Origin: Crossiella cryophila
GTDB lineage: Bacteria; Actinomycetota; Actinomycetes; Mycobacteriales; Pseudonocardiaceae
DNA: 64,000 nt
Assembly: GCF_014204915.1 (NCBI RefSeq)
Contig: NZ_JACHMH010000001.1
Span: forward strand, 4,241,501-4,305,500
Reading direction: 5' to 3'
Shown: one piece after another, positions 1 through 64,000 of the stretch
Layout: the number at the start of each line of letters is the position of its first letter
Numbering within the stretch: the first letter of the stretch is position 1
Notes under the pieces: generated by a model
The model's input: only the letters and a program-made list of their open reading frames with translations
Told to the model about the DNA's origin: nothing
Database searches by the model: none
Program-made: the position numbers and the translations under genes

Positions 1-391
1 CCGTGGTCTCGCTCAGCCCGGCCCGCGACCAGGCGTCGCCGCGCGGGTTGGTGCCGTTGGAGTCCGGCTTGACCTGCCCGATCGCCCCGTCGGATGGCTG
101 GATCACCACCTGCGCGCCCGGGTTCTCCTTGGGCACGTCGCTGCCGCCGTCGCTGGGACCGGGCTGCTTGGGCCGGGCGTCGCGCAGCCGGTCGCTGTTC
201 CAGTAGTCGTTGACCTGCTGCGGGGTCGTGGAGAAGGTCTTGCGCAGCTCCGAGGTCGGGCCGCCCTTGATCTCGTCGGCGATGTTGCGGGTGGAGGGCC
301 CGGCCTTCGGTGTCCCAGGAGAGACCTGGGTGCAGGCCGTGAGCGCGGTGGCGGTGAGCAACACCGCCACGACGGCACTCAGTTGTCGCAT
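1..391 (-). CDS. Exported lipoprotein, partial (runs off left edge)
   Basis: The reading frame starts at the ATG complementary to 389-391 and stays open to the window edge, giving about 130 residues of N-terminus. It opens with a lipoprotein signal peptide: MRQ, a hydrophobic stretch, then the lipobox LTAC near residue 20. The mature part is hydrophilic and rich in Gly, Pro, Ser and Asp, with no recognisable domain in the visible portion. Such linkers often precede an extracellular catalytic or binding domain, but that part lies outside the window. The function is unknown; only membrane anchoring on the outer face is supported. Confidence 0.7.
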   Translation of the reverse strand, partial: MRQLSAVVAVLLTATALTACTQVSPGTPKAGPSTRNIADEIKGGPTSELRKTFSTTPQQVNDYWNSDRLRDARPKQPGPSDGGSDVPKENPGAQVVIQPSDGAIGQVKPDSNGTNPRGDAWSRAGLSETT

Positions 392-478
392 CGTCAATAC
401 CCCAGATGGCCGTGAAACGCGGATACCGCGGGCAGATTAGCCCGATCGGAGCCATCTCACCCGGGGAAGCGACGAAAT

Positions 479-514
479 GCCCGCCGGGTGGGCGACAAGC
501 ACCACCCGGCGGGC
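479..514 (-). terminator. Hairpin terminator of the MHS permease gene
   Basis: Perfect 13-bp stem (479-491 with 502-514) and a 10-nt loop, lying just past the stop of the permease gene on the minus strand. On that strand the stem is followed by ATTTCG, a weak T-tract. This is typical of the GC-rich, U-poor terminators of actinobacteria. Confidence 0.65.
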
Positions 515-553
515 ACGGTGATCAGCGGAAATCGCGTCCATCGAAAACAGTGA

Positions 554-1906
554 TCACCGGAACGACTTCTCCTCCAGCGGGGAGGACTTCGAGGTCTCCC
601 GCATGGTCCCGTAGACCAGCAGCGAGATCAGCACGCAGCCCGCCACGTAGTAGAAGAACACCGACTCCATGCCCGCCTGCTTGAGCCAGAGCGCCACGTA
701 CTCCGCGGACCCGCCGAAGATGGCCACGGTCAGCGCGTACGGCAGCCCGACGCCCAGCGCGCGGATGTTGGTGGGGAACAGCTCGGCCTTCACGATCGCG
801 TTGATCGAGGTGTAGCCGGTGACGATGATCAGCCCGGCCAGCATCAGGAAGAACGCCGCAACAGGGGAGTTGGTGCCGGCCAGCGCGGTCAGCAGCGGCA
901 CCGTGCCCAGGGTGCCGCAGACGCCGAAGAACAGCAGCAGCGGCCGCCGCCCGATCCGGTCGGACAGCTTGCCGGCGAAGGGCTGGATGACCACGAAGAC
1001 GACCAGGGCGAGGAAGTTGATCCAGGCCGCGTTCTGCTTGCTGATGCCGCTGGTGTTGACCATGAACTTCTGGAGGTAGGTGGTGTAGGTGTAGAAGGCC
1101 ACCGTGCCGCCCAGGGTCAGGCCGACCACCAGCAGGCACTCCCTGGGGTGCTGGAGCAGGGCGCGCAGGGTGCCGCGCTGCGGGGTCTTGCCCTCCTCGG
1201 ACTGGGCGACCTTCTTGAAGCTCTCCGACTCGTCCATGCTGCGCCGCAGCCACATCACCACGATCGCGCCAGCCGCGCCGATGACGAAGGCGATCCGCCA
1301 GCCCCAGGAGTGCATCTGCTCCTCGGTCAGCACCTGCTGCAACACGATCTGCACACCGAGGGCGAGCAGCTGGCCCGCGGTCAGCGTGACGTACTGGAAG
1401 CTGGAGTAGAACCCGCGCTTGCCAGGTGAGGCGACCTCGGAGAGGTAGGTCGCCGAGGTGGCGTACTCACCACCCACCGACAGGCCCTGCAACAGCCGCG
1501 CGGCCACCAGCAGCGCGGGCGCGGCCAGGCCGATCGAGGTGTAGGACGGGGTGACCGCGATGACCAGCGACCCGGCCGCCATCAGCGTCACCGACAGGGT
1601 CAGCGCGGCCCGGCGGCCGAACCGGTCGGCGTAGCGGCCCAGCATCCAGCCGCCGATGGGGCGCATCAGGAAGCCGACCGCGAACACCGCGGCGGTGTTC
1701 AGCAGCTCCGCGGTGGAGTCGTTCTTGGGGAAGAACGAGCTGGCGAAGTAAATGCTGAAGGCTGTGTACGCATACCAGTCGTACCATTCGACCAGGTTGC
1801 CGATCGAGCCGCGCAGCACGTTCGCCACGACCCGCTTCTCACCCTGCTTACTGCCCTTGGGCGGTTCCCCGCCCAGTGGGACGTCCGCGCTGACGCCAAC
1901 CGACAT
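554..1906 (-). CDS. MHS-family MFS transporter (alpha-ketoglutarate/proline-betaine permease type)
   Basis: A 450-residue, 12-helix major facilitator of the metabolite:H+ symporter subfamily. The first helix carries the MHS hallmark NLVEWYDWYAYTAFSIYF (around residue 36). The loop 2-3 signature RPIGGWMLGRYADRFGRR follows near residue 82, and a GLSVGGEYATSATYLSEVA block typical of KgtP/ProP lies near 140. Family members take up small carboxylates or compatible solutes with protons across the plasma membrane; the substrate here cannot be read from sequence. AAGGAGGG sits 3-4 nt before the ATG, supporting the start. The gene diverges from asnB. Confidence 0.88.
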   Translation of the reverse strand: MSVGVSADVPLGGEPPKGSKQGEKRVVANVLRGSIGNLVEWYDWYAYTAFSIYFASSFFPKNDSTAELLNTAAVFAVGFLMRPIGGWMLGRYADRFGRRAALTLSVTLMAAGSLVIAVTPSYTSIGLAAPALLVAARLLQGLSVGGEYATSATYLSEVASPGKRGFYSSFQYVTLTAGQLLALGVQIVLQQVLTEEQMHSWGWRIAFVIGAAGAIVVMWLRRSMDESESFKKVAQSEEGKTPQRGTLRALLQHPRECLLVVGLTLGGTVAFYTYTTYLQKFMVNTSGISKQNAAWINFLALVVFVVIQPFAGKLSDRIGRRPLLLFFGVCGTLGTVPLLTALAGTNSPVAAFFLMLAGLIIVTGYTSINAIVKAELFPTNIRALGVGLPYALTVAIFGGSAEYVALWLKQAGMESVFFYYVAGCVLISLLVYGTMRETSKSSPLEEKSFR

Positions 1907-2071
1907 GTGCCCTCCTTGAGACGCCTGTCACGGTGTGGGCAAACGCGCTGATCAGCAAGCGGAAGCGGGCAGAACTTACCTCTGCTTGAGGTAACCCGTC
2001 GGCGGGCGCCACCCGGGCGCACGGGATACTGGAGTCTCCGGCCCGTCGAGCAACCCGAGGTGAATCCCCAC

Positions 2072-4006
2072 GTGTGCGGAGTGCTGGGACTGATCTGCGC
2101 CACCCCCGCCCAGGCGGCCAACGCCCGCGGCGCGGTCGGAGCGGCCATGCGCTGCCAGCGGCACCGTGGACCCGACGAGCACGACACCTGGGCCGACGCC
2201 GAGGTCGTCTACGGCTTCAACCGGCTCGGCTTCATCGACCTCGAACACTCGCACCAGCCCCTGGTCTGGGGCCCGCCCGAGGCGCCCAACCGGTACACGC
2301 TCAACTTCAACGGCGAGATCTACAACTACCGCGAACTGCGCGCCGAGCTGACCGCCCGCTTCGGCGCCCGCTTCCGCACCCAGGGCGACGGCGAGTCCAT
2401 CGTGGCCGCCTACCACTACCTCGGCCCGGCCGCCCTGCCCAAGCTGCGCGGCATGTTCGCCTTCATGATCTGGGACGCCCAGGAGCGGATCGTCTTCGGC
2501 GCGCGCGACCAGTTCGGCATCAAACCGCTCTACTACTCCTCGGGTCCCGGCGGGATCGCCTTCTCCAGTGAGAAGAAGAGCCTCCTCGAACTGTCCGGGG
2601 TGCTCGGGGTGGCCGAGGAACTCGACCTCACCGCGTTGCAGCACTACCTGGTGCTGCAGTACGTGCCGGAGCCCGAATCACTGCACGCCGGGATCCGCCG
2701 GGTCGAGTCCGGCACCGCGTTCCGGCTGCGGCCCGGCGGGCAGCTGGAGTTCGCCCGCTACTTCAATCCCACCTTCACCGCCAAGCCGGTCAACGGGGAG
2801 GCCGAGGCGGAGGCGCTGTACCAGCGGATCGCCGATGTCATGCGGGATTCGGTCGGCAAGCACATGATCTCCGACCCGGAGGTCACCGTCGGCGCGTTCC
2901 TCTCCGGCGGCATCGACTCCACCGCCACCGCCACCCTGGCCAAACAGTTCAACCCCAACCTGATCGCCTTCACCGCCGGGTTCGAGCGGGAGGGCTACTC
3001 CGAGGTCGACGTGGCCGCCGAGACCGCGGCCGCGATCGGTGTCCGGCACGTGGTCCGCACCGTCTCCGCCCAGGAGATGATGCAGGCGATGCCGCTGATC
3101 ATCTGGTACCTGGACGATCCGGTGGCCGACCCGGCGCTGGTGCCGCTGTGGTTCATCGCCCGCGAGGCCCGCAAACACGTCAAGGCGGTGCTCTCGGGGG
3201 AGGGCGCGGACGAACTCTTCGGCGGCTACACCGTCTACGGCGAACCGCTGTCCCTCGCCCCGTTCGAGAAGATGCCCGGCAGCCTGCGCAAGGTGCTCGG
3301 CAAGGTCTCCACCAAGATCCCCGAGGGCGTGCGCGGCAAGGACCTGCTCCGCCGCGGCGCGCTCACCCTGGAGGAGCGTTACTACGGCAACGCGCGCAAC
3401 TTCCGGGACGAGCAGCTGCGTGCCGTGCTGCGGCACTACGACGAGCGGATCGGGTTCAAGGAGATCACCGAACCCTGGTACCGGATCTCCAAGGACTGGG
3501 ACCCGGTGGCCCGGATGCAGCACGTGGACCTGTTCACCTGGCTGCGCGGGGACATCCTGACCAAGGCCGACAAGGTCACCATGGCCAACTCCCTCGAACT
3601 GCGGGTGCCGTTCCTGGACATGGAGGTCTTCAAGGTCGCCTCCACCGTGCCCCTTGACCAGAAGCTGGCCGGTGGCACCACCAAGTACGCGCTGCGCAAG
3701 GCCCTGGCCAAGATCATCCCGCCGCACGTGCTCAACCGGCGCAAACTCGGCTTCCCGGTGCCCATCCGGCACTGGCTGCGCGAGGAGATGCACGACTGGG
3801 CCTGGGGTATCATCGCCGACTCCAAGACCGACGAGATCCTGGACAAGAAGGCCGTCTTCGCCATGCTCGCCGAGCACAAGACCGGCGAACGCGACCGCAG
3901 CCGCCAGCTCTGGGCGGTGCTCAGCTTCATGATCTGGCACGGCATCTTCATCGAACACCGGATCAAGGTCGACGTGCCCGAACCGGTCTACCCGGTCCGC
4001 CTCTGA
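2072..4006 (+). CDS. asnB: Glutamine-hydrolysing asparagine synthetase (class II)
   Basis: A 644-residue cytosolic enzyme making asparagine from aspartate, ATP and glutamine. The start is fixed by chemistry: GTG at 2072 places the catalytic cysteine at position 2 (Met-CGVLGLI), which must become the free N-terminal nucleophile of the glutaminase domain. An upstream in-frame GTG at 2060 would bury it. GAGG at 2057-2060 is a suitable ribosome site. The glutaminase motif FNGEIYNYREL lies near residue 75, and the PP-loop SGGIDST of the synthetase domain near 280. A GATACT -10-like box at 2025-2030 may drive it. The next gene starts 2 nt after its stop. Confidence 0.93.
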   Translation: MCGVLGLICATPAQAANARGAVGAAMRCQRHRGPDEHDTWADAEVVYGFNRLGFIDLEHSHQPLVWGPPEAPNRYTLNFNGEIYNYRELRAELTARFGARFRTQGDGESIVAAYHYLGPAALPKLRGMFAFMIWDAQERIVFGARDQFGIKPLYYSSGPGGIAFSSEKKSLLELSGVLGVAEELDLTALQHYLVLQYVPEPESLHAGIRRVESGTAFRLRPGGQLEFARYFNPTFTAKPVNGEAEAEALYQRIADVMRDSVGKHMISDPEVTVGAFLSGGIDSTATATLAKQFNPNLIAFTAGFEREGYSEVDVAAETAAAIGVRHVVRTVSAQEMMQAMPLIIWYLDDPVADPALVPLWFIAREARKHVKAVLSGEGADELFGGYTVYGEPLSLAPFEKMPGSLRKVLGKVSTKIPEGVRGKDLLRRGALTLEERYYGNARNFRDEQLRAVLRHYDERIGFKEITEPWYRISKDWDPVARMQHVDLFTWLRGDILTKADKVTMANSLELRVPFLDMEVFKVASTVPLDQKLAGGTTKYALRKALAKIIPPHVLNRRKLGFPVPIRHWLREEMHDWAWGIIADSKTDEILDKKAVFAMLAEHKTGERDRSRQLWAVLSFMIWHGIFIEHRIKVDVPEPVYPVRL

Positions 4007-4008
4007 CC

Positions 4009-4527
4009 ATGACCGCGGACACGCTGCGCACCGGCAGGCTGCTCCTGAGCCGGCCGGTCGCGGGCGATGTCGAGGCGATCCTGGCCATCCACGCCGACCC
4101 CCTGGCCTGCGCGCACAACCCCGGCGACGCCCTGGCCAGCCGCACCGAGGCCGAGGAGCTGTTCGGGCGCTGGGACGCGCACTGGCGGCGGCACGGCTTC
4201 GGCTACTGGGTGCTGCGCCGCCAGGAGACGCCTGACCCGATCGGGTTCTGCGGCCTCAAACGGATGGAACTGCACCGGCGCCCGGTGCTGAACCTGCTCT
4301 ACCGGCTCGCCCCGGCCGCCTGGGGCGCCGGACTCGGCGGCGAGGCGGCCACCGCCGTGGTCACCTGGGCCCGCGCCGAGTTGCCCGGACAGCCGGTCAT
4401 CGCCAGGGTGCGGCCGGACAACCACGCCTCGCACCGGGTCGCACTACGCGCCGGACTGCGCCGGGTACCCCATTTGGACGAACTCGGATTAGATGGTCCA
4501 GACCAAATTTACGAACTCCCTACTTAA
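4009..4527 (+). CDS. GNAT-family N-acetyltransferase (RimJ/RimL-like)
   Basis: A 172-residue single-domain acetyltransferase. It begins LRTGRLLLSRPVAGD, the usual strand-1 opening of the RimJ/RimL group. It contains the acetyl-CoA pyrophosphate loop region AWGAGLGGEAATAVV (residues about 104-118) and the late strand RPDNHASHRVALRAGL typical of motif B. The family acetylates N-termini of ribosomal proteins or small amines; the substrate here is unknown. It starts 2 nt after the asnB stop, so the two are probably one transcript. Its last codons overlap the DasR-like operator of the chitinase gene. Confidence 0.85.
   Translation: MTADTLRTGRLLLSRPVAGDVEAILAIHADPLACAHNPGDALASRTEAEELFGRWDAHWRRHGFGYWVLRRQETPDPIGFCGLKRMELHRRPVLNLLYRLAPAAWGAGLGGEAATAVVTWARAELPGQPVIARVRPDNHASHRVALRAGLRRVPHLDELGLDGPDQIYELPT
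4494..4505 (+). promoter_or_regulatory. DasR-type operator (dre site) upstream of the chitinase gene
   Basis: TGGTCCAGACCA differs at one base from the perfect palindrome TGGTCTAGACCA, which is the core of the established DasR binding consensus in Streptomyces and Saccharopolyspora. It lies 215 bp upstream of the chitinase start, inside the end of the acetyltransferase gene. DasR is a GntR-family repressor released by aminosugar phosphates and controls chitin and N-acetylglucosamine genes. The pairing of this site with a chitinase is what makes the call credible; binding is inferred. Confidence 0.6.
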
Positions 4528-4719
4528 GTTACTTCCCACCGCCGGGCACCTGTGGCGAAATGGGTCCCGCAGTTGTTCGGAACCTCTCACCACCGCCGCC
4601 CGGAAGTGGTTTTTGGGGCCACCCCTGCGCTTCGCCCTTCCGTGGTGTCCGGTGCTGTCCTGCTGCGAATTCGCGAGGTCCGCCTCGCGCTTTTCCCCTG
4701 TGCAGCTAGGAGCGTTCTC

Positions 4720-5424
4720 ATGCGACGTCGTCTTCTCGGACTGCTGGTCGCCGTGCTGTCCGCGGCCGGGTTCGCCGCGGTGATCCCCGCCGCGGCCGCC
4801 CCCACCGCCTTCATGATCAGCGAAGCCCAGTTCAACCAGATGTTCCCCGGCCGCAACGGCTTCTACACCTACACCGGGCTGCGCAACGCCGCCCAAACGA
4901 TTGGGGCCTTCGCCAACCAGGGCAGCGCCACCGTGCAGCGGCAGGAACTGGCCGCCTTCCTGGCCAACGTCAGCCACGAGACCGGCGGGCTGCGGCACGT
5001 GGTGGAGCAGAACACCGCCAACTACCCGCACTACTGCGACCGCGGCCAGCCCTACGGCTGTCCGGCCGGGCAGGCCGCCTACTACGGCCGCGGGCCGATC
5101 CAGCTGAGCTGGAACTTCAACTACAAGGCCGCCGGTGACTACCTGCGGGTCAACCTGCTGGGCAACCCCTGGCTGGTGCAGAACGACGCCACCATCTCCT
5201 GGCGGACCGCGATCTGGTACTGGATGACCCAGAACGGACCGGGTTCGATGACCCCGCACAACGCCATGGTGAACAGCCGCGGCTTCGGCGAGACCATCCG
5301 CAGTATCAATGGCTCACTGGAATGCAACGGCCGCAACCCCGGACAGGTGCAGAGCCGGGTCAGCAACTATCAGCGCTTCACCGGCATCATCGGTGTCGCC
5401 CCCGGCGGCAACCTGTACTGCTGA
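4720..5424 (+). CDS. Secreted family 19 chitinase, catalytic domain only
   Basis: A 234-residue endochitinase that cleaves beta-1,4-N-acetylglucosamine polymers outside the cell. ATG 4720 is chosen because CTAGGAG lies 7 nt upstream and the protein then begins with a classic Sec signal (MRRRLL, Leu/Ala/Val core, cleavage near PAAAA, residue 28). The GH19 catalytic signature SHETGG carries the general acid Glu (near residue 87). The family blocks YYGRGPIQLSWNFNY and WYWMTQN follow. There is no chitin-binding domain, so it resembles bacterial class IV/ChiG-like single-domain enzymes. A DasR-like site upstream suggests induction by chitin breakdown products. A strong terminator follows. Confidence 0.92.
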   Translation: MRRRLLGLLVAVLSAAGFAAVIPAAAAPTAFMISEAQFNQMFPGRNGFYTYTGLRNAAQTIGAFANQGSATVQRQELAAFLANVSHETGGLRHVVEQNTANYPHYCDRGQPYGCPAGQAAYYGRGPIQLSWNFNYKAAGDYLRVNLLGNPWLVQNDATISWRTAIWYWMTQNGPGSMTPHNAMVNSRGFGETIRSINGSLECNGRNPGQVQSRVSNYQRFTGIIGVAPGGNLYC

Positions 5425-5441
5425 ATTCCCCGGAATTGATC

Positions 5442-5476
5442 GGGGGCGTGACCCGGAATGGGTCGCGTCCCCTTTT
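5442..5476 (+). terminator. Rho-independent terminator of the chitinase gene
   Basis: A 13-bp stem (5442-5454 with 5460-5472, all paired with two G-U wobbles), a 5-nt GGAAT loop and then TTTTC. It begins 17 bp after the chitinase stop and is one of the few hairpins here with a proper T-run. Confidence 0.85.
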
Positions 5477-5594
5477 CGGCGTGTCCGGGGATCACCCTCG
5501 GCGACCGCCGCGGGGGAGACCGCGAGCCGCCGCGTGGATGCCCTGCTTACGCATCTTCGATGCCTTTTCCTGCGGGTTCGAGCCGACCGACTAG

Positions 5595-6344
<750 letters not shown>

Positions 6345-6420
6345 CCCGTTCTGCCAGGCTAGGCCCTTAACCACCACTTCTTGACTAGTTCTCGACTAGG
6401 TCGACTCGGAGGAAGAGCAC

Positions 6421-7188
6421 GTGACCGGACTGCTCGAAGGCAAGCGGGTGCTGATCACCGGAGTGATCACCGAGGCCTCCATCGCCTTCCACGCCGCAAG
6501 GATCGCCCAGGAGCAGGGGGCCGAGGTCGTGCTCACCGGCTTCGGGCGGCTGCGGCTGGTCGAGCGCATCGCACAGCGCCTGCCCAAGCCCGCGCCGGTG
6601 ATCGAACTCGACGTCACCAACCAGGAGCACCTGGACACCCTCGCCGGCAAGATCAGCGAGCACGTCCCCGCGCTGGACGGGGTGCTGCACTCCATCGGCT
6701 ACGCCCCGCCGTCCTGCCTCGGCGAGAAGTACCTGGACGTGCCGTGGGAGGACGTCTCCGTCGCCGTGCACACCTCGGCGTTCTCGCTCAAGGCCCTGGC
6801 CAAGGCGGTGCTGCCGCTGATGGAGGGCGGCGGCTCGATCGTGGGCATGGACTTCGACGCCCGCGTCGCCTGGAGCAGCTACAACTGGATGGGCTTCGCC
6901 AAGGCCGCCTTGGAGAACTGCACCAAGTACCTGGCCCGCGAACTGGGCCCGCAGGGCATCCGGGTCAACCTGGTCGCCGCCGGACCCCTGGAGACCATGG
7001 CCGCCAGGTCCATCCCGGGCTTCAGCGACTTCAACGAGCTGTGGGCCAAGCGCGCCCCGATGGGCTGGGACATCACCGACCGCACCCCGGCCGCCAAGGC
7101 CATCTGCGCGCTGCTGTCGGACTGGTTCCCGGCCACCACCGGCTCCATGGTGATGGTCGACGGCGGCATGCACGCCGTCGGTGACTGA
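6421..7188 (+). CDS. inhA: NADH-dependent enoyl-ACP reductase (InhA/FabI type)
   Basis: A 255-residue enzyme of the FabI branch that reduces trans-2-enoyl-ACP, the last step of each elongation cycle. It has the divergent SDR nucleotide loop GVITEASIAFHAARIAQEQG (from residue 14) typical of FabI/InhA. Tyr154 and Lys161 lie in SSYNWMGFAKAALE, equivalent to InhA Tyr158/Lys165, and HSIGYAP around residue 90 matches the InhA NADH-contact region. AGGAAGAG precedes GTG 6421. It follows fabG. Presence of InhA does not by itself imply mycolic acids. Confidence 0.93.
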   Translation: MTGLLEGKRVLITGVITEASIAFHAARIAQEQGAEVVLTGFGRLRLVERIAQRLPKPAPVIELDVTNQEHLDTLAGKISEHVPALDGVLHSIGYAPPSCLGEKYLDVPWEDVSVAVHTSAFSLKALAKAVLPLMEGGGSIVGMDFDARVAWSSYNWMGFAKAALENCTKYLARELGPQGIRVNLVAAGPLETMAARSIPGFSDFNELWAKRAPMGWDITDRTPAAKAICALLSDWFPATTGSMVMVDGGMHAVGD

Positions 7189-7207
7189 CTGACAACTGCC
7201 TGACAAC

Positions 7208-7246
7208 CCTGCCCCCGCCCGGTGCGAATTCCGGCGCGGGGGCAGG
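7208..7246 (+). terminator. Hairpin between inhA and hemH (terminator and/or SD-sequestering)
   Basis: A perfect 11-bp stem (7208-7218 with 7236-7246) and a 17-nt loop, immediately upstream of the ferrochelatase start at 7255. There is no T-run. The 3' arm contains the only ribosome-binding candidate for hemH (GGCAGGA, 7241-7247). The structure could end the fabG-inhA transcript or hide the hemH ribosome site. Confidence 0.5.
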
Positions 7247-7254
7247 ATTGTGCG

Positions 7255-8304
7255 GTGAGCTTCGACGCGTTGCTGTTCCTGTCCTTCGGCGGGCCGGAAG
7301 GACCCGAGGACGTCCGGCCGTTCCTGGAGAACGTCACCAGGGGGCGCGGGGTCCCGCCGGAACGCCTAGACGAGGTCGCCCAGCACTACCTGCACTTCGG
7401 CGGCGTCTCGCCGATCAACCGGCTCAACCTGGCCATCATCGACGCCGTGCGCGCCGAACTGGCCAGGCAGGGCATGGACCTGCCGGTCTACTTCGGCAAC
7501 CGCAACTGGCACCCCATGGTGGAGGACACCGCCGCCAAGATGGTCGCCGACGGCATCCGCACGGCGCTGGTGTTCCCGACCAGCGCCTACGGCGGTTACT
7601 CGGCCTGCCGCCAGTACGACGAGGACATCCTCCGCGCCCGCGCCGCCGTCGACGAGGCCCTCGATCTGGTCAAACTCCGCCAGTTCTTCGACCACCCCCT
7701 CTTCGTCGACGCGGTCGCCGACGCCGTCCGCGCCGCCTACGCCGAGCTGCCCGCCGACCAGCGTGACCAAGCCCGCCTGGTCTTCACCGCCCACTCGGTG
7801 CCCAACTCCGCCGACGAGGCAGCGGGCCCGCCAGAGGAAGGCGGCCAGCGCTACTCCCGCCAGATCGCCGAAGCCGCCCGCCTGGTAGCCGAAGCCGTCG
7901 GCGTCCCCGCCTACGACGTCGTCTGGCAATCCCGCTCCGGCCCACCCCACATCCCCTGGCTGGCCCCCGACATCGTCGACCACGTCGCCACCCTGCACGC
8001 CAACGGCGTCCAGGCCCTCGTCGTCAGCCCCATCGGCTTCGTCAGCGACCACCTGGAAGTCATCTGGGACCTCGACGCCGAAGCCAAAGACCGGGCCACC
8101 GAACTAGGCATGACCTTCACCCGAGCCGCCACCCCCGGCCCAGACCCCCGCTTCGCCCAACTGATCGTCGAACTGATCCGCGAACACACCCACCCCACCC
8201 CACCCCGCAAACTCTCCCCCCTCCCCACCGCAGGCTGCACCCGCAACGGCCTCCCCTGCACCCCCCTCTGCTGCGAACCCCCCACCCGCCGCCGCCCGAC
8301 CTAA
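7255..8304 (+). CDS. hemH: Ferrochelatase (coproporphyrin III type), putative 2Fe-2S
   Basis: A 349-residue enzyme inserting iron into a porphyrin; actinobacterial members act on coproporphyrin III (CpfC) in the coproporphyrin-dependent haem pathway. GTG 7255 gives the family start [20 protein letters not shown] metal-site region lies at FTAHSVP (His near residue 184), with a second block at [12 protein letters not shown]. One cysteine in [10 protein letters not shown] and four in the C-terminal tail ([15 protein letters not shown]) match the spacing of [2Fe-2S] ligands known from actinobacterial ferrochelatases. The last third uses unusually many A-ending codons (cta, gta, gaa, caa) compared with its neighbours. 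Haem made here feeds ctaB/ctaA further right. Confidence 0.92.
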
Positions 8305-8345
8305 CCCACCCCTCCCACCCCGCGCCGCAAGCCCCACCTCCTCCG

Positions 8346-8498
8346 TCCCGCAACGGCCAACACGCGGTACGACAACGGCCAACACGCGGTACAAGAACGG
8401 CCAACACACCGGCGAGGGTTTCAACCCTCCGCGCGTGTTGGCCGTTCTTGTACGCCATGTTGGCGGTTCTTGTACGCCACGTTGGCCGTTGTGGGACG
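8346..8498. repeat. Head-to-head 22-bp repeat element, copy A
   Basis: Three units in one direction with the core GGCCAACAC at 8355, 8377 and 8399 (exactly 22 bp apart) are followed by three inverted units with the core GTGTTGGCC at 8435, 8457 and 8479 (again 22 bp apart; the last two carry one or two changes). The centre, 8414-8429, is a small hairpin GAGGGTT-tc-AACCCTC. The inverted unit reads about GTGTTGGCCGTTCTTGTAC. The two arms can fold into one long imperfect hairpin. Related elements occur at 9070-9201 and 43685-43784. Confidence 0.85.
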
Positions 8499-8503
8499 CC
8501 GGG

Positions 8504-8602
8504 CGGGCGAAGCCCGGAGCGGTGGGCGCCGGGGGCAGGCGGGCGAAGCCCGGGAACGCCGCAGCCAGGCGTTTCCCACGAGCCGCGACCGGGCGAAGCC
8601 CG
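8504..8602. repeat. Three copies of a 13-bp palindrome
   Basis: CGGGCGAAGCCCG occurs at 8504-8516, 8540-8552 and 8590-8602. Each copy is a 5-bp stem with a 3-nt loop. The spacing is irregular (36 and 50 bp). Possibly REP-like elements or degenerate terminators; the function is unknown. Confidence 0.7.
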
Positions 8603-8643
8603 GAGAACCAGCAGGCGGGGTGGCTTTTCAAACCTAACCCGAG

Positions 8644-8794
8644 CGGTTCCCCATCCCCGTCAGCCTGGAGAGGACACACCGCATCCCGATGAGCGGCCCC
8701 GCAACACAAACCGCCGCCGAACCAACCCCAACGCGACTGGGCCGCTCATCGGGATGTGGTTTGGTATCGGAAGGCTGACGGGGATGGGGAACCG
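8644..8794. repeat. Nested long inverted repeat
   Basis: The outer arms are 23 bp and perfectly complementary (8644-8666 with 8772-8794). The inner arms are 18 bp and perfectly complementary (8682-8699 with 8739-8756), separated from the outer arms by unpaired 15-nt segments and enclosing a 39-nt loop. The 151-bp unit could extrude as a cruciform or fold as RNA. It does not resemble an intrinsic terminator and encodes nothing. It could be a MITE-like remnant, but no flanking target duplication is evident. Confidence 0.8.
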
Positions 8795-9069
8795 TACGAG
8801 CACTGCTCTGTGCCTTTGATCTTCTCCCCCCATCCTTTGATTTCTGCCCGTCCGGCGAGGACGCTCTTGATCTTGACCCTCGCCCCTGACTTTGATCTTG
8901 CCCCAAAAATCAGAACTGAAGAGCAACAAACACGCCCGCACCCACGCCCCCCCCCGGACAACCACGGCAAGCCCAAGCACAAGATCCACCCCGAACAGCC
9001 CGCACCGCGAAGCAGCCCACCGCAACCAGCCCCACCCCAACGCCAGCCCCAGAACCCGCCCACCACAAC

Positions 9070-9201
9070 GGCAAACACCCCGTCCCAGTCGGGCAAACAC
9101 CCCGTCCCACAACGGCAAACACTCCGGCAGGTTCGACACCTCGCCGGAGTGTTATCCCGAACCTGCCGGAGTGTTCGCCCGAACGGGACCCCACATTGGC
9201 C
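9070..9201. repeat. Head-to-head 22-bp repeat element, copy B (divergent core)
   Basis: Same architecture as copy A: forward cores GGCAAACAC at 9070, 9092 and 9114, then inverted cores at 9149 (GTGTTATCC), 9171 (GTGTTCGCC) and 9193 (ACATTGGCC), all at a 22-bp period. The core differs from copy A by one or two bases, so the period and the arrangement are better conserved than the sequence. It lies 12 bp beyond the stop of the gene on the minus strand. Confidence 0.8.
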
Positions 9202-9213
9202 GTTGTGGCGGAG

Positions 9214-9987
9214 TTAGTGGCGACCAGCCTGATTGGCGAGCTGACGAACAGCCTCGCCGACCGCCGCGCAACGAGCCGAGCGAACCGCGTCCGAGAGCGG
9301 CTTCAGCGCCGCAGTCCGGGCGCGGGCAGCCGAAGCGGAAACCGCGCCACCATCCGGATCACTCATCGCCGCCCGCACAATCGCGGCCACCTCCGCCGCC
9401 CGCTCCAACACCCGCAACGCACGCCCAGGCATGCCGGGCGGCCACGGGGTGCGCGGGCGGGCCCGCAAGGCGGCGTCGATCTCGGTGCGCACACCCGGGC
9501 GATGCCGGGCCACGTCCAGGGAGACCAGGGTCGCCGCGGCCGCGCGGACCGCCTCCGCCATGCCGTGTTCGGCCTCACCAATGCCGACGTACTCCAAAAC
9601 CGGGGGAGTGGCCAGGGCGAACACCGACCACCGCACCACACCCTCGGCGACCTCCTCCGGCACCAGCCCCACCGCCGCCGAGGGCAGCACCACGGCCTCC
9701 CCAGCCCGCAACGCGGCCACCCCGAACGGCCCCGGCCCGCCAAGTCCACGCACATCACCCGGCGCGGGCAGCACCAGCGCGCCGGCGCTCGCCCCGGACC
9801 GGCGCAGGCAGGCCAGCAGCAGGGCGGGCCCGACCGGGCGGTCGCCGGGCAACGGCAGGTCGAACCGTTCGGCGGCGTGTTCGTCTCCCGCACTGACCTC
9901 CTGGAGTTCACCCCACGCCAGCAGGGCGTCGAGCACGTCATCGGAGGCCGCGGAACCGTTCAGCCACGCGGAGGTCCAGACCGCCAT
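9214..9987 (-). CDS. Conserved actinobacterial protein of unknown function
   Basis: A 257-residue Ala-rich soluble protein. It has no signal peptide and no clear membrane segment. It opens MAVWTSAWLNGSAASDDVLDAL and has a long C-terminal helical part (ERAAEVAAIVRAAMSD onward). I do not recognise an assigned domain, although the opening looks like a family of uncharacterised proteins of Pseudonocardiales. The ATG at 9987 is preferred over a GTG eight codons upstream because of that opening; no convincing ribosome site is seen for either. Codon use has strong third-position GC, supporting coding. The repeat element B lies just beyond its stop. Confidence 0.65.
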   Translation of the reverse strand: MAVWTSAWLNGSAASDDVLDALLAWGELQEVSAGDEHAAERFDLPLPGDRPVGPALLLACLRRSGASAGALVLPAPGDVRGLGGPGPFGVAALRAGEAVVLPSAAVGLVPEEVAEGVVRWSVFALATPPVLEYVGIGEAEHGMAEAVRAAAATLVSLDVARHRPGVRTEIDAALRARPRTPWPPGMPGRALRVLERAAEVAAIVRAAMSDPDGGAVSASAARARTAALKPLSDAVRSARCAAVGEAVRQLANQAGRH

Positions 9988-10952
9988 GGTCGCGGAGGCA
10001 CAAGGCACCACAAAAGGTTACTAGGCCGCGGCCCAGCGGGTCGCCGCCCCGCGCACCCACCACCTGGGGGCCTGACACCTGGGGGGCCTGCCCGGCCACC
10101 AGCGGCTCATCCGGTCATTCGCCTGCCCCGGCTCGCCTGCCACCCGTCCCGATTCGCGACATGCCGCCCAGGCCGCCCCGCGCTCCGGCCGCTTCGAGCG
10201 CCCCGCGCTGGCCTGCCGCGCTCCGCCCGCGCACCCCGCGCCGACACGCGCACCCCGGGCCTCCCCGCGCACGCCCGGCCGTCGCGACCCGCGCCGCCCA
10301 CGGTCCTGCCCTCGCCACCTGGCTCCGGCCCGGCAAGCCCCGGCCCCAGCCCGACTCCGGCCACCCAGCTCGCGTCACCCAGCTCGGGCCCCCGGATCGC
10401 GCGCCCGGCTAGACCAGCCACGGGCAGCCCCGGTCAGCGCCGTGCTGAGCCACGCCATCCCGGCCCAGCCCGGCCAGCGCCGTCCCGACCCGGCCCGGAC
10501 GCTCCGACTCACGTCATCCCGGCCCGCGTCTTCCCCGCCCCGCCCGCCGCTTCCTCTGCGGAACGCTTTTCGAGCCGAAAAGGTTGCCTTCAGCCCCCGA
10601 CCAACTCGCCAACCGCAGGTCACCGGCCCGCAACAGCCTAAACCGGCGCAGACCCCCGGTCCGCGACAGCCCCATCCCGCGCGGGTTGGCGGCTCATGCC
10701 CAACCCGCCCACCAGAGGCCGCCGATCCACCGGACGTCGAGCCGTACCAGTCTCATCCACCGCGGGACGCCAGCTTGAACCAGCCTCTTCCGCTATGTAC
10801 CAGCCTCTTCCACTGCCGGTCACCAACCCCAGCCTCCTCCGCCGCAGATCACCCGCCCAAGCCGGGCCCGCCCACCGCAGGTCACCGACCCAAACCAGGC
10901 CCATCCACCGGAGGTCGCCAGACCCCTGCATGCCCGGACTACCCTGTCGCCC
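9988..10952 (+). other. 965-bp C-rich intergenic region without a gene
   Basis: No frame shows coding character on either strand. The top strand is C-rich with low-complexity stretches. Between about 10780 and 10925 there are degenerate tandem units: ACCAGCCTCTTCC-like blocks, then CCACCGCAGGTCACC-like blocks about 30 bp apart. A -10-like box for the next gene lies at its right end. Confidence 0.65.
10940..10945 (+). promoter_or_regulatory. -10 box of a probable leaderless promoter (DUF3097 gene)
   Basis: TACCCT ends 7 nt before the GTG at 10953, and there is no Shine-Dalgarno sequence. This is the spacing of TANNNT boxes in leaderless actinobacterial transcripts. Confidence 0.45.
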
Positions 10953-11774
10953 GTGCGCCCCTCCCCAGGTGATCCCTACGGACGTGACGTGCTCGCCGCC
11001 GGCCCCAAGCGCCGTGCCGTCCCCGAAATCCCCGCCGAGCCCGACCTCGTCGTCGAGGACCCGGCCAGTGGTTTCTGCGGTGCCGTTCTCCGCGTCGAGG
11101 GCGCCAATGTCGTGCTTGAGGACCGGCATGGGCGGCAGCGACTCTTCCCGCTCCGGCCCGCCGCGTTCCTCCTCGATGGGCAGCCGGTCACGCTGGTCAA
11201 GCCTGTCGCGGTCCCCGTCAAACCCACCGCCTCGGCCTCCGGGTCGGTTCGGGTCGAGGGGGTGCGGGCGAAAACCGCTGCTGCCAGCCGGATCTGGGTT
11301 GAGGGGATTCACGACGCCGAGCTGGTGGAGCGGGTTTGGGGGCATGATCTTCGGGTGGAGGGGGTGGTGGTCGAGCCTCTGGACGGGATTGACGCGTTGG
11401 CTGAGCGGGTTGCGGGGTTCGGGCCGGGGGCGCGGTGGCGGTTGGGGGTGTTGGTGGATCACCTTGTGGTGGGGAGCAAGGAGTCTCGGATTGTGGCGGG
11501 GGTGGTTCACCCGGATGTGCTTGTGACGGGTCACCCGTACGTGGATATCTGGCAGGCGGTCAAGCCTGCTTCGGTGGGGATCCGGGAGTGGCCGGTGGTG
11601 CCCCTGGGACAGGATTGGAAGACGGGGGTGTGTGCTGAGCTGGGGTGGGGGGAACCTGCTGCGGGGTGGCGGCGGGTGCTTTCCGGGGTTCGGGGGTTCC
11701 GGGACCTGGAGACGCCGTTGGTGGGGGCGGTGGAACGGTTGATTGACTTCGTCACTGTGGGTTCGCGGGAGTGA
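10953..11774 (+). CDS. DUF3097 family protein
   Basis: A 273-residue cytosolic protein of a family widespread in actinobacteria and without known function. The family core IWVEGIHDAELVERVWGHDL followed by RVEGVVVEPLDG (residues about 110-147) is present; it recalls a Toprim-like fold with its E and D-x-D-type acidic residues, but that is inference. The N-terminus lacks membrane segments. The start is GTG 10953, with a -10-like TACCCT 7 nt upstream and no ribosome site. It stands alone, with a 99-bp gap before nfeD. Confidence 0.82.
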   Translation: MRPSPGDPYGRDVLAAGPKRRAVPEIPAEPDLVVEDPASGFCGAVLRVEGANVVLEDRHGRQRLFPLRPAAFLLDGQPVTLVKPVAVPVKPTASASGSVRVEGVRAKTAAASRIWVEGIHDAELVERVWGHDLRVEGVVVEPLDGIDALAERVAGFGPGARWRLGVLVDHLVVGSKESRIVAGVVHPDVLVTGHPYVDIWQAVKPASVGIREWPVVPLGQDWKTGVCAELGWGEPAAGWRRVLSGVRGFRDLETPLVGAVERLIDFVTVGSRE

Positions 11775-11873
11775 TCCCGGATCGGGTGATCGCTGTCGCC
11801 TGGTAGATCACACGTCGGTCACGGCGGCTGGTCACGGTCGGCAACGGGTCGCGCACTCTGCCACGATGGCGAC

Positions 11874-12302
11874 ATGGCCGCCCTGGTCTGGCTGGTAGCC
11901 GGAGTCCTGCTTCTGGCAGCGGAAGTGCTTTCTGGTGACTTCGTGCTGCTCATGATCGGCGTCGCGGCACTGGCCGCGGCCGGATCCGCGGCCGCGATCG
12001 ACATCTTGTGGGTCGACGTCGCCGTGTTCGCGGTCAGTTCGATCGTGCTGCTCGCGGCCGTTCGGCCCGCGCTGCGCAGGCGGATGCTGGCCGGGGACCA
12101 TGTGAAAACCAACGTGGAAGCGCTGGTCGGCGGCAAGGCAGTAGTACTGTCCACTGTGGACGCTCACGGTGGTCAGGTGAAACTCGGTGGTGAGATCTGG
12201 TCGGCCCGCGCCTACGACGAGACGCAGGTGATCGAGGTCGGACGGGCCGTCACCGTCATGGATATCGCTGGAGCGACCGCGGTCGTGTGGGCGGAAGGCT
12301 GA
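11874..12302 (+). CDS. NfeD-like membrane protein
   Basis: A 142-residue protein with two or three N-terminal membrane helices (residues about 5-65, containing LLLAAEVLSGDFVLLMIGVAALAAA). A small C-terminal beta-barrel (OB-like) domain follows (VGGKAVVLSTVDAHGGQVKLGGEIWSA). This is the short NfeD architecture lacking the ClpP-like protease domain. NfeD proteins are nearly always next to an SPFH/stomatin gene, as here (4 nt gap), and are thought to organise membrane microdomains with it. Confidence 0.85.
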   Translation: MAALVWLVAGVLLLAAEVLSGDFVLLMIGVAALAAAGSAAAIDILWVDVAVFAVSSIVLLAAVRPALRRRMLAGDHVKTNVEALVGGKAVVLSTVDAHGGQVKLGGEIWSARAYDETQVIEVGRAVTVMDIAGATAVVWAEG

Positions 12303-12306
12303 GGCG

Positions 12307-14771
<2,465 letters not shown>

Positions 14772-14844
14772 CCGCGTCCGACTGGGCCACCTGGTCGCAA
14801 CCGTTGCGCTGAACGGGGTCAAGCCCGCGCGGGAGTGCTCACCC

Positions 14845-15897
14845 GTGCGGTTTCATCTCCTCGTGGCGGGCCGGGCAGGGGACGAGTTCCACGATGTGGC
14901 TGCGTTGCGCAGCACCCTCCACGGCTCGCTGTCCCCGCCAGGGCACCAGGACGACACCGCGCACTGGCAACGGTTGCACCAGGTGGTCCAGTCCCTGCAC
15001 GACCTCGTCTCCGACGGCCGCGCCCAGGAGGCCGTGCAGTTCGCCGAACAGGTCGTCGAGGTCCTGGCCGGGGCCGCGCACCAGGTCACCGGGCAGTGGG
15101 ACGAACTCGCCGACCTGGCCCAGCGGGCACTGGCCGCGCACGCCATCGCCTGCCGCCTGGTCCGCCCGGACCCCTACCGACTGGCCGGTTGGCTGATCCG
15201 GCTGCAGCTGACCCACCCGGACGGCCCCGAGGTGCGGCTCACCGAGTACACCGACGCCCTTGGCACCGCCGGACTCGCCTACTACCGCCAGGGCGCCGAG
15301 GCCGCCTGCCGCGGGCTGCCCACCGTCCGGTTCGGCCAGACCGGCCGCTACGACCGGCACCGCTGGGCCGTCTCCCGCCTGGTGCACGAACTCGCCGACC
15401 ACACCGGCGATCCCGACCTCACCGTGCAGATCCTGGCCACCGACCTGTCCACCGCCTGGCAGTACCTGCGGATCGCCTCCGAACTCGAGGACGCCGGCCG
15501 CAGCGAGGCCGCCCTGGCCTGGGTGGAACGCGGCCTGGTGGCGGCCAAGGGCACCGGCGCGGTGCCCAGGCTGGTCGACCTCGCGGTGGACCAGTGCGTG
15601 CGACTGGGCAGGCTGGACCGCGCGGTCGAACTGCGCCGCACCGCCTTCCGTGCCCGCCCCGGCCTGGACGCCTTCCTGCGGCTGCGCGCGGTCGCCGACC
15701 ACGCCAAGTCCTGGGACCGGGAACGCCAGCGGGTGCTGCGCTGGCTGCGCCAGCCCGGCGAGGACGACCAGCGGCGCAACACCGTGCTGGTGGAGATCCT
15801 GCTCTGGGAGGGCGACCGGGACGCCGCCCGCCGCGCCGCCGCCGAGCGCGGCTGCGACCCGGAGATCCTTGTTCGACTGGACCGGGTCGAGGACTAG
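14845..15897 (+). CDS. Helical-repeat protein resembling the C-terminal half of SWIM zinc-finger proteins
   Basis: A 350-residue, all-helical cytosolic protein. Blocks such as DLSTAWQYLRIASELEDAG and EAALAWVERGLV (residues about 200-235) and RLDRAVELRRTAFRARP (about 255) look like the repeat region (DUF6880-like) found downstream of the SWIM finger in actinobacterial SWIM proteins. No SWIM motif (CxCx..CxH) is present here, nor in the 70 bp upstream. It is therefore either a stand-alone version or a family I do not recognise. The start is GTG 14845. No function can be assigned; the similarity is from memory of the family and is inferred. Confidence 0.65.
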   Translation: MRFHLLVAGRAGDEFHDVAALRSTLHGSLSPPGHQDDTAHWQRLHQVVQSLHDLVSDGRAQEAVQFAEQVVEVLAGAAHQVTGQWDELADLAQRALAAHAIACRLVRPDPYRLAGWLIRLQLTHPDGPEVRLTEYTDALGTAGLAYYRQGAEAACRGLPTVRFGQTGRYDRHRWAVSRLVHELADHTGDPDLTVQILATDLSTAWQYLRIASELEDAGRSEAALAWVERGLVAAKGTGAVPRLVDLAVDQCVRLGRLDRAVELRRTAFRARPGLDAFLRLRAVADHAKSWDRERQRVLRWLRQPGEDDQRRNTVLVEILLWEGDRDAARRAAAERGCDPEILVRLDRVED

Positions 15898-15911
15898 ACA
15901 GGCTTCTTAGG

Positions 15912-16340
15912 ATGTCCGGCATGCCGCCGCCACCGCTGTCCCGTCGCACGGTCCTGTGTGGACTGCTCGCCCTGGCCGGAACCGCCGCCGCCTGCGGTAA
16001 CGGCAAACCGCCGCGCACCGGCGGCACCGGCACCGCCAAGCCCGGCGCCGAACTGGCCAGGCTCTCCGCGCTGCCGGCCACCGGCGGCGCGCTGGTGGAG
16101 ACCGAGGGCAACGGCATCCTGCTGATCGTGCGCACCAAGGACGGCGCGGTGCGCGCCTTCGACCCGCGCTGCCCGCACCGGGGCAACCTGGTCAGCCCGC
16201 CGGTCGGCGGCGTGATCGACTGTCCGACCCACGGCAGCCTCTTCGACGGCGAGACCGGCGAGGTGAGCAAGGGGCCCGCCAAGACCGGGCTCGTCCAGAT
16301 CCCGGTCAAGGTCGACGGGGAGCGGATAGTCCTGATCTAG
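15912..16340 (+). CDS. Rieske 2Fe-2S lipoprotein with Tat-type signal
   Basis: A 142-residue protein. The N-terminus has the twin-arginine motif SRRTVLCGLL and a lipobox ending TAAAC, so it is probably exported folded by Tat and lipidated. The Rieske cluster ligands are complete: C-x-H in RCPHRG (near residue 98) and C-x2-H in DCPTHGS (near 116). It lacks the oxygenase alpha-subunit domain and the membrane anchor of the bc1 Rieske protein, so it is a small electron-transfer protein of unknown partner. Starts at 15912 or 15921 are both possible. It precedes uvrC by 45 bp. Confidence 0.87.
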   Translation: MSGMPPPPLSRRTVLCGLLALAGTAAACGNGKPPRTGGTGTAKPGAELARLSALPATGGALVETEGNGILLIVRTKDGAVRAFDPRCPHRGNLVSPPVGGVIDCPTHGSLFDGETGEVSKGPAKTGLVQIPVKVDGERIVLI

Positions 16341-16373
16341 CCGACCAGGCGATCCGGTGTCGGTGTGTCGCCG

Positions 16374-16379
16374 TAGTCT
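16374..16379 (+). promoter_or_regulatory. -10 box of a probable leaderless uvrC promoter
   Basis: TAGTCT ends 6 nt before GTG 16386; no ribosome site precedes the start. Confidence 0.45.
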
Positions 16380-16385
16380 TACGGC

Positions 16386-18428
16386 GTGCCCGATCCGTCC
16401 ACCTATCGTCCAGCGCCCGGAACCATCCCGGACTCCTTCGGCGTGTACAAGTTCCGCGACGGCACCGGACGGGTCATCTACGTCGGCAAGGCCAAGAGCC
16501 TGCGCAGCCGGCTCTCCTCCTACTTCGCCGACCTCTCGGGCCTGCACCCGCGCACCAGACAGATGGTCACCACCGCCGCCTCGGTGGAGTGGACCGTGGT
16601 GTCCTCCGAGGTCGAGGCGCTGCAACTGGAGTACTCCTGGATCAAGGAGTTCGACCCGCGGTTCAACGTGCGCTACCGGGACGACAAGTCCTACCCGATG
16701 CTCGCGGTCACCGTCGGCGAGGAATTCCCCCGGCTCCAGGTCTACCGCGGCCCCCGGCGCAAGGGCGTGCGCTACTTCGGCCCGTACTCGCACGCCTGGG
16801 CGCTGCGCGAGACCATCGACCTGCTGCTGCGGGTCTTCCCCGCGCGCACCTGCACCAGCGGGCTGTTCAAGCGGCACAGCCAGATCGGTCGCCCCTGCCT
16901 GCTCGGCTACATCGACAAGTGCGCCGCGCCCTGCGTCGGCAAGGTCAGCGCCGAGGAGCACCGGGAGATCGTGGAGGACTTCTGCGACTTCTTCTCCGGC
17001 CGCACCGACACCATGATGCGCCGCCTGGAGAAACAGATGCAGGCCGCGGCAGAGGAGCTGGAGTTCGAGAAGGCCGCCCGGCTGCGCGATGACCTGGACG
17101 CGCTGCGCCGGGCCATGGAGAAGCAGGCCGTGGTGCTCGGCGACGGCACCGACGCCGACGTGATCGCCTTCGCCCAGGACGAACTCGCCGCCGCCGTGCA
17201 GGTCTTCCACGTGCGCGGCGGCCGGGTCCGCGGCCAGCGCGGCTGGGTCATCGACAAGGTCGAGGAGGTCGACACCCCCGGCCTGGTCGAACAGTTCCTC
17301 ACCCAGTTCTACGGCGAACAGGACGAACTCGGCGAGGCCGCCGACGGCGGCGGGGCGGCCGAGGCGGTGCCGCGCGAGGTCCTGGTGCCCGAACTGCCCC
17401 CGGACGCCGAGGCGGTCACCGACTGGCTCTCCGGCCTGCGCGGCTCCCGGGTGCAGCTGCGGGTGCCCCAGCGCGGGGACAAACGCGCGCTGGCCGAGAC
17501 CGTGGCCCGCAACGCGGCCGAGGCCTTCACCCAGTTCAAACTCCGCCGCTCCGGCGACCTCACGGCCCGATCCCTTGCCCTGCAAGAACTGCAGGACGCG
17601 CTCGGCCTCGAAACCGCGCCGCTGCGGATCGAATGCGTGGACGTCAGCCACATCGCGGGCACCGACGTGGTGGCCTCGCTGGTGGTCTTCGAGGACGGCC
17701 TGGCCCGCAAATCCGAGTTCCGGCACTTCGCCATCAAGGGCGACGCCGAGACCGGCGACGTCGGCGGGGACGTCGGCTCCATCGCCGAGGTGGTGCGCCG
17801 CCGCTTCGCCCGGCACCGCGCCGACGTCGAGGAGATCGCCCGCACCGCGCCGGAGACCGGCGAGGTCGAGGCGGAGGCCGAGGCCAGGCCCGGCATCGAT
17901 CCCACCACCGGACGACCGCGCCGCTTCGCCTACCCGCCCAACCTGCTCGTCATCGACGGGGGCGCGCCGCAGGTCAACGCGGCCGCCGAGGTGCTGGCGG
18001 AGCTGGAGATCAGCGATGTCGCGGTGATCGGCATCGCCAAACGCCTGGAGGAGGTCTGGCTGCCGGCCGACCCCGATCCGGTGATCCTGGCCCGCAACAG
18101 CGCGGCGATGTACCTGTTGCAGGAGATTCGGGACAAGGCTCACGACTTCGCCATCCGCTACCACCGGCAGAAGCGGTCCAAGCGGATGACCACCTCTGCC
18201 CTGGACGAGGTGGCGGGACTCGGCGAATCCCGCAAGGCCGCACTGCTCAAGCACTTCGGCTCGGTGCGCAAGCTCCGCGCCGCCACCGTCGAGGCCCTCA
18301 CCGAGGTGCCGGGGGTGGGACGGCAGACCGCGCTGGCCGTGCTGGCGGCGTTGCAGGGCACGGAGAACAAGGCCACGAGGACAACCACGGCGACCACACC
18401 GGTCCCGGGACGGCAGGAGGACGGGTGA
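16386..18428 (+). CDS. uvrC: Excinuclease ABC subunit C
   Basis: A 680-residue nuclease of nucleotide excision repair that makes both incisions around a lesion once UvrB is loaded. The N-terminal GIY-YIG domain ([20 protein letters not shown], residues about 19-38) makes the 3' cut. The UVR motif binding UvrB is [20 protein letters not shown] (near 215). The RNase H-like domain with [11 protein letters not shown] (about 417) makes the 5' cut, and a tandem helix-hairpin-helix closes the protein ([14 protein letters not shown]). Its stop overlaps the start of rapZ (GTGA), heading the conserved uvrC-rapZ-yvcK-whiA operon. The start appears leaderless. Confidence 0.96.
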
Positions 18429-19303
18429 CCGAGGAGAAGACCGGCGTCGAGGTGGCGGTGGTGACCGGCCTGTCCGGGGCCGGCCGCAGCACCGCCGCCA
18501 AATGCCTGGAGGACCTGGGCTGGTTCGTGGTGGACAACCTGCCGCCGGAACTGGTCTCCACCATGGTCGAACTGGGCGCCCAGGCCCAGGGCGTGATCTC
18601 CAGGGTCGCGGTGGTGATGGACGTGCGCAGCCGCGCCTTCACCGACGACCTGGCCGCGGTGATCAAGGACCTGGACGCCCGCGGCTACAAGCCCAAGGTG
18701 CTGTTCCTGGAAGCCACCGACGCGGTGCTCATCCGCCGCTTCGAGCACGTCCGGCGCGGCCACCCGCTGCAGGGCGACGGGCGGCTCTCCGACGGCATCG
18801 CCAACGAGCGTAGGCTGCTCACTCCGTTGCGGGAGGAGGCAGACCTGGTGCTGGACACCTCGTCGTTGTCCGTGCACCAGTTGCGCGCCAAGATCGAGGA
18901 CGCCTTCGGCTCGGAGACCTCGGCCAGCACCAGGGTGACCGTGCTGTCCTTCGGCTACAAGTACGGCCTGCCGATGGACGCCGACCTGGTGATGGACGTG
19001 CGCTTCCTGCCGAACCCGTTCTGGATCCCGGAACTGCGCGACTTCACCGGCCTGGACGAGGCGGTGCGCAACTACGTGCTCTCCCAGGAGGGCGCGGAGG
19101 AGTTCCTGGAGCGCTACCACGAGCTGCTGCGGCTCATCGGCGCCGGGTACCGCCGCGAGGGCAAGCGGTACCTGACCCTGGCGATCGGCTGCACGGGTGG
19201 TAAGCACCGCAGTGTGGCGATCTCCGAGCAGCTCGCCGGGTTGCTGGCCAAGGAGGACGGGATGGCGGTCAAGGTCGTGCACCGGGACCTGGGGCGGGAG
19301 TGA
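18425..19303 (+). CDS. rapZ: RNase adapter/nucleotide-binding protein RapZ
   Basis: A 292-residue P-loop protein with Walker [15 protein letters not shown] (residues about 13-26) and a conserved C-terminal domain ([20 protein letters not shown], then [16 protein letters not shown]). In proteobacteria RapZ controls glucosamine-6-phosphate synthase through small-RNA decay; in Gram-positives (YvjK) the role is less clear but linked to cell-envelope metabolism. The GTG start overlaps the uvrC TGA, and its own TGA overlaps the next GTG, so translation is coupled through the operon. Confidence 0.95.
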
Positions 19304-20337
19304 CGCTGGTACCCAACGGAAATCCGGGCGGGCCGATGCGGGCCGTCGCACTGGGCGGCGGCCACGGCCTGCAGGCCACGCTGTCCGCGCTCAAGCGGAT
19401 GACCCACGACGTCACCGCCGTGGTCACGGTGGCCGACGACGGCGGCTCCTCCGGGCGGCTGCGCCGGGAACTGGGCCTGCTGCCACCCGGCGACCTGCGC
19501 AAGGCACTGACCGCGTTGGCGGACCCGGACGAAGATCGTCTACTGTGGACGGACGTGTTCCAGCACCGCTTCGGCGGATCGGGCGCGCTGGCCGGGCACG
19601 CGGTGGGCAACCTCGTGCTCGCCGGGCTCCTCGAGGTCCTCGGCGATCCGGTGGCGGTGCTGGACGAGGTGCGCAAGTTGTTGGGAGTGCGTGGACGGGT
19701 GCTGCCGATGAGCCGGGTGCCGCTGGACATCGAGGCCGATGTCCTCGGTCTCGACGACGACCCGAAATCGGTGCGCCGGATCCGCGGCCAGGTCGCCGTG
19801 GCCAGCACCCCCGGCCGGGTCCAGCGGGTCCGGCTGCAGGGCGCGGCCCCCGGCTACGCGGCGCCCAAGGCCTGCGAGGAGGCCGTCACCGCGGTCACCG
19901 AGGCCGACGTGGTGCTGCTCGGACCCGGCTCCTGGTTCACCAGCGTGCTGCCGCACCTGCTCGTGCCCGAACTGCACGAGGCACTGGTGGACACCACCGC
20001 GCGCAAGGTCGTGGTGCTCAACCTGGTGCCGCAGCCGGGGGAGACCGAGGGTTTCTCCCCGGAACAGCACCTGCACGTGCTGGCCGAGCACGCGCCGCGG
20101 CTGCGGGTGGACGCGGTGGTCGCCGACGTCGACTCGGTGTCCACCCCGGACCGGCTGCGGCGGGCCGCCGCCGCGCTCGGCGCGGTCACCACCCTGCGCA
20201 AGATCTGCCACCACGGCGCCCCGGACCGGCACGATCCGGCCGCGCTCGCGGTGAGTCTGCACGAAGCACTAGCCGAGATCCCCGGTCCGCGAGGACAGGG
20301 ATCCGGCGCACTCAAGGAGGGCCAGCCATGGCGATGA
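19300..20337 (+). CDS. yvcK: Gluconeogenesis factor YvcK (CofD-like, UDP-sugar binding)
   Basis: A 345-residue CofD-fold protein with [16 protein letters not shown] (from residue 18) and the signature [20 protein letters not shown] (about 44-63). Homologues bind UDP-GlcNAc and are needed for growth on gluconeogenic carbon and for correct peptidoglycan synthesis; CuvA in mycobacteria is the closest known role. The GTG start overlaps the rapZ stop; its end overlaps the whiA start by 10 nt. Confidence 0.94.
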
Positions 20338-21308
20338 CCGCGTCGGTCAAGGACGAGCTGAGCCGTCTCGCTGTCACCAAGACCTGCTGCCGCCGGGCCG
20401 AGGTGTCCTCGCTGCTGCGCTTCGCCGGCGGGCTGCACATCGTGGCCGGCCGCGTCGTGGTGGAGGCCGAGATCGACACCGGGTCGGCCGCGCGCAGGCT
20501 GCGCAAGGAGATCCAGGAACTGTTCGGGCACATCAGCGACGTGCACGTGATCACATCGGGCGGGCTGCGCAAGGGCACCCGGTACGTGGTGCGGGTGGTC
20601 AAGGACGGCGACGGCCTGGCCCGCCAGACCGGCCTGCTGGACCCCAGGGGCCGTCCGGTGCGCGGGCTGCCCGCGCACGTGGTCAGCGGCGGCACCTGCG
20701 ACTCCGAGGCCGCCTGGCGGGGCGCCTTCCTCGCGCACGGCTCGCTCACCGAACCCGGCCGCTCCTCCGCCCTGGAGGTCACCTGCCCCGGCCCCGAGGC
20801 CGCGCTCGCGCTGGTCGGCGCGGCCCGGCGGATGGGCATCCAGGCCAAATCCCGCGAGGTGCGCGGCGCCGACCGGGTCGTGGTCCGCGACGGCGACGCC
20901 ATCGGCGCGCTGCTCACCCGGCTCGGCGCGCACTCCAGCGTGCTGGCCTGGGAGGAACGCCGGATGCGCCGCGAGGTCAGGGCCACCGCCAACCGGCTGG
21001 CCAACTTCGACGACGCCAACCTGCGCCGCTCCGCCCGTGCCGCGGTCGCCGCCGCCGCCAGGGTCGAACGCGCCCTGGACATCCTGGGCGCCGACGTCCC
21101 CGACCACCTGGTCGCCGCCGGTCAGCTGCGCCTGGCGCACCGTCAGGCGTCCCTGGAGGAGCTGGGCCAGCTCGCCGAACCACCGATGACCAAGGACGCG
21201 GTGGCAGGCCGTATAAGGCGTCTCCTGGCGATGGCCGACAAGAAGGCCCGCGAACTCGGCGTCGGCGACACCGAGAGCGCCGTCACCGCGGACATGCTCG
21301 ACGCCTAG
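20328..21308 (+). CDS. whiA: Sporulation/cell-division regulator WhiA
   Basis: A 326-residue DNA-binding protein combining a LAGLIDADG homing-endonuclease-like domain without nuclease activity and a C-terminal helix-turn-helix ([25 protein letters not shown]). The opening [12 protein letters not shown] is diagnostic. AAGGAGG at 20314-20320 supports ATG 20328; ATG 20334 is also possible. In Streptomyces WhiA acts with WhiB to switch on division genes. It is the last gene of the uvrC operon. A hairpin follows. Confidence 0.96.
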
Positions 21309-21315
21309 CCGTTGG

Positions 21316-21350
21316 ACGGCGTCCACCGGGCCTGGCTCAGTGGACGCCGT
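21316..21350 (+). terminator. Hairpin after whiA
   Basis: A perfect 11-bp stem (21316-21326 with 21340-21350), 13-nt loop and no T-run. It lies 8 bp past the whiA stop and overlaps the end of the transporter remnant on the other strand. Confidence 0.55.
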
Positions 21351-21679
21351 GCATGAGCCGCCGCACCCATCCGCCGCTGGCCAGTAGCAGGGCGCCCAGC
21401 GCGGTGGTGTTCGGCGTCAGCCCACCGGAGCCCAGGACCAGCAACAGCAGCCCGGCCGCCACCCCCGGCGGTCCCGGCAGCGACGCCAGCGCGAGGTGCC
21501 CGAGCAGCACGGCCAGGCCGCCGTAGAACACCGTGCGGTCCGCGCCGAGCAGCCGGTCGGCCACCCAGGCCCCGCCCACCGAGGCCAGGAACACCAGCCC
21601 GCCGTACCCGCCGAAGCTGGGTGCCGGACAGGGTGGCCAGGGCCCGCGGCTGGCCGAGGAACCCCGGCCGCGCGCTCAC
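21337..21679 (-). pseudogene. Remnant of a POT/PTR2-family peptide transporter
   Basis: A decayed gene in two frames. From GTG 21679 the first frame reads a typical POT N-terminus (SARPGFLGQPRALATLSGTQL). The reading then continues only in another frame (YGGLVFLASVGGAWVADRLL, then LLLLVLGSGGLTPNTTALGA), which matches helices 2-4 of proton-coupled oligopeptide transporters. The segment expected between the two (ERFSYYGM-type helix 1) is missing, so there is an internal deletion with a frame change. The rest of the roughly 450-residue transporter is absent. The GTG overlaps the stop of the acetyltransferase upstream, suggesting a former operon. Confidence 0.75.
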
Positions 21680-22509
21680 TCCGCCCCGGTGCGCAGGGTC
21701 CAGTTCCGCCGCTCGTACCGCACGGCCATCCCGGCCCGCAGCATGTTGTGCAGCGAGGAGTTGTGCTCACCCGGCTGCTCGGCCCCGGTCTCCGACACCA
21801 GCCACCGCGCCCCGCCAGCCCGCGCCAGTTCCGCCCGCGCCCACAGCAGCGCGCTCTGCCCGCCCCGGCCGCGCGCGGCGGGCACGGTGGCGCCGCTGAA
21901 CATGTTGCCGACCTCGCCGTGCACCCGCAGCATCGCGGTGCCCACCAGGTCCCCGCCGTCCCAGCTGCCCAGGGCGTGCCAGCCCAGGTCGGTCCGCCCG
22001 ACCGAGGCCTCCGCCACCCGGCGCAACACCAGACCGGGCAGCCCGAAGACCTCCGCCATCACCGTCGCCCACCGCGGCGCCTGGGCCGCGGTGACCTCGG
22101 CCACCCGCAGTTCGGGGGCAGGCTCGGGCGGCACGATCGCGTCCAGCCGCGCCGCCACCTTCACCAGCAGCGCGCCCTCGGTCAGCTCGTGCTTGGCGGC
22201 GATCTCCGCCCAGTCCGCGGGCAGTGCCGAGGGCGCGATCTGCACGGTGGCCGAGCCCACCCCGTGCGTGGCGAGGAACTCGCGCGCCTGTCCGATCAGC
22301 GCCGCGGTGACCGGTTCGGTGAGGCCCAGCCCGACCGCCCGGCTCCAGAACCCGGACGGATCGTTCCGCACCGCGACCACGACCCCGCCGCCCAGGCGGG
22401 TCACCGCGACGCCCAGCTCCCGCCGGGTTTCCGCGGACAACAGGCTGACCAGGCTGTGCATCGCCTCGGCCTCGGACTGCTCGGCCAGTTCGGCGCTGAT
22501 CGTCTCCAT
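21676..22509 (-). CDS. GNAT-family acetyltransferase with extended N-terminus
   Basis: A 277-residue protein with the GNAT acetyl-CoA loop at TVPAARGRGGQSALLWARAE (about residues 205-225) and the late strand GAEQPGEHNSSLHNMLRAGM. The N-terminal 110 residues (METISAELAEQSEAEAMHSL onward) are a separate, acetyltransferase-like half with a degenerate loop; two-domain GNATs of this size are common in actinobacteria. ATG 22509 is preferred; a TATGAC box lies 6 nt upstream and no ribosome site is seen. The substrate is unknown. It was probably once co-transcribed with the transporter now decayed downstream. Confidence 0.8.
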   Translation of the reverse strand: METISAELAEQSEAEAMHSLVSLLSAETRRELGVAVTRLGGGVVVAVRNDPSGFWSRAVGLGLTEPVTAALIGQAREFLATHGVGSATVQIAPSALPADWAEIAAKHELTEGALLVKVAARLDAIVPPEPAPELRVAEVTAAQAPRWATVMAEVFGLPGLVLRRVAEASVGRTDLGWHALGSWDGGDLVGTAMLRVHGEVGNMFSGATVPAARGRGGQSALLWARAELARAGGARWLVSETGAEQPGEHNSSLHNMLRAGMAVRYERRNWTLRTGAE

Positions 22510-22603
22510 GCCGAGGTCATAGCAGAACCCCAGGTCACCGGGGTGCCCGTGACGTGGATGTGCCACCGCCGGGCAGCGAAACGCACCCCGCCGGGCGTCC
22601 CGC

Positions 22604-23032
22604 TCAGCCCGGCGCGTCCTCGGTGAGCTGCCGCATCAGGTTCGCGATGTCCGGCGCCACCCACTCCTCGGCGAAACGTCCGTCCGCGGTGAAGCGGTAG
22701 TGCTCCACACTCCAGAACTCCACCCGGCGCCCGGTGGCCGGGACGCCGTTGAACTCGCCGCGGTGGGTGCCGCGGAAACGGGCCCGGACGGCGAGCTGAT
22801 CGCCCGCGGCGAGCATGTTCTCGATCTCGATGTCCAGGTCGGGGAAGGCGGTCAGCATGGCCTGGGCGCCCATCCGCCAGACCTCGCGGCCGTGGAAGGG
22901 CTCGGGCACGCCGGGGATGTTGGCGATGAAGTCCTCGGTCAGCAGGCGCACACAGGCGTCCAGGTCGCCGCCCTGCAGCGTCCGGTAGGTGGTGCGCATG
23001 GTGTTCATGTTCCGCTCGGCGACGGCGTCCAC
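22604..23032 (-). CDS. SnoaL-like/NTF2-fold protein
   Basis: A 142-residue cone-shaped fold of the SnoaL polyketide cyclase-like group: TYRTLQGGDLDACVRLLTED, then PFHGREVWRMGAQAMLTAFP and VEFWSVEHYRFTADGRFAEE. Members are cyclases, hydrolases, isomerases or simple ligand binders, so no reaction is assigned. GTG 23032 is selected because GAGGAAGGAG lies 6 nt upstream; longer in-frame starts would run into the MarR gene. It diverges from marR with 41 bp between starts, so it is the obvious regulated target. Confidence 0.82.
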   Translation of the reverse strand: MDAVAERNMNTMRTTYRTLQGGDLDACVRLLTEDFIANIPGVPEPFHGREVWRMGAQAMLTAFPDLDIEIENMLAAGDQLAVRARFRGTHRGEFNGVPATGRRVEFWSVEHYRFTADGRFAEEWVAPDIANLMRQLTEDAPG

Positions 23033-23060
23033 GGTTCGCTCCTTCCTCGGCACCACGCGG

Positions 23061-23093
23061 TAGCATGGTGAATATGGGACATAGTGAACATGG
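23061..23093 (+). promoter_or_regulatory. MarR/SnoaL promoter with paired direct repeats
   Basis: TAGCAT at 23061-23066 lies 7 nt before ATG 23074, a leaderless-type -10 box. Two 14-bp direct repeats, CATGGTGAATATGG (23064-23077) and CATAGTGAACATGG (23080-23093), 16 bp apart, cover the start of the MarR gene. Their AT content stands out from the surroundings. They are a plausible autoregulatory operator; binding is inferred. Confidence 0.45.
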
Positions 23094-23538
23094 TACATCA
23101 TCTGCCGAGTCGGCGTTCGGGGCGCTGATGCTGGCCAACGACCTGATCAACCAGGAGATGACCGCCACCCTGCACGCCGACGGCCTCACCCCCGCCCGCG
23201 CCAAGGCCCTGTGGACCCTCGCCCCCCTCGCCCCGATCACCCAGCGCGCCCTGGCCGACGCCCTGGCCGTCACCCCACGCAACGTCACCACCCTGGTCGA
23301 CGCCCTGGAGGAGTCCGGGTTCGTCACCCGCGGCGCGCACCCGGAGGACCGCAGGGCCATCGCGGTGGACCTGACCGTCAAGGGGCGCACCGCGATCGAG
23401 CACATGCGCGACTCGGCGGCGGAACTGGCCGATGCGCTCTTCGGTGCGCTGCCGCCGGCGGAGCTGGCGCTGGTCACCCGGGTGCTGCACGGGGTGGCCG
23501 GGTACTTCGCCGCGCACATCCCCGGGCCGGCCGACTGA
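23074..23538 (+). CDS. MarR-family transcriptional regulator
   Basis: A 154-residue winged-helix repressor. The recognition helix region is QRALADALAVTPRNVTTLVDALEESGFVTR (residues about 59-88), followed by the wing HPEDRRAIAVDLT. MarR dimers usually respond to small phenolic or oxidant ligands and control a divergent neighbour, here the SnoaL-like gene. ATG 23074 is chosen because a TAGCAT box ends 7 nt upstream and no ribosome site exists; ATG 23065 is the alternative. Confidence 0.85.
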   Translation: MGHSEHGTSSAESAFGALMLANDLINQEMTATLHADGLTPARAKALWTLAPLAPITQRALADALAVTPRNVTTLVDALEESGFVTRGAHPEDRRAIAVDLTVKGRTAIEHMRDSAAELADALFGALPPAELALVTRVLHGVAGYFAAHIPGPAD

Positions 23539-23557
23539 ACCTGGGACACTCCGGCGG

Positions 23558-24412
23558 GTGACCGGACCGGGGGAGCGGGTCAAGCCGCCCATCGCCACGG
23601 GCAGCGCGATCCTGGGCACCGTCGCCCTGCTGCCGATGATCCTGTTCGGCCCGCTGTTCGTGGAGTTCATGACCCTGGGCATGGACTGCTCCCGGGAATT
23701 CCCCAGGGGCGGCGGCTGCGATCCGGCCACCCGGTCCGCGGTGAACCGGGGGCTGCTCGGCGGGTTCGGCGCGAGCGTGCTGCTCATGGTGGCGGCCTAC
23801 GTCTTCCGGCGGGCGCGGCCCTGGAACCGGCGCTGGCTGGTCCTCGGGTCCCTCGCCGTCGCGGTGGCGACGCTGGGAGTGGCGGTCTCGGTGCGCACGG
23901 AGCGGCCGAGTCCGGCGGACCGGACCTGGTCGGAGGAGCGGGAACGGGCCGCTGAGCACGAGCGTGAGATCGCCGCGATGCGGGCGCGCAGTCCCCTGGA
24001 AGAGGTTCGGGCCCGGCTGGAATCCGCACGGGCCGAGCTGGACCGGCGGCTGGCCGAGGCGGTGCCGGGCGTGCGCTGGCCCAGCCTGTTCCGGCAGGAG
24101 CGACCCTGCTCCGGCCATCCCGAAGGGCGGGAGCTGACCGACCGCGTCCGTCTCGACAGCAGCCCGCCGCAGGTCAGCGGTCCGGGCGGCCGGGAGTTCA
24201 GCGCCGAGGAACTGCGGGCGATCGAGCAGGCGTTCCGGGCGGCGCTGCGGCCCGCCGGGTTCACCGGCCCGCCGCTGGAAGGTGGCCGCGACGGCGAGCG
24301 GTGGACTCCGCTGCGGGATCCGGAGGAGGCCACCCTGCGTCTGTGGGTACAGCGCGGCCGGGTCTCCTTCTCCTTCGGCACCCAATGCCACCTGCCCAGG
24401 GCGGTCCGTTAG
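23558..24412 (+). CDS. Membrane protein with periplasmic coiled coil, unknown function
   Basis: A 284-residue protein with two predicted membrane helices (residues about 14-38 and 62-85) and a third hydrophobic stretch (WLVLGSLAVAVATLGVAVSV). A charged coiled coil follows (EERERAAEHEREIAAMRARS to LESARAELDRRLAEA). The soluble C-terminus ends FGTQCHLPRAVR. The family is not recognised. GTG 23558 lies 19 bp after the MarR stop with a GACACT box 7 nt upstream. Coding character is clear from third-position GC; the exact start is uncertain. Confidence 0.65.
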   Translation: MTGPGERVKPPIATGSAILGTVALLPMILFGPLFVEFMTLGMDCSREFPRGGGCDPATRSAVNRGLLGGFGASVLLMVAAYVFRRARPWNRRWLVLGSLAVAVATLGVAVSVRTERPSPADRTWSEERERAAEHEREIAAMRARSPLEEVRARLESARAELDRRLAEAVPGVRWPSLFRQERPCSGHPEGRELTDRVRLDSSPPQVSGPGGREFSAEELRAIEQAFRAALRPAGFTGPPLEGGRDGERWTPLRDPEEATLRLWVQRGRVSFSFGTQCHLPRAVR

Positions 24413-24501
24413 CAGACCGAGGGCCCTCCGGCTAGCAGCCACTCGCGGGGACCGCCGAGACCTCGGTCTCTGTCTCGATCAAGCCAGTTCCCCGGGTGGC
24501 C

Positions 24502-24531
24502 GTGACCAGCGACATTCCCGCCCGCTAGGGT
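24502..24531 (+). promoter_or_regulatory. gap promoter (sigma-70-type)
   Basis: GTGACC (-35, 24502-24507) and TAGGGT (-10, 24526-24531) with an 18-bp spacer. This gives a leader of about 58 nt before GTG 24597. It is the likely start of the gap-pgk-tpiA transcript. Confidence 0.5.
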
Positions 24532-24533
24532 GA

Positions 24534-25601
<1,068 letters not shown>

Positions 25602-25614
25602 CGGAGAGACAACT

Positions 25615-26835
25615 GTGAAGACCCTGGCAGATCTGCTCGCCGAGGGTGTTGCCGGTCGGCGCGTGCTGGTGCGCGCCGACCTCAACGTTCCTCTGGACGG
25701 CTCCGTCATCACCGACGACGGCCGGGTCCGCGCCTCGCTGCCCACCCTGCGGCAGCTGACCGAGGCCGGGGCCCGCGTGCTCGTCGCGGCACACCTGGGC
25801 CGCCCCAAGGGCGAGCCCGACCCCAAGTTCTCCCTCGCCCCGGTCGCGGCGCGCCTCGGCGAACTGCTCGGCGCCGAGGTGGCCCTGGCCGCCGACGTGA
25901 CCGGCCCCTCGGCGAAGTCCACTGTGGACGGTCTGACCGACGGCAGGGTGGCACTGCTGGAGAACGTGCGCTTCGAGGCGCGCGAGACCAGCAAGGACGA
26001 GACCGAGCGGGCCGCCTTCGCCGCCGAACTCGCCGCGCTGCTCGGTGCCGACGGCGCCTACGTCTCCGACGGATTCGGTGTGGTGCACCGCAAGCAGGCC
26101 TCGGTCTACGACGTGGCCAAGCTGCTGCCGCACTACGCAGGCGGCCTGGTGCTGGCCGAGGTCGAGGTGCTGCGCAAGCTCACCACCGACACCGCGCGGC
26201 CGTACGTGGTCGTGCTCGGCGGGTCCAAGGTCTCGGACAAGCTCGGCGTGATCTCCAACCTGCTGGCCAAGGTGGACCGCCTGCTCATCGGCGGCGGCAT
26301 GGCCTACACCTTCCTCAAGGCCCAGGGCCACGAGGTCGGCGAGTCGCTGCTGCAGGAGGACCAGCTCGACACCGTGCGCGGCTTCCTCAAGGAGGCGGCC
26401 GAGCGCGGCGTGGAACTGGTGCTGCCGGTCGACGTCGCCACCGCCGAGCGGTTCCCGGACTTCGGCGCCGACTCCCAGCCCGCCCCCGTGGTGGTGCCGG
26501 TGGACGGCATCCCGGCCGGGCGGATGGGCCTGGACATCGGCCCGGACACCGAACGCCTGTTCGCGGACAAGCTCGCCGACGCCCAGACCGTGTTCTGGAA
26601 CGGGCCGATGGGCGTGTTCGAGGTCGCCGAGTACGCCAGCGGCACCCGCTCGGTGGCCAAGGCGCTGGTCGGCTCCTCGGCGTTCACCGTCGTCGGCGGC
26701 GGTGACTCCGCGGCCGCGGTGCGCCTGCTCGGCCTGCCGGAGGACGGTTTCTCGCACATCTCCACCGGTGGTGGAGCATCCCTGGAATTCCTTGAGGGCA
26801 AGGAACTCCCCGGCGTTTCCGTCCTGGAGGACTGA
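25615..26835 (+). CDS. pgk: Phosphoglycerate kinase
   Basis: A 406-residue two-domain kinase transferring phosphate from 1,3-bisphosphoglycerate to ADP. N-terminal substrate-binding blocks are [16 protein letters not shown] (about residue 15) and [15 protein letters not shown] (about 57). The nucleotide-binding C-terminal part includes [24 protein letters not shown] and the hinge GGGDSAAAV and [14 protein letters not shown]. The length is normal. Its stop overlaps the tpiA ATG (TGATGG), so translation is coupled. Confidence 0.97.
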
Positions 26836-27620
26836 TGGCGCGCAAGCCGTTCATCGCCGGCAACTGGAAGATGAACCTGAACCACCTGGAAGCCATCGCG
26901 CTGGTCCAGAAGTTCGCGTTCTCCCTGCCGGACAAGTACTACGACAAGGTCGACGTGGCGGTGCTGCCGCCGTTCGTGGACATCCGCAGCATCCAGACCC
27001 TCAAGGACGGCGACAAGCTGCTGCTCACCTACGGTGCGCAGGACCTCTCGCCGTCGGACTCCGGCGCCTACACCGGGGACATCTCGGGTCCGATGCTGGC
27101 CAAGCTCGGCTGCGCCTGGGTGGTCGTCGGCCACTCCGAGCGCCGGGAGATCCACGGCGAGACCGACGACCTGGTCAACAAGAAGGTCCGCGCGGCGCTC
27201 AAGCACGGCGTCGCGCCGATCTTCTGCATCGGCGAGAAGCTGGAGATCCGGGAAGCCGGCACGCACGTGGAGTACACCACCGAGGCGCTCATCGCCGGGC
27301 TCAAGGGCCTCAAGGCCGAGCAGGTCCAGCAGGTCGTGGTGGCCTACGAGCCGGTCTGGGCCATCGGCACCGGGCGGGTGGCCAGCGCCGCCGACGCCCA
27401 GGAGGTGTGCGGGGCGATCCGGGCCAAGCTCGCGGAGAAGTACGGGCCCGAGGTGGCGGCCTCGGTGCGGGTGCTCTACGGCGGCTCGGTCAAGTCCGGC
27501 AACATCGCCGAACTGATCAAGCAGGAGGACATCGACGGGGCACTGGTCGGCGGGGCCAGCCTGGACGCGGAGGAGTTCGCGAAACTCTGCGCACTCGCCG
27601 CCGGTGGCCCGCTGCCGTAA
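26835..27620 (+). CDS. tpiA: Triosephosphate isomerase
   Basis: A 261-residue TIM barrel interconverting dihydroxyacetone phosphate and glyceraldehyde-3-phosphate. [12 protein letters not shown] carries the substrate Asn and Lys (residues 6-17), [10 protein letters not shown] the electrophilic His (near 101), [11 protein letters not shown] the catalytic Glu (near 173), and [14 protein letters not shown] the phosphate loop. It is the third gene of the operon and overlaps pgk by one base. Confidence 0.97.
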
Positions 27621-27632
27621 GGCCGTGACCTG

Positions 27633-27669
27633 GCCATTACGTAGTGCAATCGCCATTACGTACGGCAAT
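27633..27669 (+). repeat. 18-bp direct repeat between tpiA and secG
   Basis: Two 18-mers, at 27633-27650 and 27652-27669, share 16 of 18 positions (form GCCATTACGTANNGCAAT) at a 19-bp period. The segment is AT-rich compared with its surroundings and lies about 40 bp upstream of the likely secG -10 box. It could be a regulator site; no known family consensus is recognised. Confidence 0.55.
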
Positions 27670-27706
27670 GATCCGGAGGGCGGTCCAAGTCGGCCGCCCT
27701 TACCGG

Positions 27707-27712
27707 TACTCT
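27707..27712 (+). promoter_or_regulatory. -10 box of the secG promoter
   Basis: TACTCT, about 32 bp upstream of ATG 27744. No good -35 hexamer is visible. A short inverted repeat (27677-27683 with 27694-27700) precedes it and may be a weak tpiA terminator. Confidence 0.4.
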
Positions 27713-27743
27713 GTGACGTCTACCGCGGTACGGCGAGGATGAG

Positions 27744-27992
27744 ATGAAGCTGACTCTTCAGATTGTGTTGATCGTGGCCAGCGTGGTGCTGGTGCTCCTG
27801 GTGCTGCTGCACCGTGGCCGGGGCGGCGGGCTTTCCTCGCTGTTCGGCGGCGGTATGCAGTCGAGCCTGTCCGGCTCAAGCGTGGTGGAGAAGAACCTGG
27901 ATCGCCTCACGCTGTTCTTCGGCGCGGTCTGGTTGATCTCCATCATCGGCGTCGGCCTGTTGATGAAGCTCGCCCCGGCAGCGGCGACCTGA
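27744..27992 (+). CDS. secG: Protein translocase subunit SecG
   Basis: An 82-residue membrane protein of the SecYEG channel. Helix 1 is LQIVLIVASVVLVLLVLLH; the conserved loop GRGGGLSSLFGGGMQSSLSGSS follows in sequence, and helix 2 is LTLFFGAVWLISIIGVGLLM. GCGAGGATGAG precedes the ATG. secG downstream of tpiA is the normal actinobacterial arrangement. Confidence 0.93.
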   Translation: MKLTLQIVLIVASVVLVLLVLLHRGRGGGLSSLFGGGMQSSLSGSSVVEKNLDRLTLFFGAVWLISIIGVGLLMKLAPAAAT

Positions 27993-28002
27993 GCTGAGCT
28001 GA

Positions 28003-28029
28003 GGGAACCGGATCCGGGCCTCGGCCGTT
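28003..28029 (+). promoter_or_regulatory. Sigma-R/sigma-H-type promoter of rbpA
   Basis: GGGAAC (28003-28008), an 18-nt spacer and GTT (28027-28029). This matches the disulphide-stress sigma-R/SigH consensus GGAAY-N18-GTT at its key positions and spacing. rbpA is an established sigma-R target in Streptomyces. The two nearby TTGACA hexamers (28037, 28057) lack partner -10 boxes. Confidence 0.6.
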
Positions 28030-28112
28030 CCAACGGTTGACAGTCCGGATCCGGGTTTGACAAGTGAACACAGGCACCAGGGGCAAATACATGACGGGGG
28101 AAGTGAGGGTCG

Positions 28113-28457
28113 ATGGCTGGCGGTAACGCGATCCGCGGCACCCGAGTCGGTGCTGGCCCGATGGGCGAGTCCGAACGAGGTGAGTCGGCGCCGAGGCAAC
28201 GGGTGGCCTACTTCTGTGCCAACGGGCACGAGGTCCGGCCGTCCTTCGCCTTGGAGGCCGAGGTACCGGAGAGCTGGGACTGCCCGCGCTGCGGGCTCCC
28301 GGCAGGTCGCAACGAGCAGGCCCCTCCGGCCGCGCCGCGCAACGAGCCCTACAAGACTCACCTGGCCTACGTGAAGGAGCGCCGCTCCGACGCCGACGGC
28401 CAGGCGATCCTGGAAGAGGCCCTGGCCCGGCTGCGGGCCCAGCGCGGCGAGGCCTGA
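28113..28457 (+). CDS. rbpA: RNA polymerase-binding protein RbpA
   Basis: A 114-residue actinobacteria-specific activator that binds the principal sigma factor and core polymerase and stabilises the open complex. Features are a flexible N-terminus with the IRGTRVG motif, a zinc-ribbon-like core domain (VAYFCANGH, then WDCPRCGLPAG), a basic linker (NEPYKTHLAYVKERRS) and the C-terminal sigma-interacting helices (EEALARLRAQRGEA). GAGGG lies 4-6 nt before ATG 28113. A small ATG-initiated frame (28091-28126) overlaps the start. Promoter sequence suggests induction by thiol stress. Confidence 0.95.
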   Translation: MAGGNAIRGTRVGAGPMGESERGESAPRQRVAYFCANGHEVRPSFALEAEVPESWDCPRCGLPAGRNEQAPPAAPRNEPYKTHLAYVKERRSDADGQAILEEALARLRAQRGEA

Positions 28458-28560
28458 GTCTCGGCCTGACAAGGGGAACGACTGGCGGTACGGCCGTGTG
28501 GGGCACGGCCGGTTCGAAGCAGGTCGCGGTGTCGGAAGCGGCCTGTCGCAGGGGTCAGTG

Positions 28561-28598
28561 AGACGACTGCCCGGAGGCCGTCCGCCTCCGGGCCGTCT
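28561..28598 (+). terminator. Hairpin terminator after rbpA
   Basis: A perfect 10-bp stem (28569-28578 with 28584-28593), 5-nt loop, extended by AGACG/CGTCT outer arms. There is no T-run. It lies between rbpA and cutA. Confidence 0.6.
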
Positions 28599-28613
28599 GC
28601 TGTCCGGGCCCGG

Positions 28614-28619
28614 TACCGT
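28614..28619 (+). promoter_or_regulatory. -10 box of a possible leaderless cutA promoter
   Basis: TACCGT ends 5 nt before ATG 28625, and no ribosome site precedes the start. The spacing is slightly short for a leaderless start. Confidence 0.35.
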
Positions 28620-28624
28620 GCGGC

Positions 28625-28939
28625 ATGGCCGAGCACCTGATCGTCACCACCACCCTGGACACCCCCGAGGCCGCGCACGCTCTCGCCGCCGCCGTGGTCG
28701 AGGCCCGCCTGGCGGCCTGTGTGCAGATCCTGCCCGTGACCAGCGTGTACCGCTGGAACGGCGCCATCCAGTCCGATCCGGAGTGGCGCCTGGAATGCAA
28801 GACCAGCGCCGATCGCCTGGACGCCCTGCTCGCCGAACTGCGGGCCCGGCACGGCTACGACGAACCCGAACTCATCGCCACCCCCGTCGTGGCAGGCTCC
28901 GCGGGCTACCTGGACTGGGTGACCGCGGAGACCCGCTGA
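28625..28939 (+). CDS. cutA: CutA divalent-cation tolerance protein
   Basis: A 104-residue ferredoxin-like trimeric protein. Family blocks are VTTTLDTPEAAHALAAAVVE, AACVQILPVTSVYRWNGAIQ and the tail YDEPELIATPVVAGSAGYLDW. Despite the name, its role in copper tolerance is disputed; it is a very stable signalling-type trimer. Its last 34 bases overlap the 3' end of the hydrolase gene on the opposite strand. Confidence 0.92.
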   Translation: MAEHLIVTTTLDTPEAAHALAAAVVEARLAACVQILPVTSVYRWNGAIQSDPEWRLECKTSADRLDALLAELRARHGYDEPELIATPVVAGSAGYLDWVTAETR

Positions 28940-29790
28940 GCCGACCCGGTGAAGGCGGTCACCGCGCCGAGGAACGGCTCCGGCTCCTCCAGGTGCCCGA
29001 AGTGGCCGCTGTGCTCCAGGACCACCAGGCGCGCGGTGGGGATGCCAGTGGCCAGTTCCTGGGCCCAGCGCGGGCCGCAGATGAAATCCTGCCTGCCCAC
29101 GATGACCAGGGTCGGGGTGTGGATGACATCCAGGTCGTCGCGGACGTCCCAGGGCTCCCGCAGCCGGTCCGGGTCGTGCGTGGCGTCCAGGGTGCCCAGC
29201 CAGCCGGACAGGTCGGTGCCGGCGTAGTCGGCGAAGTACAGCGGCAGCACGGTGCCCAGGTAGGCGCGCAGTGAGGCGTCGTCGGTGATCGGCGTCCGGC
29301 CGAAGGCGGCCGCGGCCCGCTCGGTGTCCGGATCGCCGGGGTGCGCGGCCAGCCGGTCCCGCACGCCCCTGGCGAGTTCCTCGGCGAACTCGGGGGTGTC
29401 CATGGTGGGCGCGCCGTCGTAGAGGATCAGTCCGCTCAGCCGGTCCGGGTGGTCCAGGGCGTACTGCAGGCCGACGAAGGCGCCGTGCGAATGGCCGAGG
29501 AAGTACACCTCGGGGCCGCCGAGGTGGTCGATCACGCCGTCGACGAACTCGGCGTAGCGGCGCACCGTGTACCGGCCGCCGGGCAGCGCCTCGCTGCGGC
29601 CGGTGCCCACCGGCTCCAGGTAGACCAGGGTCAGGTGGCGTTCCAGCGCGGGCATCCGCAAGTACTCCCAGTGGATGCCGGGACCGCCGGGATGGACCAG
29701 GCAGAGCGGGCCGGTGCCTGCCACGTGGTAGCGCTGGCGGATGCCGCCGACCTCGATCAGGTGCGATCCGGCGGACAGGACGTCGGTCAT
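28906..29790 (-). CDS. Alpha/beta hydrolase, proline iminopeptidase-like
   Basis: A 294-residue serine hydrolase. The oxyanion motif HPGGPG is near residue 33, the nucleophile elbow GHSHGAFVG (Ser near 100), the acid in IVGRQDFICGP and the catalytic His in HSGHFGHLEEPEPF. HGGPG-type motifs and the cap arrangement point to peptidase family S33 (proline iminopeptidase and relatives). The substrate is unknown and there is no signal peptide. The start ATG is at 29790. The 3' end overlaps cutA. Confidence 0.87.
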   Translation of the reverse strand: MTDVLSAGSHLIEVGGIRQRYHVAGTGPLCLVHPGGPGIHWEYLRMPALERHLTLVYLEPVGTGRSEALPGGRYTVRRYAEFVDGVIDHLGGPEVYFLGHSHGAFVGLQYALDHPDRLSGLILYDGAPTMDTPEFAEELARGVRDRLAAHPGDPDTERAAAAFGRTPITDDASLRAYLGTVLPLYFADYAGTDLSGWLGTLDATHDPDRLREPWDVRDDLDVIHTPTLVIVGRQDFICGPRWAQELATGIPTARLVVLEHSGHFGHLEEPEPFLGAVTAFTGSAQRVSAVTQSR

Positions 29791-29874
29791 GGGCTCAGCA
29801 TGAGCCGACCGCGTGCCACCGGACCGCCCTGACCTGGGCTTGTCACCGCGAGGCAGGAATCCCTGCCCCCGTAG

Positions 29875-31260
29875 TCACTGTGCTGACAGGTGCAGTTCCG
29901 CTGGACTGGGTTCCCGCGGCCGGGGATGGCGCAGCATCGCCAGATGCTCGGCCGAGGCCAGCGCGGACTGCCCGCTCGCGGCGGCATGGGAGATCCGCCG
30001 GGCGGTCACCGGCACGGGCGCCGGAGCCGGGCTGGACGGCGCGGGGCCGTCCGTCGGGACCGGAGTCGCGGCGGTGGGGGAGGAGACCGGGACCGGGCCC
30101 GCGGGGGCCGGTGCGGCCAGGTTCTCCGCGGTGAGCGGGAAACTGGCGTGCACCACGTACCCGCCGTCCTCGGTCGGCTGCGCGGTGAGCGTGCCACCGA
30201 GCATCGCCGCCCGCTCGCGCAGGCCCATCAGTCCGTGCCCACCCGGCGGCAGCGGCGCCATGCCGTCCTGACCGCGCGGGCTCGCGTTGCGCACCTCCAC
30301 GTGCAGGCTGCCGCCCGCCAGTCCCAGGTGCACCGTGACCGGCGCCCCCGAAGCGTGCTTGCCGATGTTGGTCAGTGCCTCCTGCACGGTCCGGTACACC
30401 GCGCAGCCCAGCTGCGGGGACACCGGACCCGGCATCGGGCCCATGGTCAGCGTGGTCGGCAGGCCGCTGTCGGCGACCAGTTCCGGCACGTCCTCCAGGC
30501 CCGGCTGAGCCGCCTCGCAGTCCAGGGTGGAGGAACGCAGCAGGCCGACCAGGTTGCGCAGTTCCTCCAGGGTGCGGTTGGACAGCCTGCGGATGGTCAG
30601 CGCGATCTCCCGGGAATCCGGGTCCTCGGCCACCACCTGCAGCGCGCCCGCCTGGATGGCGATCAGCGTGACCTGGTGCGAGACCACGTCGTGCATCTCG
30701 CGGGCCAGCCGGGTCCGCTCCTCGGCGCGCACCGCGTGATCGTGCAGCTTCTGCTGCCGTTCCCGCCCGGCCGCCAGTTCGGTGAGCTTGTCGGTCAGCT
30801 CGCAGCGGGCCCGCACCAGCTGGCCCACCGCGATCGGCGCACCGGCCAGCAGTGCCGCGTACAGCGCGCGCAGGCACGCCTCGTGCACGGCGACGTCGGG
30901 GAACAACTGCATCGGGCCCAGGGTCAGGCAACCGCCGAAGGCCAGCAGCCCGCAGCCGATGAGTTGCCAGTCCAGGCGACGTGCCCGCGCCACCGAGTAC
31001 AGCGCGACCATCGCGGCCAGCACGGTGAAACCCACCACCAGGCCGGGAATGGTCAGCAGCAGCGCGGTGCGCGGGAACTCCCTGCGGAACAGCAGTGCCA
31101 GACAGGCCAGCACCGGCAGCAGGAACGAGTAGTGCGTCGAGGGCGTCGTGTTGACCACGACGTCGAGTCCCGCCAGGGCGATCAGCGCCAGGTCGGTCAG
31201 GGTGCGCCGCAGGCAGCGCAGCCCGTCCGGCCCGCGGTCGCCGCGGGTTTCCGTGCTCAC
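29875..31260 (-). CDS. Orphan sensor histidine kinase (NarL-partner type)
   Basis: A 461-residue membrane kinase with about four to six helices in residues 20-150 and no large extracellular sensor domain. The HisKA_3 dimerisation box is REMHDVVSHQVTLIAIQAGA (phosphorylated His near 195). The ATPase part has the N-box EALTNIGKHASG and G-box GGHGLMGLRERAAMLGG. The last 80 residues after PLTAENLA are a Pro/Ala/Ser-rich tail, an unusual extension. No response regulator gene is adjacent on either side, so its partner is elsewhere. GTG 31260 is assumed as the start. Confidence 0.86.
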   Translation of the reverse strand: MSTETRGDRGPDGLRCLRRTLTDLALIALAGLDVVVNTTPSTHYSFLLPVLACLALLFRREFPRTALLLTIPGLVVGFTVLAAMVALYSVARARRLDWQLIGCGLLAFGGCLTLGPMQLFPDVAVHEACLRALYAALLAGAPIAVGQLVRARCELTDKLTELAAGRERQQKLHDHAVRAEERTRLAREMHDVVSHQVTLIAIQAGALQVVAEDPDSREIALTIRRLSNRTLEELRNLVGLLRSSTLDCEAAQPGLEDVPELVADSGLPTTLTMGPMPGPVSPQLGCAVYRTVQEALTNIGKHASGAPVTVHLGLAGGSLHVEVRNASPRGQDGMAPLPPGGHGLMGLRERAAMLGGTLTAQPTEDGGYVVHASFPLTAENLAAPAPAGPVPVSSPTAATPVPTDGPAPSSPAPAPVPVTARRISHAAASGQSALASAEHLAMLRHPRPREPSPAELHLSAQ

Positions 31261-31762
31261 GTTTGGGTCGGGGGCGGCCTGACGCAGGCCGGGCCCGGAC
31301 CACCTCTTCGTGACCAGAGCAGCACCTCCGAGTCACCCGTCCGATCGACCCCACCGTACGGCAGCTTGCTGCCAAACAACAGGGTCAGTTGACAAGTCTG
31401 TCCAGCTTGTCATGATCCGGCTGCAACTGACTCCCCAGACAGCCTGCGGGGTTGTCAAAGTTTGTCAGATTGACCGAGTCATCCGTGACTACGCAGCGTG
31501 TTCCCAGTTCGGCCGCTCGACGGGGTCGTTGCTCCGAACGTGGGCGTGTCATCAGTTTGACAACTTCGAACCATGTGTCCGGCCATCGAACGGTCCAGTC
31601 GGCACCGCCGTTGACCGGCGGAATGGTACAGACCACTACATCCGGTGGCGGTGTCCGGGAAATTGCCACACAGTTACGGCCGTCCGAGGGAACCGGCAGG
31701 CCGCCGTTGTGGTCTGACCGGGGGACAACAGGGCAGGGCGGGCGAGTGAAAGGTGAATGTTT
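31261..31762 (+). promoter_or_regulatory. 500-bp regulatory region with repeated TTGTCA half-sites
   Basis: A non-coding divergent region between the kinase and the YbaB/EspC cluster, AT-richer than average. TTGACAA or TTGTCA occurs at 31389-31395, 31407-31412, 31452-31458, 31462-31467 and 31557-31563. The first pair forms an inverted repeat TGACAAG-N9-CTTGTCA (31390-31412). The sites look like a multi-site operator, though some could serve as -35 elements. No candidate regulator gene is adjacent apart from the kinase. Confidence 0.45.
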
Positions 31763-32236
31763 GTGGACCCCGAAGCGTGGGTAGCGCGCATGGAACGCGA
31801 GAACCGGGCCCGGCTGGCGGCGGTGGACGCGGTCTCCGGAGAGCTGCAACAGCTCAGCGGCCGCGCGAGCACTCCGGACGGGAAGATCAGCGTCGAGGTG
31901 CACGTCAACGGGTCGCTCAAGGACGTGCAGATCCACCCCTCGCTGGTGGACGCCTCACTGCGCAACCTCGGCCAGCTGCTCGTACAGCTCGCCCAGCAGG
32001 CCCAGGCGCAGGCAGGCAGGCAGCTGGAGGAGGTGGTGACCCCGCTGTTCGGCGACGCCACCCAGACCATGGCCATGCTGCGCGGCTACCTGCCGCCCGC
32101 CGAGGACGAGGACACCGCGGCGGCAGGCCCGGAACGGCGGGAACCGAACACCCCGCCGCGCCCGTCCCAGCAACCGCCGCGGCGGACCGGCCGGGATGAG
32201 GACGAGGACGACTTCGGCGGCCCGATCCTGCGCTGA
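31763..32236 (+). CDS. YbaB/EbfC-family-like protein of a type VII-associated cluster
   Basis: A 157-residue protein. The YbaB-like part is VDPEAWVARMERENRARLAA followed by the strand-helix core ISVEVHVNGSLKDVQIHPS. The tail after residue 115 is acidic and Pro/Arg-rich (disordered). YbaB proteins bind DNA as small dimers; the paralogues next to EspC/WXG genes in Pseudonocardiales have no defined role. AAAGGTGA at 31749-31756 is 7 nt before GTG 31763 but too close to ATG 31757, so 31763 is preferred. It is the first of a three-gene run. Confidence 0.72.
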   Translation: MDPEAWVARMERENRARLAAVDAVSGELQQLSGRASTPDGKISVEVHVNGSLKDVQIHPSLVDASLRNLGQLLVQLAQQAQAQAGRQLEEVVTPLFGDATQTMAMLRGYLPPAEDEDTAAAGPERREPNTPPRPSQQPPRRTGRDEDEDDFGGPILR

Positions 32237-32281
32237 TCCGAGGGCGCGGACGACGGTGTGGCACCACTGGGGAAGGCAGTC

Positions 32282-32590
32282 ATGACAGCGGACAAGTTCA
32301 CCACCAGGAGCGCGGAGCTGGAGCGGTACGCCGCCACCCTGGCGCGCATCGGCGAGGGCCTGTCGAGGCAGGCGGCCACCGCGGCAGGCATCCAGCTCGG
32401 CCACGAGGCCTACGGCGTGATCGGCACCCAGTTCGCCGGCGACCTCAACAAGCAGGCCAGCGAGGCCAGGGCGAGGATCGAGGACGGCGCGCAGGGCCTG
32501 CAGGACGTGGCCAAATCGCTCAAGGACGCCGCGCTGACCTACCAGGACGCGGAGGACGCGGTCCGCGACTCCTTCGACGGGAAGAAGTGA
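32282..32590 (+). CDS. EspC-family (type VII secretion substrate) protein
   Basis: A 102-residue all-helical protein of the EspC/ESX-secretion-associated type: FTTRSAELERYAATLARIGE, then VIGTQFAGDLNKQASEARAR. The C-terminal helix carries YQDAED, which fits the YxxxD/E secretion signal of type VII substrates. GGGGAAGG precedes ATG 32282. No ESX core genes (eccB-eccE, mycP) are in the window, so export would rely on machinery elsewhere. It is translated between the YbaB-like and WXG-containing genes. Confidence 0.78.
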   Translation: MTADKFTTRSAELERYAATLARIGEGLSRQAATAAGIQLGHEAYGVIGTQFAGDLNKQASEARARIEDGAQGLQDVAKSLKDAALTYQDAEDAVRDSFDGKK

Positions 32591-32598
32591 ACTGAGTC

Positions 32599-33657
32599 AT
32601 GGAGTGGTTTCCCAACTTCGACGGCGCGACCAAGGCCCTGGACGGCTCCGGCGCGATCGGCAGCACCGCGGAGACGGTCTCGGCGCTGGTGCAGGGCGAG
32701 TTCCCGGAGGCTGGCGCGTCCGCGGCCGGACTGGCCTTCGACGCGGTCGGCGTGGTCATGGACCCCTTCGGCTCGCTGCTGGAGGCGGGCATCGGCTGGG
32801 CGATGGAGCACATCGGCCCGCTCAAGGAGTGCCTCGACTACATCAGCGGCGACGACGGCGAGGTCAAGAAGGGCGTGCTGGCCTGGCACAACGTGTCCAA
32901 GGACCTCACCGACCTGGCCACCGACACCCGCAATGAGCTGAACGCGCAGATCGGCGGCTGGAGCGGCGACGCCCAGCAGGCGTTCAGCGAGCAGATGACC
33001 ATCGTCAACGACAGCCTGCTGGCCATCAGCGCCGAGGCCAAGGCCACCTCCGAGGCCGCGGGCGGGCTCGGCGAGGCGATGGCGATCGTGCGCGCGATCG
33101 TCCGCGACACCATCTCCATCGTGGTCGCCGAGATCATCAAGGCCATGATCGCGGCCGGCCTGACCGCCTTCTGCACCTTCGGCGCCTCCATCGCGGCCGG
33201 GGTGTCCTGGGTGATCGCCAGGGTCGGCATGGCCGTCTCGAAGATCATGAAGTACTTCACCAAGTTCCTGCGCCTGTGCTCGGGCCTGAACCGGGTGCTC
33301 TCCACCATGATCCAGAACATGGCCAAGGCGGCCAGCAAGATCAAGGGCCTTGGCGGGCTGGGCAAGTACAGCCGCAGCGGGTTCGACCTGTCCAAGAGCG
33401 TGAGCAAGACCAACCAGAGCATGCTGCGCGGCCTGCGGGGCAACCGGGGCGAGCAGATACCCAGGCTGGACGGGTTGAAGGACGACTACGGGCAGGCCGC
33501 CGACTACGGCAAGCGGGTCGGCGCGGAGGCGGGCAAGGAATACCTGTGGCAGGCCCCGATCAAGGTGGGCCTGGAGGGCGGCAAGACCTGGGCGAAGGAC
33601 GACTTCAACCCGGAGAACATCGAGGAGAACGAGAAGAAGGGCTGGTGGGAGAAGTAA
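32599..33657 (+). CDS. Large WXG-containing putative type VII effector/partner
   Basis: A 352-residue protein starting 8 nt after the EspC-like stop. Residues 90-150 are helical with a WSG turn (IGGWSGDAQQAFSEQM, Trp at 121), the WXG signature of type VII partners. Two hydrophobic segments lie at about 170-215 (IIKAMIAAGLTAFCTFGASI and neighbours). The C-terminal 120 residues are basic, Gly- and Lys-rich, ending in KKGWWEK, with no recognised toxin domain. The layout recalls polymorphic WXG proteins whose C-terminus varies. A bidirectional terminator follows. Confidence 0.72.
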   Translation: MEWFPNFDGATKALDGSGAIGSTAETVSALVQGEFPEAGASAAGLAFDAVGVVMDPFGSLLEAGIGWAMEHIGPLKECLDYISGDDGEVKKGVLAWHNVSKDLTDLATDTRNELNAQIGGWSGDAQQAFSEQMTIVNDSLLAISAEAKATSEAAGGLGEAMAIVRAIVRDTISIVVAEIIKAMIAAGLTAFCTFGASIAAGVSWVIARVGMAVSKIMKYFTKFLRLCSGLNRVLSTMIQNMAKAASKIKGLGGLGKYSRSGFDLSKSVSKTNQSMLRGLRGNRGEQIPRLDGLKDDYGQAADYGKRVGAEAGKEYLWQAPIKVGLEGGKTWAKDDFNPENIEENEKKGWWEK

Positions 33658-33674
33658 CTCCCGGCGGCCCATGG

Positions 33675-33702
33675 CCCGGTCCGGCACGGTCGGACCGGGT
33701 TC
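33675..33702. terminator. Bidirectional terminator between converging genes
   Basis: A perfect 9-bp stem (33675-33683 with 33691-33699) with a 7-nt loop and TTC after the stem. It sits between the WXG gene and the lipoprotein gene on the other strand. Confidence 0.65.
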
Positions 33703-33709
33703 TCCCGTC

Positions 33710-34465
33710 TCACCAGTCGTTGGCCACCGCCACCACGGCGACCACGAGGAACAACCCGACCAGCGCGGCGAGGCCGTAGACGATGTTGCGGGCGGTCTCC
33801 CCAAGCAGTGCGTAGCCCAGGCCCGCCGCGGCGAACACCCCGGTCAGGATCAGGTCCGGAACCAGCAGGAACAGCGCGAACAGCAGGCGCAGCAGGAACC
33901 ACACGAAGCCGAGGCCGTACCACTCACCCATGGTCGAGTCGTCGTAGGCCCAGCGGAAGAAGGCGAACGGCGCGTAGATCGACTCCCGCCAGTGCGCCGT
34001 CCAGTTGTCGACGAACCGGACGAGCGGGTTGTCCTCCTTGACCGCGGCGACCTGCTCGACGCCCTTCAGCTCGATGGACTCGATCTTGCCTTCGGTGACG
34101 TCGATCAGCACCTGCCGGTCCACCACCTGCACCGTGGTGCGCCCGTCGACCACCGCGGTGAACTCGCCCCGGCCGGAGCGCACCTGGTAGGTGTGGTCGA
34201 AGCCGGTGTCGCCCTGGCGGCGGTCCCTGATCACGACGTAGATCGAGTCGGCGTCCTTGTCCGGCAGGCTGTACTTGGCGCCGATGGAGAACACGCCGAT
34301 GGGTGTCACCAGGGTTTTGTCGCCGGAGACGCTGACGCCGCTCGCGCTGACGCTGAACTTCACCGGCAGCAGGACCGGGGTGAAGCCGACCTGCGGTTGC
34401 GGGTCGCAGGCGATGAGCAGCAGGGGGGCGAGCAGGAGCTGGAGCTGGAGCCAGCGCCGGACCAT
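33710..34465 (-). CDS. Lipoprotein with C-terminal membrane segments, unknown function
   Basis: A 251-residue protein with signal MVRRWLQLQLLLAPLLLIAC (lipobox LIAC). A beta-rich middle follows (residues about 25-140, with KTLVTPIGVFSIGAKYSLPD and RTTVQVVDRQVLIDV). Two C-terminal hydrophobic stretches are present (WFLLRLLFALFLLVPDLIL and NIVYGLAALVGLFLVVAVV). It is therefore tethered at both ends. I do not recognise the family. Its position opposite a WXG protein is suggestive but gives no function. Confidence 0.68.
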   Translation of the reverse strand: MVRRWLQLQLLLAPLLLIACDPQPQVGFTPVLLPVKFSVSASGVSVSGDKTLVTPIGVFSIGAKYSLPDKDADSIYVVIRDRRQGDTGFDHTYQVRSGRGEFTAVVDGRTTVQVVDRQVLIDVTEGKIESIELKGVEQVAAVKEDNPLVRFVDNWTAHWRESIYAPFAFFRWAYDDSTMGEWYGLGFVWFLLRLLFALFLLVPDLILTGVFAAAGLGYALLGETARNIVYGLAALVGLFLVVAVVAVANDW

Positions 34466-34542
34466 GCTCCCTCCTGACTGCCGAGGTCAGGACTGCATGG
34501 TCCCGGGCTGGCAGGCCCCGGCTCAGTCGTTTGGTGCCACGT

Positions 34543-35079
34543 TCACCGGTTCGGCCCAGCCTCGGCGCCGTAGAACCGGCGGGCCCGCCGCCACCCGGCC
34601 GGATTGATCAGCCGGGCCAGCGCGGGCCCGAACCGGCGCGAGCCACCCAGCGCCAGCAGCAGCCCGCCGATCAGCAGGAACGCGATCCGCAACCCCCACC
34701 GCGGACCCTGCGGCGCGGGTGGTGTCGTGGACAGTTCGGTGCGCCCCCAGAACCCGGGGAAGGGTTTGCGGCCCCACACCTCGATGCCCTGGGCGGCCTG
34801 GTCGCGTTCGGCGCGGGTCACGCTCAGCAGTGCGCGTTCGGCGCCGCGGTCGGCCCAGGTCACGGTGACCGCGCAGACCCCGGTGGCGCACGGTTCGGCC
34901 AGGGTGGCGCGGCCGTGGGCCGGGGCGGGTTCGGCGCGGAAGGTCAGCGCGCACAGGGCGAGCAGGGCCAGGCCGAGGACACCGGCCAGCACCCGGGTGA
35001 TGATGATCGTGACGTAGGCCAGCCGAGGGAAGCGGCGGAACCGCCGCTCGTGCTCGGGATGCGCGCCCGGGTATCGCAT
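34543..35079 (-). CDS. Two-helix membrane protein, unknown function
   Basis: A 178-residue protein with one N-terminal helix (YVTIIITRVLAGVLGLALLALCALTF), an extracytoplasmic loop carrying a Cys pair (EPCATGVCAVTVTWADRGAE) and a second helix (WGLRIAFLLIGGLLLALGG). The family is not recognised. ATG 35079 is chosen because CAGGGT, a near TANNNT box, ends 7 nt upstream and longer frames lack a signal. It diverges from the DUF5994 gene. Confidence 0.62.
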   Translation of the reverse strand: MRYPGAHPEHERRFRRFPRLAYVTIIITRVLAGVLGLALLALCALTFRAEPAPAHGRATLAEPCATGVCAVTVTWADRGAERALLSVTRAERDQAAQGIEVWGRKPFPGFWGRTELSTTPPAPQGPRWGLRIAFLLIGGLLLALGGSRRFGPALARLINPAGWRRARRFYGAEAGPNR

Positions 35080-35232
35080 GGGGACAACCCTGTCACGGCC
35101 GGTTCCGGGGGTGTCCCTGGGCGTAGGGTCGGGGCTGGCGGGGACGTCGCGCACGTCGGCAACCGAGCCGGCGCCGTCTCCGGCGCACACCGACACCGGC
35201 CGCGCCCCGCGCCCGGAGACGGGACCACCGGC

Positions 35233-35703
35233 ATGCGCTCGGACCTGACTCACCCGCCCAGCGCCGCCCGGCGCGCGCTCCGGCTCCGGCTCAAGCCGCG
35301 GGAGTCGGCGGTGGGCCTGCTCGACGGCGGCTGGTGGCCGCACACCGGCTGCCTCGGCGTGGAGCTGCCGCCGTTGCTGGAACTGCTCGCGGTGCGGCTG
35401 GGGCCGATCGGGCGGGTGGTGTTCAACCCGGAGGCGTTCGGACCCGCGCCGCGACGGGTGCTCGCCGGCGGCTGGCCGGTGGTGCTGCGCCGCTCGGCGG
35501 CCCTGGACCCGGCGATGGTGCTGGTGCTGGGCCGGGCCGGGGGTGGGTTGCGGTTGCTGGTGGTGCCGCCGGGGGTGGCCGAGGAGACCGGGCGGCGGGT
35601 GCTGCAGCGGGCGGCCGGGCGGGAGAACATCGACAGTCCGGCGGAGTTGCTGGCGCCACGGGCCTGGTTGCGGCTGGTGGTGCCGCGACAGCGGCAGGGC
35701 TGA
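35233..35703 (+). CDS. DUF5994 family protein
   Basis: A 156-residue soluble protein with the family opening LRLKPRESAVGLLDGGWWPH and ELPPLLELLAVRLGPIGRVV. This group of actinobacterial proteins has no known function and is often multicopy. A TAGGGT box near 35126 may be its promoter. It converges on pgl with 33 bp between the stops. Confidence 0.72.
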   Translation: MRSDLTHPPSAARRALRLRLKPRESAVGLLDGGWWPHTGCLGVELPPLLELLAVRLGPIGRVVFNPEAFGPAPRRVLAGGWPVVLRRSAALDPAMVLVLGRAGGGLRLLVVPPGVAEETGRRVLQRAAGRENIDSPAELLAPRAWLRLVVPRQRQG

Positions 35704-35736
35704 GCGGACCGGGACGACGCCGGGCGCGGGCCGGGG

Positions 35737-36510
35737 TCAGGCCTTCGGGGGCAGGAAGCTGGCCGGGACCTGGGCGGCGGCGGTCGTGTCCAGCAGCCAC
35801 CGGGTGCCCTCGGCGCCGCGGGCCCCGGCCGCCGGGATCGCCACCTCGTCGCCCTCGACCAGCGCCTGCGCGACCGGACCGGCCTTGCTCTCGCCGGTGG
35901 TCATCAGCCACACCTCGCGTGCGGTGCGGATCGCGGGCAGGGTCAGGCTGACCCTGGTGGGTGGGGGCTTGGGGCAGTCGCGGACCGCGACCACGGTGCG
36001 GCTGGCCTCGTGCACGGCGGGGGAGTCCGGGAAGATCGAGGCGGTGTGGCCTTCCTCGCCGACGCCGAGCAGGCACACGTCGAAGACCGGCACCGAGCCG
36101 TAGGCCACCGCGTTCCTGGCCAGGATCTCGGCGTAGGCCTCGGCGGCGGCGTCCGGGTTGTCGCCGAAGCGGCCGTCGCTGGGTTCCATCGCGTGCACCC
36201 GGGCCGGATCAAGCGGGATGTGGTCCAGCAGGGCGGTCCTGGCCTGGGTCTCGTTGCGGTCGGGGTGACCGGCGGGCAGGAAGCGTTCGTCGCCCCAGTA
36301 CAGGTCGACCCGGCTCCAGTCGACGGCGTCGCGGGCCGGCAGGTCGCGCACGTGTTCCAGGACCGCGTTGCCGGTGCGGCCGCCGGTGAGCACCAGGCTG
36401 GCGGTGCCGGTTGTGGCCTGGGCGTCGACCAGGGCGGTGACCAGTCGGGCGGCGACCGCCGCGGCGAGCAGGTCCGGACTGGCGTGCACGACTACCCGCG
36501 GCTGGCTCAT
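35737..36510 (-). CDS. pgl: 6-phosphogluconolactonase
   Basis: A 257-residue enzyme hydrolysing 6-phosphogluconolactone, the second step of the oxidative pentose phosphate pathway. Family blocks are VLTGGRTGNAVLEHV, VDLYWGDERFLPAGHPDRNE (residues about 66-85) and VCLLGVGEEGHTASIFPDSP (near 145). In most actinobacteria pgl directly follows opcA; here opcA is about 17 kb away (54.5-55.7 kb) on the other strand, so pgl has its own promoter. It diverges from the asparaginase-like gene. Confidence 0.94.
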   Translation of the reverse strand: MSQPRVVVHASPDLLAAAVAARLVTALVDAQATTGTASLVLTGGRTGNAVLEHVRDLPARDAVDWSRVDLYWGDERFLPAGHPDRNETQARTALLDHIPLDPARVHAMEPSDGRFGDNPDAAAEAYAEILARNAVAYGSVPVFDVCLLGVGEEGHTASIFPDSPAVHEASRTVVAVRDCPKPPPTRVSLTLPAIRTAREVWLMTTGESKAGPVAQALVEGDEVAIPAAGARGAEGTRWLLDTTAAAQVPASFLPPKA

Positions 36511-36596
36511 GGTCAGACATTCTGGCCTATCGGCCGGTGCCGCCGCGGGCCCGCTCGCCCTAGGCAGGGAACACAGCCTTGAGGAGGGATCCCGCC

Positions 36597-37667
36597 ATGC
36601 GAGGACGAACCATCGTGTCGCTGACCGCCGCCGCCCTGCTGCTGGTCGGCCCGCAGAGCAGCGCCCTGCCCGAACCGCCGGCGCCCGAACCCGCGGCGGA
36701 GCAGGGGCGCGGACCGGCCCCGGACGCGCGGAACGTGGTGCTGGCCGTGCACGGCGGCGCGGGCGGCGGCCTGGTCCGCGAGAACACCACCCCCGAGGTG
36801 GAACGCGCCTACCGGGACGGCCTCACCGCTGCCTTGCGGGCGGGGGAGAAGGTGTTGCGGGACAAGGGGAACAGTGTGGACGCGGTCGAGGCCGCGGTGA
36901 AGGTGCTCGAGGACGACCCGTTGTTCAACGCGGGCAAGGGCGCGGTGTTCACCGAGGACGCCGGGCATGAGCTGGACGCCTCGATCATGCGTGGGCGGGA
37001 CCTGGCCGCCGGGGCGGTCGCCGGGGTGCGCAACGTGCGCAACCCGATCTCCGCGGCCCGCCTGGTGATGGAGAAGTCCAAGCACGTGCTGCTCGCTGGG
37101 GAGGGCGCGGACGATTTCGCCGCCCGCAACGGCCTGCCCACGGTCACCCAGGACCACTACTGGACCCAGGCCCGCTGGGACCAGTTGATGAAGGCCAAGA
37201 ACCCGGCCACCAGGGACCTGGCCGACCCGCAGGCCCACGGCACGGTCGGCGCGGTCGCCCTGGACCGGGCCCGCGACCTGGCCGCGGCCACCTCCACCGG
37301 CGGGCTGACCAACAAGATGACCGGCCGGATCGGCGACTCGCCGGTGATCGGCGCGGGCACCTACGCGCGCAACGACACCGCCGCGGTCAGCGCCACCGGC
37401 GCCGGTGAGGTGTTCATCAGGGGCGCGGCCGCGGGCACCATCTCGAACCTGGTCGAGTTCGGGCGGCGGTCACTGGCCGAGGCCACCTTCGAGGTGGTGG
37501 TGCGGCGGCTGCCCGCGCTCGGCGGCGCCGGCGGCGTGATCGCGCTCAACCGGGCAGGCGAGTTCGACGCGCCGCACAGCACCCCCGGCATGCTGCACGG
37601 ATACCTGACCGCGGATGGCCGGGTCGTCACCAAGGTGTTCCTGGACGAGACCCCGGCCAACCGCTGA
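36597..37667 (+). CDS. Secreted isoaspartyl peptidase/L-asparaginase (Ntn hydrolase)
   Basis: A 356-residue plant-type asparaginase precursor. ATG 36597 follows GAGGAGGG. The N-terminus is a signal peptide (SLTAAALLLVGPQSSA) and a Pro/Glu linker. The alpha-subunit starts LAVHGGAGGG, with DPLFNAGKGAVFT. Autocleavage is expected before the Thr of HGTVGAVALD (near residue 222), which becomes the nucleophile of the beta-subunit; STGGLTNKMTGRIGDSP and GAGTYARN are substrate-contact blocks. An exported member is less common than cytosolic ones. It ends 11 bp from the FKBP stop on the other strand. Confidence 0.9.
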   Translation: MRGRTIVSLTAAALLLVGPQSSALPEPPAPEPAAEQGRGPAPDARNVVLAVHGGAGGGLVRENTTPEVERAYRDGLTAALRAGEKVLRDKGNSVDAVEAAVKVLEDDPLFNAGKGAVFTEDAGHELDASIMRGRDLAAGAVAGVRNVRNPISAARLVMEKSKHVLLAGEGADDFAARNGLPTVTQDHYWTQARWDQLMKAKNPATRDLADPQAHGTVGAVALDRARDLAAATSTGGLTNKMTGRIGDSPVIGAGTYARNDTAAVSATGAGEVFIRGAAAGTISNLVEFGRRSLAEATFEVVVRRLPALGGAGGVIALNRAGEFDAPHSTPGMLHGYLTADGRVVTKVFLDETPANR

Positions 37668-37678
37668 GTCAGGCTCGA

Positions 37679-38302
37679 TCAGGAACCGGCGCCCGGAGTG
37701 ATCTTGACCAGGTCGACCACGAAGATCAGGGTCTCGTTCGGCGCGATGTCGCCCTTGCCCGCCGCGCCGTAACCCAGCTCGGCCGGGACGACGAGCAGCC
37801 GGCGGGAGCCCGCCTTCTGGCCGATCAGGCCCTGGTCCCAGCCCTTGACGACCTGGCCGACACCGATGGGCGCGGTGAAGGTCTTGCCGCCGTCGTAGGA
37901 GGACTGCTTGAAGGCGCGGTCGGAGAAGGTGGTCAGGTGGTAGTGCGCCTCGACCGTCTCACCGGACTTCAGCCCGGCGCCGGTGCCAGGGGTGATGTCC
38001 TTGGACAGCAGGGTGGTGGGCGCCGAGCAGTCGGTCGGCACGGTCACCGTGGGCTTGGCGTTGGCCGCGCCCTCGACCTTGAAGGCGTCGATGGTGCAGG
38101 GCGCGCCCGCGGGCTTGCCCGCGGCGCTGGTGGCCGCGGAGCTGCTCGCCGCGGCCGCGGACGGGGTCGTGTTGGCCTTGGCCAGCTCTTCCAGTCCGGC
38201 AGGCGCCTCGCTGGGGGTGCAGCCGGCGACCAGCAGGCCGAGCGCGGTCACCGCGCCCGCGGCCAGCAGGCGGGCCCGGGAGATCGTCAGAGAAAGGGAC
38301 AC
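37679..38302 (-). CDS. FKBP-type peptidyl-prolyl isomerase lipoprotein
   Basis: A 207-residue protein: a lipoprotein signal (LGLLVAGC), a Ser/Ala-rich linker, a short N-terminal domain with two cysteines, then a single FKBP domain from about residue 105. Its motifs are GETVEAHYHLTTFSD, VGQVVKGWDQGLIGQKAGSRR and the C-terminal LIFVVDLVKI. The aromatic pocket residues YxxTTF-type, W and F are retained. It helps fold exported proteins at the outer face. It lies 42 bp behind the redoxin gene on the same strand. Confidence 0.9.
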   Translation of the reverse strand: MSLSLTISRARLLAAGAVTALGLLVAGCTPSEAPAGLEELAKANTTPSAAAASSSAATSAAGKPAGAPCTIDAFKVEGAANAKPTVTVPTDCSAPTTLLSKDITPGTGAGLKSGETVEAHYHLTTFSDRAFKQSSYDGGKTFTAPIGVGQVVKGWDQGLIGQKAGSRRLLVVPAELGYGAAGKGDIAPNETLIFVVDLVKITPGAGS

Positions 38303-38344
38303 AGCGGGAAGCCTAGACGGCCCGGTGTGTGGTCCGCCCTCTGC

Positions 38345-38893
38345 TCAGCCGACTAACTGCCGCAGCGCGTCCCCGACGGCGTTCGCCGAGGTCAGTCCCT
38401 TGATCAGGACGCCGCCGGGGGCCACCACGGCCAGCAGCGGCGGTTCGGCCAGCGCGTAGCCACGGCCGATCGTCTGCTGCTGGTCGTCCAGCCCGACCGG
38501 ATAGGGCACCTGGTGTTTGTCCAGGTAGCCGCGCAGATCGGCCTCGGTGTCCCTGGCGGCCACGCCGAGGAAGACCACCTTGTCCTGGTAGGTGGTGGCC
38601 AGCTCGGTGAGCTTGGCCTGTTCGCTGCCGCACTTGGCACACCACGAACTGAAGAACACCACCACCAGGGGCCGGTCTTTCCACAGCGCCGAGGCGGTGA
38701 CCTTGGCGCCGTCGGTGAGCGGCACGGTGAAGTCCGGCGCGGCCGCGGCCTCCGGGGGCGGCGGGCGGAAGGTGACCCCGGAAGGCAGTGGCCCCGGCAG
38801 CGCCGCGGATCCGCCGCGTACCGGGGCGGGCGGGGGAGCGGCGGTGCAGGCGGCCAGGAGCAGGGCGAGCAGCAGGGCCAGGGTGGTTCTCAC
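38345..38893 (-). CDS. TlpA/ResA-like thioredoxin-fold lipoprotein
   Basis: A 182-residue protein with a lipoprotein signal (LALLLALLLAAC). A redoxin domain follows: APDFTVPLTDGAKVTASALW, VVVFFSSWCAKCGSEQAKL with the CxxC pair, and the cis-Pro region AEPPLLAVVAPGG. It probably reduces or exchanges disulphides outside the membrane. GTG 38893 overlaps the TGA of the upstream lipoprotein gene, so translation is coupled. Confidence 0.88.
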   Translation of the reverse strand: MRTTLALLLALLLAACTAAPPPAPVRGGSAALPGPLPSGVTFRPPPPEAAAAPDFTVPLTDGAKVTASALWKDRPLVVVFFSSWCAKCGSEQAKLTELATTYQDKVVFLGVAARDTEADLRGYLDKHQVPYPVGLDDQQQTIGRGYALAEPPLLAVVAPGGVLIKGLTSANAVGDALRQLVG

Positions 38894-39312
38894 GTCGTCA
38901 ATCCCACCAGGGGCGCCTGCTCGCCCAGGTTCGGGTCGCGGGCCAGTTCGATCGGCGGCAGGTCGCCGACGTGCAGCCGGTAGCCGGTCGCGGCCGGGAC
39001 GGCCACGGTGAACTCCAGCTGGCAGAAGGTGGGTTCGCGCGGGACCTTCAGCGGTTCGTCGATGGCCTTGACCGCCTTGCCCGGCGGCAGTTTCCCGTCG
39101 GCGAGCTGCTTGCCCTCGGCGTCGGTGAGCCGGAACCCGGCGTTGGGGTGGATGGCCTGGTAGGCGCCGGTGCCCGAGCAGTCGCCGCCGACCTCGCGCA
39201 TGGCCCCGTCGCGGACCAGGAGTTTCACCGGCAGCGGACTGGCGGCGGGGGCATTGCTGCACCCCGCCGCCAGCGTCGCGCTGATGAGCAGGATCAGGAC
39301 AGGACGGTGCAC
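38890..39312 (-). CDS. Small lipoprotein, unknown function
   Basis: A 140-residue protein with lipobox ATLAAGC after MHRPVLILLIS. The mature part (VKLLVRDGAMREVGGDCSGT onward) is beta-rich with cysteines at SGTG and TFCQLEF that could form a disulphide. The family is not recognised. It overlaps the protease gene by 19 nt upstream and the redoxin gene by 4 nt downstream, so it is certainly part of that translational unit. Confidence 0.75.
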   Translation of the reverse strand: MHRPVLILLISATLAAGCSNAPAASPLPVKLLVRDGAMREVGGDCSGTGAYQAIHPNAGFRLTDAEGKQLADGKLPPGKAVKAIDEPLKVPREPTFCQLEFTVAVPAATGYRLHVGDLPPIELARDPNLGEQAPLVGLTT

Positions 39313-41297
39313 GTCGCCGTCGCGGTCTTGCTCGGGTCGGTCTCGGACACCGCGGTCAGCTTCACCGTGGCGGCCTCGATCGCCTGCGCGGTGGTGCGTT
39401 CCACGTTCACCGCCACGTCGACCTTCTCGCCGAACTTGGCCGTCGCGAGGGAGTTGGGCAGCTGGACCTGCCAGCCCGCGCCGCTGACCTCGGCCTTGAG
39501 CCGGTAGACGTCCGAACGCAGGTGCGCGGCCGGGTTGCCACTGGCCTTGCCGGTGTTGGTCAGCGGGAAGGAGCAGGCGGTGGCGCCGCGGCGGCCGACC
39601 CAGCCGGTGCGCGCGTTGGCCAGGGACACCCCTCGGGTGTGCGCGCCCGCGCCGTCCAGGGAGCGGACCGCGACGGTGTAGGAGAGCACGCCCCTGGTGT
39701 CCCGCTTGATGTCGAGGACGTAGAAGTGCAGCCGGTTGTGGGTGTCGGTGTACTCATAGATCGACTTGGACCCGTTGCCGGCCTTGAGCAGCGCGTCGGC
39801 CAGCTGGCGCGGATCGCCGATGGTCACCTTCACCGGGGTGCCGTCCGGCTTGTAGTAGTCGACCAGGTTGATGTCCTGCGGGTTGGCGTCGACAACCCAC
39901 TTGAACGGGGCGGCGTCGGCGTTCTTCGTCTTGGCCAGCAGCACGCCGCTGTCCGGGGTGAAGGAGTCCGACCCCATCCGGTCCACGACCTCCAGGGTGT
40001 AGTTCTGGTAGCCGCGGCCGTCGCAGAGCGGATCACGGGCCTGGCTGCACGCCGGGGCCTTGTCCCCGCCGGGCATGACCACGTTGATCCCGGCCAGTCC
40101 GGTGGGACCGGGCTGCACCGAGCGGGCGGTCACCGTGGCCACCGCCACCCCGGAGGTGGTCAGCGTGCCCCGGTCCAGCCGCAGCACGTTCGCCTCGTCC
40201 ACGATGCCGAGCTTCATCTTGTTGCGCAGCATGTGCTGCGCGCCCATGGACGCCCCGGCCATCGGCGGGATGAACCAGCGGGTGTGCGTGCCGCCCGGAC
40301 CGTTGAAGGTGCCGCGGCTGAGCATGTCCCACGGGCCGCTGTAGGCGCGCACCGGCGGGTTGCCGAAGGGGTTGTTGTAGTTGTCCCCGATGCCCAGGAT
40401 GTGGCTGAACTCGTGCGCGTACACGCTCTGCCCGGAGCTTTCCGCCTGGGTGGAGGAGCCGCCGCCGGCGTTGGGCCAGATGGAGGCCGCGGCCTTCCAC
40501 GAGGTCCACTCCACGTAACGGGTCTTGGCCCAGTTCGGCAGGTTGGGGTCGGGCGGACCGAAGGAGTCCGGCACGTCCTCCTTCTTCTCGAACATCATCG
40601 GCCCGAACTCCTGCCAGGTCCCGGACTCGTCCTGACCGGCGGAGAGGAAGAAGACGAAGTCGAAGCCCTTGGGCACCTCGGTGCCGACGTCCTTGCGCCA
40701 GGCCGCGCCCGCGTCGGTGCGCAGGTCCTTGTTGCAGCTGGACCCGGCCGGGCAGGCGCCCGAGCCCTGGAACTCCATCGCGTACTCGTAGGACTTGCCG
40801 GGCAGCCGGTACGCGCCGAAGGCCTTGAGGTCGACGCCGAACCGCCCGCCGGAGTCCTCCATCCAGTACTCGTTGATGGTGTGCCCGTTGTTGACCTTGC
40901 CGGGCTTGTTGAGGAAGTCCTGGTAGAACTGCGCCACCTGGGCCCGCGGGATGTTGTTGGCCAGGTTGGTGGGGTTGCCGAACACGGTGGATTTCGGCGG
41001 CTGGGTGACCGCGAACTCCTGGTCCGGGTAGTCGACGAGGACGAGAGCGCCCTTGAACATCCGCTTGGTCGGCTTGACCGCCGGGTTCGCCCAGTCGGTG
41101 CCCGGCGGCTTCTTGTAGTCCGACCACGTCATGTCAGCGGGGTTCTCCCACTGCTGCGGGTCGATCGGCGCGAGGGAGGCCGGCGCGCCCCAGTCCGCCG
41201 GTGCGGCGCTGGCCATGCCCGCCATGGACACCGACAGCGCGGCGGCCAGCGCGAGGGCCCCGGTGCGCGAGACCCGGAAACGGCGACGTAGCTGCAT
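39294..41297 (-). CDS. Secreted M6-like zinc metalloprotease
   Basis: A 667-residue exported protease. A Sec signal (SRTGALALAAALSVSMAGM, cleavage after SAA) precedes a propeptide-like part and a catalytic domain with the zinc motif HEFSH in SVYAHEFSHILGIGDNYNN (near residue 297). The downstream block PWDMLSRGTFNGPGGTH (Met-turn region) matches immune inhibitor A-type (M6) enzymes. The C-terminal 150 residues are beta-rich (CARDB-like strands). It heads a coupled run of exported proteins including a redoxin and an FKBP. Confidence 0.85.
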   Translation of the reverse strand: MQLRRRFRVSRTGALALAAALSVSMAGMASAAPADWGAPASLAPIDPQQWENPADMTWSDYKKPPGTDWANPAVKPTKRMFKGALVLVDYPDQEFAVTQPPKSTVFGNPTNLANNIPRAQVAQFYQDFLNKPGKVNNGHTINEYWMEDSGGRFGVDLKAFGAYRLPGKSYEYAMEFQGSGACPAGSSCNKDLRTDAGAAWRKDVGTEVPKGFDFVFFLSAGQDESGTWQEFGPMMFEKKEDVPDSFGPPDPNLPNWAKTRYVEWTSWKAAASIWPNAGGGSSTQAESSGQSVYAHEFSHILGIGDNYNNPFGNPPVRAYSGPWDMLSRGTFNGPGGTHTRWFIPPMAGASMGAQHMLRNKMKLGIVDEANVLRLDRGTLTTSGVAVATVTARSVQPGPTGLAGINVVMPGGDKAPACSQARDPLCDGRGYQNYTLEVVDRMGSDSFTPDSGVLLAKTKNADAAPFKWVVDANPQDINLVDYYKPDGTPVKVTIGDPRQLADALLKAGNGSKSIYEYTDTHNRLHFYVLDIKRDTRGVLSYTVAVRSLDGAGAHTRGVSLANARTGWVGRRGATACSFPLTNTGKASGNPAAHLRSDVYRLKAEVSGAGWQVQLPNSLATAKFGEKVDVAVNVERTTAQAIEAATVKLTAVSETDPSKTATATCTVLS

Positions 41298-41373
41298 GAC
41301 CTGGGATCCTAGGAACCCTGGGCGGTGCTACCCAGCCGCCGAAGGTACTGATCCACCCGGTCGAGTCAAGCAG

Positions 41374-41397
41374 GCGACCCCGCCCGTGGAGGGTCGC
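41374..41397 (-). terminator. Possible hairpin after the EF-hand gene
   Basis: A 7-bp perfect stem (41374-41380 with 41391-41397) and 10-nt loop in the 135-bp gap between the EF-hand gene and the protease gene. No T-run; weak. Confidence 0.35.
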
Positions 41398-41432
41398 GCT
41401 CCAGGGCAGGGTCGTCTCCGCGCCGCGCGCGG

Positions 41433-41981
41433 TCAGCCGAGCAGTCCGGCCCCGGGGGCAGCGGAGTCGGAAGTGGTGAACAGTTCCTGCAAGGCTGCCC
41501 GGAACTCGGCGTAGTCGATGACACCGTCGCCGTTCTGATCGATTCGCTCGAACGCCGTGGCCGCGATCTCGGCGCTCACCTCCGCCGAGAGGTACAGGGC
41601 GATGTACTCGTCCCGGCTGATCTCGCCGTCGCCATTGCGGTCGAGCGCCTCGAACACCGTTTCCGCGAGCTTGGCATATGCCTCGTCGAGGTATTCCGGA
41701 TTACCCGCCAGCCCCGCCTCGGTGGCGGTGATGAACTCCTCCCTGCTGACCTGGCCGTCCCCGTCGGCGTCGGCGTCCCGTTCGATCTGGGCCCACCAGC
41801 CGAGGAACGAGGTCGTGATGTCCTGCCTGCGGTGTTCCTCCGCGTCGGGCACGAGCTGGGCGACCACCCCCTCGGCCAGCGCGGTGAAATCCGCGGCGGA
41901 GATGATCCCGTCCTTGGTGACGTCGAGCGCGTCGAAAATCTTGCCGAGGTTGGCGTCCTGAATTGTTGGATCACTCGCCAC
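41433..41981 (-). CDS. Four-EF-hand calcium-binding protein, calerythrin-like
   Basis: A 182-residue acidic protein without a signal peptide. Four EF-hand loops are visible: DVTKDGIISAAD (residues about 19-30), DADGDGQVSREE, DRNGDGEISRDE and DQNGDGVIDYAE. Loops 2-4 have canonical D-x-D/N-x-D-G spacing; the first is slightly degenerate (Thr at position 3, Asp at 12). The layout and the LLG terminus recall calerythrin of Saccharopolyspora, a sarcoplasmic-type calcium buffer. GTG 41981 follows GGGAGG by 6 nt. Role: intracellular calcium buffering or signalling, inferred. Confidence 0.87.
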   Translation of the reverse strand: MASDPTIQDANLGKIFDALDVTKDGIISAADFTALAEGVVAQLVPDAEEHRRQDITTSFLGWWAQIERDADADGDGQVSREEFITATEAGLAGNPEYLDEAYAKLAETVFEALDRNGDGEISRDEYIALYLSAEVSAEIAATAFERIDQNGDGVIDYAEFRAALQELFTTSDSAAPGAGLLG

Positions 41982-42104
41982 GATGTGCCTCCCGGTAGCG
42001 GACCACTTCGGAGTAAACCGCTTCCGAATACCGGCACACCAGGGTGATTCACGAGTGCACACATTCGGCCGAATGGCGGCGGAGAATCTAGACAAATCGG
42101 CGGG

Positions 42105-43559
42105 TCAGCTGCCCGGTTTCCAGTCCGGGTGGCCCGGCATCGGCGGCGTGGTCGGGCTGTGCAGCCAGTCGCGCAGCACCCCGGCGATCTCCGGGCCTGC
42201 GGTCTCGGTGACCACCCGCTCGAAGTCCGCGGTACTGGCGGTTCTGTCCCGGTGCCGGTCCAGGAAGGCCTGCAGGATCCGCTGGAAGGTCTGTTCGCCC
42301 GCGGCCTGGCGCAGTGCGTAGACCACCAGCGCGCCGCCCGCCCTGGCCAGTCCGAAGATCCCCTTGGGCTCGTTGGAGACCACGATGGAACCGAGTGCGG
42401 TCCTGGCCTCCTGGTCGGCGCCGTAGATCCGGCGCAGGCTGTCCGGCACGGAGGTGCCGCCGTGCTCCTGCTCCCACAGCTGGCCGAAGTAGGTGGCGAA
42501 GCCCTCGCTGAGCCACACGTCCTCGTAGGAGCGGAAGGAGATCGAGTTGCCGAACCACTGGTGCGCGGCCTCGTGCACCATGACCGGTTCGGTCTGTTCC
42601 AGCTCGGTGAGCGACCTGGTCAGGAAGGTGGACAGGGTCGCGGTCTCCAGGGCGTCGGTGTGCATGGGCCGGTTGCCGTCCAGGCCGAGCACGCCGTAGG
42701 TCTCCAGGGGGAACGGGCGGCCGATGCGCTGTTCCAGCCAGGCCAGGTGCCCGCTGATCCGGTCCAGCGCCGGTCGCACCTGTTCCACCTTGCCGGTGGT
42801 GACCGCGCTGCGCAGTGGCAGCCCGTGCGGGCCGGTGCCGGTGACCAGGTCGAATTTGCCGACGGCGAGCTGGGCGACCTGGCTGGTGATCGGGTGCACG
42901 GTGCGGTGGGTGACCACGGTCCGGCCGCCCGCGGTGCGCTCGCCGGTGCGGATGCCGTTGGCCAGCACGGTCCAGCCCTCGGGCGCGTCCACCCGGTAGG
43001 TGAACCGGGCCTTGTCCGAGGGGTGGTCGTTGACCGGGAAGAACATGTGCGCCCGGTCCGGCTGGGACCACAGCGCGAATCCGCCGTCGGCGAGCTTGCT
43101 CCAGCCCGCGGTCTCATCCACCGGCGAGGGCACCTTGGCGGCGCGGTCGGCGGTGTACTCGACCTCGACCGCGAAGCCCCGGCCCGCGCGCACCGGCCGG
43201 GCCGGGGTGATCACCAGCTCCTCGCCCTCGAGGCGGAACTCGGCGCGACGCCCGTCCACCCGCACCTTGTGCACCACGCCCCCGGCGAAGTCCAGGTTGA
43301 ACCGCGACAGGTTCTGGGTGGCCCTGGCGGTCATCGTGGTGCGCCCGGCCATGGTGGTCACGCCCGGCTCGAACCGGAAGTCCACTGTGTACTCCTCGGC
43401 GTCGTAACCACCGTTGCCCAGTCCCGGCAGCAGCCGGTCCCCGACGCCGGGGGAGCCGGGGGTGAAGGTGGGCGCGGCTGAGGCCGGTGCGATGCCGATC
43501 GTCAGCGCCGAGGCGGTGACGAGCAGCAGCGCGGCGGCCCGGCGGGAACTGCCAGACAT
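42105..43559 (-). CDS. Secreted M1-family zinc metallopeptidase
   Basis: A 484-residue aminopeptidase N-like enzyme without the C-terminal ERAP domain. A Sec signal (AAALLLVTASALTIGIAPAS) is followed by the M1 N-terminal beta domain (YDAEEYTVDFRFEP). The catalytic HEAAHQWFGNSISF (HExxH near residue 327) and the third ligand Glu in WLSEGFATYFGQLWE come next. The usual GxMEN exopeptidase motif is replaced by NRPMHTDALE, so substrate N-terminus recognition may differ. GAAAGG precedes ATG 43559. The 22-bp repeat element lies upstream. Confidence 0.9.
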   Translation of the reverse strand: MSGSSRRAAALLLVTASALTIGIAPASAAPTFTPGSPGVGDRLLPGLGNGGYDAEEYTVDFRFEPGVTTMAGRTTMTARATQNLSRFNLDFAGGVVHKVRVDGRRAEFRLEGEELVITPARPVRAGRGFAVEVEYTADRAAKVPSPVDETAGWSKLADGGFALWSQPDRAHMFFPVNDHPSDKARFTYRVDAPEGWTVLANGIRTGERTAGGRTVVTHRTVHPITSQVAQLAVGKFDLVTGTGPHGLPLRSAVTTGKVEQVRPALDRISGHLAWLEQRIGRPFPLETYGVLGLDGNRPMHTDALETATLSTFLTRSLTELEQTEPVMVHEAAHQWFGNSISFRSYEDVWLSEGFATYFGQLWEQEHGGTSVPDSLRRIYGADQEARTALGSIVVSNEPKGIFGLARAGGALVVYALRQAAGEQTFQRILQAFLDRHRDRTASTADFERVVTETAGPEIAGVLRDWLHSPTTPPMPGHPDWKPGS

Positions 43560-43684
43560 CAGGAACCCTTTCCTACGGCGAACTTGGCGTGTCCAGCCTG
43601 TTCGCCGCGGCCGCCCCCCACCTCGCCCGTTCGGCCAGCAAGATCAGCCGTTCGGCCAAGGCCCCGCGGTCAATGCCGCGCGGC

Positions 43685-43784
43685 GTGTTGGCCGTTGTCG
43701 TACGCAGTGTTGGCCGAACTGGTACGCCATCCGGCCAACACACCGTCCACAACGGCCAACACACCGTACGAGAACGGCCAACAC
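43685..43784. repeat. Head-to-head 22-bp repeat element, copy C
   Basis: Two units with core GTGTTGGCC at 43685 and 43707 (22 bp apart) face three inverted units with core GGCCAACAC at 43733, 43754 and 43776 (21-22 bp apart). The unit sequence, including flanking GTAC, matches copy A at 8346-8498, 35 kb away. It lies directly after the stop of the ribosome-protection gene and upstream of the M1 peptidase gene, so it could end the former transcript. Confidence 0.83.
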
Positions 43785-43797
43785 GGTGGCTGGTTGG

Positions 43798-45753
43798 TCA
43801 GACTCGGCGGCGTAGGTGTAGCAGGTACTCCTTGCGGTCCAGGGGGTTGTGGTCGGTGCGTGGCCGTTCCGGGATCCGGCCGCGGACCGGGCGGTGTCCG
43901 GCGAAGGCGCAGTCCAGGACGCCTTCGCCGTGCGTGAGGCCGGGGAGTTGTCGTTGCAGTGCATGGACATTGGCCGCTGGAAGCTCGCCTGCCAGGCGGT
44001 AGGTGGCGCCGTGGGGGGTGGTCTCGCCGGGTACCGCGTCCAGGCGGGCCAGGGCCGGGCGGACCGCGGTGAGGGCGTCGGCCGGGAGGTCCAGTTCGAA
44101 CCGGTGCAGGGGTTCGAGGACCTCGGTCCCGGCCTGGCGCAGTGCGGCCATCAGCACCAGCGGGGTCAGCGACCGGAAGTCCCCCGCGGTGCTGTGCACG
44201 CTGGAGAACCCGGACTGGGTGAGCGTGACCAGGCAGTCGGTGACCGGCCAGCCGTGCAGCCCCTGGCCGAGGGTGGTCAGCACGGTGTCCTCGATCGCGG
44301 TGAAGAAGGCCAGTGGCAGCGCGCCCAGTTCGGTCTCGTAGCCGAACCGCGGTCCGGAACCGGGTGGTCCTGGGTCGACCCGCAGGCCGACGGTGGCGAA
44401 GAACGGGTTGCCCGCACCCATCACCTCCAGGGCCGATCCGGTGCCGCGCACGCCTTCCAGGCAGAGCGTGGTGGTCTCCCGGAACTCCACCGCGAGCCCG
44501 GACTCGGCGGCCAGGGTGGCCTCGATGACCTCCTTCTGCACCTCGCCGTAGAGGGAGACCGCGATCTCCTGGCGGGTCTCGTCCCGGCGCAGGTTGATCA
44601 GCGGATCGGCCTCGGCGAGCCGGGTGAGGGCCTGGTGCAACGCGCCCCGGTCGCGCGGATCACTCGGCAGCACCACGGTTTCCAGGGTGGGCGGGGCGAA
44701 CTGCGGCCGCGACGCGGAGCGCGGGTGCGGGCGTCCGACCGGGTCGCCGATGCGGATCTCGTCCAGGCCGCGCAGCAGCCCGATCCGGCCCGCGCGCACC
44801 GAGTCCGCGGGCACGGCGGCGCCCTGGTCGAACACGCTGATCCCGGTGACCTTGCCCTGCCGGTCCCGGCCGAAGTCCAGGCGTTCCCGGACCCGGATGG
44901 TCCCGGCGAACAGCCGCACGTAGGCCAGTTTCTCCCCGGCCGGGCCGCGGTCGACCTTGAACACGGTCCCGGCGGTGGGTGCGTGCGGATCGCCGGGGTC
45001 GGCGGGCAGTAGCTCGCGGATGCCCTCGATCAGCGCGTCCACCCCGGCGCCAGTGACCGCGGATCCGGCGTACACCGGGTGCACCAGGGCCTGCCGGGTC
45101 TGGCTGACCAGTGCGGCGCGCAGCCGCTGACCGGACACCGAGTCCGGGTCGGTTACGTAGTCGGCGAGGAGGGTGTCGTCGTGGCCGGCCAGCAGGTCGA
45201 CCAGACGGGTCCGGAACCCGGGATCGGTCGCGGCCCACGGCACATAACCGGCATCGTGACCACCGGCCCGTTCGGCCGAGCCCATGGCCAGCACCGAGGG
45301 CGAGAGCCGCTCGGTGATCTGCCGCAGCACCCGGTCCAGGCTCGCACCGCGCCGGTCGACCTTGTTCACGAAGATCAGCGTCGGGATGCCGAGCCGCCGC
45401 AGCGCCCGCAGCAGCACCCGGGTCTGCGCCTGCACACCCTCCACCGCGGAGACCACCAGCACGGCCCCGTCGAGCACGCACAGCACCCGCTCCACCTCGG
45501 CGATGAAATCCGGGTGACCGGGGGTGTCGATCAGGTTGACCGTGGTGTCGCCGAGTGCGAAGGAGACCACCGCGGATTTGATGGTGATCCCGCGCTGGCG
45601 TTCCAGGGCCAGGGAGTCGGTCTGGGTGTCGCCGTCGTCGACCCGGCCGAGCCGGTCGATGACCCCGGCGGCGTGCAGCAGCCGCTCGGTGAGGCTGGTC
45701 TTACCGGCGTCGACGTGCGCCAGGATGCCCAGATTGATCGTGCGTGCCGACAA
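43798..45753 (-). CDS. Tet(M)/Otr(A)-type ribosome-protection GTPase
   Basis: A 651-residue translational GTPase of the EF-G-like ribosome-protection group. G1 is AHVDAGKTSLTERLL (residues about 12-26), G2 is RGITIKSA, G3 is DTPGHPDF and G4 is NKVDRRGA. Domains II-V follow, with the C-terminal part matching Tet/Otr proteins that dislodge tetracycline from the A site. Actinobacteria carry several such genes, including self-protection ones, so the drug cannot be stated. The TTG start at 45753 has AAGGA about 8 nt upstream and overlaps a 37-codon leader ORF. Confidence 0.86.
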   Translation of the reverse strand: MSARTINLGILAHVDAGKTSLTERLLHAAGVIDRLGRVDDGDTQTDSLALERQRGITIKSAVVSFALGDTTVNLIDTPGHPDFIAEVERVLCVLDGAVLVVSAVEGVQAQTRVLLRALRRLGIPTLIFVNKVDRRGASLDRVLRQITERLSPSVLAMGSAERAGGHDAGYVPWAATDPGFRTRLVDLLAGHDDTLLADYVTDPDSVSGQRLRAALVSQTRQALVHPVYAGSAVTGAGVDALIEGIRELLPADPGDPHAPTAGTVFKVDRGPAGEKLAYVRLFAGTIRVRERLDFGRDRQGKVTGISVFDQGAAVPADSVRAGRIGLLRGLDEIRIGDPVGRPHPRSASRPQFAPPTLETVVLPSDPRDRGALHQALTRLAEADPLINLRRDETRQEIAVSLYGEVQKEVIEATLAAESGLAVEFRETTTLCLEGVRGTGSALEVMGAGNPFFATVGLRVDPGPPGSGPRFGYETELGALPLAFFTAIEDTVLTTLGQGLHGWPVTDCLVTLTQSGFSSVHSTAGDFRSLTPLVLMAALRQAGTEVLEPLHRFELDLPADALTAVRPALARLDAVPGETTPHGATYRLAGELPAANVHALQRQLPGLTHGEGVLDCAFAGHRPVRGRIPERPRTDHNPLDRKEYLLHLRRRV

Positions 45754-45814
45754 GTGTCGTGTCCTTGGGGTTGAGGGGCTTTCCTTCCTCGGGGAACACG
45801 AACGTGCGGCGCAT
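45701..45814 (-). CDS. Leader peptide ORF overlapping the ribosome-protection gene
   Basis: A 37-codon frame beginning MRRTFVFPEEGKPLNPKD and ending in four Arg codons and TAA, 53 nt inside the following gene in another frame. Its AAGGAGAG ribosome site is much stronger than that of the TTG-started resistance gene. A TAGAGC -10-like box lies about 25 bp upstream. Such an overlap suits translational attenuation or coupling, in which stalled or slowed ribosomes change access to the downstream start. It is not a shadow: it lies mostly upstream of the gene. Expression is inferred. Confidence 0.5.
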   Translation of the reverse strand: MRRTFVFPEEGKPLNPKDTTLVGTHDQSGHPGARRRR

Positions 45815-45894
45815 GATCTCTCCTTCTGCCGGCTCTAGGCTCGTCAGGACAGCAGAGGTCCCGCTGGCCGGGCAACCGAATATCGGGGGAGACC

Positions 45895-46875
45895 ATGAGC
45901 GAGGCGTTGCGCACCGCGGCCGAGATCGCCGACACCGTGCTGTTCCCGGCCGCGGCCGGGGTCGACGCGGCCGACCGGGTACCGGCGAGTCACCTGGACC
46001 TGTTGGCGGAGCACGGGTTCTACGGACTGTCCACAGTGGACCTACCCGATTATCCGTCGGTGCTGCGCCTGGTCGAGACCCTGGCCGGCGGCTGCCTGAA
46101 CACCACCTTCGTCTGGATGCAGCACCACGGCCCGGTGATGACCCTGGCCCGCTCGGCCAACGAGCCGCTGCGCGAGAAACACCTCGACGACCTGATCGCC
46201 GGCCGGGCGCGGGCGGGTGTCGCGGTGGGCGCGGCGGTGCGCCCCGGCCCGCCGCTGCTGCGCGCCGAGCCGGTCGAGGGCGGCTACCTCTTCGACGGCA
46301 GCGCGCCCTGGGTGTCCGGCTGGGACATGATCGACACCCTGCACACCGCGGCGAGGGACGCCCAGGACGTGCTGGTCCTCGCACTGCTCGACGCCGTGGC
46401 GAGCGACACGGTCTCCGTCGAGCCCCTGGACCTGCTGGCCGTGCGGGCCAGCCGGACCGTCACCCTGACCTTCACCCGGCATTTCGTACCGGCGGAACGG
46501 ATCGTGCACACCGTCCCGCAGGCCGAGTACCTGACCGGGGACGCCGAGTCCCAGCGGTTCAACGGGGCCCTCGCCCTGGGCATCGCGGGCCGCGCCATCA
46601 CCCTGCTGGGCGACGCGGCAGGTGCCCTGCCCGTCCAACTCGAGGCCGCCCGCACGCAGTTGCACACCGCCGCGCCCGAGGACATCGCCCAGGCCCGCGC
46701 GGTCGGCTCCGAGCTGGCGCTGCGGGCCGCGAACGCCTGTGCCGTGCACCACGGCAGCAGGTCACTGCTGCCAGGCTCCGACGCCCAGCGCCTGGTCCGC
46801 GAGGCCACGTTCCTGCTGCTGTTCGGCTCCCGCCCGGCGATCCGCACCGCCCTGCTCGCCAAGCTCACCGGCTGA
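45895..46875 (+). CDS. Acyl-CoA dehydrogenase-family flavoprotein
   Basis: A 326-residue protein, shorter than the usual 380. The N-terminal helical domain (LDLLAEHGFYGLSTVDLPDY), beta-barrel middle (AVEGGYLFDGSAPWVSG-like region) and C-terminal helices are all recognisable. LAGGCLNTTFVWMQHHGPVM corresponds to the FAD-binding helix pair. The catalytic Glu cannot be placed with confidence, so it may act as a flavin monooxygenase-like or inactive member. GGGGGAG precedes ATG 45895. It diverges from the ribosome-protection gene with an 80-bp shared region. Confidence 0.78.
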   Translation: MSEALRTAAEIADTVLFPAAAGVDAADRVPASHLDLLAEHGFYGLSTVDLPDYPSVLRLVETLAGGCLNTTFVWMQHHGPVMTLARSANEPLREKHLDDLIAGRARAGVAVGAAVRPGPPLLRAEPVEGGYLFDGSAPWVSGWDMIDTLHTAARDAQDVLVLALLDAVASDTVSVEPLDLLAVRASRTVTLTFTRHFVPAERIVHTVPQAEYLTGDAESQRFNGALALGIAGRAITLLGDAAGALPVQLEAARTQLHTAAPEDIAQARAVGSELALRAANACAVHHGSRSLLPGSDAQRLVREATFLLLFGSRPAIRTALLAKLTG

Positions 46876-46895
46876 CCGGCGGGGCGGGCTCAGAC

Positions 46896-47831
46896 TCAGA
46901 ACGGCAGGCCGAGCACCGGCAGCCCGATGGCCGAGTCCACGGCCAGCACCACGAACACCGCGGTCAGATAGGTGTTCGACATGTGGAACAACTTCATCGG
47001 GTTGGCCGGCTCGCCGTCGCGCACCGCGTTGTAGAGCCGGTGCGCCAGCAGCAGGAACCAGGCCCCGGCGAGCACCGCCGCACCCGTGTACAGCCAGCTG
47101 GTGGCGGGCGCGAGCAGCAGCGACCAGGCCACCATCACCCAGGAGTAGATGACGATCTGCTTGGCCACCTGCACCGGCGTGGCCACCACCGGCAGCATCG
47201 GCACCCCGGCCGCCGCGTAGTCGTCCTTGAACTTCATCGCCAGGGCCCAGAAGTGCGGCGGGGTCCAGAAGAAGATCACGCCGAACATGACGAAGGCCGG
47301 CCAGTCCACCGAGTTGGTCACCGCGGACCAGCCGATCACCACCGGCATGCACCCGGCCGCGCCGCCCCACACGATGTTCTGCGCCGTGCGGCGCTTGAGC
47401 ACCATCGTGTAGACGAGCACGTAGAACAGGATCGCCGCCACCGCCAGGATCGCGGAGAGCAGGTTCGTGGTGGCGTACAGCCAGGCGAAGCTGGCCACGC
47501 CGAGCACGATGCCGAAGATCAGCGCGTTGCGGGTGGGCACCGCGTGCCGGGCCAGCGGCCGGGCCTTGGTGCGCTTCATCACCGCGTCGATGTCCGCGTC
47601 GGCCACGCAGTTGAGCGCGTTCGCGCTGCCGGCGGCCATGGTGCCGCCGACCAGGGTGGTCAGCACCAGCCACACGCTCGGGATGCCGCGCTGGGCCAGC
47701 AGCATGGCCGGGATGGTGGTCACCAGCAGCAGCTCGATGATCCGCGGCTTGGTCAGGGCCACATACGCCCCGAACGTCGCCTTGAACCTGACCAGGGAGC
47801 GCTGCGCCGGCGCGTCGAGGGTGGCGCTCAT
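46896..47831 (-). CDS. ctaB: Protoheme IX farnesyltransferase (haem O synthase)
   Basis: A 311-residue UbiA-type prenyltransferase with about nine membrane helices. The polyprenyl-diphosphate motif [20 protein letters not shown] is near residue 70 (Asp-rich, Mg-binding). A second conserved segment is [20 protein letters not shown]. It attaches a farnesyl group to haem b, making haem O for cytochrome aa3 oxidase; ctaA downstream then makes haem A. It diverges from tkt, the usual actinobacterial arrangement. Confidence 0.93.
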
Positions 47832-47956
47832 CGAACCCTCTTGACCACGGTCACCGGCGGCATCTCGCTCCTCATCGGCCCGGCCGCATCGGTGGGTGGG
47901 GGCGGGCCGGGTAGATCCTCGTCAGCTTCGGGAGACCCAGCTTCGGGTCCCATCGG

Positions 47957-47962
47957 ATGGTA
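47957..47962 (-). promoter_or_regulatory. -10 box of the ctaB promoter
   Basis: TACCAT on the minus strand about 125 bp upstream of the ctaB start, within the 306-bp ctaB/tkt divergent region. No convincing -35 partner. Confidence 0.35.
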
Positions 47963-48046
47963 GCCGCGCTACCTAAGCGGGGCGCGCACGGGGGTCCGGG
48001 CGCGCCAACAACTGGATCGAGTCCGGTGGGCCAGGGGTGGAAGGAC

Positions 48047-48052
48047 TAGGCT
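48047..48052 (+). promoter_or_regulatory. -10 box of the tkt operon promoter
   Basis: TAGGCT, giving a leader of about 80 nt before GTG 48138. It is followed by an A-rich stretch (AAAGAGGGAAAACAA). The remainder of the 47832-48137 gap shows no further signals. Confidence 0.4.
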
Positions 48053-48137
48053 GAGCCGAAAGAGGGAAAACAACGGTTCGGGGCTGGTCAGTCCGCCGGT
48101 TCCGCCGCTATGGCAACCAAGTTGGGAGCAGCGTCAA

Positions 48138-50242
<2,105 letters not shown>

Positions 50243-50246
<4 letters not shown>

Positions 50247-51358
50247 CCGGCACGAACCCCCTGGCCGCGCTGAGCGAGGCCGGCGTCTCCATCTGGCTCG
50301 ACGACCTGTCCAGGGACCGCCTGACCTCGGGCAACCTGGTCTCGCTGATCGAGAACCAGCACGTGGTGGGCGTGACCACCAACCCGACCATCTTCGCCGG
50401 CGCGCTGTCCAAGGGCAGCGCCTACGACGAGCAGGTCGGCGAGCTGGCCGCCCGCGGCGCCAGCCTTGACCAGACCGTGCGCGAGCTGACCACCACCGAC
50501 GTGCGCAACGCCTGTGACGTCTTCCGCGGCGTCTACAGCGGCAGCGACGGCGTGGACGGCCGGGTCTCCATCGAGGTCGACCCGCGGCTGGCACACGACA
50601 CCGAGCGCACCACCGCCGAGGCGCTCGACCTGTGGAAGACCGTGGACCGGCCCAACCTGATGGTCAAGATCCCGGCCACCGTCGAGGGTCTGCCCGCCAT
50701 CACCAAGGCCCTGGCCGAGGGCGTCAGCGTCAACGTCACGCTGATCTTCTCGGTGGCCCGCTACCTCGACGTGATGGACGCCTACCTGGCCGGGCTGGAG
50801 CAGGCCAAGGCCAACGGCCACGACCTGTCCACCATCGCCTCGGTCGCCTCCTTCTTCGTCTCCAGGGTCGACTCCGAGATCGACAAGCGCCTGGAAGCCG
50901 CGGGCACCCCCGAGGCGCAGGCACTGCGCGGCCAGGCCGCCATCGCCAACGCCCGGCTCGCCTACGCCGCCTACGAGGACGTCTTCGGCTCCGAACGCTG
51001 GCAGCGGCTGGAGCAGAACGGGGCCCGCCCGCAGCGGCCGCTCTGGGCCTCCACCGGGGTGAAGGACCCGAACTACTCCGACACCCAGTACGTGGACCAG
51101 CTGGTCGCGCCGAACGTGGTCAACACCATGCCGGAGAAGACCCTCTTCGCCGTCGAGGACCACGGGCAGATCATCGGCGACACCGTGCGCGGCACCGCCG
51201 AGCAGGCCCAGGAACTCTTCGACGCGCTCGCCGAGGCCGGCATCGACGTGGACGACGTCTACGCCGTGCTGGAGCGCGAGGGCGTGGAGAAGTTCGAGAA
51301 GTCCTGGGAAGAACTGCTGCAGACCGTCACCGACCAGCTCGCACGCGCGAAGGGCTGA
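50243..51358 (+). CDS. tal: Transaldolase
   Basis: A 371-residue Schiff-base aldolase of the pentose phosphate pathway. The catalytic Lys is in [12 protein letters not shown] (near residue 140); [15 protein letters not shown] opens the barrel and [13 protein letters not shown] supplies the Asp/Asn region. The GTG start overlaps the tkt stop. The pgi start follows 8 nt after its stop; in some actinobacteria tal and pgi are fused into one protein. Confidence 0.96.
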
Positions 51359-51366
51359 GACCACAC

Positions 51367-52983
51367 ATGACCGAGCAGATCTCGGTTGAGATCGTCCACA
51401 GTGGACTGAACGCGGAAGCCGAACCGCTGGCGGCCCAGCTCGCCGAGGAGCAGGTGGCGAGCAAGCTCACCGCGCAGGACCCCACCCTGTGGGGCCCGGA
51501 GGCCGAGCCCGAGTCGTCGATCCGGCTGTCCTGGACCACGCTGCACGAGACCTCCCGGCCACTGGTCGCCGAGATCCTCGCGCTGCGCGCCGAACTGCAC
51601 GCCGAGGGCGTGGACCGGGTGGTCCTCGCGGGCATGGGCGGTTCCTCGCTCGCGCCCGAGGTCATCTGCGAGACCGCCGGTGTCCGCCTGGTCGTGCTCG
51701 ACACCACCGATCCGGGTCAGGTCGCCGACGCGCTCGCCGGTGACCTCACCCGCACCGTGCTGGTGGTGTCGTCCAAGTCCGGCGGCACCGTGGAGACCGA
51801 CAGCCACCGGCGGATCTTCGCCAAGGCCTTCGCGGCCAACGGCATCGAGGCCGCCCGGCGGATCGTCGTGGTCACCGACCCCGGCTCGCCGTTCCAGCAG
51901 CTGTCGGCCGACGAGGGCTACCGCAAGGTGTTCCTGGCCGACCCGCACGTCGGCGGCCGCTACTCCGCGCTGACCGCGTTCGGGCTCGTCCCGGCCGGTC
52001 TCGCGGGCGCGGACATCGGCGGACTGCTCGACGACGCGGCCGCGGCGGCGACCGTGCTGTCCCAGGACAGCGCGGACAACCCGGCGCTGCGGCTGGCCGC
52101 CGCGTTCGGCGCGGCGCACGCCCGCGGCGCGGAGAAGGTGGTCCTCACCGACACCGGCTCCGGCATCAAGGGCTTCGGCGACTGGGCCGAGCAGCTGGTG
52201 GCCGAGTCCACCGGCAAGAACGGCACCGGCCTGCTGCCGGTGGCGGTGGAAAGCCCCGACGCGGCCGGTTTCGCCGACGCGGGCGAGGACGCCACCACCG
52301 TGGGCATCGCCCCCGGCACGCCGAACGCGCAGCTCACCACGTCCGGACCGCTCGGCGGGCTGTTCCTGCTGTGGGAGTACGCCACCGCGGTGGCCGGCCG
52401 GGTGCTCGGCATCAACCCGTTCGACCAGCCCGACGTGGAAGCGGCGAAGAAGGCGGCCCGCGCGCTGCTGGACGCGCCTGCCTCCGCGCCGGCCACGCCG
52501 TCCTTTGTGGATGGTGCGGTGGAGGTGCACGCCAGCGGTGACTGGCTGCCCGCCGAGGCGGCCACCGTCGCCGACGCGGTGCGCGCGCTGGTCGCCGCGC
52601 TGCCCCAGCACGGCTACCTGTCGGTGCAGGCCTACCTGGACCGCCTCGACGACGCCTCCGCCGTGGTGCTGCGCCCGGTGCTGGCCGTGGTCACCGGGGT
52701 GCAGACCACCTTCGGCTGGGGCCCCCGGTTCCTGCACTCCACCGGGCAGTACCACAAGGGCGGCCACCAGAACGGGGCCTTCCTGCAGCTCACCGGCGCC
52801 AACGAGCAGGACCTCGAGGTGCCGGACCGTCCGTACACGCTCAGCGTGCTCCAGCTCGCGCAGGCGCTGGGCGACGGCTCGGTGCTCGCCGGGCACGACC
52901 GTCCGGTGCTGCGCCTGCACCTGACCGACCGGGCCGCGGGTCTGGCGCAGGTCGTCAAGGCCGTACAGGAGGTCGGTGAATGA
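51367..52983 (+). CDS. pgi: Glucose-6-phosphate isomerase
   Basis: A 538-residue SIS-fold isomerase linking glycolysis to the pentose phosphate pathway. Residues about 79-90 are VVLAGMGGSSLAPE (SIS phosphate loop), then SSKSGGTVETDS, and the C-terminal active-site block is FGWGPRFLHSTGQYHKGGHQ with the catalytic region. It is of the divergent type found in tal-pgi fusions rather than the Escherichia coli type. ATG 51367 is 8 nt after tal. Its stop overlaps the zwf ATG (ATGA). Confidence 0.93.
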   Translation: MTEQISVEIVHSGLNAEAEPLAAQLAEEQVASKLTAQDPTLWGPEAEPESSIRLSWTTLHETSRPLVAEILALRAELHAEGVDRVVLAGMGGSSLAPEVICETAGVRLVVLDTTDPGQVADALAGDLTRTVLVVSSKSGGTVETDSHRRIFAKAFAANGIEAARRIVVVTDPGSPFQQLSADEGYRKVFLADPHVGGRYSALTAFGLVPAGLAGADIGGLLDDAAAAATVLSQDSADNPALRLAAAFGAAHARGAEKVVLTDTGSGIKGFGDWAEQLVAESTGKNGTGLLPVAVESPDAAGFADAGEDATTVGIAPGTPNAQLTTSGPLGGLFLLWEYATAVAGRVLGINPFDQPDVEAAKKAARALLDAPASAPATPSFVDGAVEVHASGDWLPAEAATVADAVRALVAALPQHGYLSVQAYLDRLDDASAVVLRPVLAVVTGVQTTFGWGPRFLHSTGQYHKGGHQNGAFLQLTGANEQDLEVPDRPYTLSVLQLAQALGDGSVLAGHDRPVLRLHLTDRAAGLAQVVKAVQEVGE

Positions 52984-54509
52984 GCCGACAGTGGCAGAAC
53001 CCGCTTCGCGATCCGCGGGACAAGCGACTCCCGCGGATCGCCGGGCCCTGCGGCCTGGTCATCTTCGGCGTCACCGGTGACCTCTCCCGCAAGAAGCTCA
53101 TGCCCGCCATCTACGACCTGGCCAACCGCGGCCTGCTGCCGCCCGGCTTCGCACTCACCGGGTTCGCCCGCCGCGACTGGGCCAACCAGGACTTCGAGCA
53201 GGTCGTCTACGAGGCGGTCAAGCAGCACGCGCGGACCCCGTTCCGCCAGTCCGTGTGGGACCAGCTCGCCGAGGGCTGCCGGTTCGTGCAGGGCACCTTC
53301 GACGACGACGAGTCCTTCGACCGGCTCGCCGGGACCATCAAGGAACTCGACGAACAGCGGGGGACCGGCGGCAACCACGCCTTCTACCTGTCCATCCCGC
53401 CCGGCGCGTTCCCCACGGTCTGCAAGCAGCTGGCCCGCTCCGGGCTGTCCGCGCCCGAGCCGGACCAGTGGCGGCGAGTGGTCATCGAGAAGCCGTTCGG
53501 CCACGACCTGGCCAGCGCACGGCAGCTCAACAAGATCGTCAACGAGGTCTTCCCCGAGGAGTCGGTGTTCCGCATCGACCACTACCTCGGCAAGGAGACC
53601 GTGCAGAACATCATGGCTTTGCGCTTCGCGAACCAGTTGTTCGAGCCGATCTGGAACGCCAACTACGTCGACCACGTGCAGATCACCATGGCCGAGGACA
53701 TCGGCCTCGGCGGTCGCGCCGGGTACTACGACGGCATCGGCGCCGCCCGTGACGTCATCCAGAACCACCTCCTCCAGCTGCTCGCCCTGACCGCGATGGA
53801 GGAGCCCAGCTCCTTCGCGCCCAAGGACCTGCGCGCGGAGAAGGCCAAGGTCCTCGCCGCCACCGCGCCGATGGCCCCCCTGGCCGAGACCACCGCGCGC
53901 GGGCAGTACGTCGGCGGCTGGCAGGGCGGCCAGAAGGTCCCCGGCCTGCTCGAAGAGGGCGGCTTCGCCGAGGACTCGATCACCGAGACCTACGCGGCGA
54001 TGACCGTGGAGGTCAAGAACCGCCGCTGGGCCGGGGTGCCGTGGTACCTGCGCACCGGCAAGCGACTGGGCCGCCGCGTCACCGAGATCGCCGTGGTGTT
54101 CAAGCGCGCCCCGCACCTGCCGTTCGACTCCACCTCCACCGAGGAACTGGGGCAGAACGCGCTGGTCATCCGGGTCCAGCCGGATGAGGGCATCACCATG
54201 CGGTTCGGCTCCAAGGTGCCGGGCACCTCGATGCAGATCCGCGACGTGACCATGGACTTCGGCTACGGCCACGCCTTCACCGAGTCCAGCCCCGAGGCCT
54301 ACGAGCGGCTGCTGCTGGACGTGCTGCTCGGCGAGCCCTCGCTGTTCCCGGTCAACGACGAGGTCGAGACCTCGTGGGAGATCCTCGAACCAGTGCTGAA
54401 GTTCTGGGCCGGTCAGGGCAGGCCCGAGCCGTACCAGGCGGGCACCTGGGGCCCGGAGTCGGCCGACGAGATGATGGCCCGCACCGGACGTCACTGGAGG
54501 CGACCGTGA
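52980..54509 (+). CDS. zwf: Glucose-6-phosphate 1-dehydrogenase
   Basis: A 509-residue NADP enzyme, first step of the oxidative pentose phosphate pathway. The Rossmann motif is [20 protein letters not shown] (from residue 24). The active-site signature [19 protein letters not shown] holds the catalytic His-Asp region and substrate Lys (near 200). [11 protein letters not shown] is the conserved substrate block. It is translationally coupled to pgi and overlaps opcA by 4 nt. OpcA is needed for its full activity in actinobacteria. Confidence 0.97.
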
Positions 54510-55657
54510 TCATCGACCTGCCCTCCACCACCACCTCGGCGGTCAACAAGAAGCTGGTCGACCTGCGTGAGCAGGGCGGCGCGGTCGCGCTGGGCCGGGT
54601 GCTCACCCTCGTCATCGTCACCGACGACGGGGAGAGCACCGAGGAGGCCATCGACGCGGCCAACGACGCCAGCCGCGAACACCCCTGCCGGGTGATCGTG
54701 CTGGCCCGCGGCGCCCGCAAGGCCGCGCCGCGGCTGGACGCGCAGATCAGGGTCGGCGGCGACGCCGGGGCCAGCGAGGTCATCGTGCTGCGCCTCTACG
54801 GCGCGCTCGCCGAGGAAGGGGCCAGCTGCACCATCCCGCTGCTCCTGCCCGACGCGCCGGTGGTCGCCTGGTGGCCCTCGGCCGCCCCGGCCATCCCGGC
54901 CCAGGACCCGATCGGCAAACTCGCCCAGCGCCGGATCACCGACTCCGCCGCCGAGCGCCACCCGATCAAGGCCCTGGAACAGCGCCGCAAGTCCTACACC
55001 GCGGGCGACACCGACCTGGCCTGGACCCGGCTGACCACCTGGCGGGCCGTGCTCGCCGCGGCACTGGACCTGCCGCCGTATGAGAAGGTCACCGCGGCCA
55101 CCGTCGCGGGCGCCGGGGATTCGCCGTCCACCGAGCTGCTGGCGGCCTGGCTGGCCTCCAGCCTGAAGATCCCGGTGGAGCGGGCCAAGTCCCAGGACGG
55201 CCAGGGCATCTGCTCGGTCGTGCTGGAACGCCGCACCGGCCGGGTCGAACTCGAACGCCCCGACGGCAAGGTCGGCGCGCTCACCCAGGCCGGACAGCCC
55301 GAACGCCGGGTCGCGTTGCAGCGGCGCGAGGTGCGGGACTGCCTGGCCGAGGAACTGCGCAGGCTGGACCCGGACGAGATCTACGACGTCACGCTCAAGG
55401 GCCTGTCCAAGGTCGTCAAGTCCGCCGCCAAGCGGACCGCGACCAAGCCCAAGACGGAGTCGAAGCCCGCCGAGGCCAAGCCGGAAGCCAAGGACGAGCC
55501 CAAGCCCGCCGCGAAGTCCGCGGAGGCGAAGCCCGCCGCCAAGGCCGAGTCGAAGGCAGAGGCGAAGGCCGAAGCCAAGCCGGAGCCCAAGGCAGCGGCC
55601 AAGTCCGACGCCAAATCCGAGGCCAAGCCCAAGCGCGCGAAGAAGGCCGACGCCTGA
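54506..55657 (+). CDS. opcA: OpcA, glucose-6-phosphate dehydrogenase assembly protein, with long KAE-rich tail
   Basis: A 383-residue actinobacterial/cyanobacterial OpcA that assembles and activates Zwf. The conserved part runs to about residue 305: VVAWWPSAAPAIPAQDPIGK, RRITDSAAERHPIKALEQRR, TDLAWTRLTTWRAVLAAAL. The last 75 residues are almost only Lys, Ala, Glu, Pro and Ser in AEAKPEAK-like repeats, probably disordered and not part of the usual family length of about 300-310. GTG 54506 overlaps the zwf stop. A strong bidirectional terminator follows. Confidence 0.94.
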   Translation: MIIDLPSTTTSAVNKKLVDLREQGGAVALGRVLTLVIVTDDGESTEEAIDAANDASREHPCRVIVLARGARKAAPRLDAQIRVGGDAGASEVIVLRLYGALAEEGASCTIPLLLPDAPVVAWWPSAAPAIPAQDPIGKLAQRRITDSAAERHPIKALEQRRKSYTAGDTDLAWTRLTTWRAVLAAALDLPPYEKVTAATVAGAGDSPSTELLAAWLASSLKIPVERAKSQDGQGICSVVLERRTGRVELERPDGKVGALTQAGQPERRVALQRREVRDCLAEELRRLDPDEIYDVTLKGLSKVVKSAAKRTATKPKTESKPAEAKPEAKDEPKPAAKSAEAKPAAKAESKAEAKAEAKPEPKAAAKSDAKSEAKPKRAKKADA

Positions 55658-55672
55658 TCCCGTTGTGCTGAA

Positions 55673-55715
55673 ACGACTGTGGCGGTCCCGCACCTCGCGG
55701 GACCGCCACAGTCGT
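55673..55715. terminator. Bidirectional terminator between opcA and the efflux gene
   Basis: A perfect 19-bp stem (55673-55691 with 55697-55715) and 5-nt loop, the longest perfect hairpin in the window. It is flanked by AAA on the left and CTTGT on the right, serving both converging genes. Confidence 0.88.
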
Positions 55716-55719
55716 CTTG

Positions 55720-57264
55720 TCAGGCCGCGGATTCCTCCGCCAGCCGGTCCATCCCGCTCTGCGTCTTCAACGGGATCGCCCGCAGGAACACCACCGCCAC
55801 GACCACCAGCAACGCGATCGGCGCGGAGATCAGGAACAGCTCACCGGTGGCCGACCCGTACGCCTCCTGCACCGCCAGCCGGGCCTGGTCGCTCAGGTGC
55901 GCCAGGTTCGGCACCGACTCCCCGCCGCCGCCACCGGTCGTAGCCGTGCCGAGTTTGCCCGCCACGTTGCTGGCCAGCACCGCGCCCAGCGCGCTGACCC
56001 CGATGGTGCCGCCCAGGCTGCGGAAGAAGGACAGCACCGAGGTGGCGGTGCCCAGGTCCTTGGCAGGCACGTCGTTCTGCGCGGCCAGCACCAGGTTCTG
56101 CATCAGCATGCCCATGCCGACCCCGAGCAGCACCATGTAGGCGCCCAACAGCACCAGGCTGGTGTGCGCGTCGATGGTGCCCAGCAGCGCCAGGCCGACC
56201 GTCATCAGGACGGCCCCGGCGACCAGGAAGTGCTTCCACCGCCCGGTTTTGCTGATCCGCTGACCGGCGATGGTGGAGGAGACCAGCATGCCCACGATCA
56301 TCGGCAGGCTGAGCAGCCCGGCCACCGTCGGCGTGTGTCCCAGCGCGAGCTGGAAGTACTGGGAGAGGAACACGGTGCCGCCGAACATGGACACGCCGAC
56401 CAGGAAACTGGCCACCGTGGTCAGCGTGACGGTGCGGTTGCGGAAGATGGTCAGCGGCACGATCGGCTCGGCCGCCCGCGATTCCACGAACACCGCCAGC
56501 GCCAGGATCAGCAGCCCGCCGCCGAGCAGGCCGAGGGTGGCCCCGGACATCCACTCGAACTGCTTGCCCACCAGCGAGGACCACACCAGGGTGAGCGAGA
56601 CGCCCGCGGTGATCAGGAACGCGCCCAGGTAGTCGATCTTGACCTTGCGCCGGGCCACCGGCAGGTTCAGCGTGCGCTGCAACAGGATGATCGCGGCCAC
56701 GGCCAGCGGCACGCCGATGAAGAAGCACCAGCGCCAGCCCAGCCAGGAGGTGTCCACCAGCACGCCGCCGATCAGCGGGCCGGCCACCGTGCCGACCATG
56801 AACACCCCGCCGAACAGCCCGGAGTAGCGGCCGAGTTCCCGCGGCGACAGGATCGCGGCCATGATCACCTGTGCCAGCGCGGTGAGCCCACCGGCGCCGA
56901 TGCCCTGCGCGATCCGGCTGGCGATGAGCACACCCATGCTGTCGGCGAACCCGGCCACCAGCGAGCCGATCACGAACAGGCCGAGGGAGAGCTGGATCAG
57001 CAGCTTCTTGCTGTAGAGGTCGGAAAGCTTGCCCCACAACGGAACCGTGGCGGTCATGGCCAGCAGTTCGGTGGTCACCACCCAGGTGTAGCTGGCCTGC
57101 GAGCCACCCAGTTCGGAGATGATCCGGGGTAAGGCGTTGGCCACCACGGTCGAGGCCAGGATCGCGACGAACATGCCCATCATCAGGCCGGACAGCGCTT
57201 GCAGCACCACGCTCTTGTTCGGCGCCACGGACGCCTGCTCCGGCGCCGCCGCGGTTGTAGTCAT
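55720..57264 (-). CDS. DHA2-family (EmrB/QacA-type, 14-helix) drug efflux transporter
   Basis: A 514-residue MFS exporter. Motif A-like WGKLSDLYSKKLLIQLSLGL is near residue 77; motif C of antiporters is GLFGGVFMVGTVAGPLIGGVL (helix 5). The first helix is LSGLMMGMFVAILASTVVANALPRI with the DHA2-type acidic/polar positions (here Ser/Thr instead of Asp in the D1 motif). It exports lipophilic drugs by proton antiport. It lies 39 bp downstream of a tetR gene on the same strand, so both are one unit under that repressor. Confidence 0.9.
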   Translation of the reverse strand: MTTTAAAPEQASVAPNKSVVLQALSGLMMGMFVAILASTVVANALPRIISELGGSQASYTWVVTTELLAMTATVPLWGKLSDLYSKKLLIQLSLGLFVIGSLVAGFADSMGVLIASRIAQGIGAGGLTALAQVIMAAILSPRELGRYSGLFGGVFMVGTVAGPLIGGVLVDTSWLGWRWCFFIGVPLAVAAIILLQRTLNLPVARRKVKIDYLGAFLITAGVSLTLVWSSLVGKQFEWMSGATLGLLGGGLLILALAVFVESRAAEPIVPLTIFRNRTVTLTTVASFLVGVSMFGGTVFLSQYFQLALGHTPTVAGLLSLPMIVGMLVSSTIAGQRISKTGRWKHFLVAGAVLMTVGLALLGTIDAHTSLVLLGAYMVLLGVGMGMLMQNLVLAAQNDVPAKDLGTATSVLSFFRSLGGTIGVSALGAVLASNVAGKLGTATTGGGGGESVPNLAHLSDQARLAVQEAYGSATGELFLISAPIALLVVVAVVFLRAIPLKTQSGMDRLAEESAA

Positions 57265-57303
57265 CGGTTCTTCCTCAGCTCCCAGTGGAAATCGGTCAGG
57301 TGG

Positions 57304-57939
57304 TCAGCCGCGCGGCGTCGCGTCGGCGGGCAGGGGGAGGCCGGCGCTCAGCGCGGCGCAGGCGGCCTCGACCAGGTCGACCATGGATTCGGCGCCGTCA
57401 ACGGCGTACCAGCGGCGCATGGCCGAGCGCACCGCGGCGCCGAAGGTGTAGAGCACCAGCGCCGGGTACTGGTCGTCGGCTGGCAGCCCGCACCAGCGCG
57501 CGATGGCCTCGGTCATCTGCTGCTCCCCGGCGGACTCCAGCACCGCGGTGCGCGCCAGCAGCTGCGGGTTGTCGGTGAACACGGTCATCCGCAGCAACCA
57601 CTCGTCCCGGTCGGCGTCGATCCGCTCCAGGTCGGACCGGGCGATCGCCATCAGCCCCGCCAGCGGATCCGGTCCAGGCGGCGCCTCCTCCAGCCGCTCC
57701 GCCAGGCGATCGATCCGGTGCCGGTGGTCGGGGTAGGCGGTGGACAGCGCGTCCTCTTTGGAGCCGAAGTAGTTGAAGAACGTGCGGGAGGAGACGCCGA
57801 CCTCGGTGGCGATGTCCTCGACCGTCACGTGCTCCAGCCCGCGCTCGGCGATCAGCCGCAACGCGGTCAGCGCGATCGTGCGATGGGTCTCCTGCCGCTT
57901 CCGCTCCCGCAGTCCCAGCGGCCGGTCGATGGTGGTCAC
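57304..57939 (-). CDS. TetR-family repressor of the efflux gene
   Basis: A 211-residue regulator. The N-terminal helix-turn-helix is HVTVEDIATEVGVSSRTFFNYFGSKEDAL (residues about 38-66). The C-terminal ligand-binding half ends ALSAGLPLPADATPRG. It precedes and presumably controls the DHA2 pump. An AT-rich operator-like segment lies upstream at 57957-57991. The start is taken as GTG 57939. Confidence 0.88.
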   Translation of the reverse strand: MTTIDRPLGLRERKRQETHRTIALTALRLIAERGLEHVTVEDIATEVGVSSRTFFNYFGSKEDALSTAYPDHRHRIDRLAERLEEAPPGPDPLAGLMAIARSDLERIDADRDEWLLRMTVFTDNPQLLARTAVLESAGEQQMTEAIARWCGLPADDQYPALVLYTFGAAVRSAMRRWYAVDGAESMVDLVEAACAALSAGLPLPADATPRG

Positions 57940-57956
57940 AAGACCAAGGAACCAGA

Positions 57957-57991
57957 AAACTTCACAACGTGCAAAGTTTCAGACTGTGAAG
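57957..57991 (-). promoter_or_regulatory. TetR operator/promoter region
   Basis: An AT-rich patch with two interleaved inverted repeats: AAACTT-N11-AAGTTT (57957-57979) and CTTCACA-N18-TGTGAAG (57960-57991). It is directly upstream of the tetR start and is the natural autoregulatory site. Binding is inferred. Confidence 0.5.
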
Positions 57992-58001
57992 CGGACGACA
58001 A

Positions 58002-58031
58002 CGCCCCCCGGTCCACCAGGACCAGGGGGCG
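58002..58031 (-). terminator. Terminator of the quinone oxidoreductase gene
   Basis: A 13-nt stem (58002-58014 with 58019-58031, one C-A mismatch) and 4-nt loop followed on the minus strand by TTGTC. It lies 56 bp past the stop of the oxidoreductase gene. Confidence 0.7.
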
Positions 58032-58086
58032 CTGCGCTCGCTCTCGTCAGCCCACGAGCAACCGGTGCTCGGCCGACAGTCCGTCC

Positions 58087-59055
58087 TCAGCCCACCAACA
58101 GCACCTTCCCGGTGGTCCGCCGCCCCTGCAGGTCCTCGTGCGCCTGCCGGGCCTCGCTGAGCGCGTACCGCGCGCCGACCCGGATGGTCAGCGATCCGTC
58201 CGCCACCCCCGAGAGCACCTCGGCGGCCCGCCACAGCAGTTCCTCGCGGTTGGCGGTGTAGTGCCCGAGGCTGGGCCGGGTGACGTAGACCGACCCGGCC
58301 TGGTTGAGTCGCTGCAGGTCAACCGGCGGAACCTGCCCGCTGGCCGCGCCGTAGAGGGCGAGCACCCCCCGCGGCCGCAGACTGGCCAGACTGGCGTCGA
58401 AGGTCGTGGCCCCCACCCCGTCGTACACCACGGCCACGCCACGCCCACCGGTCAGCGCACGGGCCTGCTCGGCCACATCGGCCTCGGTGTACCGGATGAT
58501 CTCGTCCGCCCCGGCCTCCCGCGCCAGCTTCTCCTTCTCGTCGGTGGACACGGTCCCGATCACCCGCCCACCCTTGGCCTTGACGAACTGGGTGAGCAGC
58601 AACCCCATGCCCCCCGCCGCCGCGTGCACCAGCACGTCATCCCCGGCCTGCACCGGGTAGGTGGAGGTGGTCAGGTAGTGCGCGGTCATCCCCTGCAACA
58701 TCGAACTCGCCGCCACCACCAGATCAACCCCATCCGGCACCGGCACCACAGCCGAGGCCGGAACAGCGGCCAGCTCCGCATAAGACCCGATGGCCGAGGC
58801 CCAGGCCACCCGAGCCCCCACCCCGAACTCGGTGACCCCGTCACCCACCGCGACAACCTCACCCGCACCCTCGAGACCAGGCGTGAAGGGCAACGGCACC
58901 GGATACACCCCGGTCCGGTGGTAGGTGTCGATGTAGTTGACCCCACTGGCCGCCACCCGGACCAGCAACTCCCCGGGACCGGCCACCGGATCAGCCACCT
59001 CGGCCGCCACCAGAACCTCAGGCCCGCCGTATGCCTGCACCTGCACTGCGCGCAT
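58087..59055 (-). CDS. qor: NADPH:quinone oxidoreductase (zeta-crystallin type)
   Basis: A 322-residue MDR-superfamily reductase without zinc ligands. MRAVQVQAYGGPEVLVAAEV opens the protein, GVNYIDTYHRTGVYP is the quinone reductase block (near residue 43), and the NADPH-binding loop is VLVHAAAGGMGLLLTQFVKA (about 147). ATG 59055 is chosen because the family begins there; GAGAGG lies upstream. It reduces quinones by one electron. A qor gene near ctaA/ctaB is also found in mycobacteria. Confidence 0.92.
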   Translation of the reverse strand: MRAVQVQAYGGPEVLVAAEVADPVAGPGELLVRVAASGVNYIDTYHRTGVYPVPLPFTPGLEGAGEVVAVGDGVTEFGVGARVAWASAIGSYAELAAVPASAVVPVPDGVDLVVAASSMLQGMTAHYLTTSTYPVQAGDDVLVHAAAGGMGLLLTQFVKAKGGRVIGTVSTDEKEKLAREAGADEIIRYTEADVAEQARALTGGRGVAVVYDGVGATTFDASLASLRPRGVLALYGAASGQVPPVDLQRLNQAGSVYVTRPSLGHYTANREELLWRAAEVLSGVADGSLTIRVGARYALSEARQAHEDLQGRRTTGKVLLVG

Positions 59056-59152
59056 GAAACCCGCACCTCTCGCGTGATCTTCCCGGTCACTGTTGCCAAC
59101 AGAACCGGTCACGGACGTGTTCCCACCGGCCGGATTTCACCCCCCGGCCAGC

Positions 59153-59158
59153 TAGAGT
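59153..59158 (+). promoter_or_regulatory. -10 box of a leaderless promoter
   Basis: TAGAGT ends 7 nt before GTG 59166 and there is no ribosome site. Confidence 0.5.
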
Positions 59159-59165
59159 GACCCGG

Positions 59166-59459
59166 GTGAGTGAGCCTTCGAAGGCCGCGGTCGCCGCCGC
59201 CACCGCGTTTGTCGCTGCCCACGGCAAGTCCGCCCGAGCCGTAGTCGAGAACATCGGCCGAGCCGGCGTCCGAGTAGTCCTGGTAGGCGACGACGGCGCC
59301 CTGGGCGACGTCATCGTCCCCGACATGGCCACCGGCGAAGCCCTGGTAGCCAAGGTCGAAGGCCTCGACGGCCACGACTGGGACCGCGAAACCATCGCCG
59401 CCACCAAAATCGGCCCCGCCCACCGCAAAAAGATGGCCGGCCCCCGAGCCCGAAGCTAA
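59166..59459 (+). CDS. Small conserved protein, unknown function
   Basis: A 97-residue alpha/beta protein (SEPSKAAVAAATAFVAAHGK, then VRVVLVGDDGALGDVIVPD). It has no signal or membrane segment and ends in a basic tail (AHRKKMAGPRARS). The TAGAGT box 7 nt upstream selects GTG 59166 over GTG 59157. The family is not recognised. Third-position GC and A-rich synonymous choices (gta, gaa) resemble the nearby oxidoreductase gene. It diverges from qor. Confidence 0.68.
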   Translation: MSEPSKAAVAAATAFVAAHGKSARAVVENIGRAGVRVVLVGDDGALGDVIVPDMATGEALVAKVEGLDGHDWDRETIAATKIGPAHRKKMAGPRARS

Positions 59460-60720
59460 CCCCACACCCACACCCCACCGGCGACGGCGGCCCCCACCTT
59501 CGGCCGCCCGCCATCGCCGCAACATCCCCGCCACCCGCCACAGCGTCGCCGCCACCCGCCAACCGTGCCCGCCGCCATTGGCCACTGGCCAACGGCCTCA
59601 CCAACTGCGGCGCCACCAACGGCCATCGCTGCCGAGCATCGCGGCCCCCGGCCCCCGGCCCCCGGCCCCCGGCCCCCAGCCCCGGCCCCCGGCCCCCGGC
59701 CTCCTAGCCCGTGACCGCGGTCACCCACCTCTCCCGCGGTCACCCAGTCCTCCCACAAGCACCCACCTCGGCCACTGATCCCACCTGCGGTCGCCGCCCC
59801 GCCCGCCCTGCCGTGGTCCCGCTTGCCCTGCCTCGCCCAGCTGTGGTCCGGGCCCGCCGTGCCCGCCAGTCGTGGTCCGCCCAGCCCTGCCCCGGCGCGG
59901 GCCCACCTGCCCCAGCGCGGCCCTGCTCGCTCGCCTGCCTGCCTCGCCGCCCGCCCGCCTGCTTCGCCCCCGCCTGGCCGCCCGCAGCCGCCCCGCAATC
60001 GCCCCGAAGCCCCGTCATCGCCGCCCCGCAGCCGCGGTCCCCGCCCAGGCCCCGGCCGCGCGTTGCTGATCCTCGCCCTCGGCCCCAGGAGTCTCAGCCA
60101 TCCGGCCCGCCGTCCCTCGGCCCCGGCCCCGTCCTCCGCCCCCAGCCCCGTGCCCGCCCGTCCCCACCAACCTCGCCCCCGCCCCCAACCTCACCCCCAA
60201 CCTCACCCCCAACCTCGTCCCCAACCTCGTCCCCAACCTCGTCCCCGTCCCCGTCCCGTCCCCGTTTCGGCCCCGGCTCAACCTCGGCCCCGCCCCGCCC
60301 CGCCCCGCCCCGCCTCGCCTCGCCTCGCCCCGCCTCGCCTCGCCCCGCCTCGCCCCGCCCCGCCTCGCCCCGCCCCGGCCCGGCCCGGCCCGGCTCCAGC
60401 TCGGCCCCGGCCCGGCTCCGGCTCAACCTCGCCTTCACCCCTCGCCCCTCGCCCCCTGCCCGGCCAGCCCGGCCCCCGCCTCGTCCCCGACCTCGTTCAC
60501 CACTCCGCCTCTGTCCCCCGCTCCGACCGTGGTCCCTCCCCGAGGCCCTCGGCCACCCACCCCGACCGCAGCCCGTCGCACGTCGTCAACGGCCACCTCT
60601 GTCGCCGTCAGCCGCCCTCGCGCCATCCGGCCAATGTTCCTGCGATCAGTTCCGCACACCCAGGCGCCTCCATTGCTACCATCTCTTCAGTTCCAACTGA
60701 AAGAGATGCGGAGGTCCGCG
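59460..60720 (+). other. 1.26-kb low-complexity intergenic region
   Basis: No coding frame is credible: long open frames exist only because the sequence is almost free of A/T. It contains simple repeats: a GGCCCCC heptamer array (59643-59700), a 12-bp array of CCAACCTCGTCC-like units (60168-60255) and a CGCCC/CGCCT pentamer array (60291-60395). Periods of 5 and 7 are incompatible with a conserved protein repeat. The last 50 bp hold the promoter and operator of the GbsR-like gene. Confidence 0.75.
60677..60708 (+). promoter_or_regulatory. Promoter and palindromic operator of the GbsR/MarR-like gene
   Basis: A TACCAT -10-like box (60677-60682) overlaps a near-perfect inverted repeat: CATCTCTTCAGTT (60680-60692) and AACTGAAAGAGATG (60695-60708), differing by one inserted A. 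It stands in an otherwise C-rich desert, directly before the regulator start, and is a strong candidate autoregulatory operator. Confidence 0.65.
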
Positions 60721-61200
60721 GTGTCCGACGTCAGCCGTACCGGTGGTCGCCAGCCGTCCGATTGGATCGAATCGTTCGCGGCCAGGTTCGAAGCCCAGGA
60801 GGGCATGCCCCTCATCGCCGGCCGGATCCTGGGCTTCCTGCTGATCTGCGACCCGCCGGAGCGCACCGCCGCCGAACTGTCGGCCGCGCTGTCCGCCAGC
60901 AGTGGCTCGGTGAGCACCAACGTCCGCTTGCTCATGGCCCGTGGCCTGGTCAGCAAGACCACCCGCCGGGGCCGCGAGGCCGCCGTCTACGAGGTTCGCG
61001 CCGAGGCGTGGGCCGAGGTCATGCTCCGCCGCCTGGAGGCCGTCGCCGCGGTCAACGAACTGACCCACGAGGGCCTGCGTCTGCTCAGTGGACAGGGCGA
61101 CCGCGCGCAGCGGCTGCGCACCGTGGACGCCTACTACCGCTGGCTGGCCACCGAGGTCGCCGAACTCCCCGCCAAGTGGTCGGCCGCCAAACCGCGCTGA
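60721..61200 (+). CDS. GbsR/MarR-type winged-helix regulator
   Basis: A 159-residue regulator. The conserved opening (WIESFAARFEAQEGMPLIAG), the winged helix with ERTAAELSAALSASSGSVST as recognition segment (about residues 43-62) and RGLVSKTTRRGREAAVYEVR as wing match GbsR-related proteins. GGAGG at 60710-60714 is 6 nt before GTG 60721. Homologues control osmoprotectant or efflux genes; no such gene is adjacent, so its target may be itself and distant genes. Its 3' end overlaps ctaA on the other strand by 67 bp. Confidence 0.85.
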   Translation: MSDVSRTGGRQPSDWIESFAARFEAQEGMPLIAGRILGFLLICDPPERTAAELSAALSASSGSVSTNVRLLMARGLVSKTTRRGREAAVYEVRAEAWAEVMLRRLEAVAAVNELTHEGLRLLSGQGDRAQRLRTVDAYYRWLATEVAELPAKWSAAKPR

Positions 61201-62126
61201 CCGCGATCCCCGGTCGCCGCCCACATGTTCGCCATCCCCACCGTCACCAGCGCCGCCCCGAGCACGTGGAAGATCACCAGTACCTCCGGCACGCCCGTGA
61301 GGTACTGGACCATGCCCACCGATCCCTGTGCGAGCACCACGGCGATCAGCCACCAGTACGCCCGCCACACCCCGCTCGGCGCCGACACCGCCCGCAACGC
61401 GAACGCGAACGCGATCAACAGTCCGAGGAAGAGGAACAACAGGTCAGCGTGCGCCTGCGCCAAGCCGGACACCGAGGCGTTCAGCCGGGCGGTCGCGGCA
61501 TCACCCGCGTGCGGACCGGCCCCGGTGAGCATGGTGCCCACCACCAGCACCCCGATCAGCACCACCGTGCTGACCACCAGCAACTGCCGCAGCGCACCCG
61601 GGATCAGCGGTCGCACCGGCGCGTCGGTCTCCCACTGCGACCGAACCAGCAGCACGGCCACCCACACCAGCACCATCGAGACCAGGAAGTGCCCGGCCAC
61701 CGTCCACCACACCAGCCCGGCCAGCACGGTGATCCCGCCGATCACGCCCTGACTGATGGTGCCCGCCAGGGTGTAGGCGGCCAGCCGGGTCAGTCGCCGC
61801 CGCCGCGGCCGGTGCAGCCAGGCCAGCACGAAGCAGGCCAGCGCGACCATCCCGACCACCCCGCTGAGCAGTCGGTTCCCGAACTCGATCCACTGGTGGA
61901 ACCAGGCGAACTCGGGGTGCTCGATCGGCACCAGGCTGCCGGGGAAGCAGTTGGGCCAAGTAGGGCATCCCAACCCAGACCCGGTGACCCGCACCACCGA
62001 CCCGGTGACCGCGATGACGACCTGCAACACCAGGTTCGTCACCAGGACACCCCTGGTCAGCTTGTGCGACGGCCTCGACGCGGGCACGCCGGCGTCGGTG
62101 GAGGGTTCGGCGGAGGTAGCAGCCAC
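61134..62126 (-). CDS. ctaA: Haem A synthase
   Basis: A 330-residue membrane protein with eight helices converting haem O to haem A. VTGSVVRVTGSGLGCPTWPN (near residue 40) carries the Cys-containing loop. Haem-ligand histidines sit in HPEFAWFHQWIEFGNRLLSG, TVAGHFLVSMVLVW, LAQAHADLLFLFLG and VLVIFHVLGAALV. GTG 62126 is selected because a TACCAT box ends 8 nt upstream; no ribosome site is visible. It works after ctaB in cytochrome aa3 haem supply. Confidence 0.92.
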   Translation of the reverse strand: MAATSAEPSTDAGVPASRPSHKLTRGVLVTNLVLQVVIAVTGSVVRVTGSGLGCPTWPNCFPGSLVPIEHPEFAWFHQWIEFGNRLLSGVVGMVALACFVLAWLHRPRRRRLTRLAAYTLAGTISQGVIGGITVLAGLVWWTVAGHFLVSMVLVWVAVLLVRSQWETDAPVRPLIPGALRQLLVVSTVVLIGVLVVGTMLTGAGPHAGDAATARLNASVSGLAQAHADLLFLFLGLLIAFAFALRAVSAPSGVWRAYWWLIAVVLAQGSVGMVQYLTGVPEVLVIFHVLGAALVTVGMANMWAATGDRGQRGLAADHLAGSSATSVASQR

Positions 62127-62134
62127 GGCCCATG

Positions 62135-62140
62135 ATGGTA
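62135..62140 (-). promoter_or_regulatory. -10 box of a probable leaderless ctaA promoter
   Basis: TACCAT on the minus strand, 8 nt before GTG 62126. Confidence 0.42.
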
Positions 62141-62199
62141 GGCCGCCCCGCCCCAGCACCTGTCGCCGGGCTACGTAACCTGTTCAGGCCACCTAGCCC

Positions 62200-62649
62200 T
62201 CAGCGTCGCCGGAACCACCCGTTGGCATTCGGTGTGAACATCAACGCGAGCGCCCCGAACACCGCCGCGATGTGCAACGCCCGCACCACCGCGAACACCA
62301 GGAACCCGGTGTCGGTCCCGGCGAACAGCGCCACCGGATCGTTGCCCTCGGCCAGCCACGAGATCAGCTCCACCACCAGCGACAGCGTTCCCGCCACCCC
62401 CAGCAACAGGGCCAACGCGATCCGCGCCCAGCCCCGCCCCTGGCGGAAGGCCAGGATGAGCGGCACCAGAATCGCCGTCACCACAACCCGAATCCCCACC
62501 GGCGCAAGAGCTTCGTCAAGCGTCGGCGAGTGCTCGAGCACACCGAGCACGGTCTCGACCACCCCGGCGCCCACCGCGGCAAACCACAACGCGGCGGAGT
62601 ACCGGACGGCAGTGGGTGCGACCCGCGAGTCGACCAGCGTCTGTGTCAT
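62200..62649 (-). CDS. Four-helix membrane protein, unknown function
   Basis: A 149-residue protein with four hydrophobic segments (SAALWFAAVGAGVVETVLGV, GIRVVVTAILVPLILAF, IALALLLGVAGTLSLVVELI, ALHIAAVFGALALMF) and short loops. It ends NANGWFRRR, a positively charged cytoplasmic tail. This layout is common among uncharacterised actinobacterial proteins. ATG 62649 is the start; it lies 73 bp upstream of ctaA on the same strand. Confidence 0.72.
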   Translation of the reverse strand: MTQTLVDSRVAPTAVRYSAALWFAAVGAGVVETVLGVLEHSPTLDEALAPVGIRVVVTAILVPLILAFRQGRGWARIALALLLGVAGTLSLVVELISWLAEGNDPVALFAGTDTGFLVFAVVRALHIAAVFGALALMFTPNANGWFRRR

Positions 62650-62730
62650 ACCTGGAACTCTGCTCCGCGAGCCGCACGGAGTCAGGGGTCCCAGGCACCG
62701 CGTGGGCAGGTGGAGAAAACCCCCGTGCGA

Positions 62731-62943
62731 TCAGGGATTCTCACCCACTGGCGCCCGTGCGATACACAGGACGCAAGGCATCCCCACGCTCCGCGGCTCC
62801 ACCACGGTCGTCGGTGCGCGATGCCCGCACAGAGCGGTCAACTCGGCAGGCGGCCGCCGCGGATCAAGCCCCCTGACAATGAAGGCATGCACCTGGCGAT
62901 CCCGCCAGGATCGCCACCACGCCAGGTCATCCACGGTAACCAC
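62731..62943 (-). CDS. Small Cys-containing (putative zinc) protein
   Basis: A 70-residue protein: VTVDDLAWWRSWRDRQVHAF opens it, and a CGH...CVLC arrangement (ALCGHRAP, then MPCVLCIARAP) could bind zinc. GGAGG lies 7 nt before GTG 62943, the main argument that it is real. The VHAF/CxxC pattern recalls small uncharacterised proteins of Pseudonocardiaceae that sit near HTH regulators; that is from memory only. Confidence 0.5.
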   Translation of the reverse strand: MVTVDDLAWWRSWRDRQVHAFIVRGLDPRRPPAELTALCGHRAPTTVVEPRSVGMPCVLCIARAPVGENP

Positions 62944-63101
62944 TGCCCTGCCTCCATTCGGTCGCCCGCCGGGGTGACGATCGGGTCAGGCTCGAATGAC
63001 GTTGCCTCCCAAGGTTCTCTAGGTGGAACACGGCCAGTGTCGTTCAGGAACCCGCCGCACATGTGCTCGTCGTTGTCTCCCTTCCTTGTGCGCCTCGCAC
63101 C

Positions 63102-63908
63102 TCAGAGCCCGGCGCGAAGTCGCGTGGTCAGTTCCGTCCACCGGAGGGCCTCGGCGTGGTCCTCCGGCGTGATCTCGAGGGGTAATCGCTTCTTCTTGGT
63201 GTAGGCCGACAATCGGCCGGCCGGTGGATCGGTCAGCAGGGCCAGGATCGGGGTGAGCGCCTGCTCCGGGGTGGGAGCCAGTCGGAACAGGACCCGGGTG
63301 AGCGCCCGATGGGCGGGGGAGAGGTCGCCGGAGAGGCTGCTGCGCACGAACAACGGGTTGTAGAGGACGTACTTCAGCCTCGGCTCGGCCTTGGTGAGCG
63401 CCAGGCCGGAGAGTTCGTTGGCGCGACGACTCTGGTGATTGGCGGTACGCCAGCTGTACGCGCCGGCCAGGGTGAGATCGTCCCAGCGGATCGCGGTCCT
63501 GGGTGCGCCGGGGACCGCGGTGTTGATGATCACCGGGCGGGTGGCCGCACTCAGCTGGGGGAGTAGCGCGTCGGCCAGGACGTGGCGGCTCAGGGCGTAG
63601 AGCGCCAGGTTGTGCTCGATGCCTTCGGTGGTCAGGTTGCGGCCGCGGACCACGTGCGCGGCCGCGAGGAACAGGGTGTCGATCCGCGGATGCCGCTCGG
63701 CGATGTGGGTGGCGACCCGGTCGTTCTCCTGCACCAGGCGCAGGTCGGCCTGGACGAAGTGTGCGCGGCCGGGCGCGATGGCTGCCAGCGTCCTGAACTT
63801 GCCCGCGTCCCGACCGATCACCACGACTGTCTCACCTGCTCGGAGCTGGTGCGCTGCCAGCGCCCTGCCCAGGCCGTCGGTGCCGCCGGAGATCACTGTG
63901 GTGCCCAT
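63102..63908 (-). CDS. SDR-fold protein with substituted catalytic residues
   Basis: A 268-residue short-chain dehydrogenase fold. The cofactor loop SGGTDGLGRALA is intact (residues 7-18), as are the Asp of QADLRL and the AAAH segment replacing NNAG. The expected Tyr-x-x-x-Lys is replaced by His158-x-x-x-Arg162 in ANHQSRRANEL, aligned with YxxSKxAN of retinol-dehydrogenase-like SDRs, and the catalytic Ser position reads NTAV. It may bind NAD(P) without classical oxidoreductase chemistry. GAGAGGTGG precedes ATG 63908. Confidence 0.8.
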   Translation of the reverse strand: MGTTVISGGTDGLGRALAAHQLRAGETVVVIGRDAGKFRTLAAIAPGRAHFVQADLRLVQENDRVATHIAERHPRIDTLFLAAAHVVRGRNLTTEGIEHNLALYALSRHVLADALLPQLSAATRPVIINTAVPGAPRTAIRWDDLTLAGAYSWRTANHQSRRANELSGLALTKAEPRLKYVLYNPLFVRSSLSGDLSPAHRALTRVLFRLAPTPEQALTPILALLTDPPAGRLSAYTKKKRLPLEITPEDHAEALRWTELTTRLRAGL

Positions 63909-63929
63909 GTCCACCTCTCGTTTGCAAGA

Positions 63930-63951
63930 GGAGCGGTTGCTCCGTATAGTC
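63930..63951. promoter_or_regulatory. Palindrome and promoter-like boxes upstream of the SDR gene
   Basis: GGAGC-GGTT-GCTCC (63930-63943) is followed by TATAGT (63946-63951), with a further TAGAAT at 63991-63996 facing right. The segment is AT-rich and probably forms a divergent promoter with a gene beyond the window edge. Confidence 0.4.
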
Positions 63952-64000
63952 AACGTAGCAGAGGCGGAGCAGACGTTCCAGTTGCTGACTAGAATGGAGT

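What the first reader, a model, noticed from the sequence alone, without database searches (positions are those of the whole stretch)
8346..43784. Family of head-to-head 22-bp-period intergenic repeat elements at three loci
Elements at 8346-8498, 9070-9201 and 43685-43784 share one architecture: two or three units in one direction, then three in the other, at an almost exact 22-bp period (cores at 8355/8377/8399 then 8435/8457/8479; 9070/9092/9114 then 9149/9171/9193; 43685/43707 then 43733/43754/43776). In copy B the core has drifted (GGCAAACAC instead of GGCCAACAC) while period and layout are kept, which suggests the spacing (two helical turns) or the folded hairpin is what matters. All sit in intergenic DNA near gene ends. 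It resembles a REP/BIME-like system but with a unit I do not recognise.
Basis: seen in the sequence. Interest (0 to 1): 0.75.

Follow-up and report, generated by a model that had tools for sequence, protein, structure and literature searches.

The report
Paired 22-bp repeat arrays after genes
In this Crossiella bacterium hundreds of short DNA arrays, built from one 22-letter unit, sit just behind the ends of genes and are missing around the replication start gene, and a sister species has a different unit at many of the same places; they behave like a known class of bacterial repeat but without its usual mover.

Summary
The arrays lie where stated and keep a 22-bp period; two of the three flank one 909-bp intergenic mosaic. 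The genome (genus Crossiella, 10.06 Mb) holds 912 units at ≤2 mismatches, 3 in a reversed-pattern control. In sampled blocks 0 of 64 arrays lie in genes; occupied junctions are 24/174 convergent, 13/574 co-directional, 2/174 divergent, median 18 bp from the stop codon. Paired arms do not covary, while a neighbouring hairpin element does: sequence-specific recognition at two-turn spacing is favoured over a selected hairpin.

High counts occur in this genus only (3-743 units in five genomes at ≤1 mismatch). Sister species S99.2 has a second unit with the same period (565 copies), at 7 of 9 orthologous junctions where this genome has the first. No exact unit is listed in a ~1.34-Mb zone around dnaA.

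No RAYT and, in this genome, no Mu/Tn7-type transposase was found. Best reading: a REP/BIME-like, probably mobile or copied repeat whose unit is a protein-binding site; protein, mover and any termination role are inferred. New variant of a known kind.

The parts
8342..8407 (-). Array A, minus arm: three 22-bp units (8342, 8364, 8386), heads pointing right
8408..8434 (.). 27-bp imperfect palindrome between the two facing heads of A (CACCGGCGAGGGTTTCAACCCTCCGCGC region)
8435..8500 (+). Array A, plus arm: three 22-bp units (8435, 8457, 8479)
8504..8619 (+). Three GGGCGAAGCCCG-type repeats after the tail of A; recurring module of the composite
8644..8794 (+). H1 hairpin of the double-hairpin element (56-nt arms, 86% complementary); the spacer motif CTGCCCGTCCGGCGAGGACG follows within about 8840-8880
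9057..9122 (-). Array B, minus arm: three units, core drifted to GGCAAACAC
9149..9211 (+). Array B, plus arm: three degenerate units in 22-bp register (9149, 9171, 9193)
43685..43728 (+). Array C, plus arm: two units (43685, 43707), head outward
43733..43784 (-). Array C, minus arm: three cores (43733 truncated, 43754, 43776), ending 13 bp from the stop of the right-hand gene
7222..8304 (+). Ferrochelatase gene left of A
   Evidence: Pfam PF00762, E 2.1e-85
9214..10011 (-). Convergent reading frame right of B, no Pfam match
43798..45753 (-). EF-G-like GTPase gene whose 3' end adjoins C

Best explanation
A Crossiella family of REP/BIME-like dispersed intergenic repeats. The working part is a ~20-bp sequence-specific recognition site, GTGTTGGCCGTT[C/G]T[N]GTACG, repeated mostly 2-4 times at 22 bp so that successive sites face the same side of the helix, and set as inverted pairs. 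Shown: copy number, period, layout, 3'-end location, restriction to the genus among the genomes searched, species differences, a second unit at the same junctions in a sister species, no arm covariation, void around dnaA. Inferred: a DNA-binding protein occupies the array; the DNA is copied or moved in trans by an unidentified enzyme (a transposase with repeated ~22-bp end sites is the nearest mechanical analogue); copies persist at gene ends, where they do no harm or help to separate converging transcription units.
For: 912 units at up to 2 mismatches, control 3. Steps: 88 of 94 are 22 bp and 6 are 43-44 bp among units at up to 2 mismatches, without any choice by spacing; in the larger set, where weak units were admitted only at 21-23 bp, 255 of 278 are 22. 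Positions 13, 15 and 20-22 vary while 1-10, 14 and 16 hardly do, also in the second units. Arms not matched at the free positions: ranks 1-3 (n 41, 37, 24) .429/.508/.508 against permuted .457/.492/.537; the same test on nine varying pairs of the H1 hairpin gives .993 against .639, 0 of 2000. 39 loci: conv 24/174, co 13/574, div 2/174, median 18 bp to the stop codon (61 distances), 36 of 39 with both orientations. Counts at up to 1 mismatch in the five Crossiella genomes 743, 239, 195, 28, 3; 1-2 matches in 11 of 292 other genomes of the family. Junctions of 5-7 bp in G086 are 65-97 bp with arrays in G055 and 185-909 bp here. Second unit: 565 in G108, at 7 of the 9 junctions with first units here against 4 of the other 182 (6 of the 7 at up to 2 mismatches).
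Against: No autonomous copy: the 28 genes between neighbouring arrays less than 9 kb apart look ordinary by eye. No transposase candidate from PF01797 or PF09299 in this genome that fits. No clear target-site duplication at the filled/empty pairs read by eye. A change of unit at the same junction and the void around dnaA do not follow from simple transposition. Units of one array are slightly more alike than permuted units (z 2.3, 4.4, 1.9), so local growth by duplication also plays a part. No binding protein was identified. The conservation of the first unit is partly built in, because an array had to hold one unit with up to 2 mismatches.
Confidence: 0.5

Rival explanations
1. Host-useful binding arrays: a Crossiella DNA-binding factor (architectural, insulator or termination factor) uses the arrays at converging gene ends over most of the chromosome, and selection keeps the junctions marked while the site sequence drifts or switches together with the factor.
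For: Same junctions occupied by different units in sister species (7 of 9 vs 4 of 182); strict two-turn period; convergent bias; void around dnaA: gap over dnaA of 1.37 Mb in 0 of 200000 uniform draws of the 56 listed loci; 0 of 50 convergent junctions in the 0.7-1.0-Mb block vs 24 of 174 elsewhere (p 0.003) and vs 8 of 33 orthologous ones (p 0.0004).
Against: Counts of 3 to 743 in related genomes and 565 second units in one species only are fast for a needed system; most convergent junctions are empty (150 of 174).
Confidence: 0.25
2. RNA hairpin terminators: the inverted pairs are transcribed and fold into long stems that end transcription from both sides or protect 3' ends.
For: Strong predicted folds, z -12.4 (A), -9.4 (B), -6.9 (C) with 0 of 200 shuffles as good; location after stop codons and between convergent genes.
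Against: Arms do not covary; no excess of T-tract terminators in 8000-9500 (2 found, 1.9 expected; both found sites lie inside array A); sequence is constrained beyond pairing.
Confidence: 0.12
3. Non-autonomous ends of a Mu/Tn7/IS21-like transposon: the 2-4 sites at each end are transposase sites, and elements are moved by a transposase encoded elsewhere or lost.
For: Inverted arrays of 22-bp sites with the outer unit best kept and TGT...ACA outward in the +++...--- and ++-- forms; Tn7-like ends carry multiple 22-bp TnsB sites (PMC9371665, passages).
Against: PF09299 absent from this genome (the 14 control genomes gave no hit either, so that search has no positive control); no clear duplication; the common ---+++ form has heads facing inward. 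IS21-type PF22483 was not searched.
Confidence: 0.1

Closest known systems
REP / BIME / REPIN elements (RAYT-associated)
   Same: Hundreds of copies, intergenic, opposite-orientation pairs, mainly after genes and between co-directional or convergent genes (PMC3733652, passages), mosaic with other repeats, species-specific sequence
   Different: Unit not itself a palindrome and without GTAG/CGTC tag; same-strand tandem units at 22 bp; no RAYT found; found only in one genus of the family searched; void around dnaA
Tn7/CAST and Mu transposon ends (multiple 22-bp transposase sites)
   Same: Short inverted arrays of 22-bp sites, outer site best conserved
   Different: No Mu_transpos_C protein found in this genome, no clear target duplication, no cargo or autonomous copy seen; the facing-head form does not fit transposon ends
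Bidirectional intrinsic terminators
   Same: Long stable inverted repeats between converging genes
   Different: No arm covariation, no T-tract excess, sequence and period constrained
CRISPR arrays
   Same: Regular direct repeats
   Different: Contiguous 22-bp units without spacers, 1-7 units per run, many loci; cas genes were not searched for

Membership tests
REP/BIME | More than 100 intergenic copies per genome | tested here: met
   912 at up to 2 mismatches; 0 of 64 array midpoints in genes in three blocks
REP/BIME | Units paired in opposite orientation | tested here: met
   36 of 39 loci hold both orientations
REP/BIME | Unit is an imperfect palindrome with a GTAG-type head | tested here: not met
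   Four single window units fold at -0.3 to -3.6 kcal/mol; for one of the four only 4 of 200 shuffles do as well, for the others 35, 134 and 190; consensus has GTAC, no GTAG or CGTC
REP/BIME | Cognate RAYT (Y1) gene flanked by the repeats | tested here: not met
   PF01797 in 2 of 5 genomes; in G000 one hit with an internal stop, beside a frame with HTH_OrfB_IS605; no units of either family in the four Y1 loci
Tn7/Mu-type transposon end | Several ~22-bp sites at inverted ends | tested here: met
Tn7/Mu-type transposon end | TnsB/MuA-type transposase in the genome | tested here: not met
   PF09299 in 1 of 5 genomes (G108), none in G000; no positive control rang; PF22483 not tested
Tn7/Mu-type transposon end | Short target-site duplication | tested here: inconclusive
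   A few filled/empty pairs read by eye, none clear
Intrinsic terminator | GC-rich hairpin | tested here: met
   z -12.4, -9.4, -6.9
Intrinsic terminator | T-tract directly after the stem | tested here: not met
   2 sites vs 1.9 expected in 8000-9500, the only region scanned
Described RNA family (Rfam) | Match at gathering score | tested here: not met
   0 matches in window, L065, L071, L072

The most novel reading that the evidence does not exclude
The arrays are sites of an unknown Crossiella DNA-binding system that marks converging gene ends over most of the chromosome but not in a ~1.3-Mb domain around the origin, and whose site specificity has switched between sister species while the marked junctions stayed the same.
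Probability: 0.2. Interest if true: 0.85.

Novelty: new variant of a known kind. Interest (0 to 1): 0.62.

Why it matters
REP/BIME elements are the best-known gene-end repeats, and their spread is tied to RAYT transposases. Here a system of similar scale in an actinomycete has another design (tandem two-turn sites in inverted pairs), no detected RAYT, a different unit in a sister species at the same junctions, and a void around dnaA. Five related genomes with 3 to 743 units give a natural comparison in which the mover or the binding protein could be found and the roles of hairpin, spacing and sequence tested apart.

Tried and rejected
RAYT mobiliser: PF01797 in the five genomes; the G000 hit is next to an IS605 OrfB-type frame, no arrays in the loci. 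Mu/Tn7-type transposase: PF09299, one hit, in G108, no arrays in its locus. Autonomous element: the 28 genes lying between neighbouring arrays less than 9 kb apart read as ordinary genes by eye; no Pfam run on them. Known RNA: Rfam, 0 matches in four sources. Phage or plasmid carriage: 0 stretches in viral contigs, no match in plasmids or phages. Selected hairpin: arm covariation negative, positive control on H1. The control has limits: its nine pairs were picked because they vary, the structure came from the same 32 sequences, and the pattern that collected them fixed the outer arms. Strand-specific (Rho-type) signal: dropped because arrays start with either orientation after a stop (listing); not formally tested. 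Void as a mere accessory-DNA effect: against it, 8 of 33 orthologous convergent junctions in the 3.94-4.61-Mb block carry first units here, 0 of 50 convergent junctions in the 0.7-1.0-Mb block (orthology not required there). Literature: searches gave no listed paper on these repeats in Crossiella; listings only, open PMC library only.

Limits. Gene calls come from my own codon-usage caller. dnaA stands in for the origin (inference). Rows are capped: one search lists 100 of 263, up to 4.38 Mb; one search lists 100 of 120, so the void in G055 is seen on one side only; G016 rests on 13 of 28 places. The p value of 1.3e-9 for the void used an interval chosen from the data; the fairer test gave 0 of 200000. 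The double-hairpin core is also scarce far from dnaA (4 of 65 copies beyond 4 Mb), so avoidance is not of the origin alone for that element. At up to 3 mismatches the second-unit pattern also catches some first units (13 hits in 664 kb here). G108 = Crossiella sp. S99.2 is inferred from an equal contig length (427,523).
Full report
OBSERVATION. A and B belong to one 909-bp intergenic region between the ferrochelatase gene (PF00762, 2.1e-85) and a minus-strand frame without a Pfam match; they flank a partial copy of another structured repeat. C lies 13 bp from the 3' end of a minus-strand EF-G-like gene.

GENOME SCALE. The window is 4241501-4305500 of a 10.06-Mb single-contig genome, G000. The unit occurs 466+446 times at up to 2 mismatches, control 0+3. 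Of 297 genomes of the family, the five of this genus hold 743, 239, 195, 28 and 3 units at up to 1 mismatch; 11 of the other 292 hold one or two. All 25 stretches found in the GTDB contigs come from Crossiella sp. S99.2 (the own genome may be left out there), so the genus is Crossiella, family Pseudonocardiaceae. Median protein identity to G000 in the compared blocks: G108 96.6, G055 91.0, G086 90.5, G016 82.7.

POSITION. I called genes with a simple codon-usage caller in four G000 blocks, 1.46 Mb in all. In the three blocks away from dnaA, 0 of 64 array midpoints fall in genes. The arrays form 39 intergenic loci: 24 of 174 convergent, 13 of 574 co-directional and 2 of 174 divergent junctions (convergent vs divergent p 5e-6). 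The median distance to the adjoining stop codon is 18 bp (61 distances, 42 within 30 bp), against 180 bp to start codons (17 distances); 36 of 39 loci hold both orientations. A lag-22 self-match excess appears in intergenic DNA of G000 and G108 and, more weakly or beside other strong lags (30, 59), in G055 and G016; G086 shows none, and the sampled genes show none.

ANATOMY. Among units at up to 2 mismatches in 1.16 Mb, same-strand steps up to 70 bp are 22 (88 times), 43 (3) or 44 (3), nothing else. In a larger set of 87 arrays (142 same-strand runs), where weaker units were admitted only at 21-23 bp, steps are 22 in 255, 21 in 22 and 23 in 1 of 278. The first (head) unit is nearly invariant outside positions 13, 15, 17 and 20-22; later units decay, often to GGGAC. 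The 41 facing heads are separated by 25-29 (27 cases) or 32-37 bp (14) of imperfect palindrome, often with a TTTCAA/TTGAAA tip. Outward tails either end near a stop codon or run into recurring modules (GGGCGAAGCCCG; the double-hairpin element): 26 of 30 double-hairpin loci read have arrays nearby.

HAIRPIN OR SITE. Each window element can fold strongly as RNA (z -12.4, -9.4, -6.9). If folding were selected, variable positions in the two arms should match. They do not: ranks 1-3 at the free positions .429/.508/.508 against .457/.492/.537 permuted, and whole-unit identity is not above permutation. The same test on nine varying pairs of the H1 hairpin of the neighbouring repeat gives .993 against .639 (0 of 2000); that hairpin has 47 consensus pairs, 99.9% of cells paired and 14 pairs with two-sided change in 32 sequences (the limits of this control are in Tried and rejected). 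So the arrays look like recognition sites, not like a selected stem. This is indirect; no protein was seen.

EVOLUTION. At the ferrochelatase junction G016 and G086 have 7 bp, G055 97 bp with --++, G108 320 bp with units of one direction, and G000 909 bp. At another junction G086 has 5 bp, G055 65 bp and G000 185 bp. The junction proteins of G055 and G086 are 97-99% identical at these two places. Repeated gain, or gain and precise loss, both fit. G108 carries a second unit, AGTTGGSCCAASTNGNNGTAC: 565 copies at up to 2 mismatches (control 8), against 20 in G000 (control 7), 13 in G055 (4), 2 in G016 (11) and 0 in G086 (6). It shares GTTGG, GTAC and the ~22-bp step. Of 191 orthologous adjacent gene pairs, 9 hold first units in G000; at 7 of the 9 G108 holds the second unit (at 3 both), against 4 of the other 182 (up to 3 mismatches; 6 of the 7 at up to 2, while the G000 sides are at 3 or more). 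A head-to-head array of another variant, four then three units, is seen in G016. Period, pairing and site outlast the unit sequence.

VOID AROUND dnaA. dnaA lies at 1152200. No exact unit is listed between 398806 and 1738839 (capped lists). For the pattern, 56 loci lie in the listed 4.38 Mb; a gap over dnaA as long as the observed 1.37 Mb came in 0 of 200000 uniform draws. The 0.7-1.0-Mb block has the usual gene density, 0 units at up to 2 mismatches, and 0 of 50 convergent junctions occupied, against 24 of 174 elsewhere (p 0.003) and 8 of 33 orthologous ones (p 0.0004). In G055, with dnaA at 592, the first exact unit is at 848315 (100 of 120 listed, the other side unknown). In G016 the nearest listed units are 1.2 Mb from dnaA on both sides, 13 of 28 listed. 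The double-hairpin core, whose 65 places are all listed, also avoids dnaA (50 of 200000 draws), but is scarce far from it too: 5, 13, 25, 18 and 4 copies per Mb of distance.

MOVER. Y1 (PF01797) is in two of five genomes; in G000 it is one hit with an internal stop beside a frame with HTH_OrfB_IS605, and no units of either family lie in the loci. Mu_transpos_C is absent from G000 (no control genome rang). The genes between neighbouring arrays look ordinary by eye. Nothing was found in viral contigs, plasmids or phages.

KNOWN KINDS. REPs are described as high-copy, intergenic, paired in opposite orientation and mainly between co-directional and convergent genes (PMC3733652, passages), with a GTAG-type head, a palindrome and a cognate RAYT (PMC2817692, passages). 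The arrays share the first set and lack the second. Multiple 22-bp TnsB sites at Tn7-like ends (PMC9371665, passages) are the nearest mechanical analogue of tandem 22-bp sites. RepRanger (PMC12306157, passages) does not mention Crossiella; the passage seen lists counts for three actinomycetes.

VERDICT. Real, strongly structured, and restricted to one genus among the genomes searched. It works like a REP/BIME system; by the RAYT and palindrome criteria it is not a member. Most likely a copied or mobile protein-site array, tolerated or used at gene ends.

Noticed in passing
window 8644-8880; 65 places in the own genome: A double-hairpin intergenic element: inverted, related ~150-nt hairpins around CTGCCCGTCCGGCGAGGACG. 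The H1 stem is kept by two-sided changes (14 of 47 pairs). The one G055 and one G086 copy read have no arrays, but a G086 copy at C82:236883 lies about 90 bp from two array units. The 265-base query also matches 16 genomes outside the genus among 200 searched, mostly over that motif. No Rfam match.
   Followed up: partly
own genome 0.40-1.74 Mb; G055 0-0.85 Mb: Zones near dnaA without a listed exact unit; the double-hairpin core avoids dnaA too.
   Followed up: partly
L105-L110 and L191-L200 (G108): A second ~22-bp-period unit with near-palindromic core AGTTGGSCCAASTNGNNGTAC, 565 copies in G108.
   Followed up: yes
gene 3' flanks in G000 blocks: By eye, DNA after plus-strand stops is C/A-rich and DNA before minus-strand stops G/T-rich near occupied junctions; not quantified.
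   Followed up: no
intergenic blocks of G055/G086 (lags 14, 20, 21, 43) and G016 (lags 30, 59): Other tandem periods in intergenic DNA of relatives, not examined.
   Followed up: no
window 43798-45753 (-): EF-G-like GTPase of 651 aa beside array C (GTP_EFTU, EFG_III, EFG_IV, EFG_C); its role was not examined.
   Followed up: no
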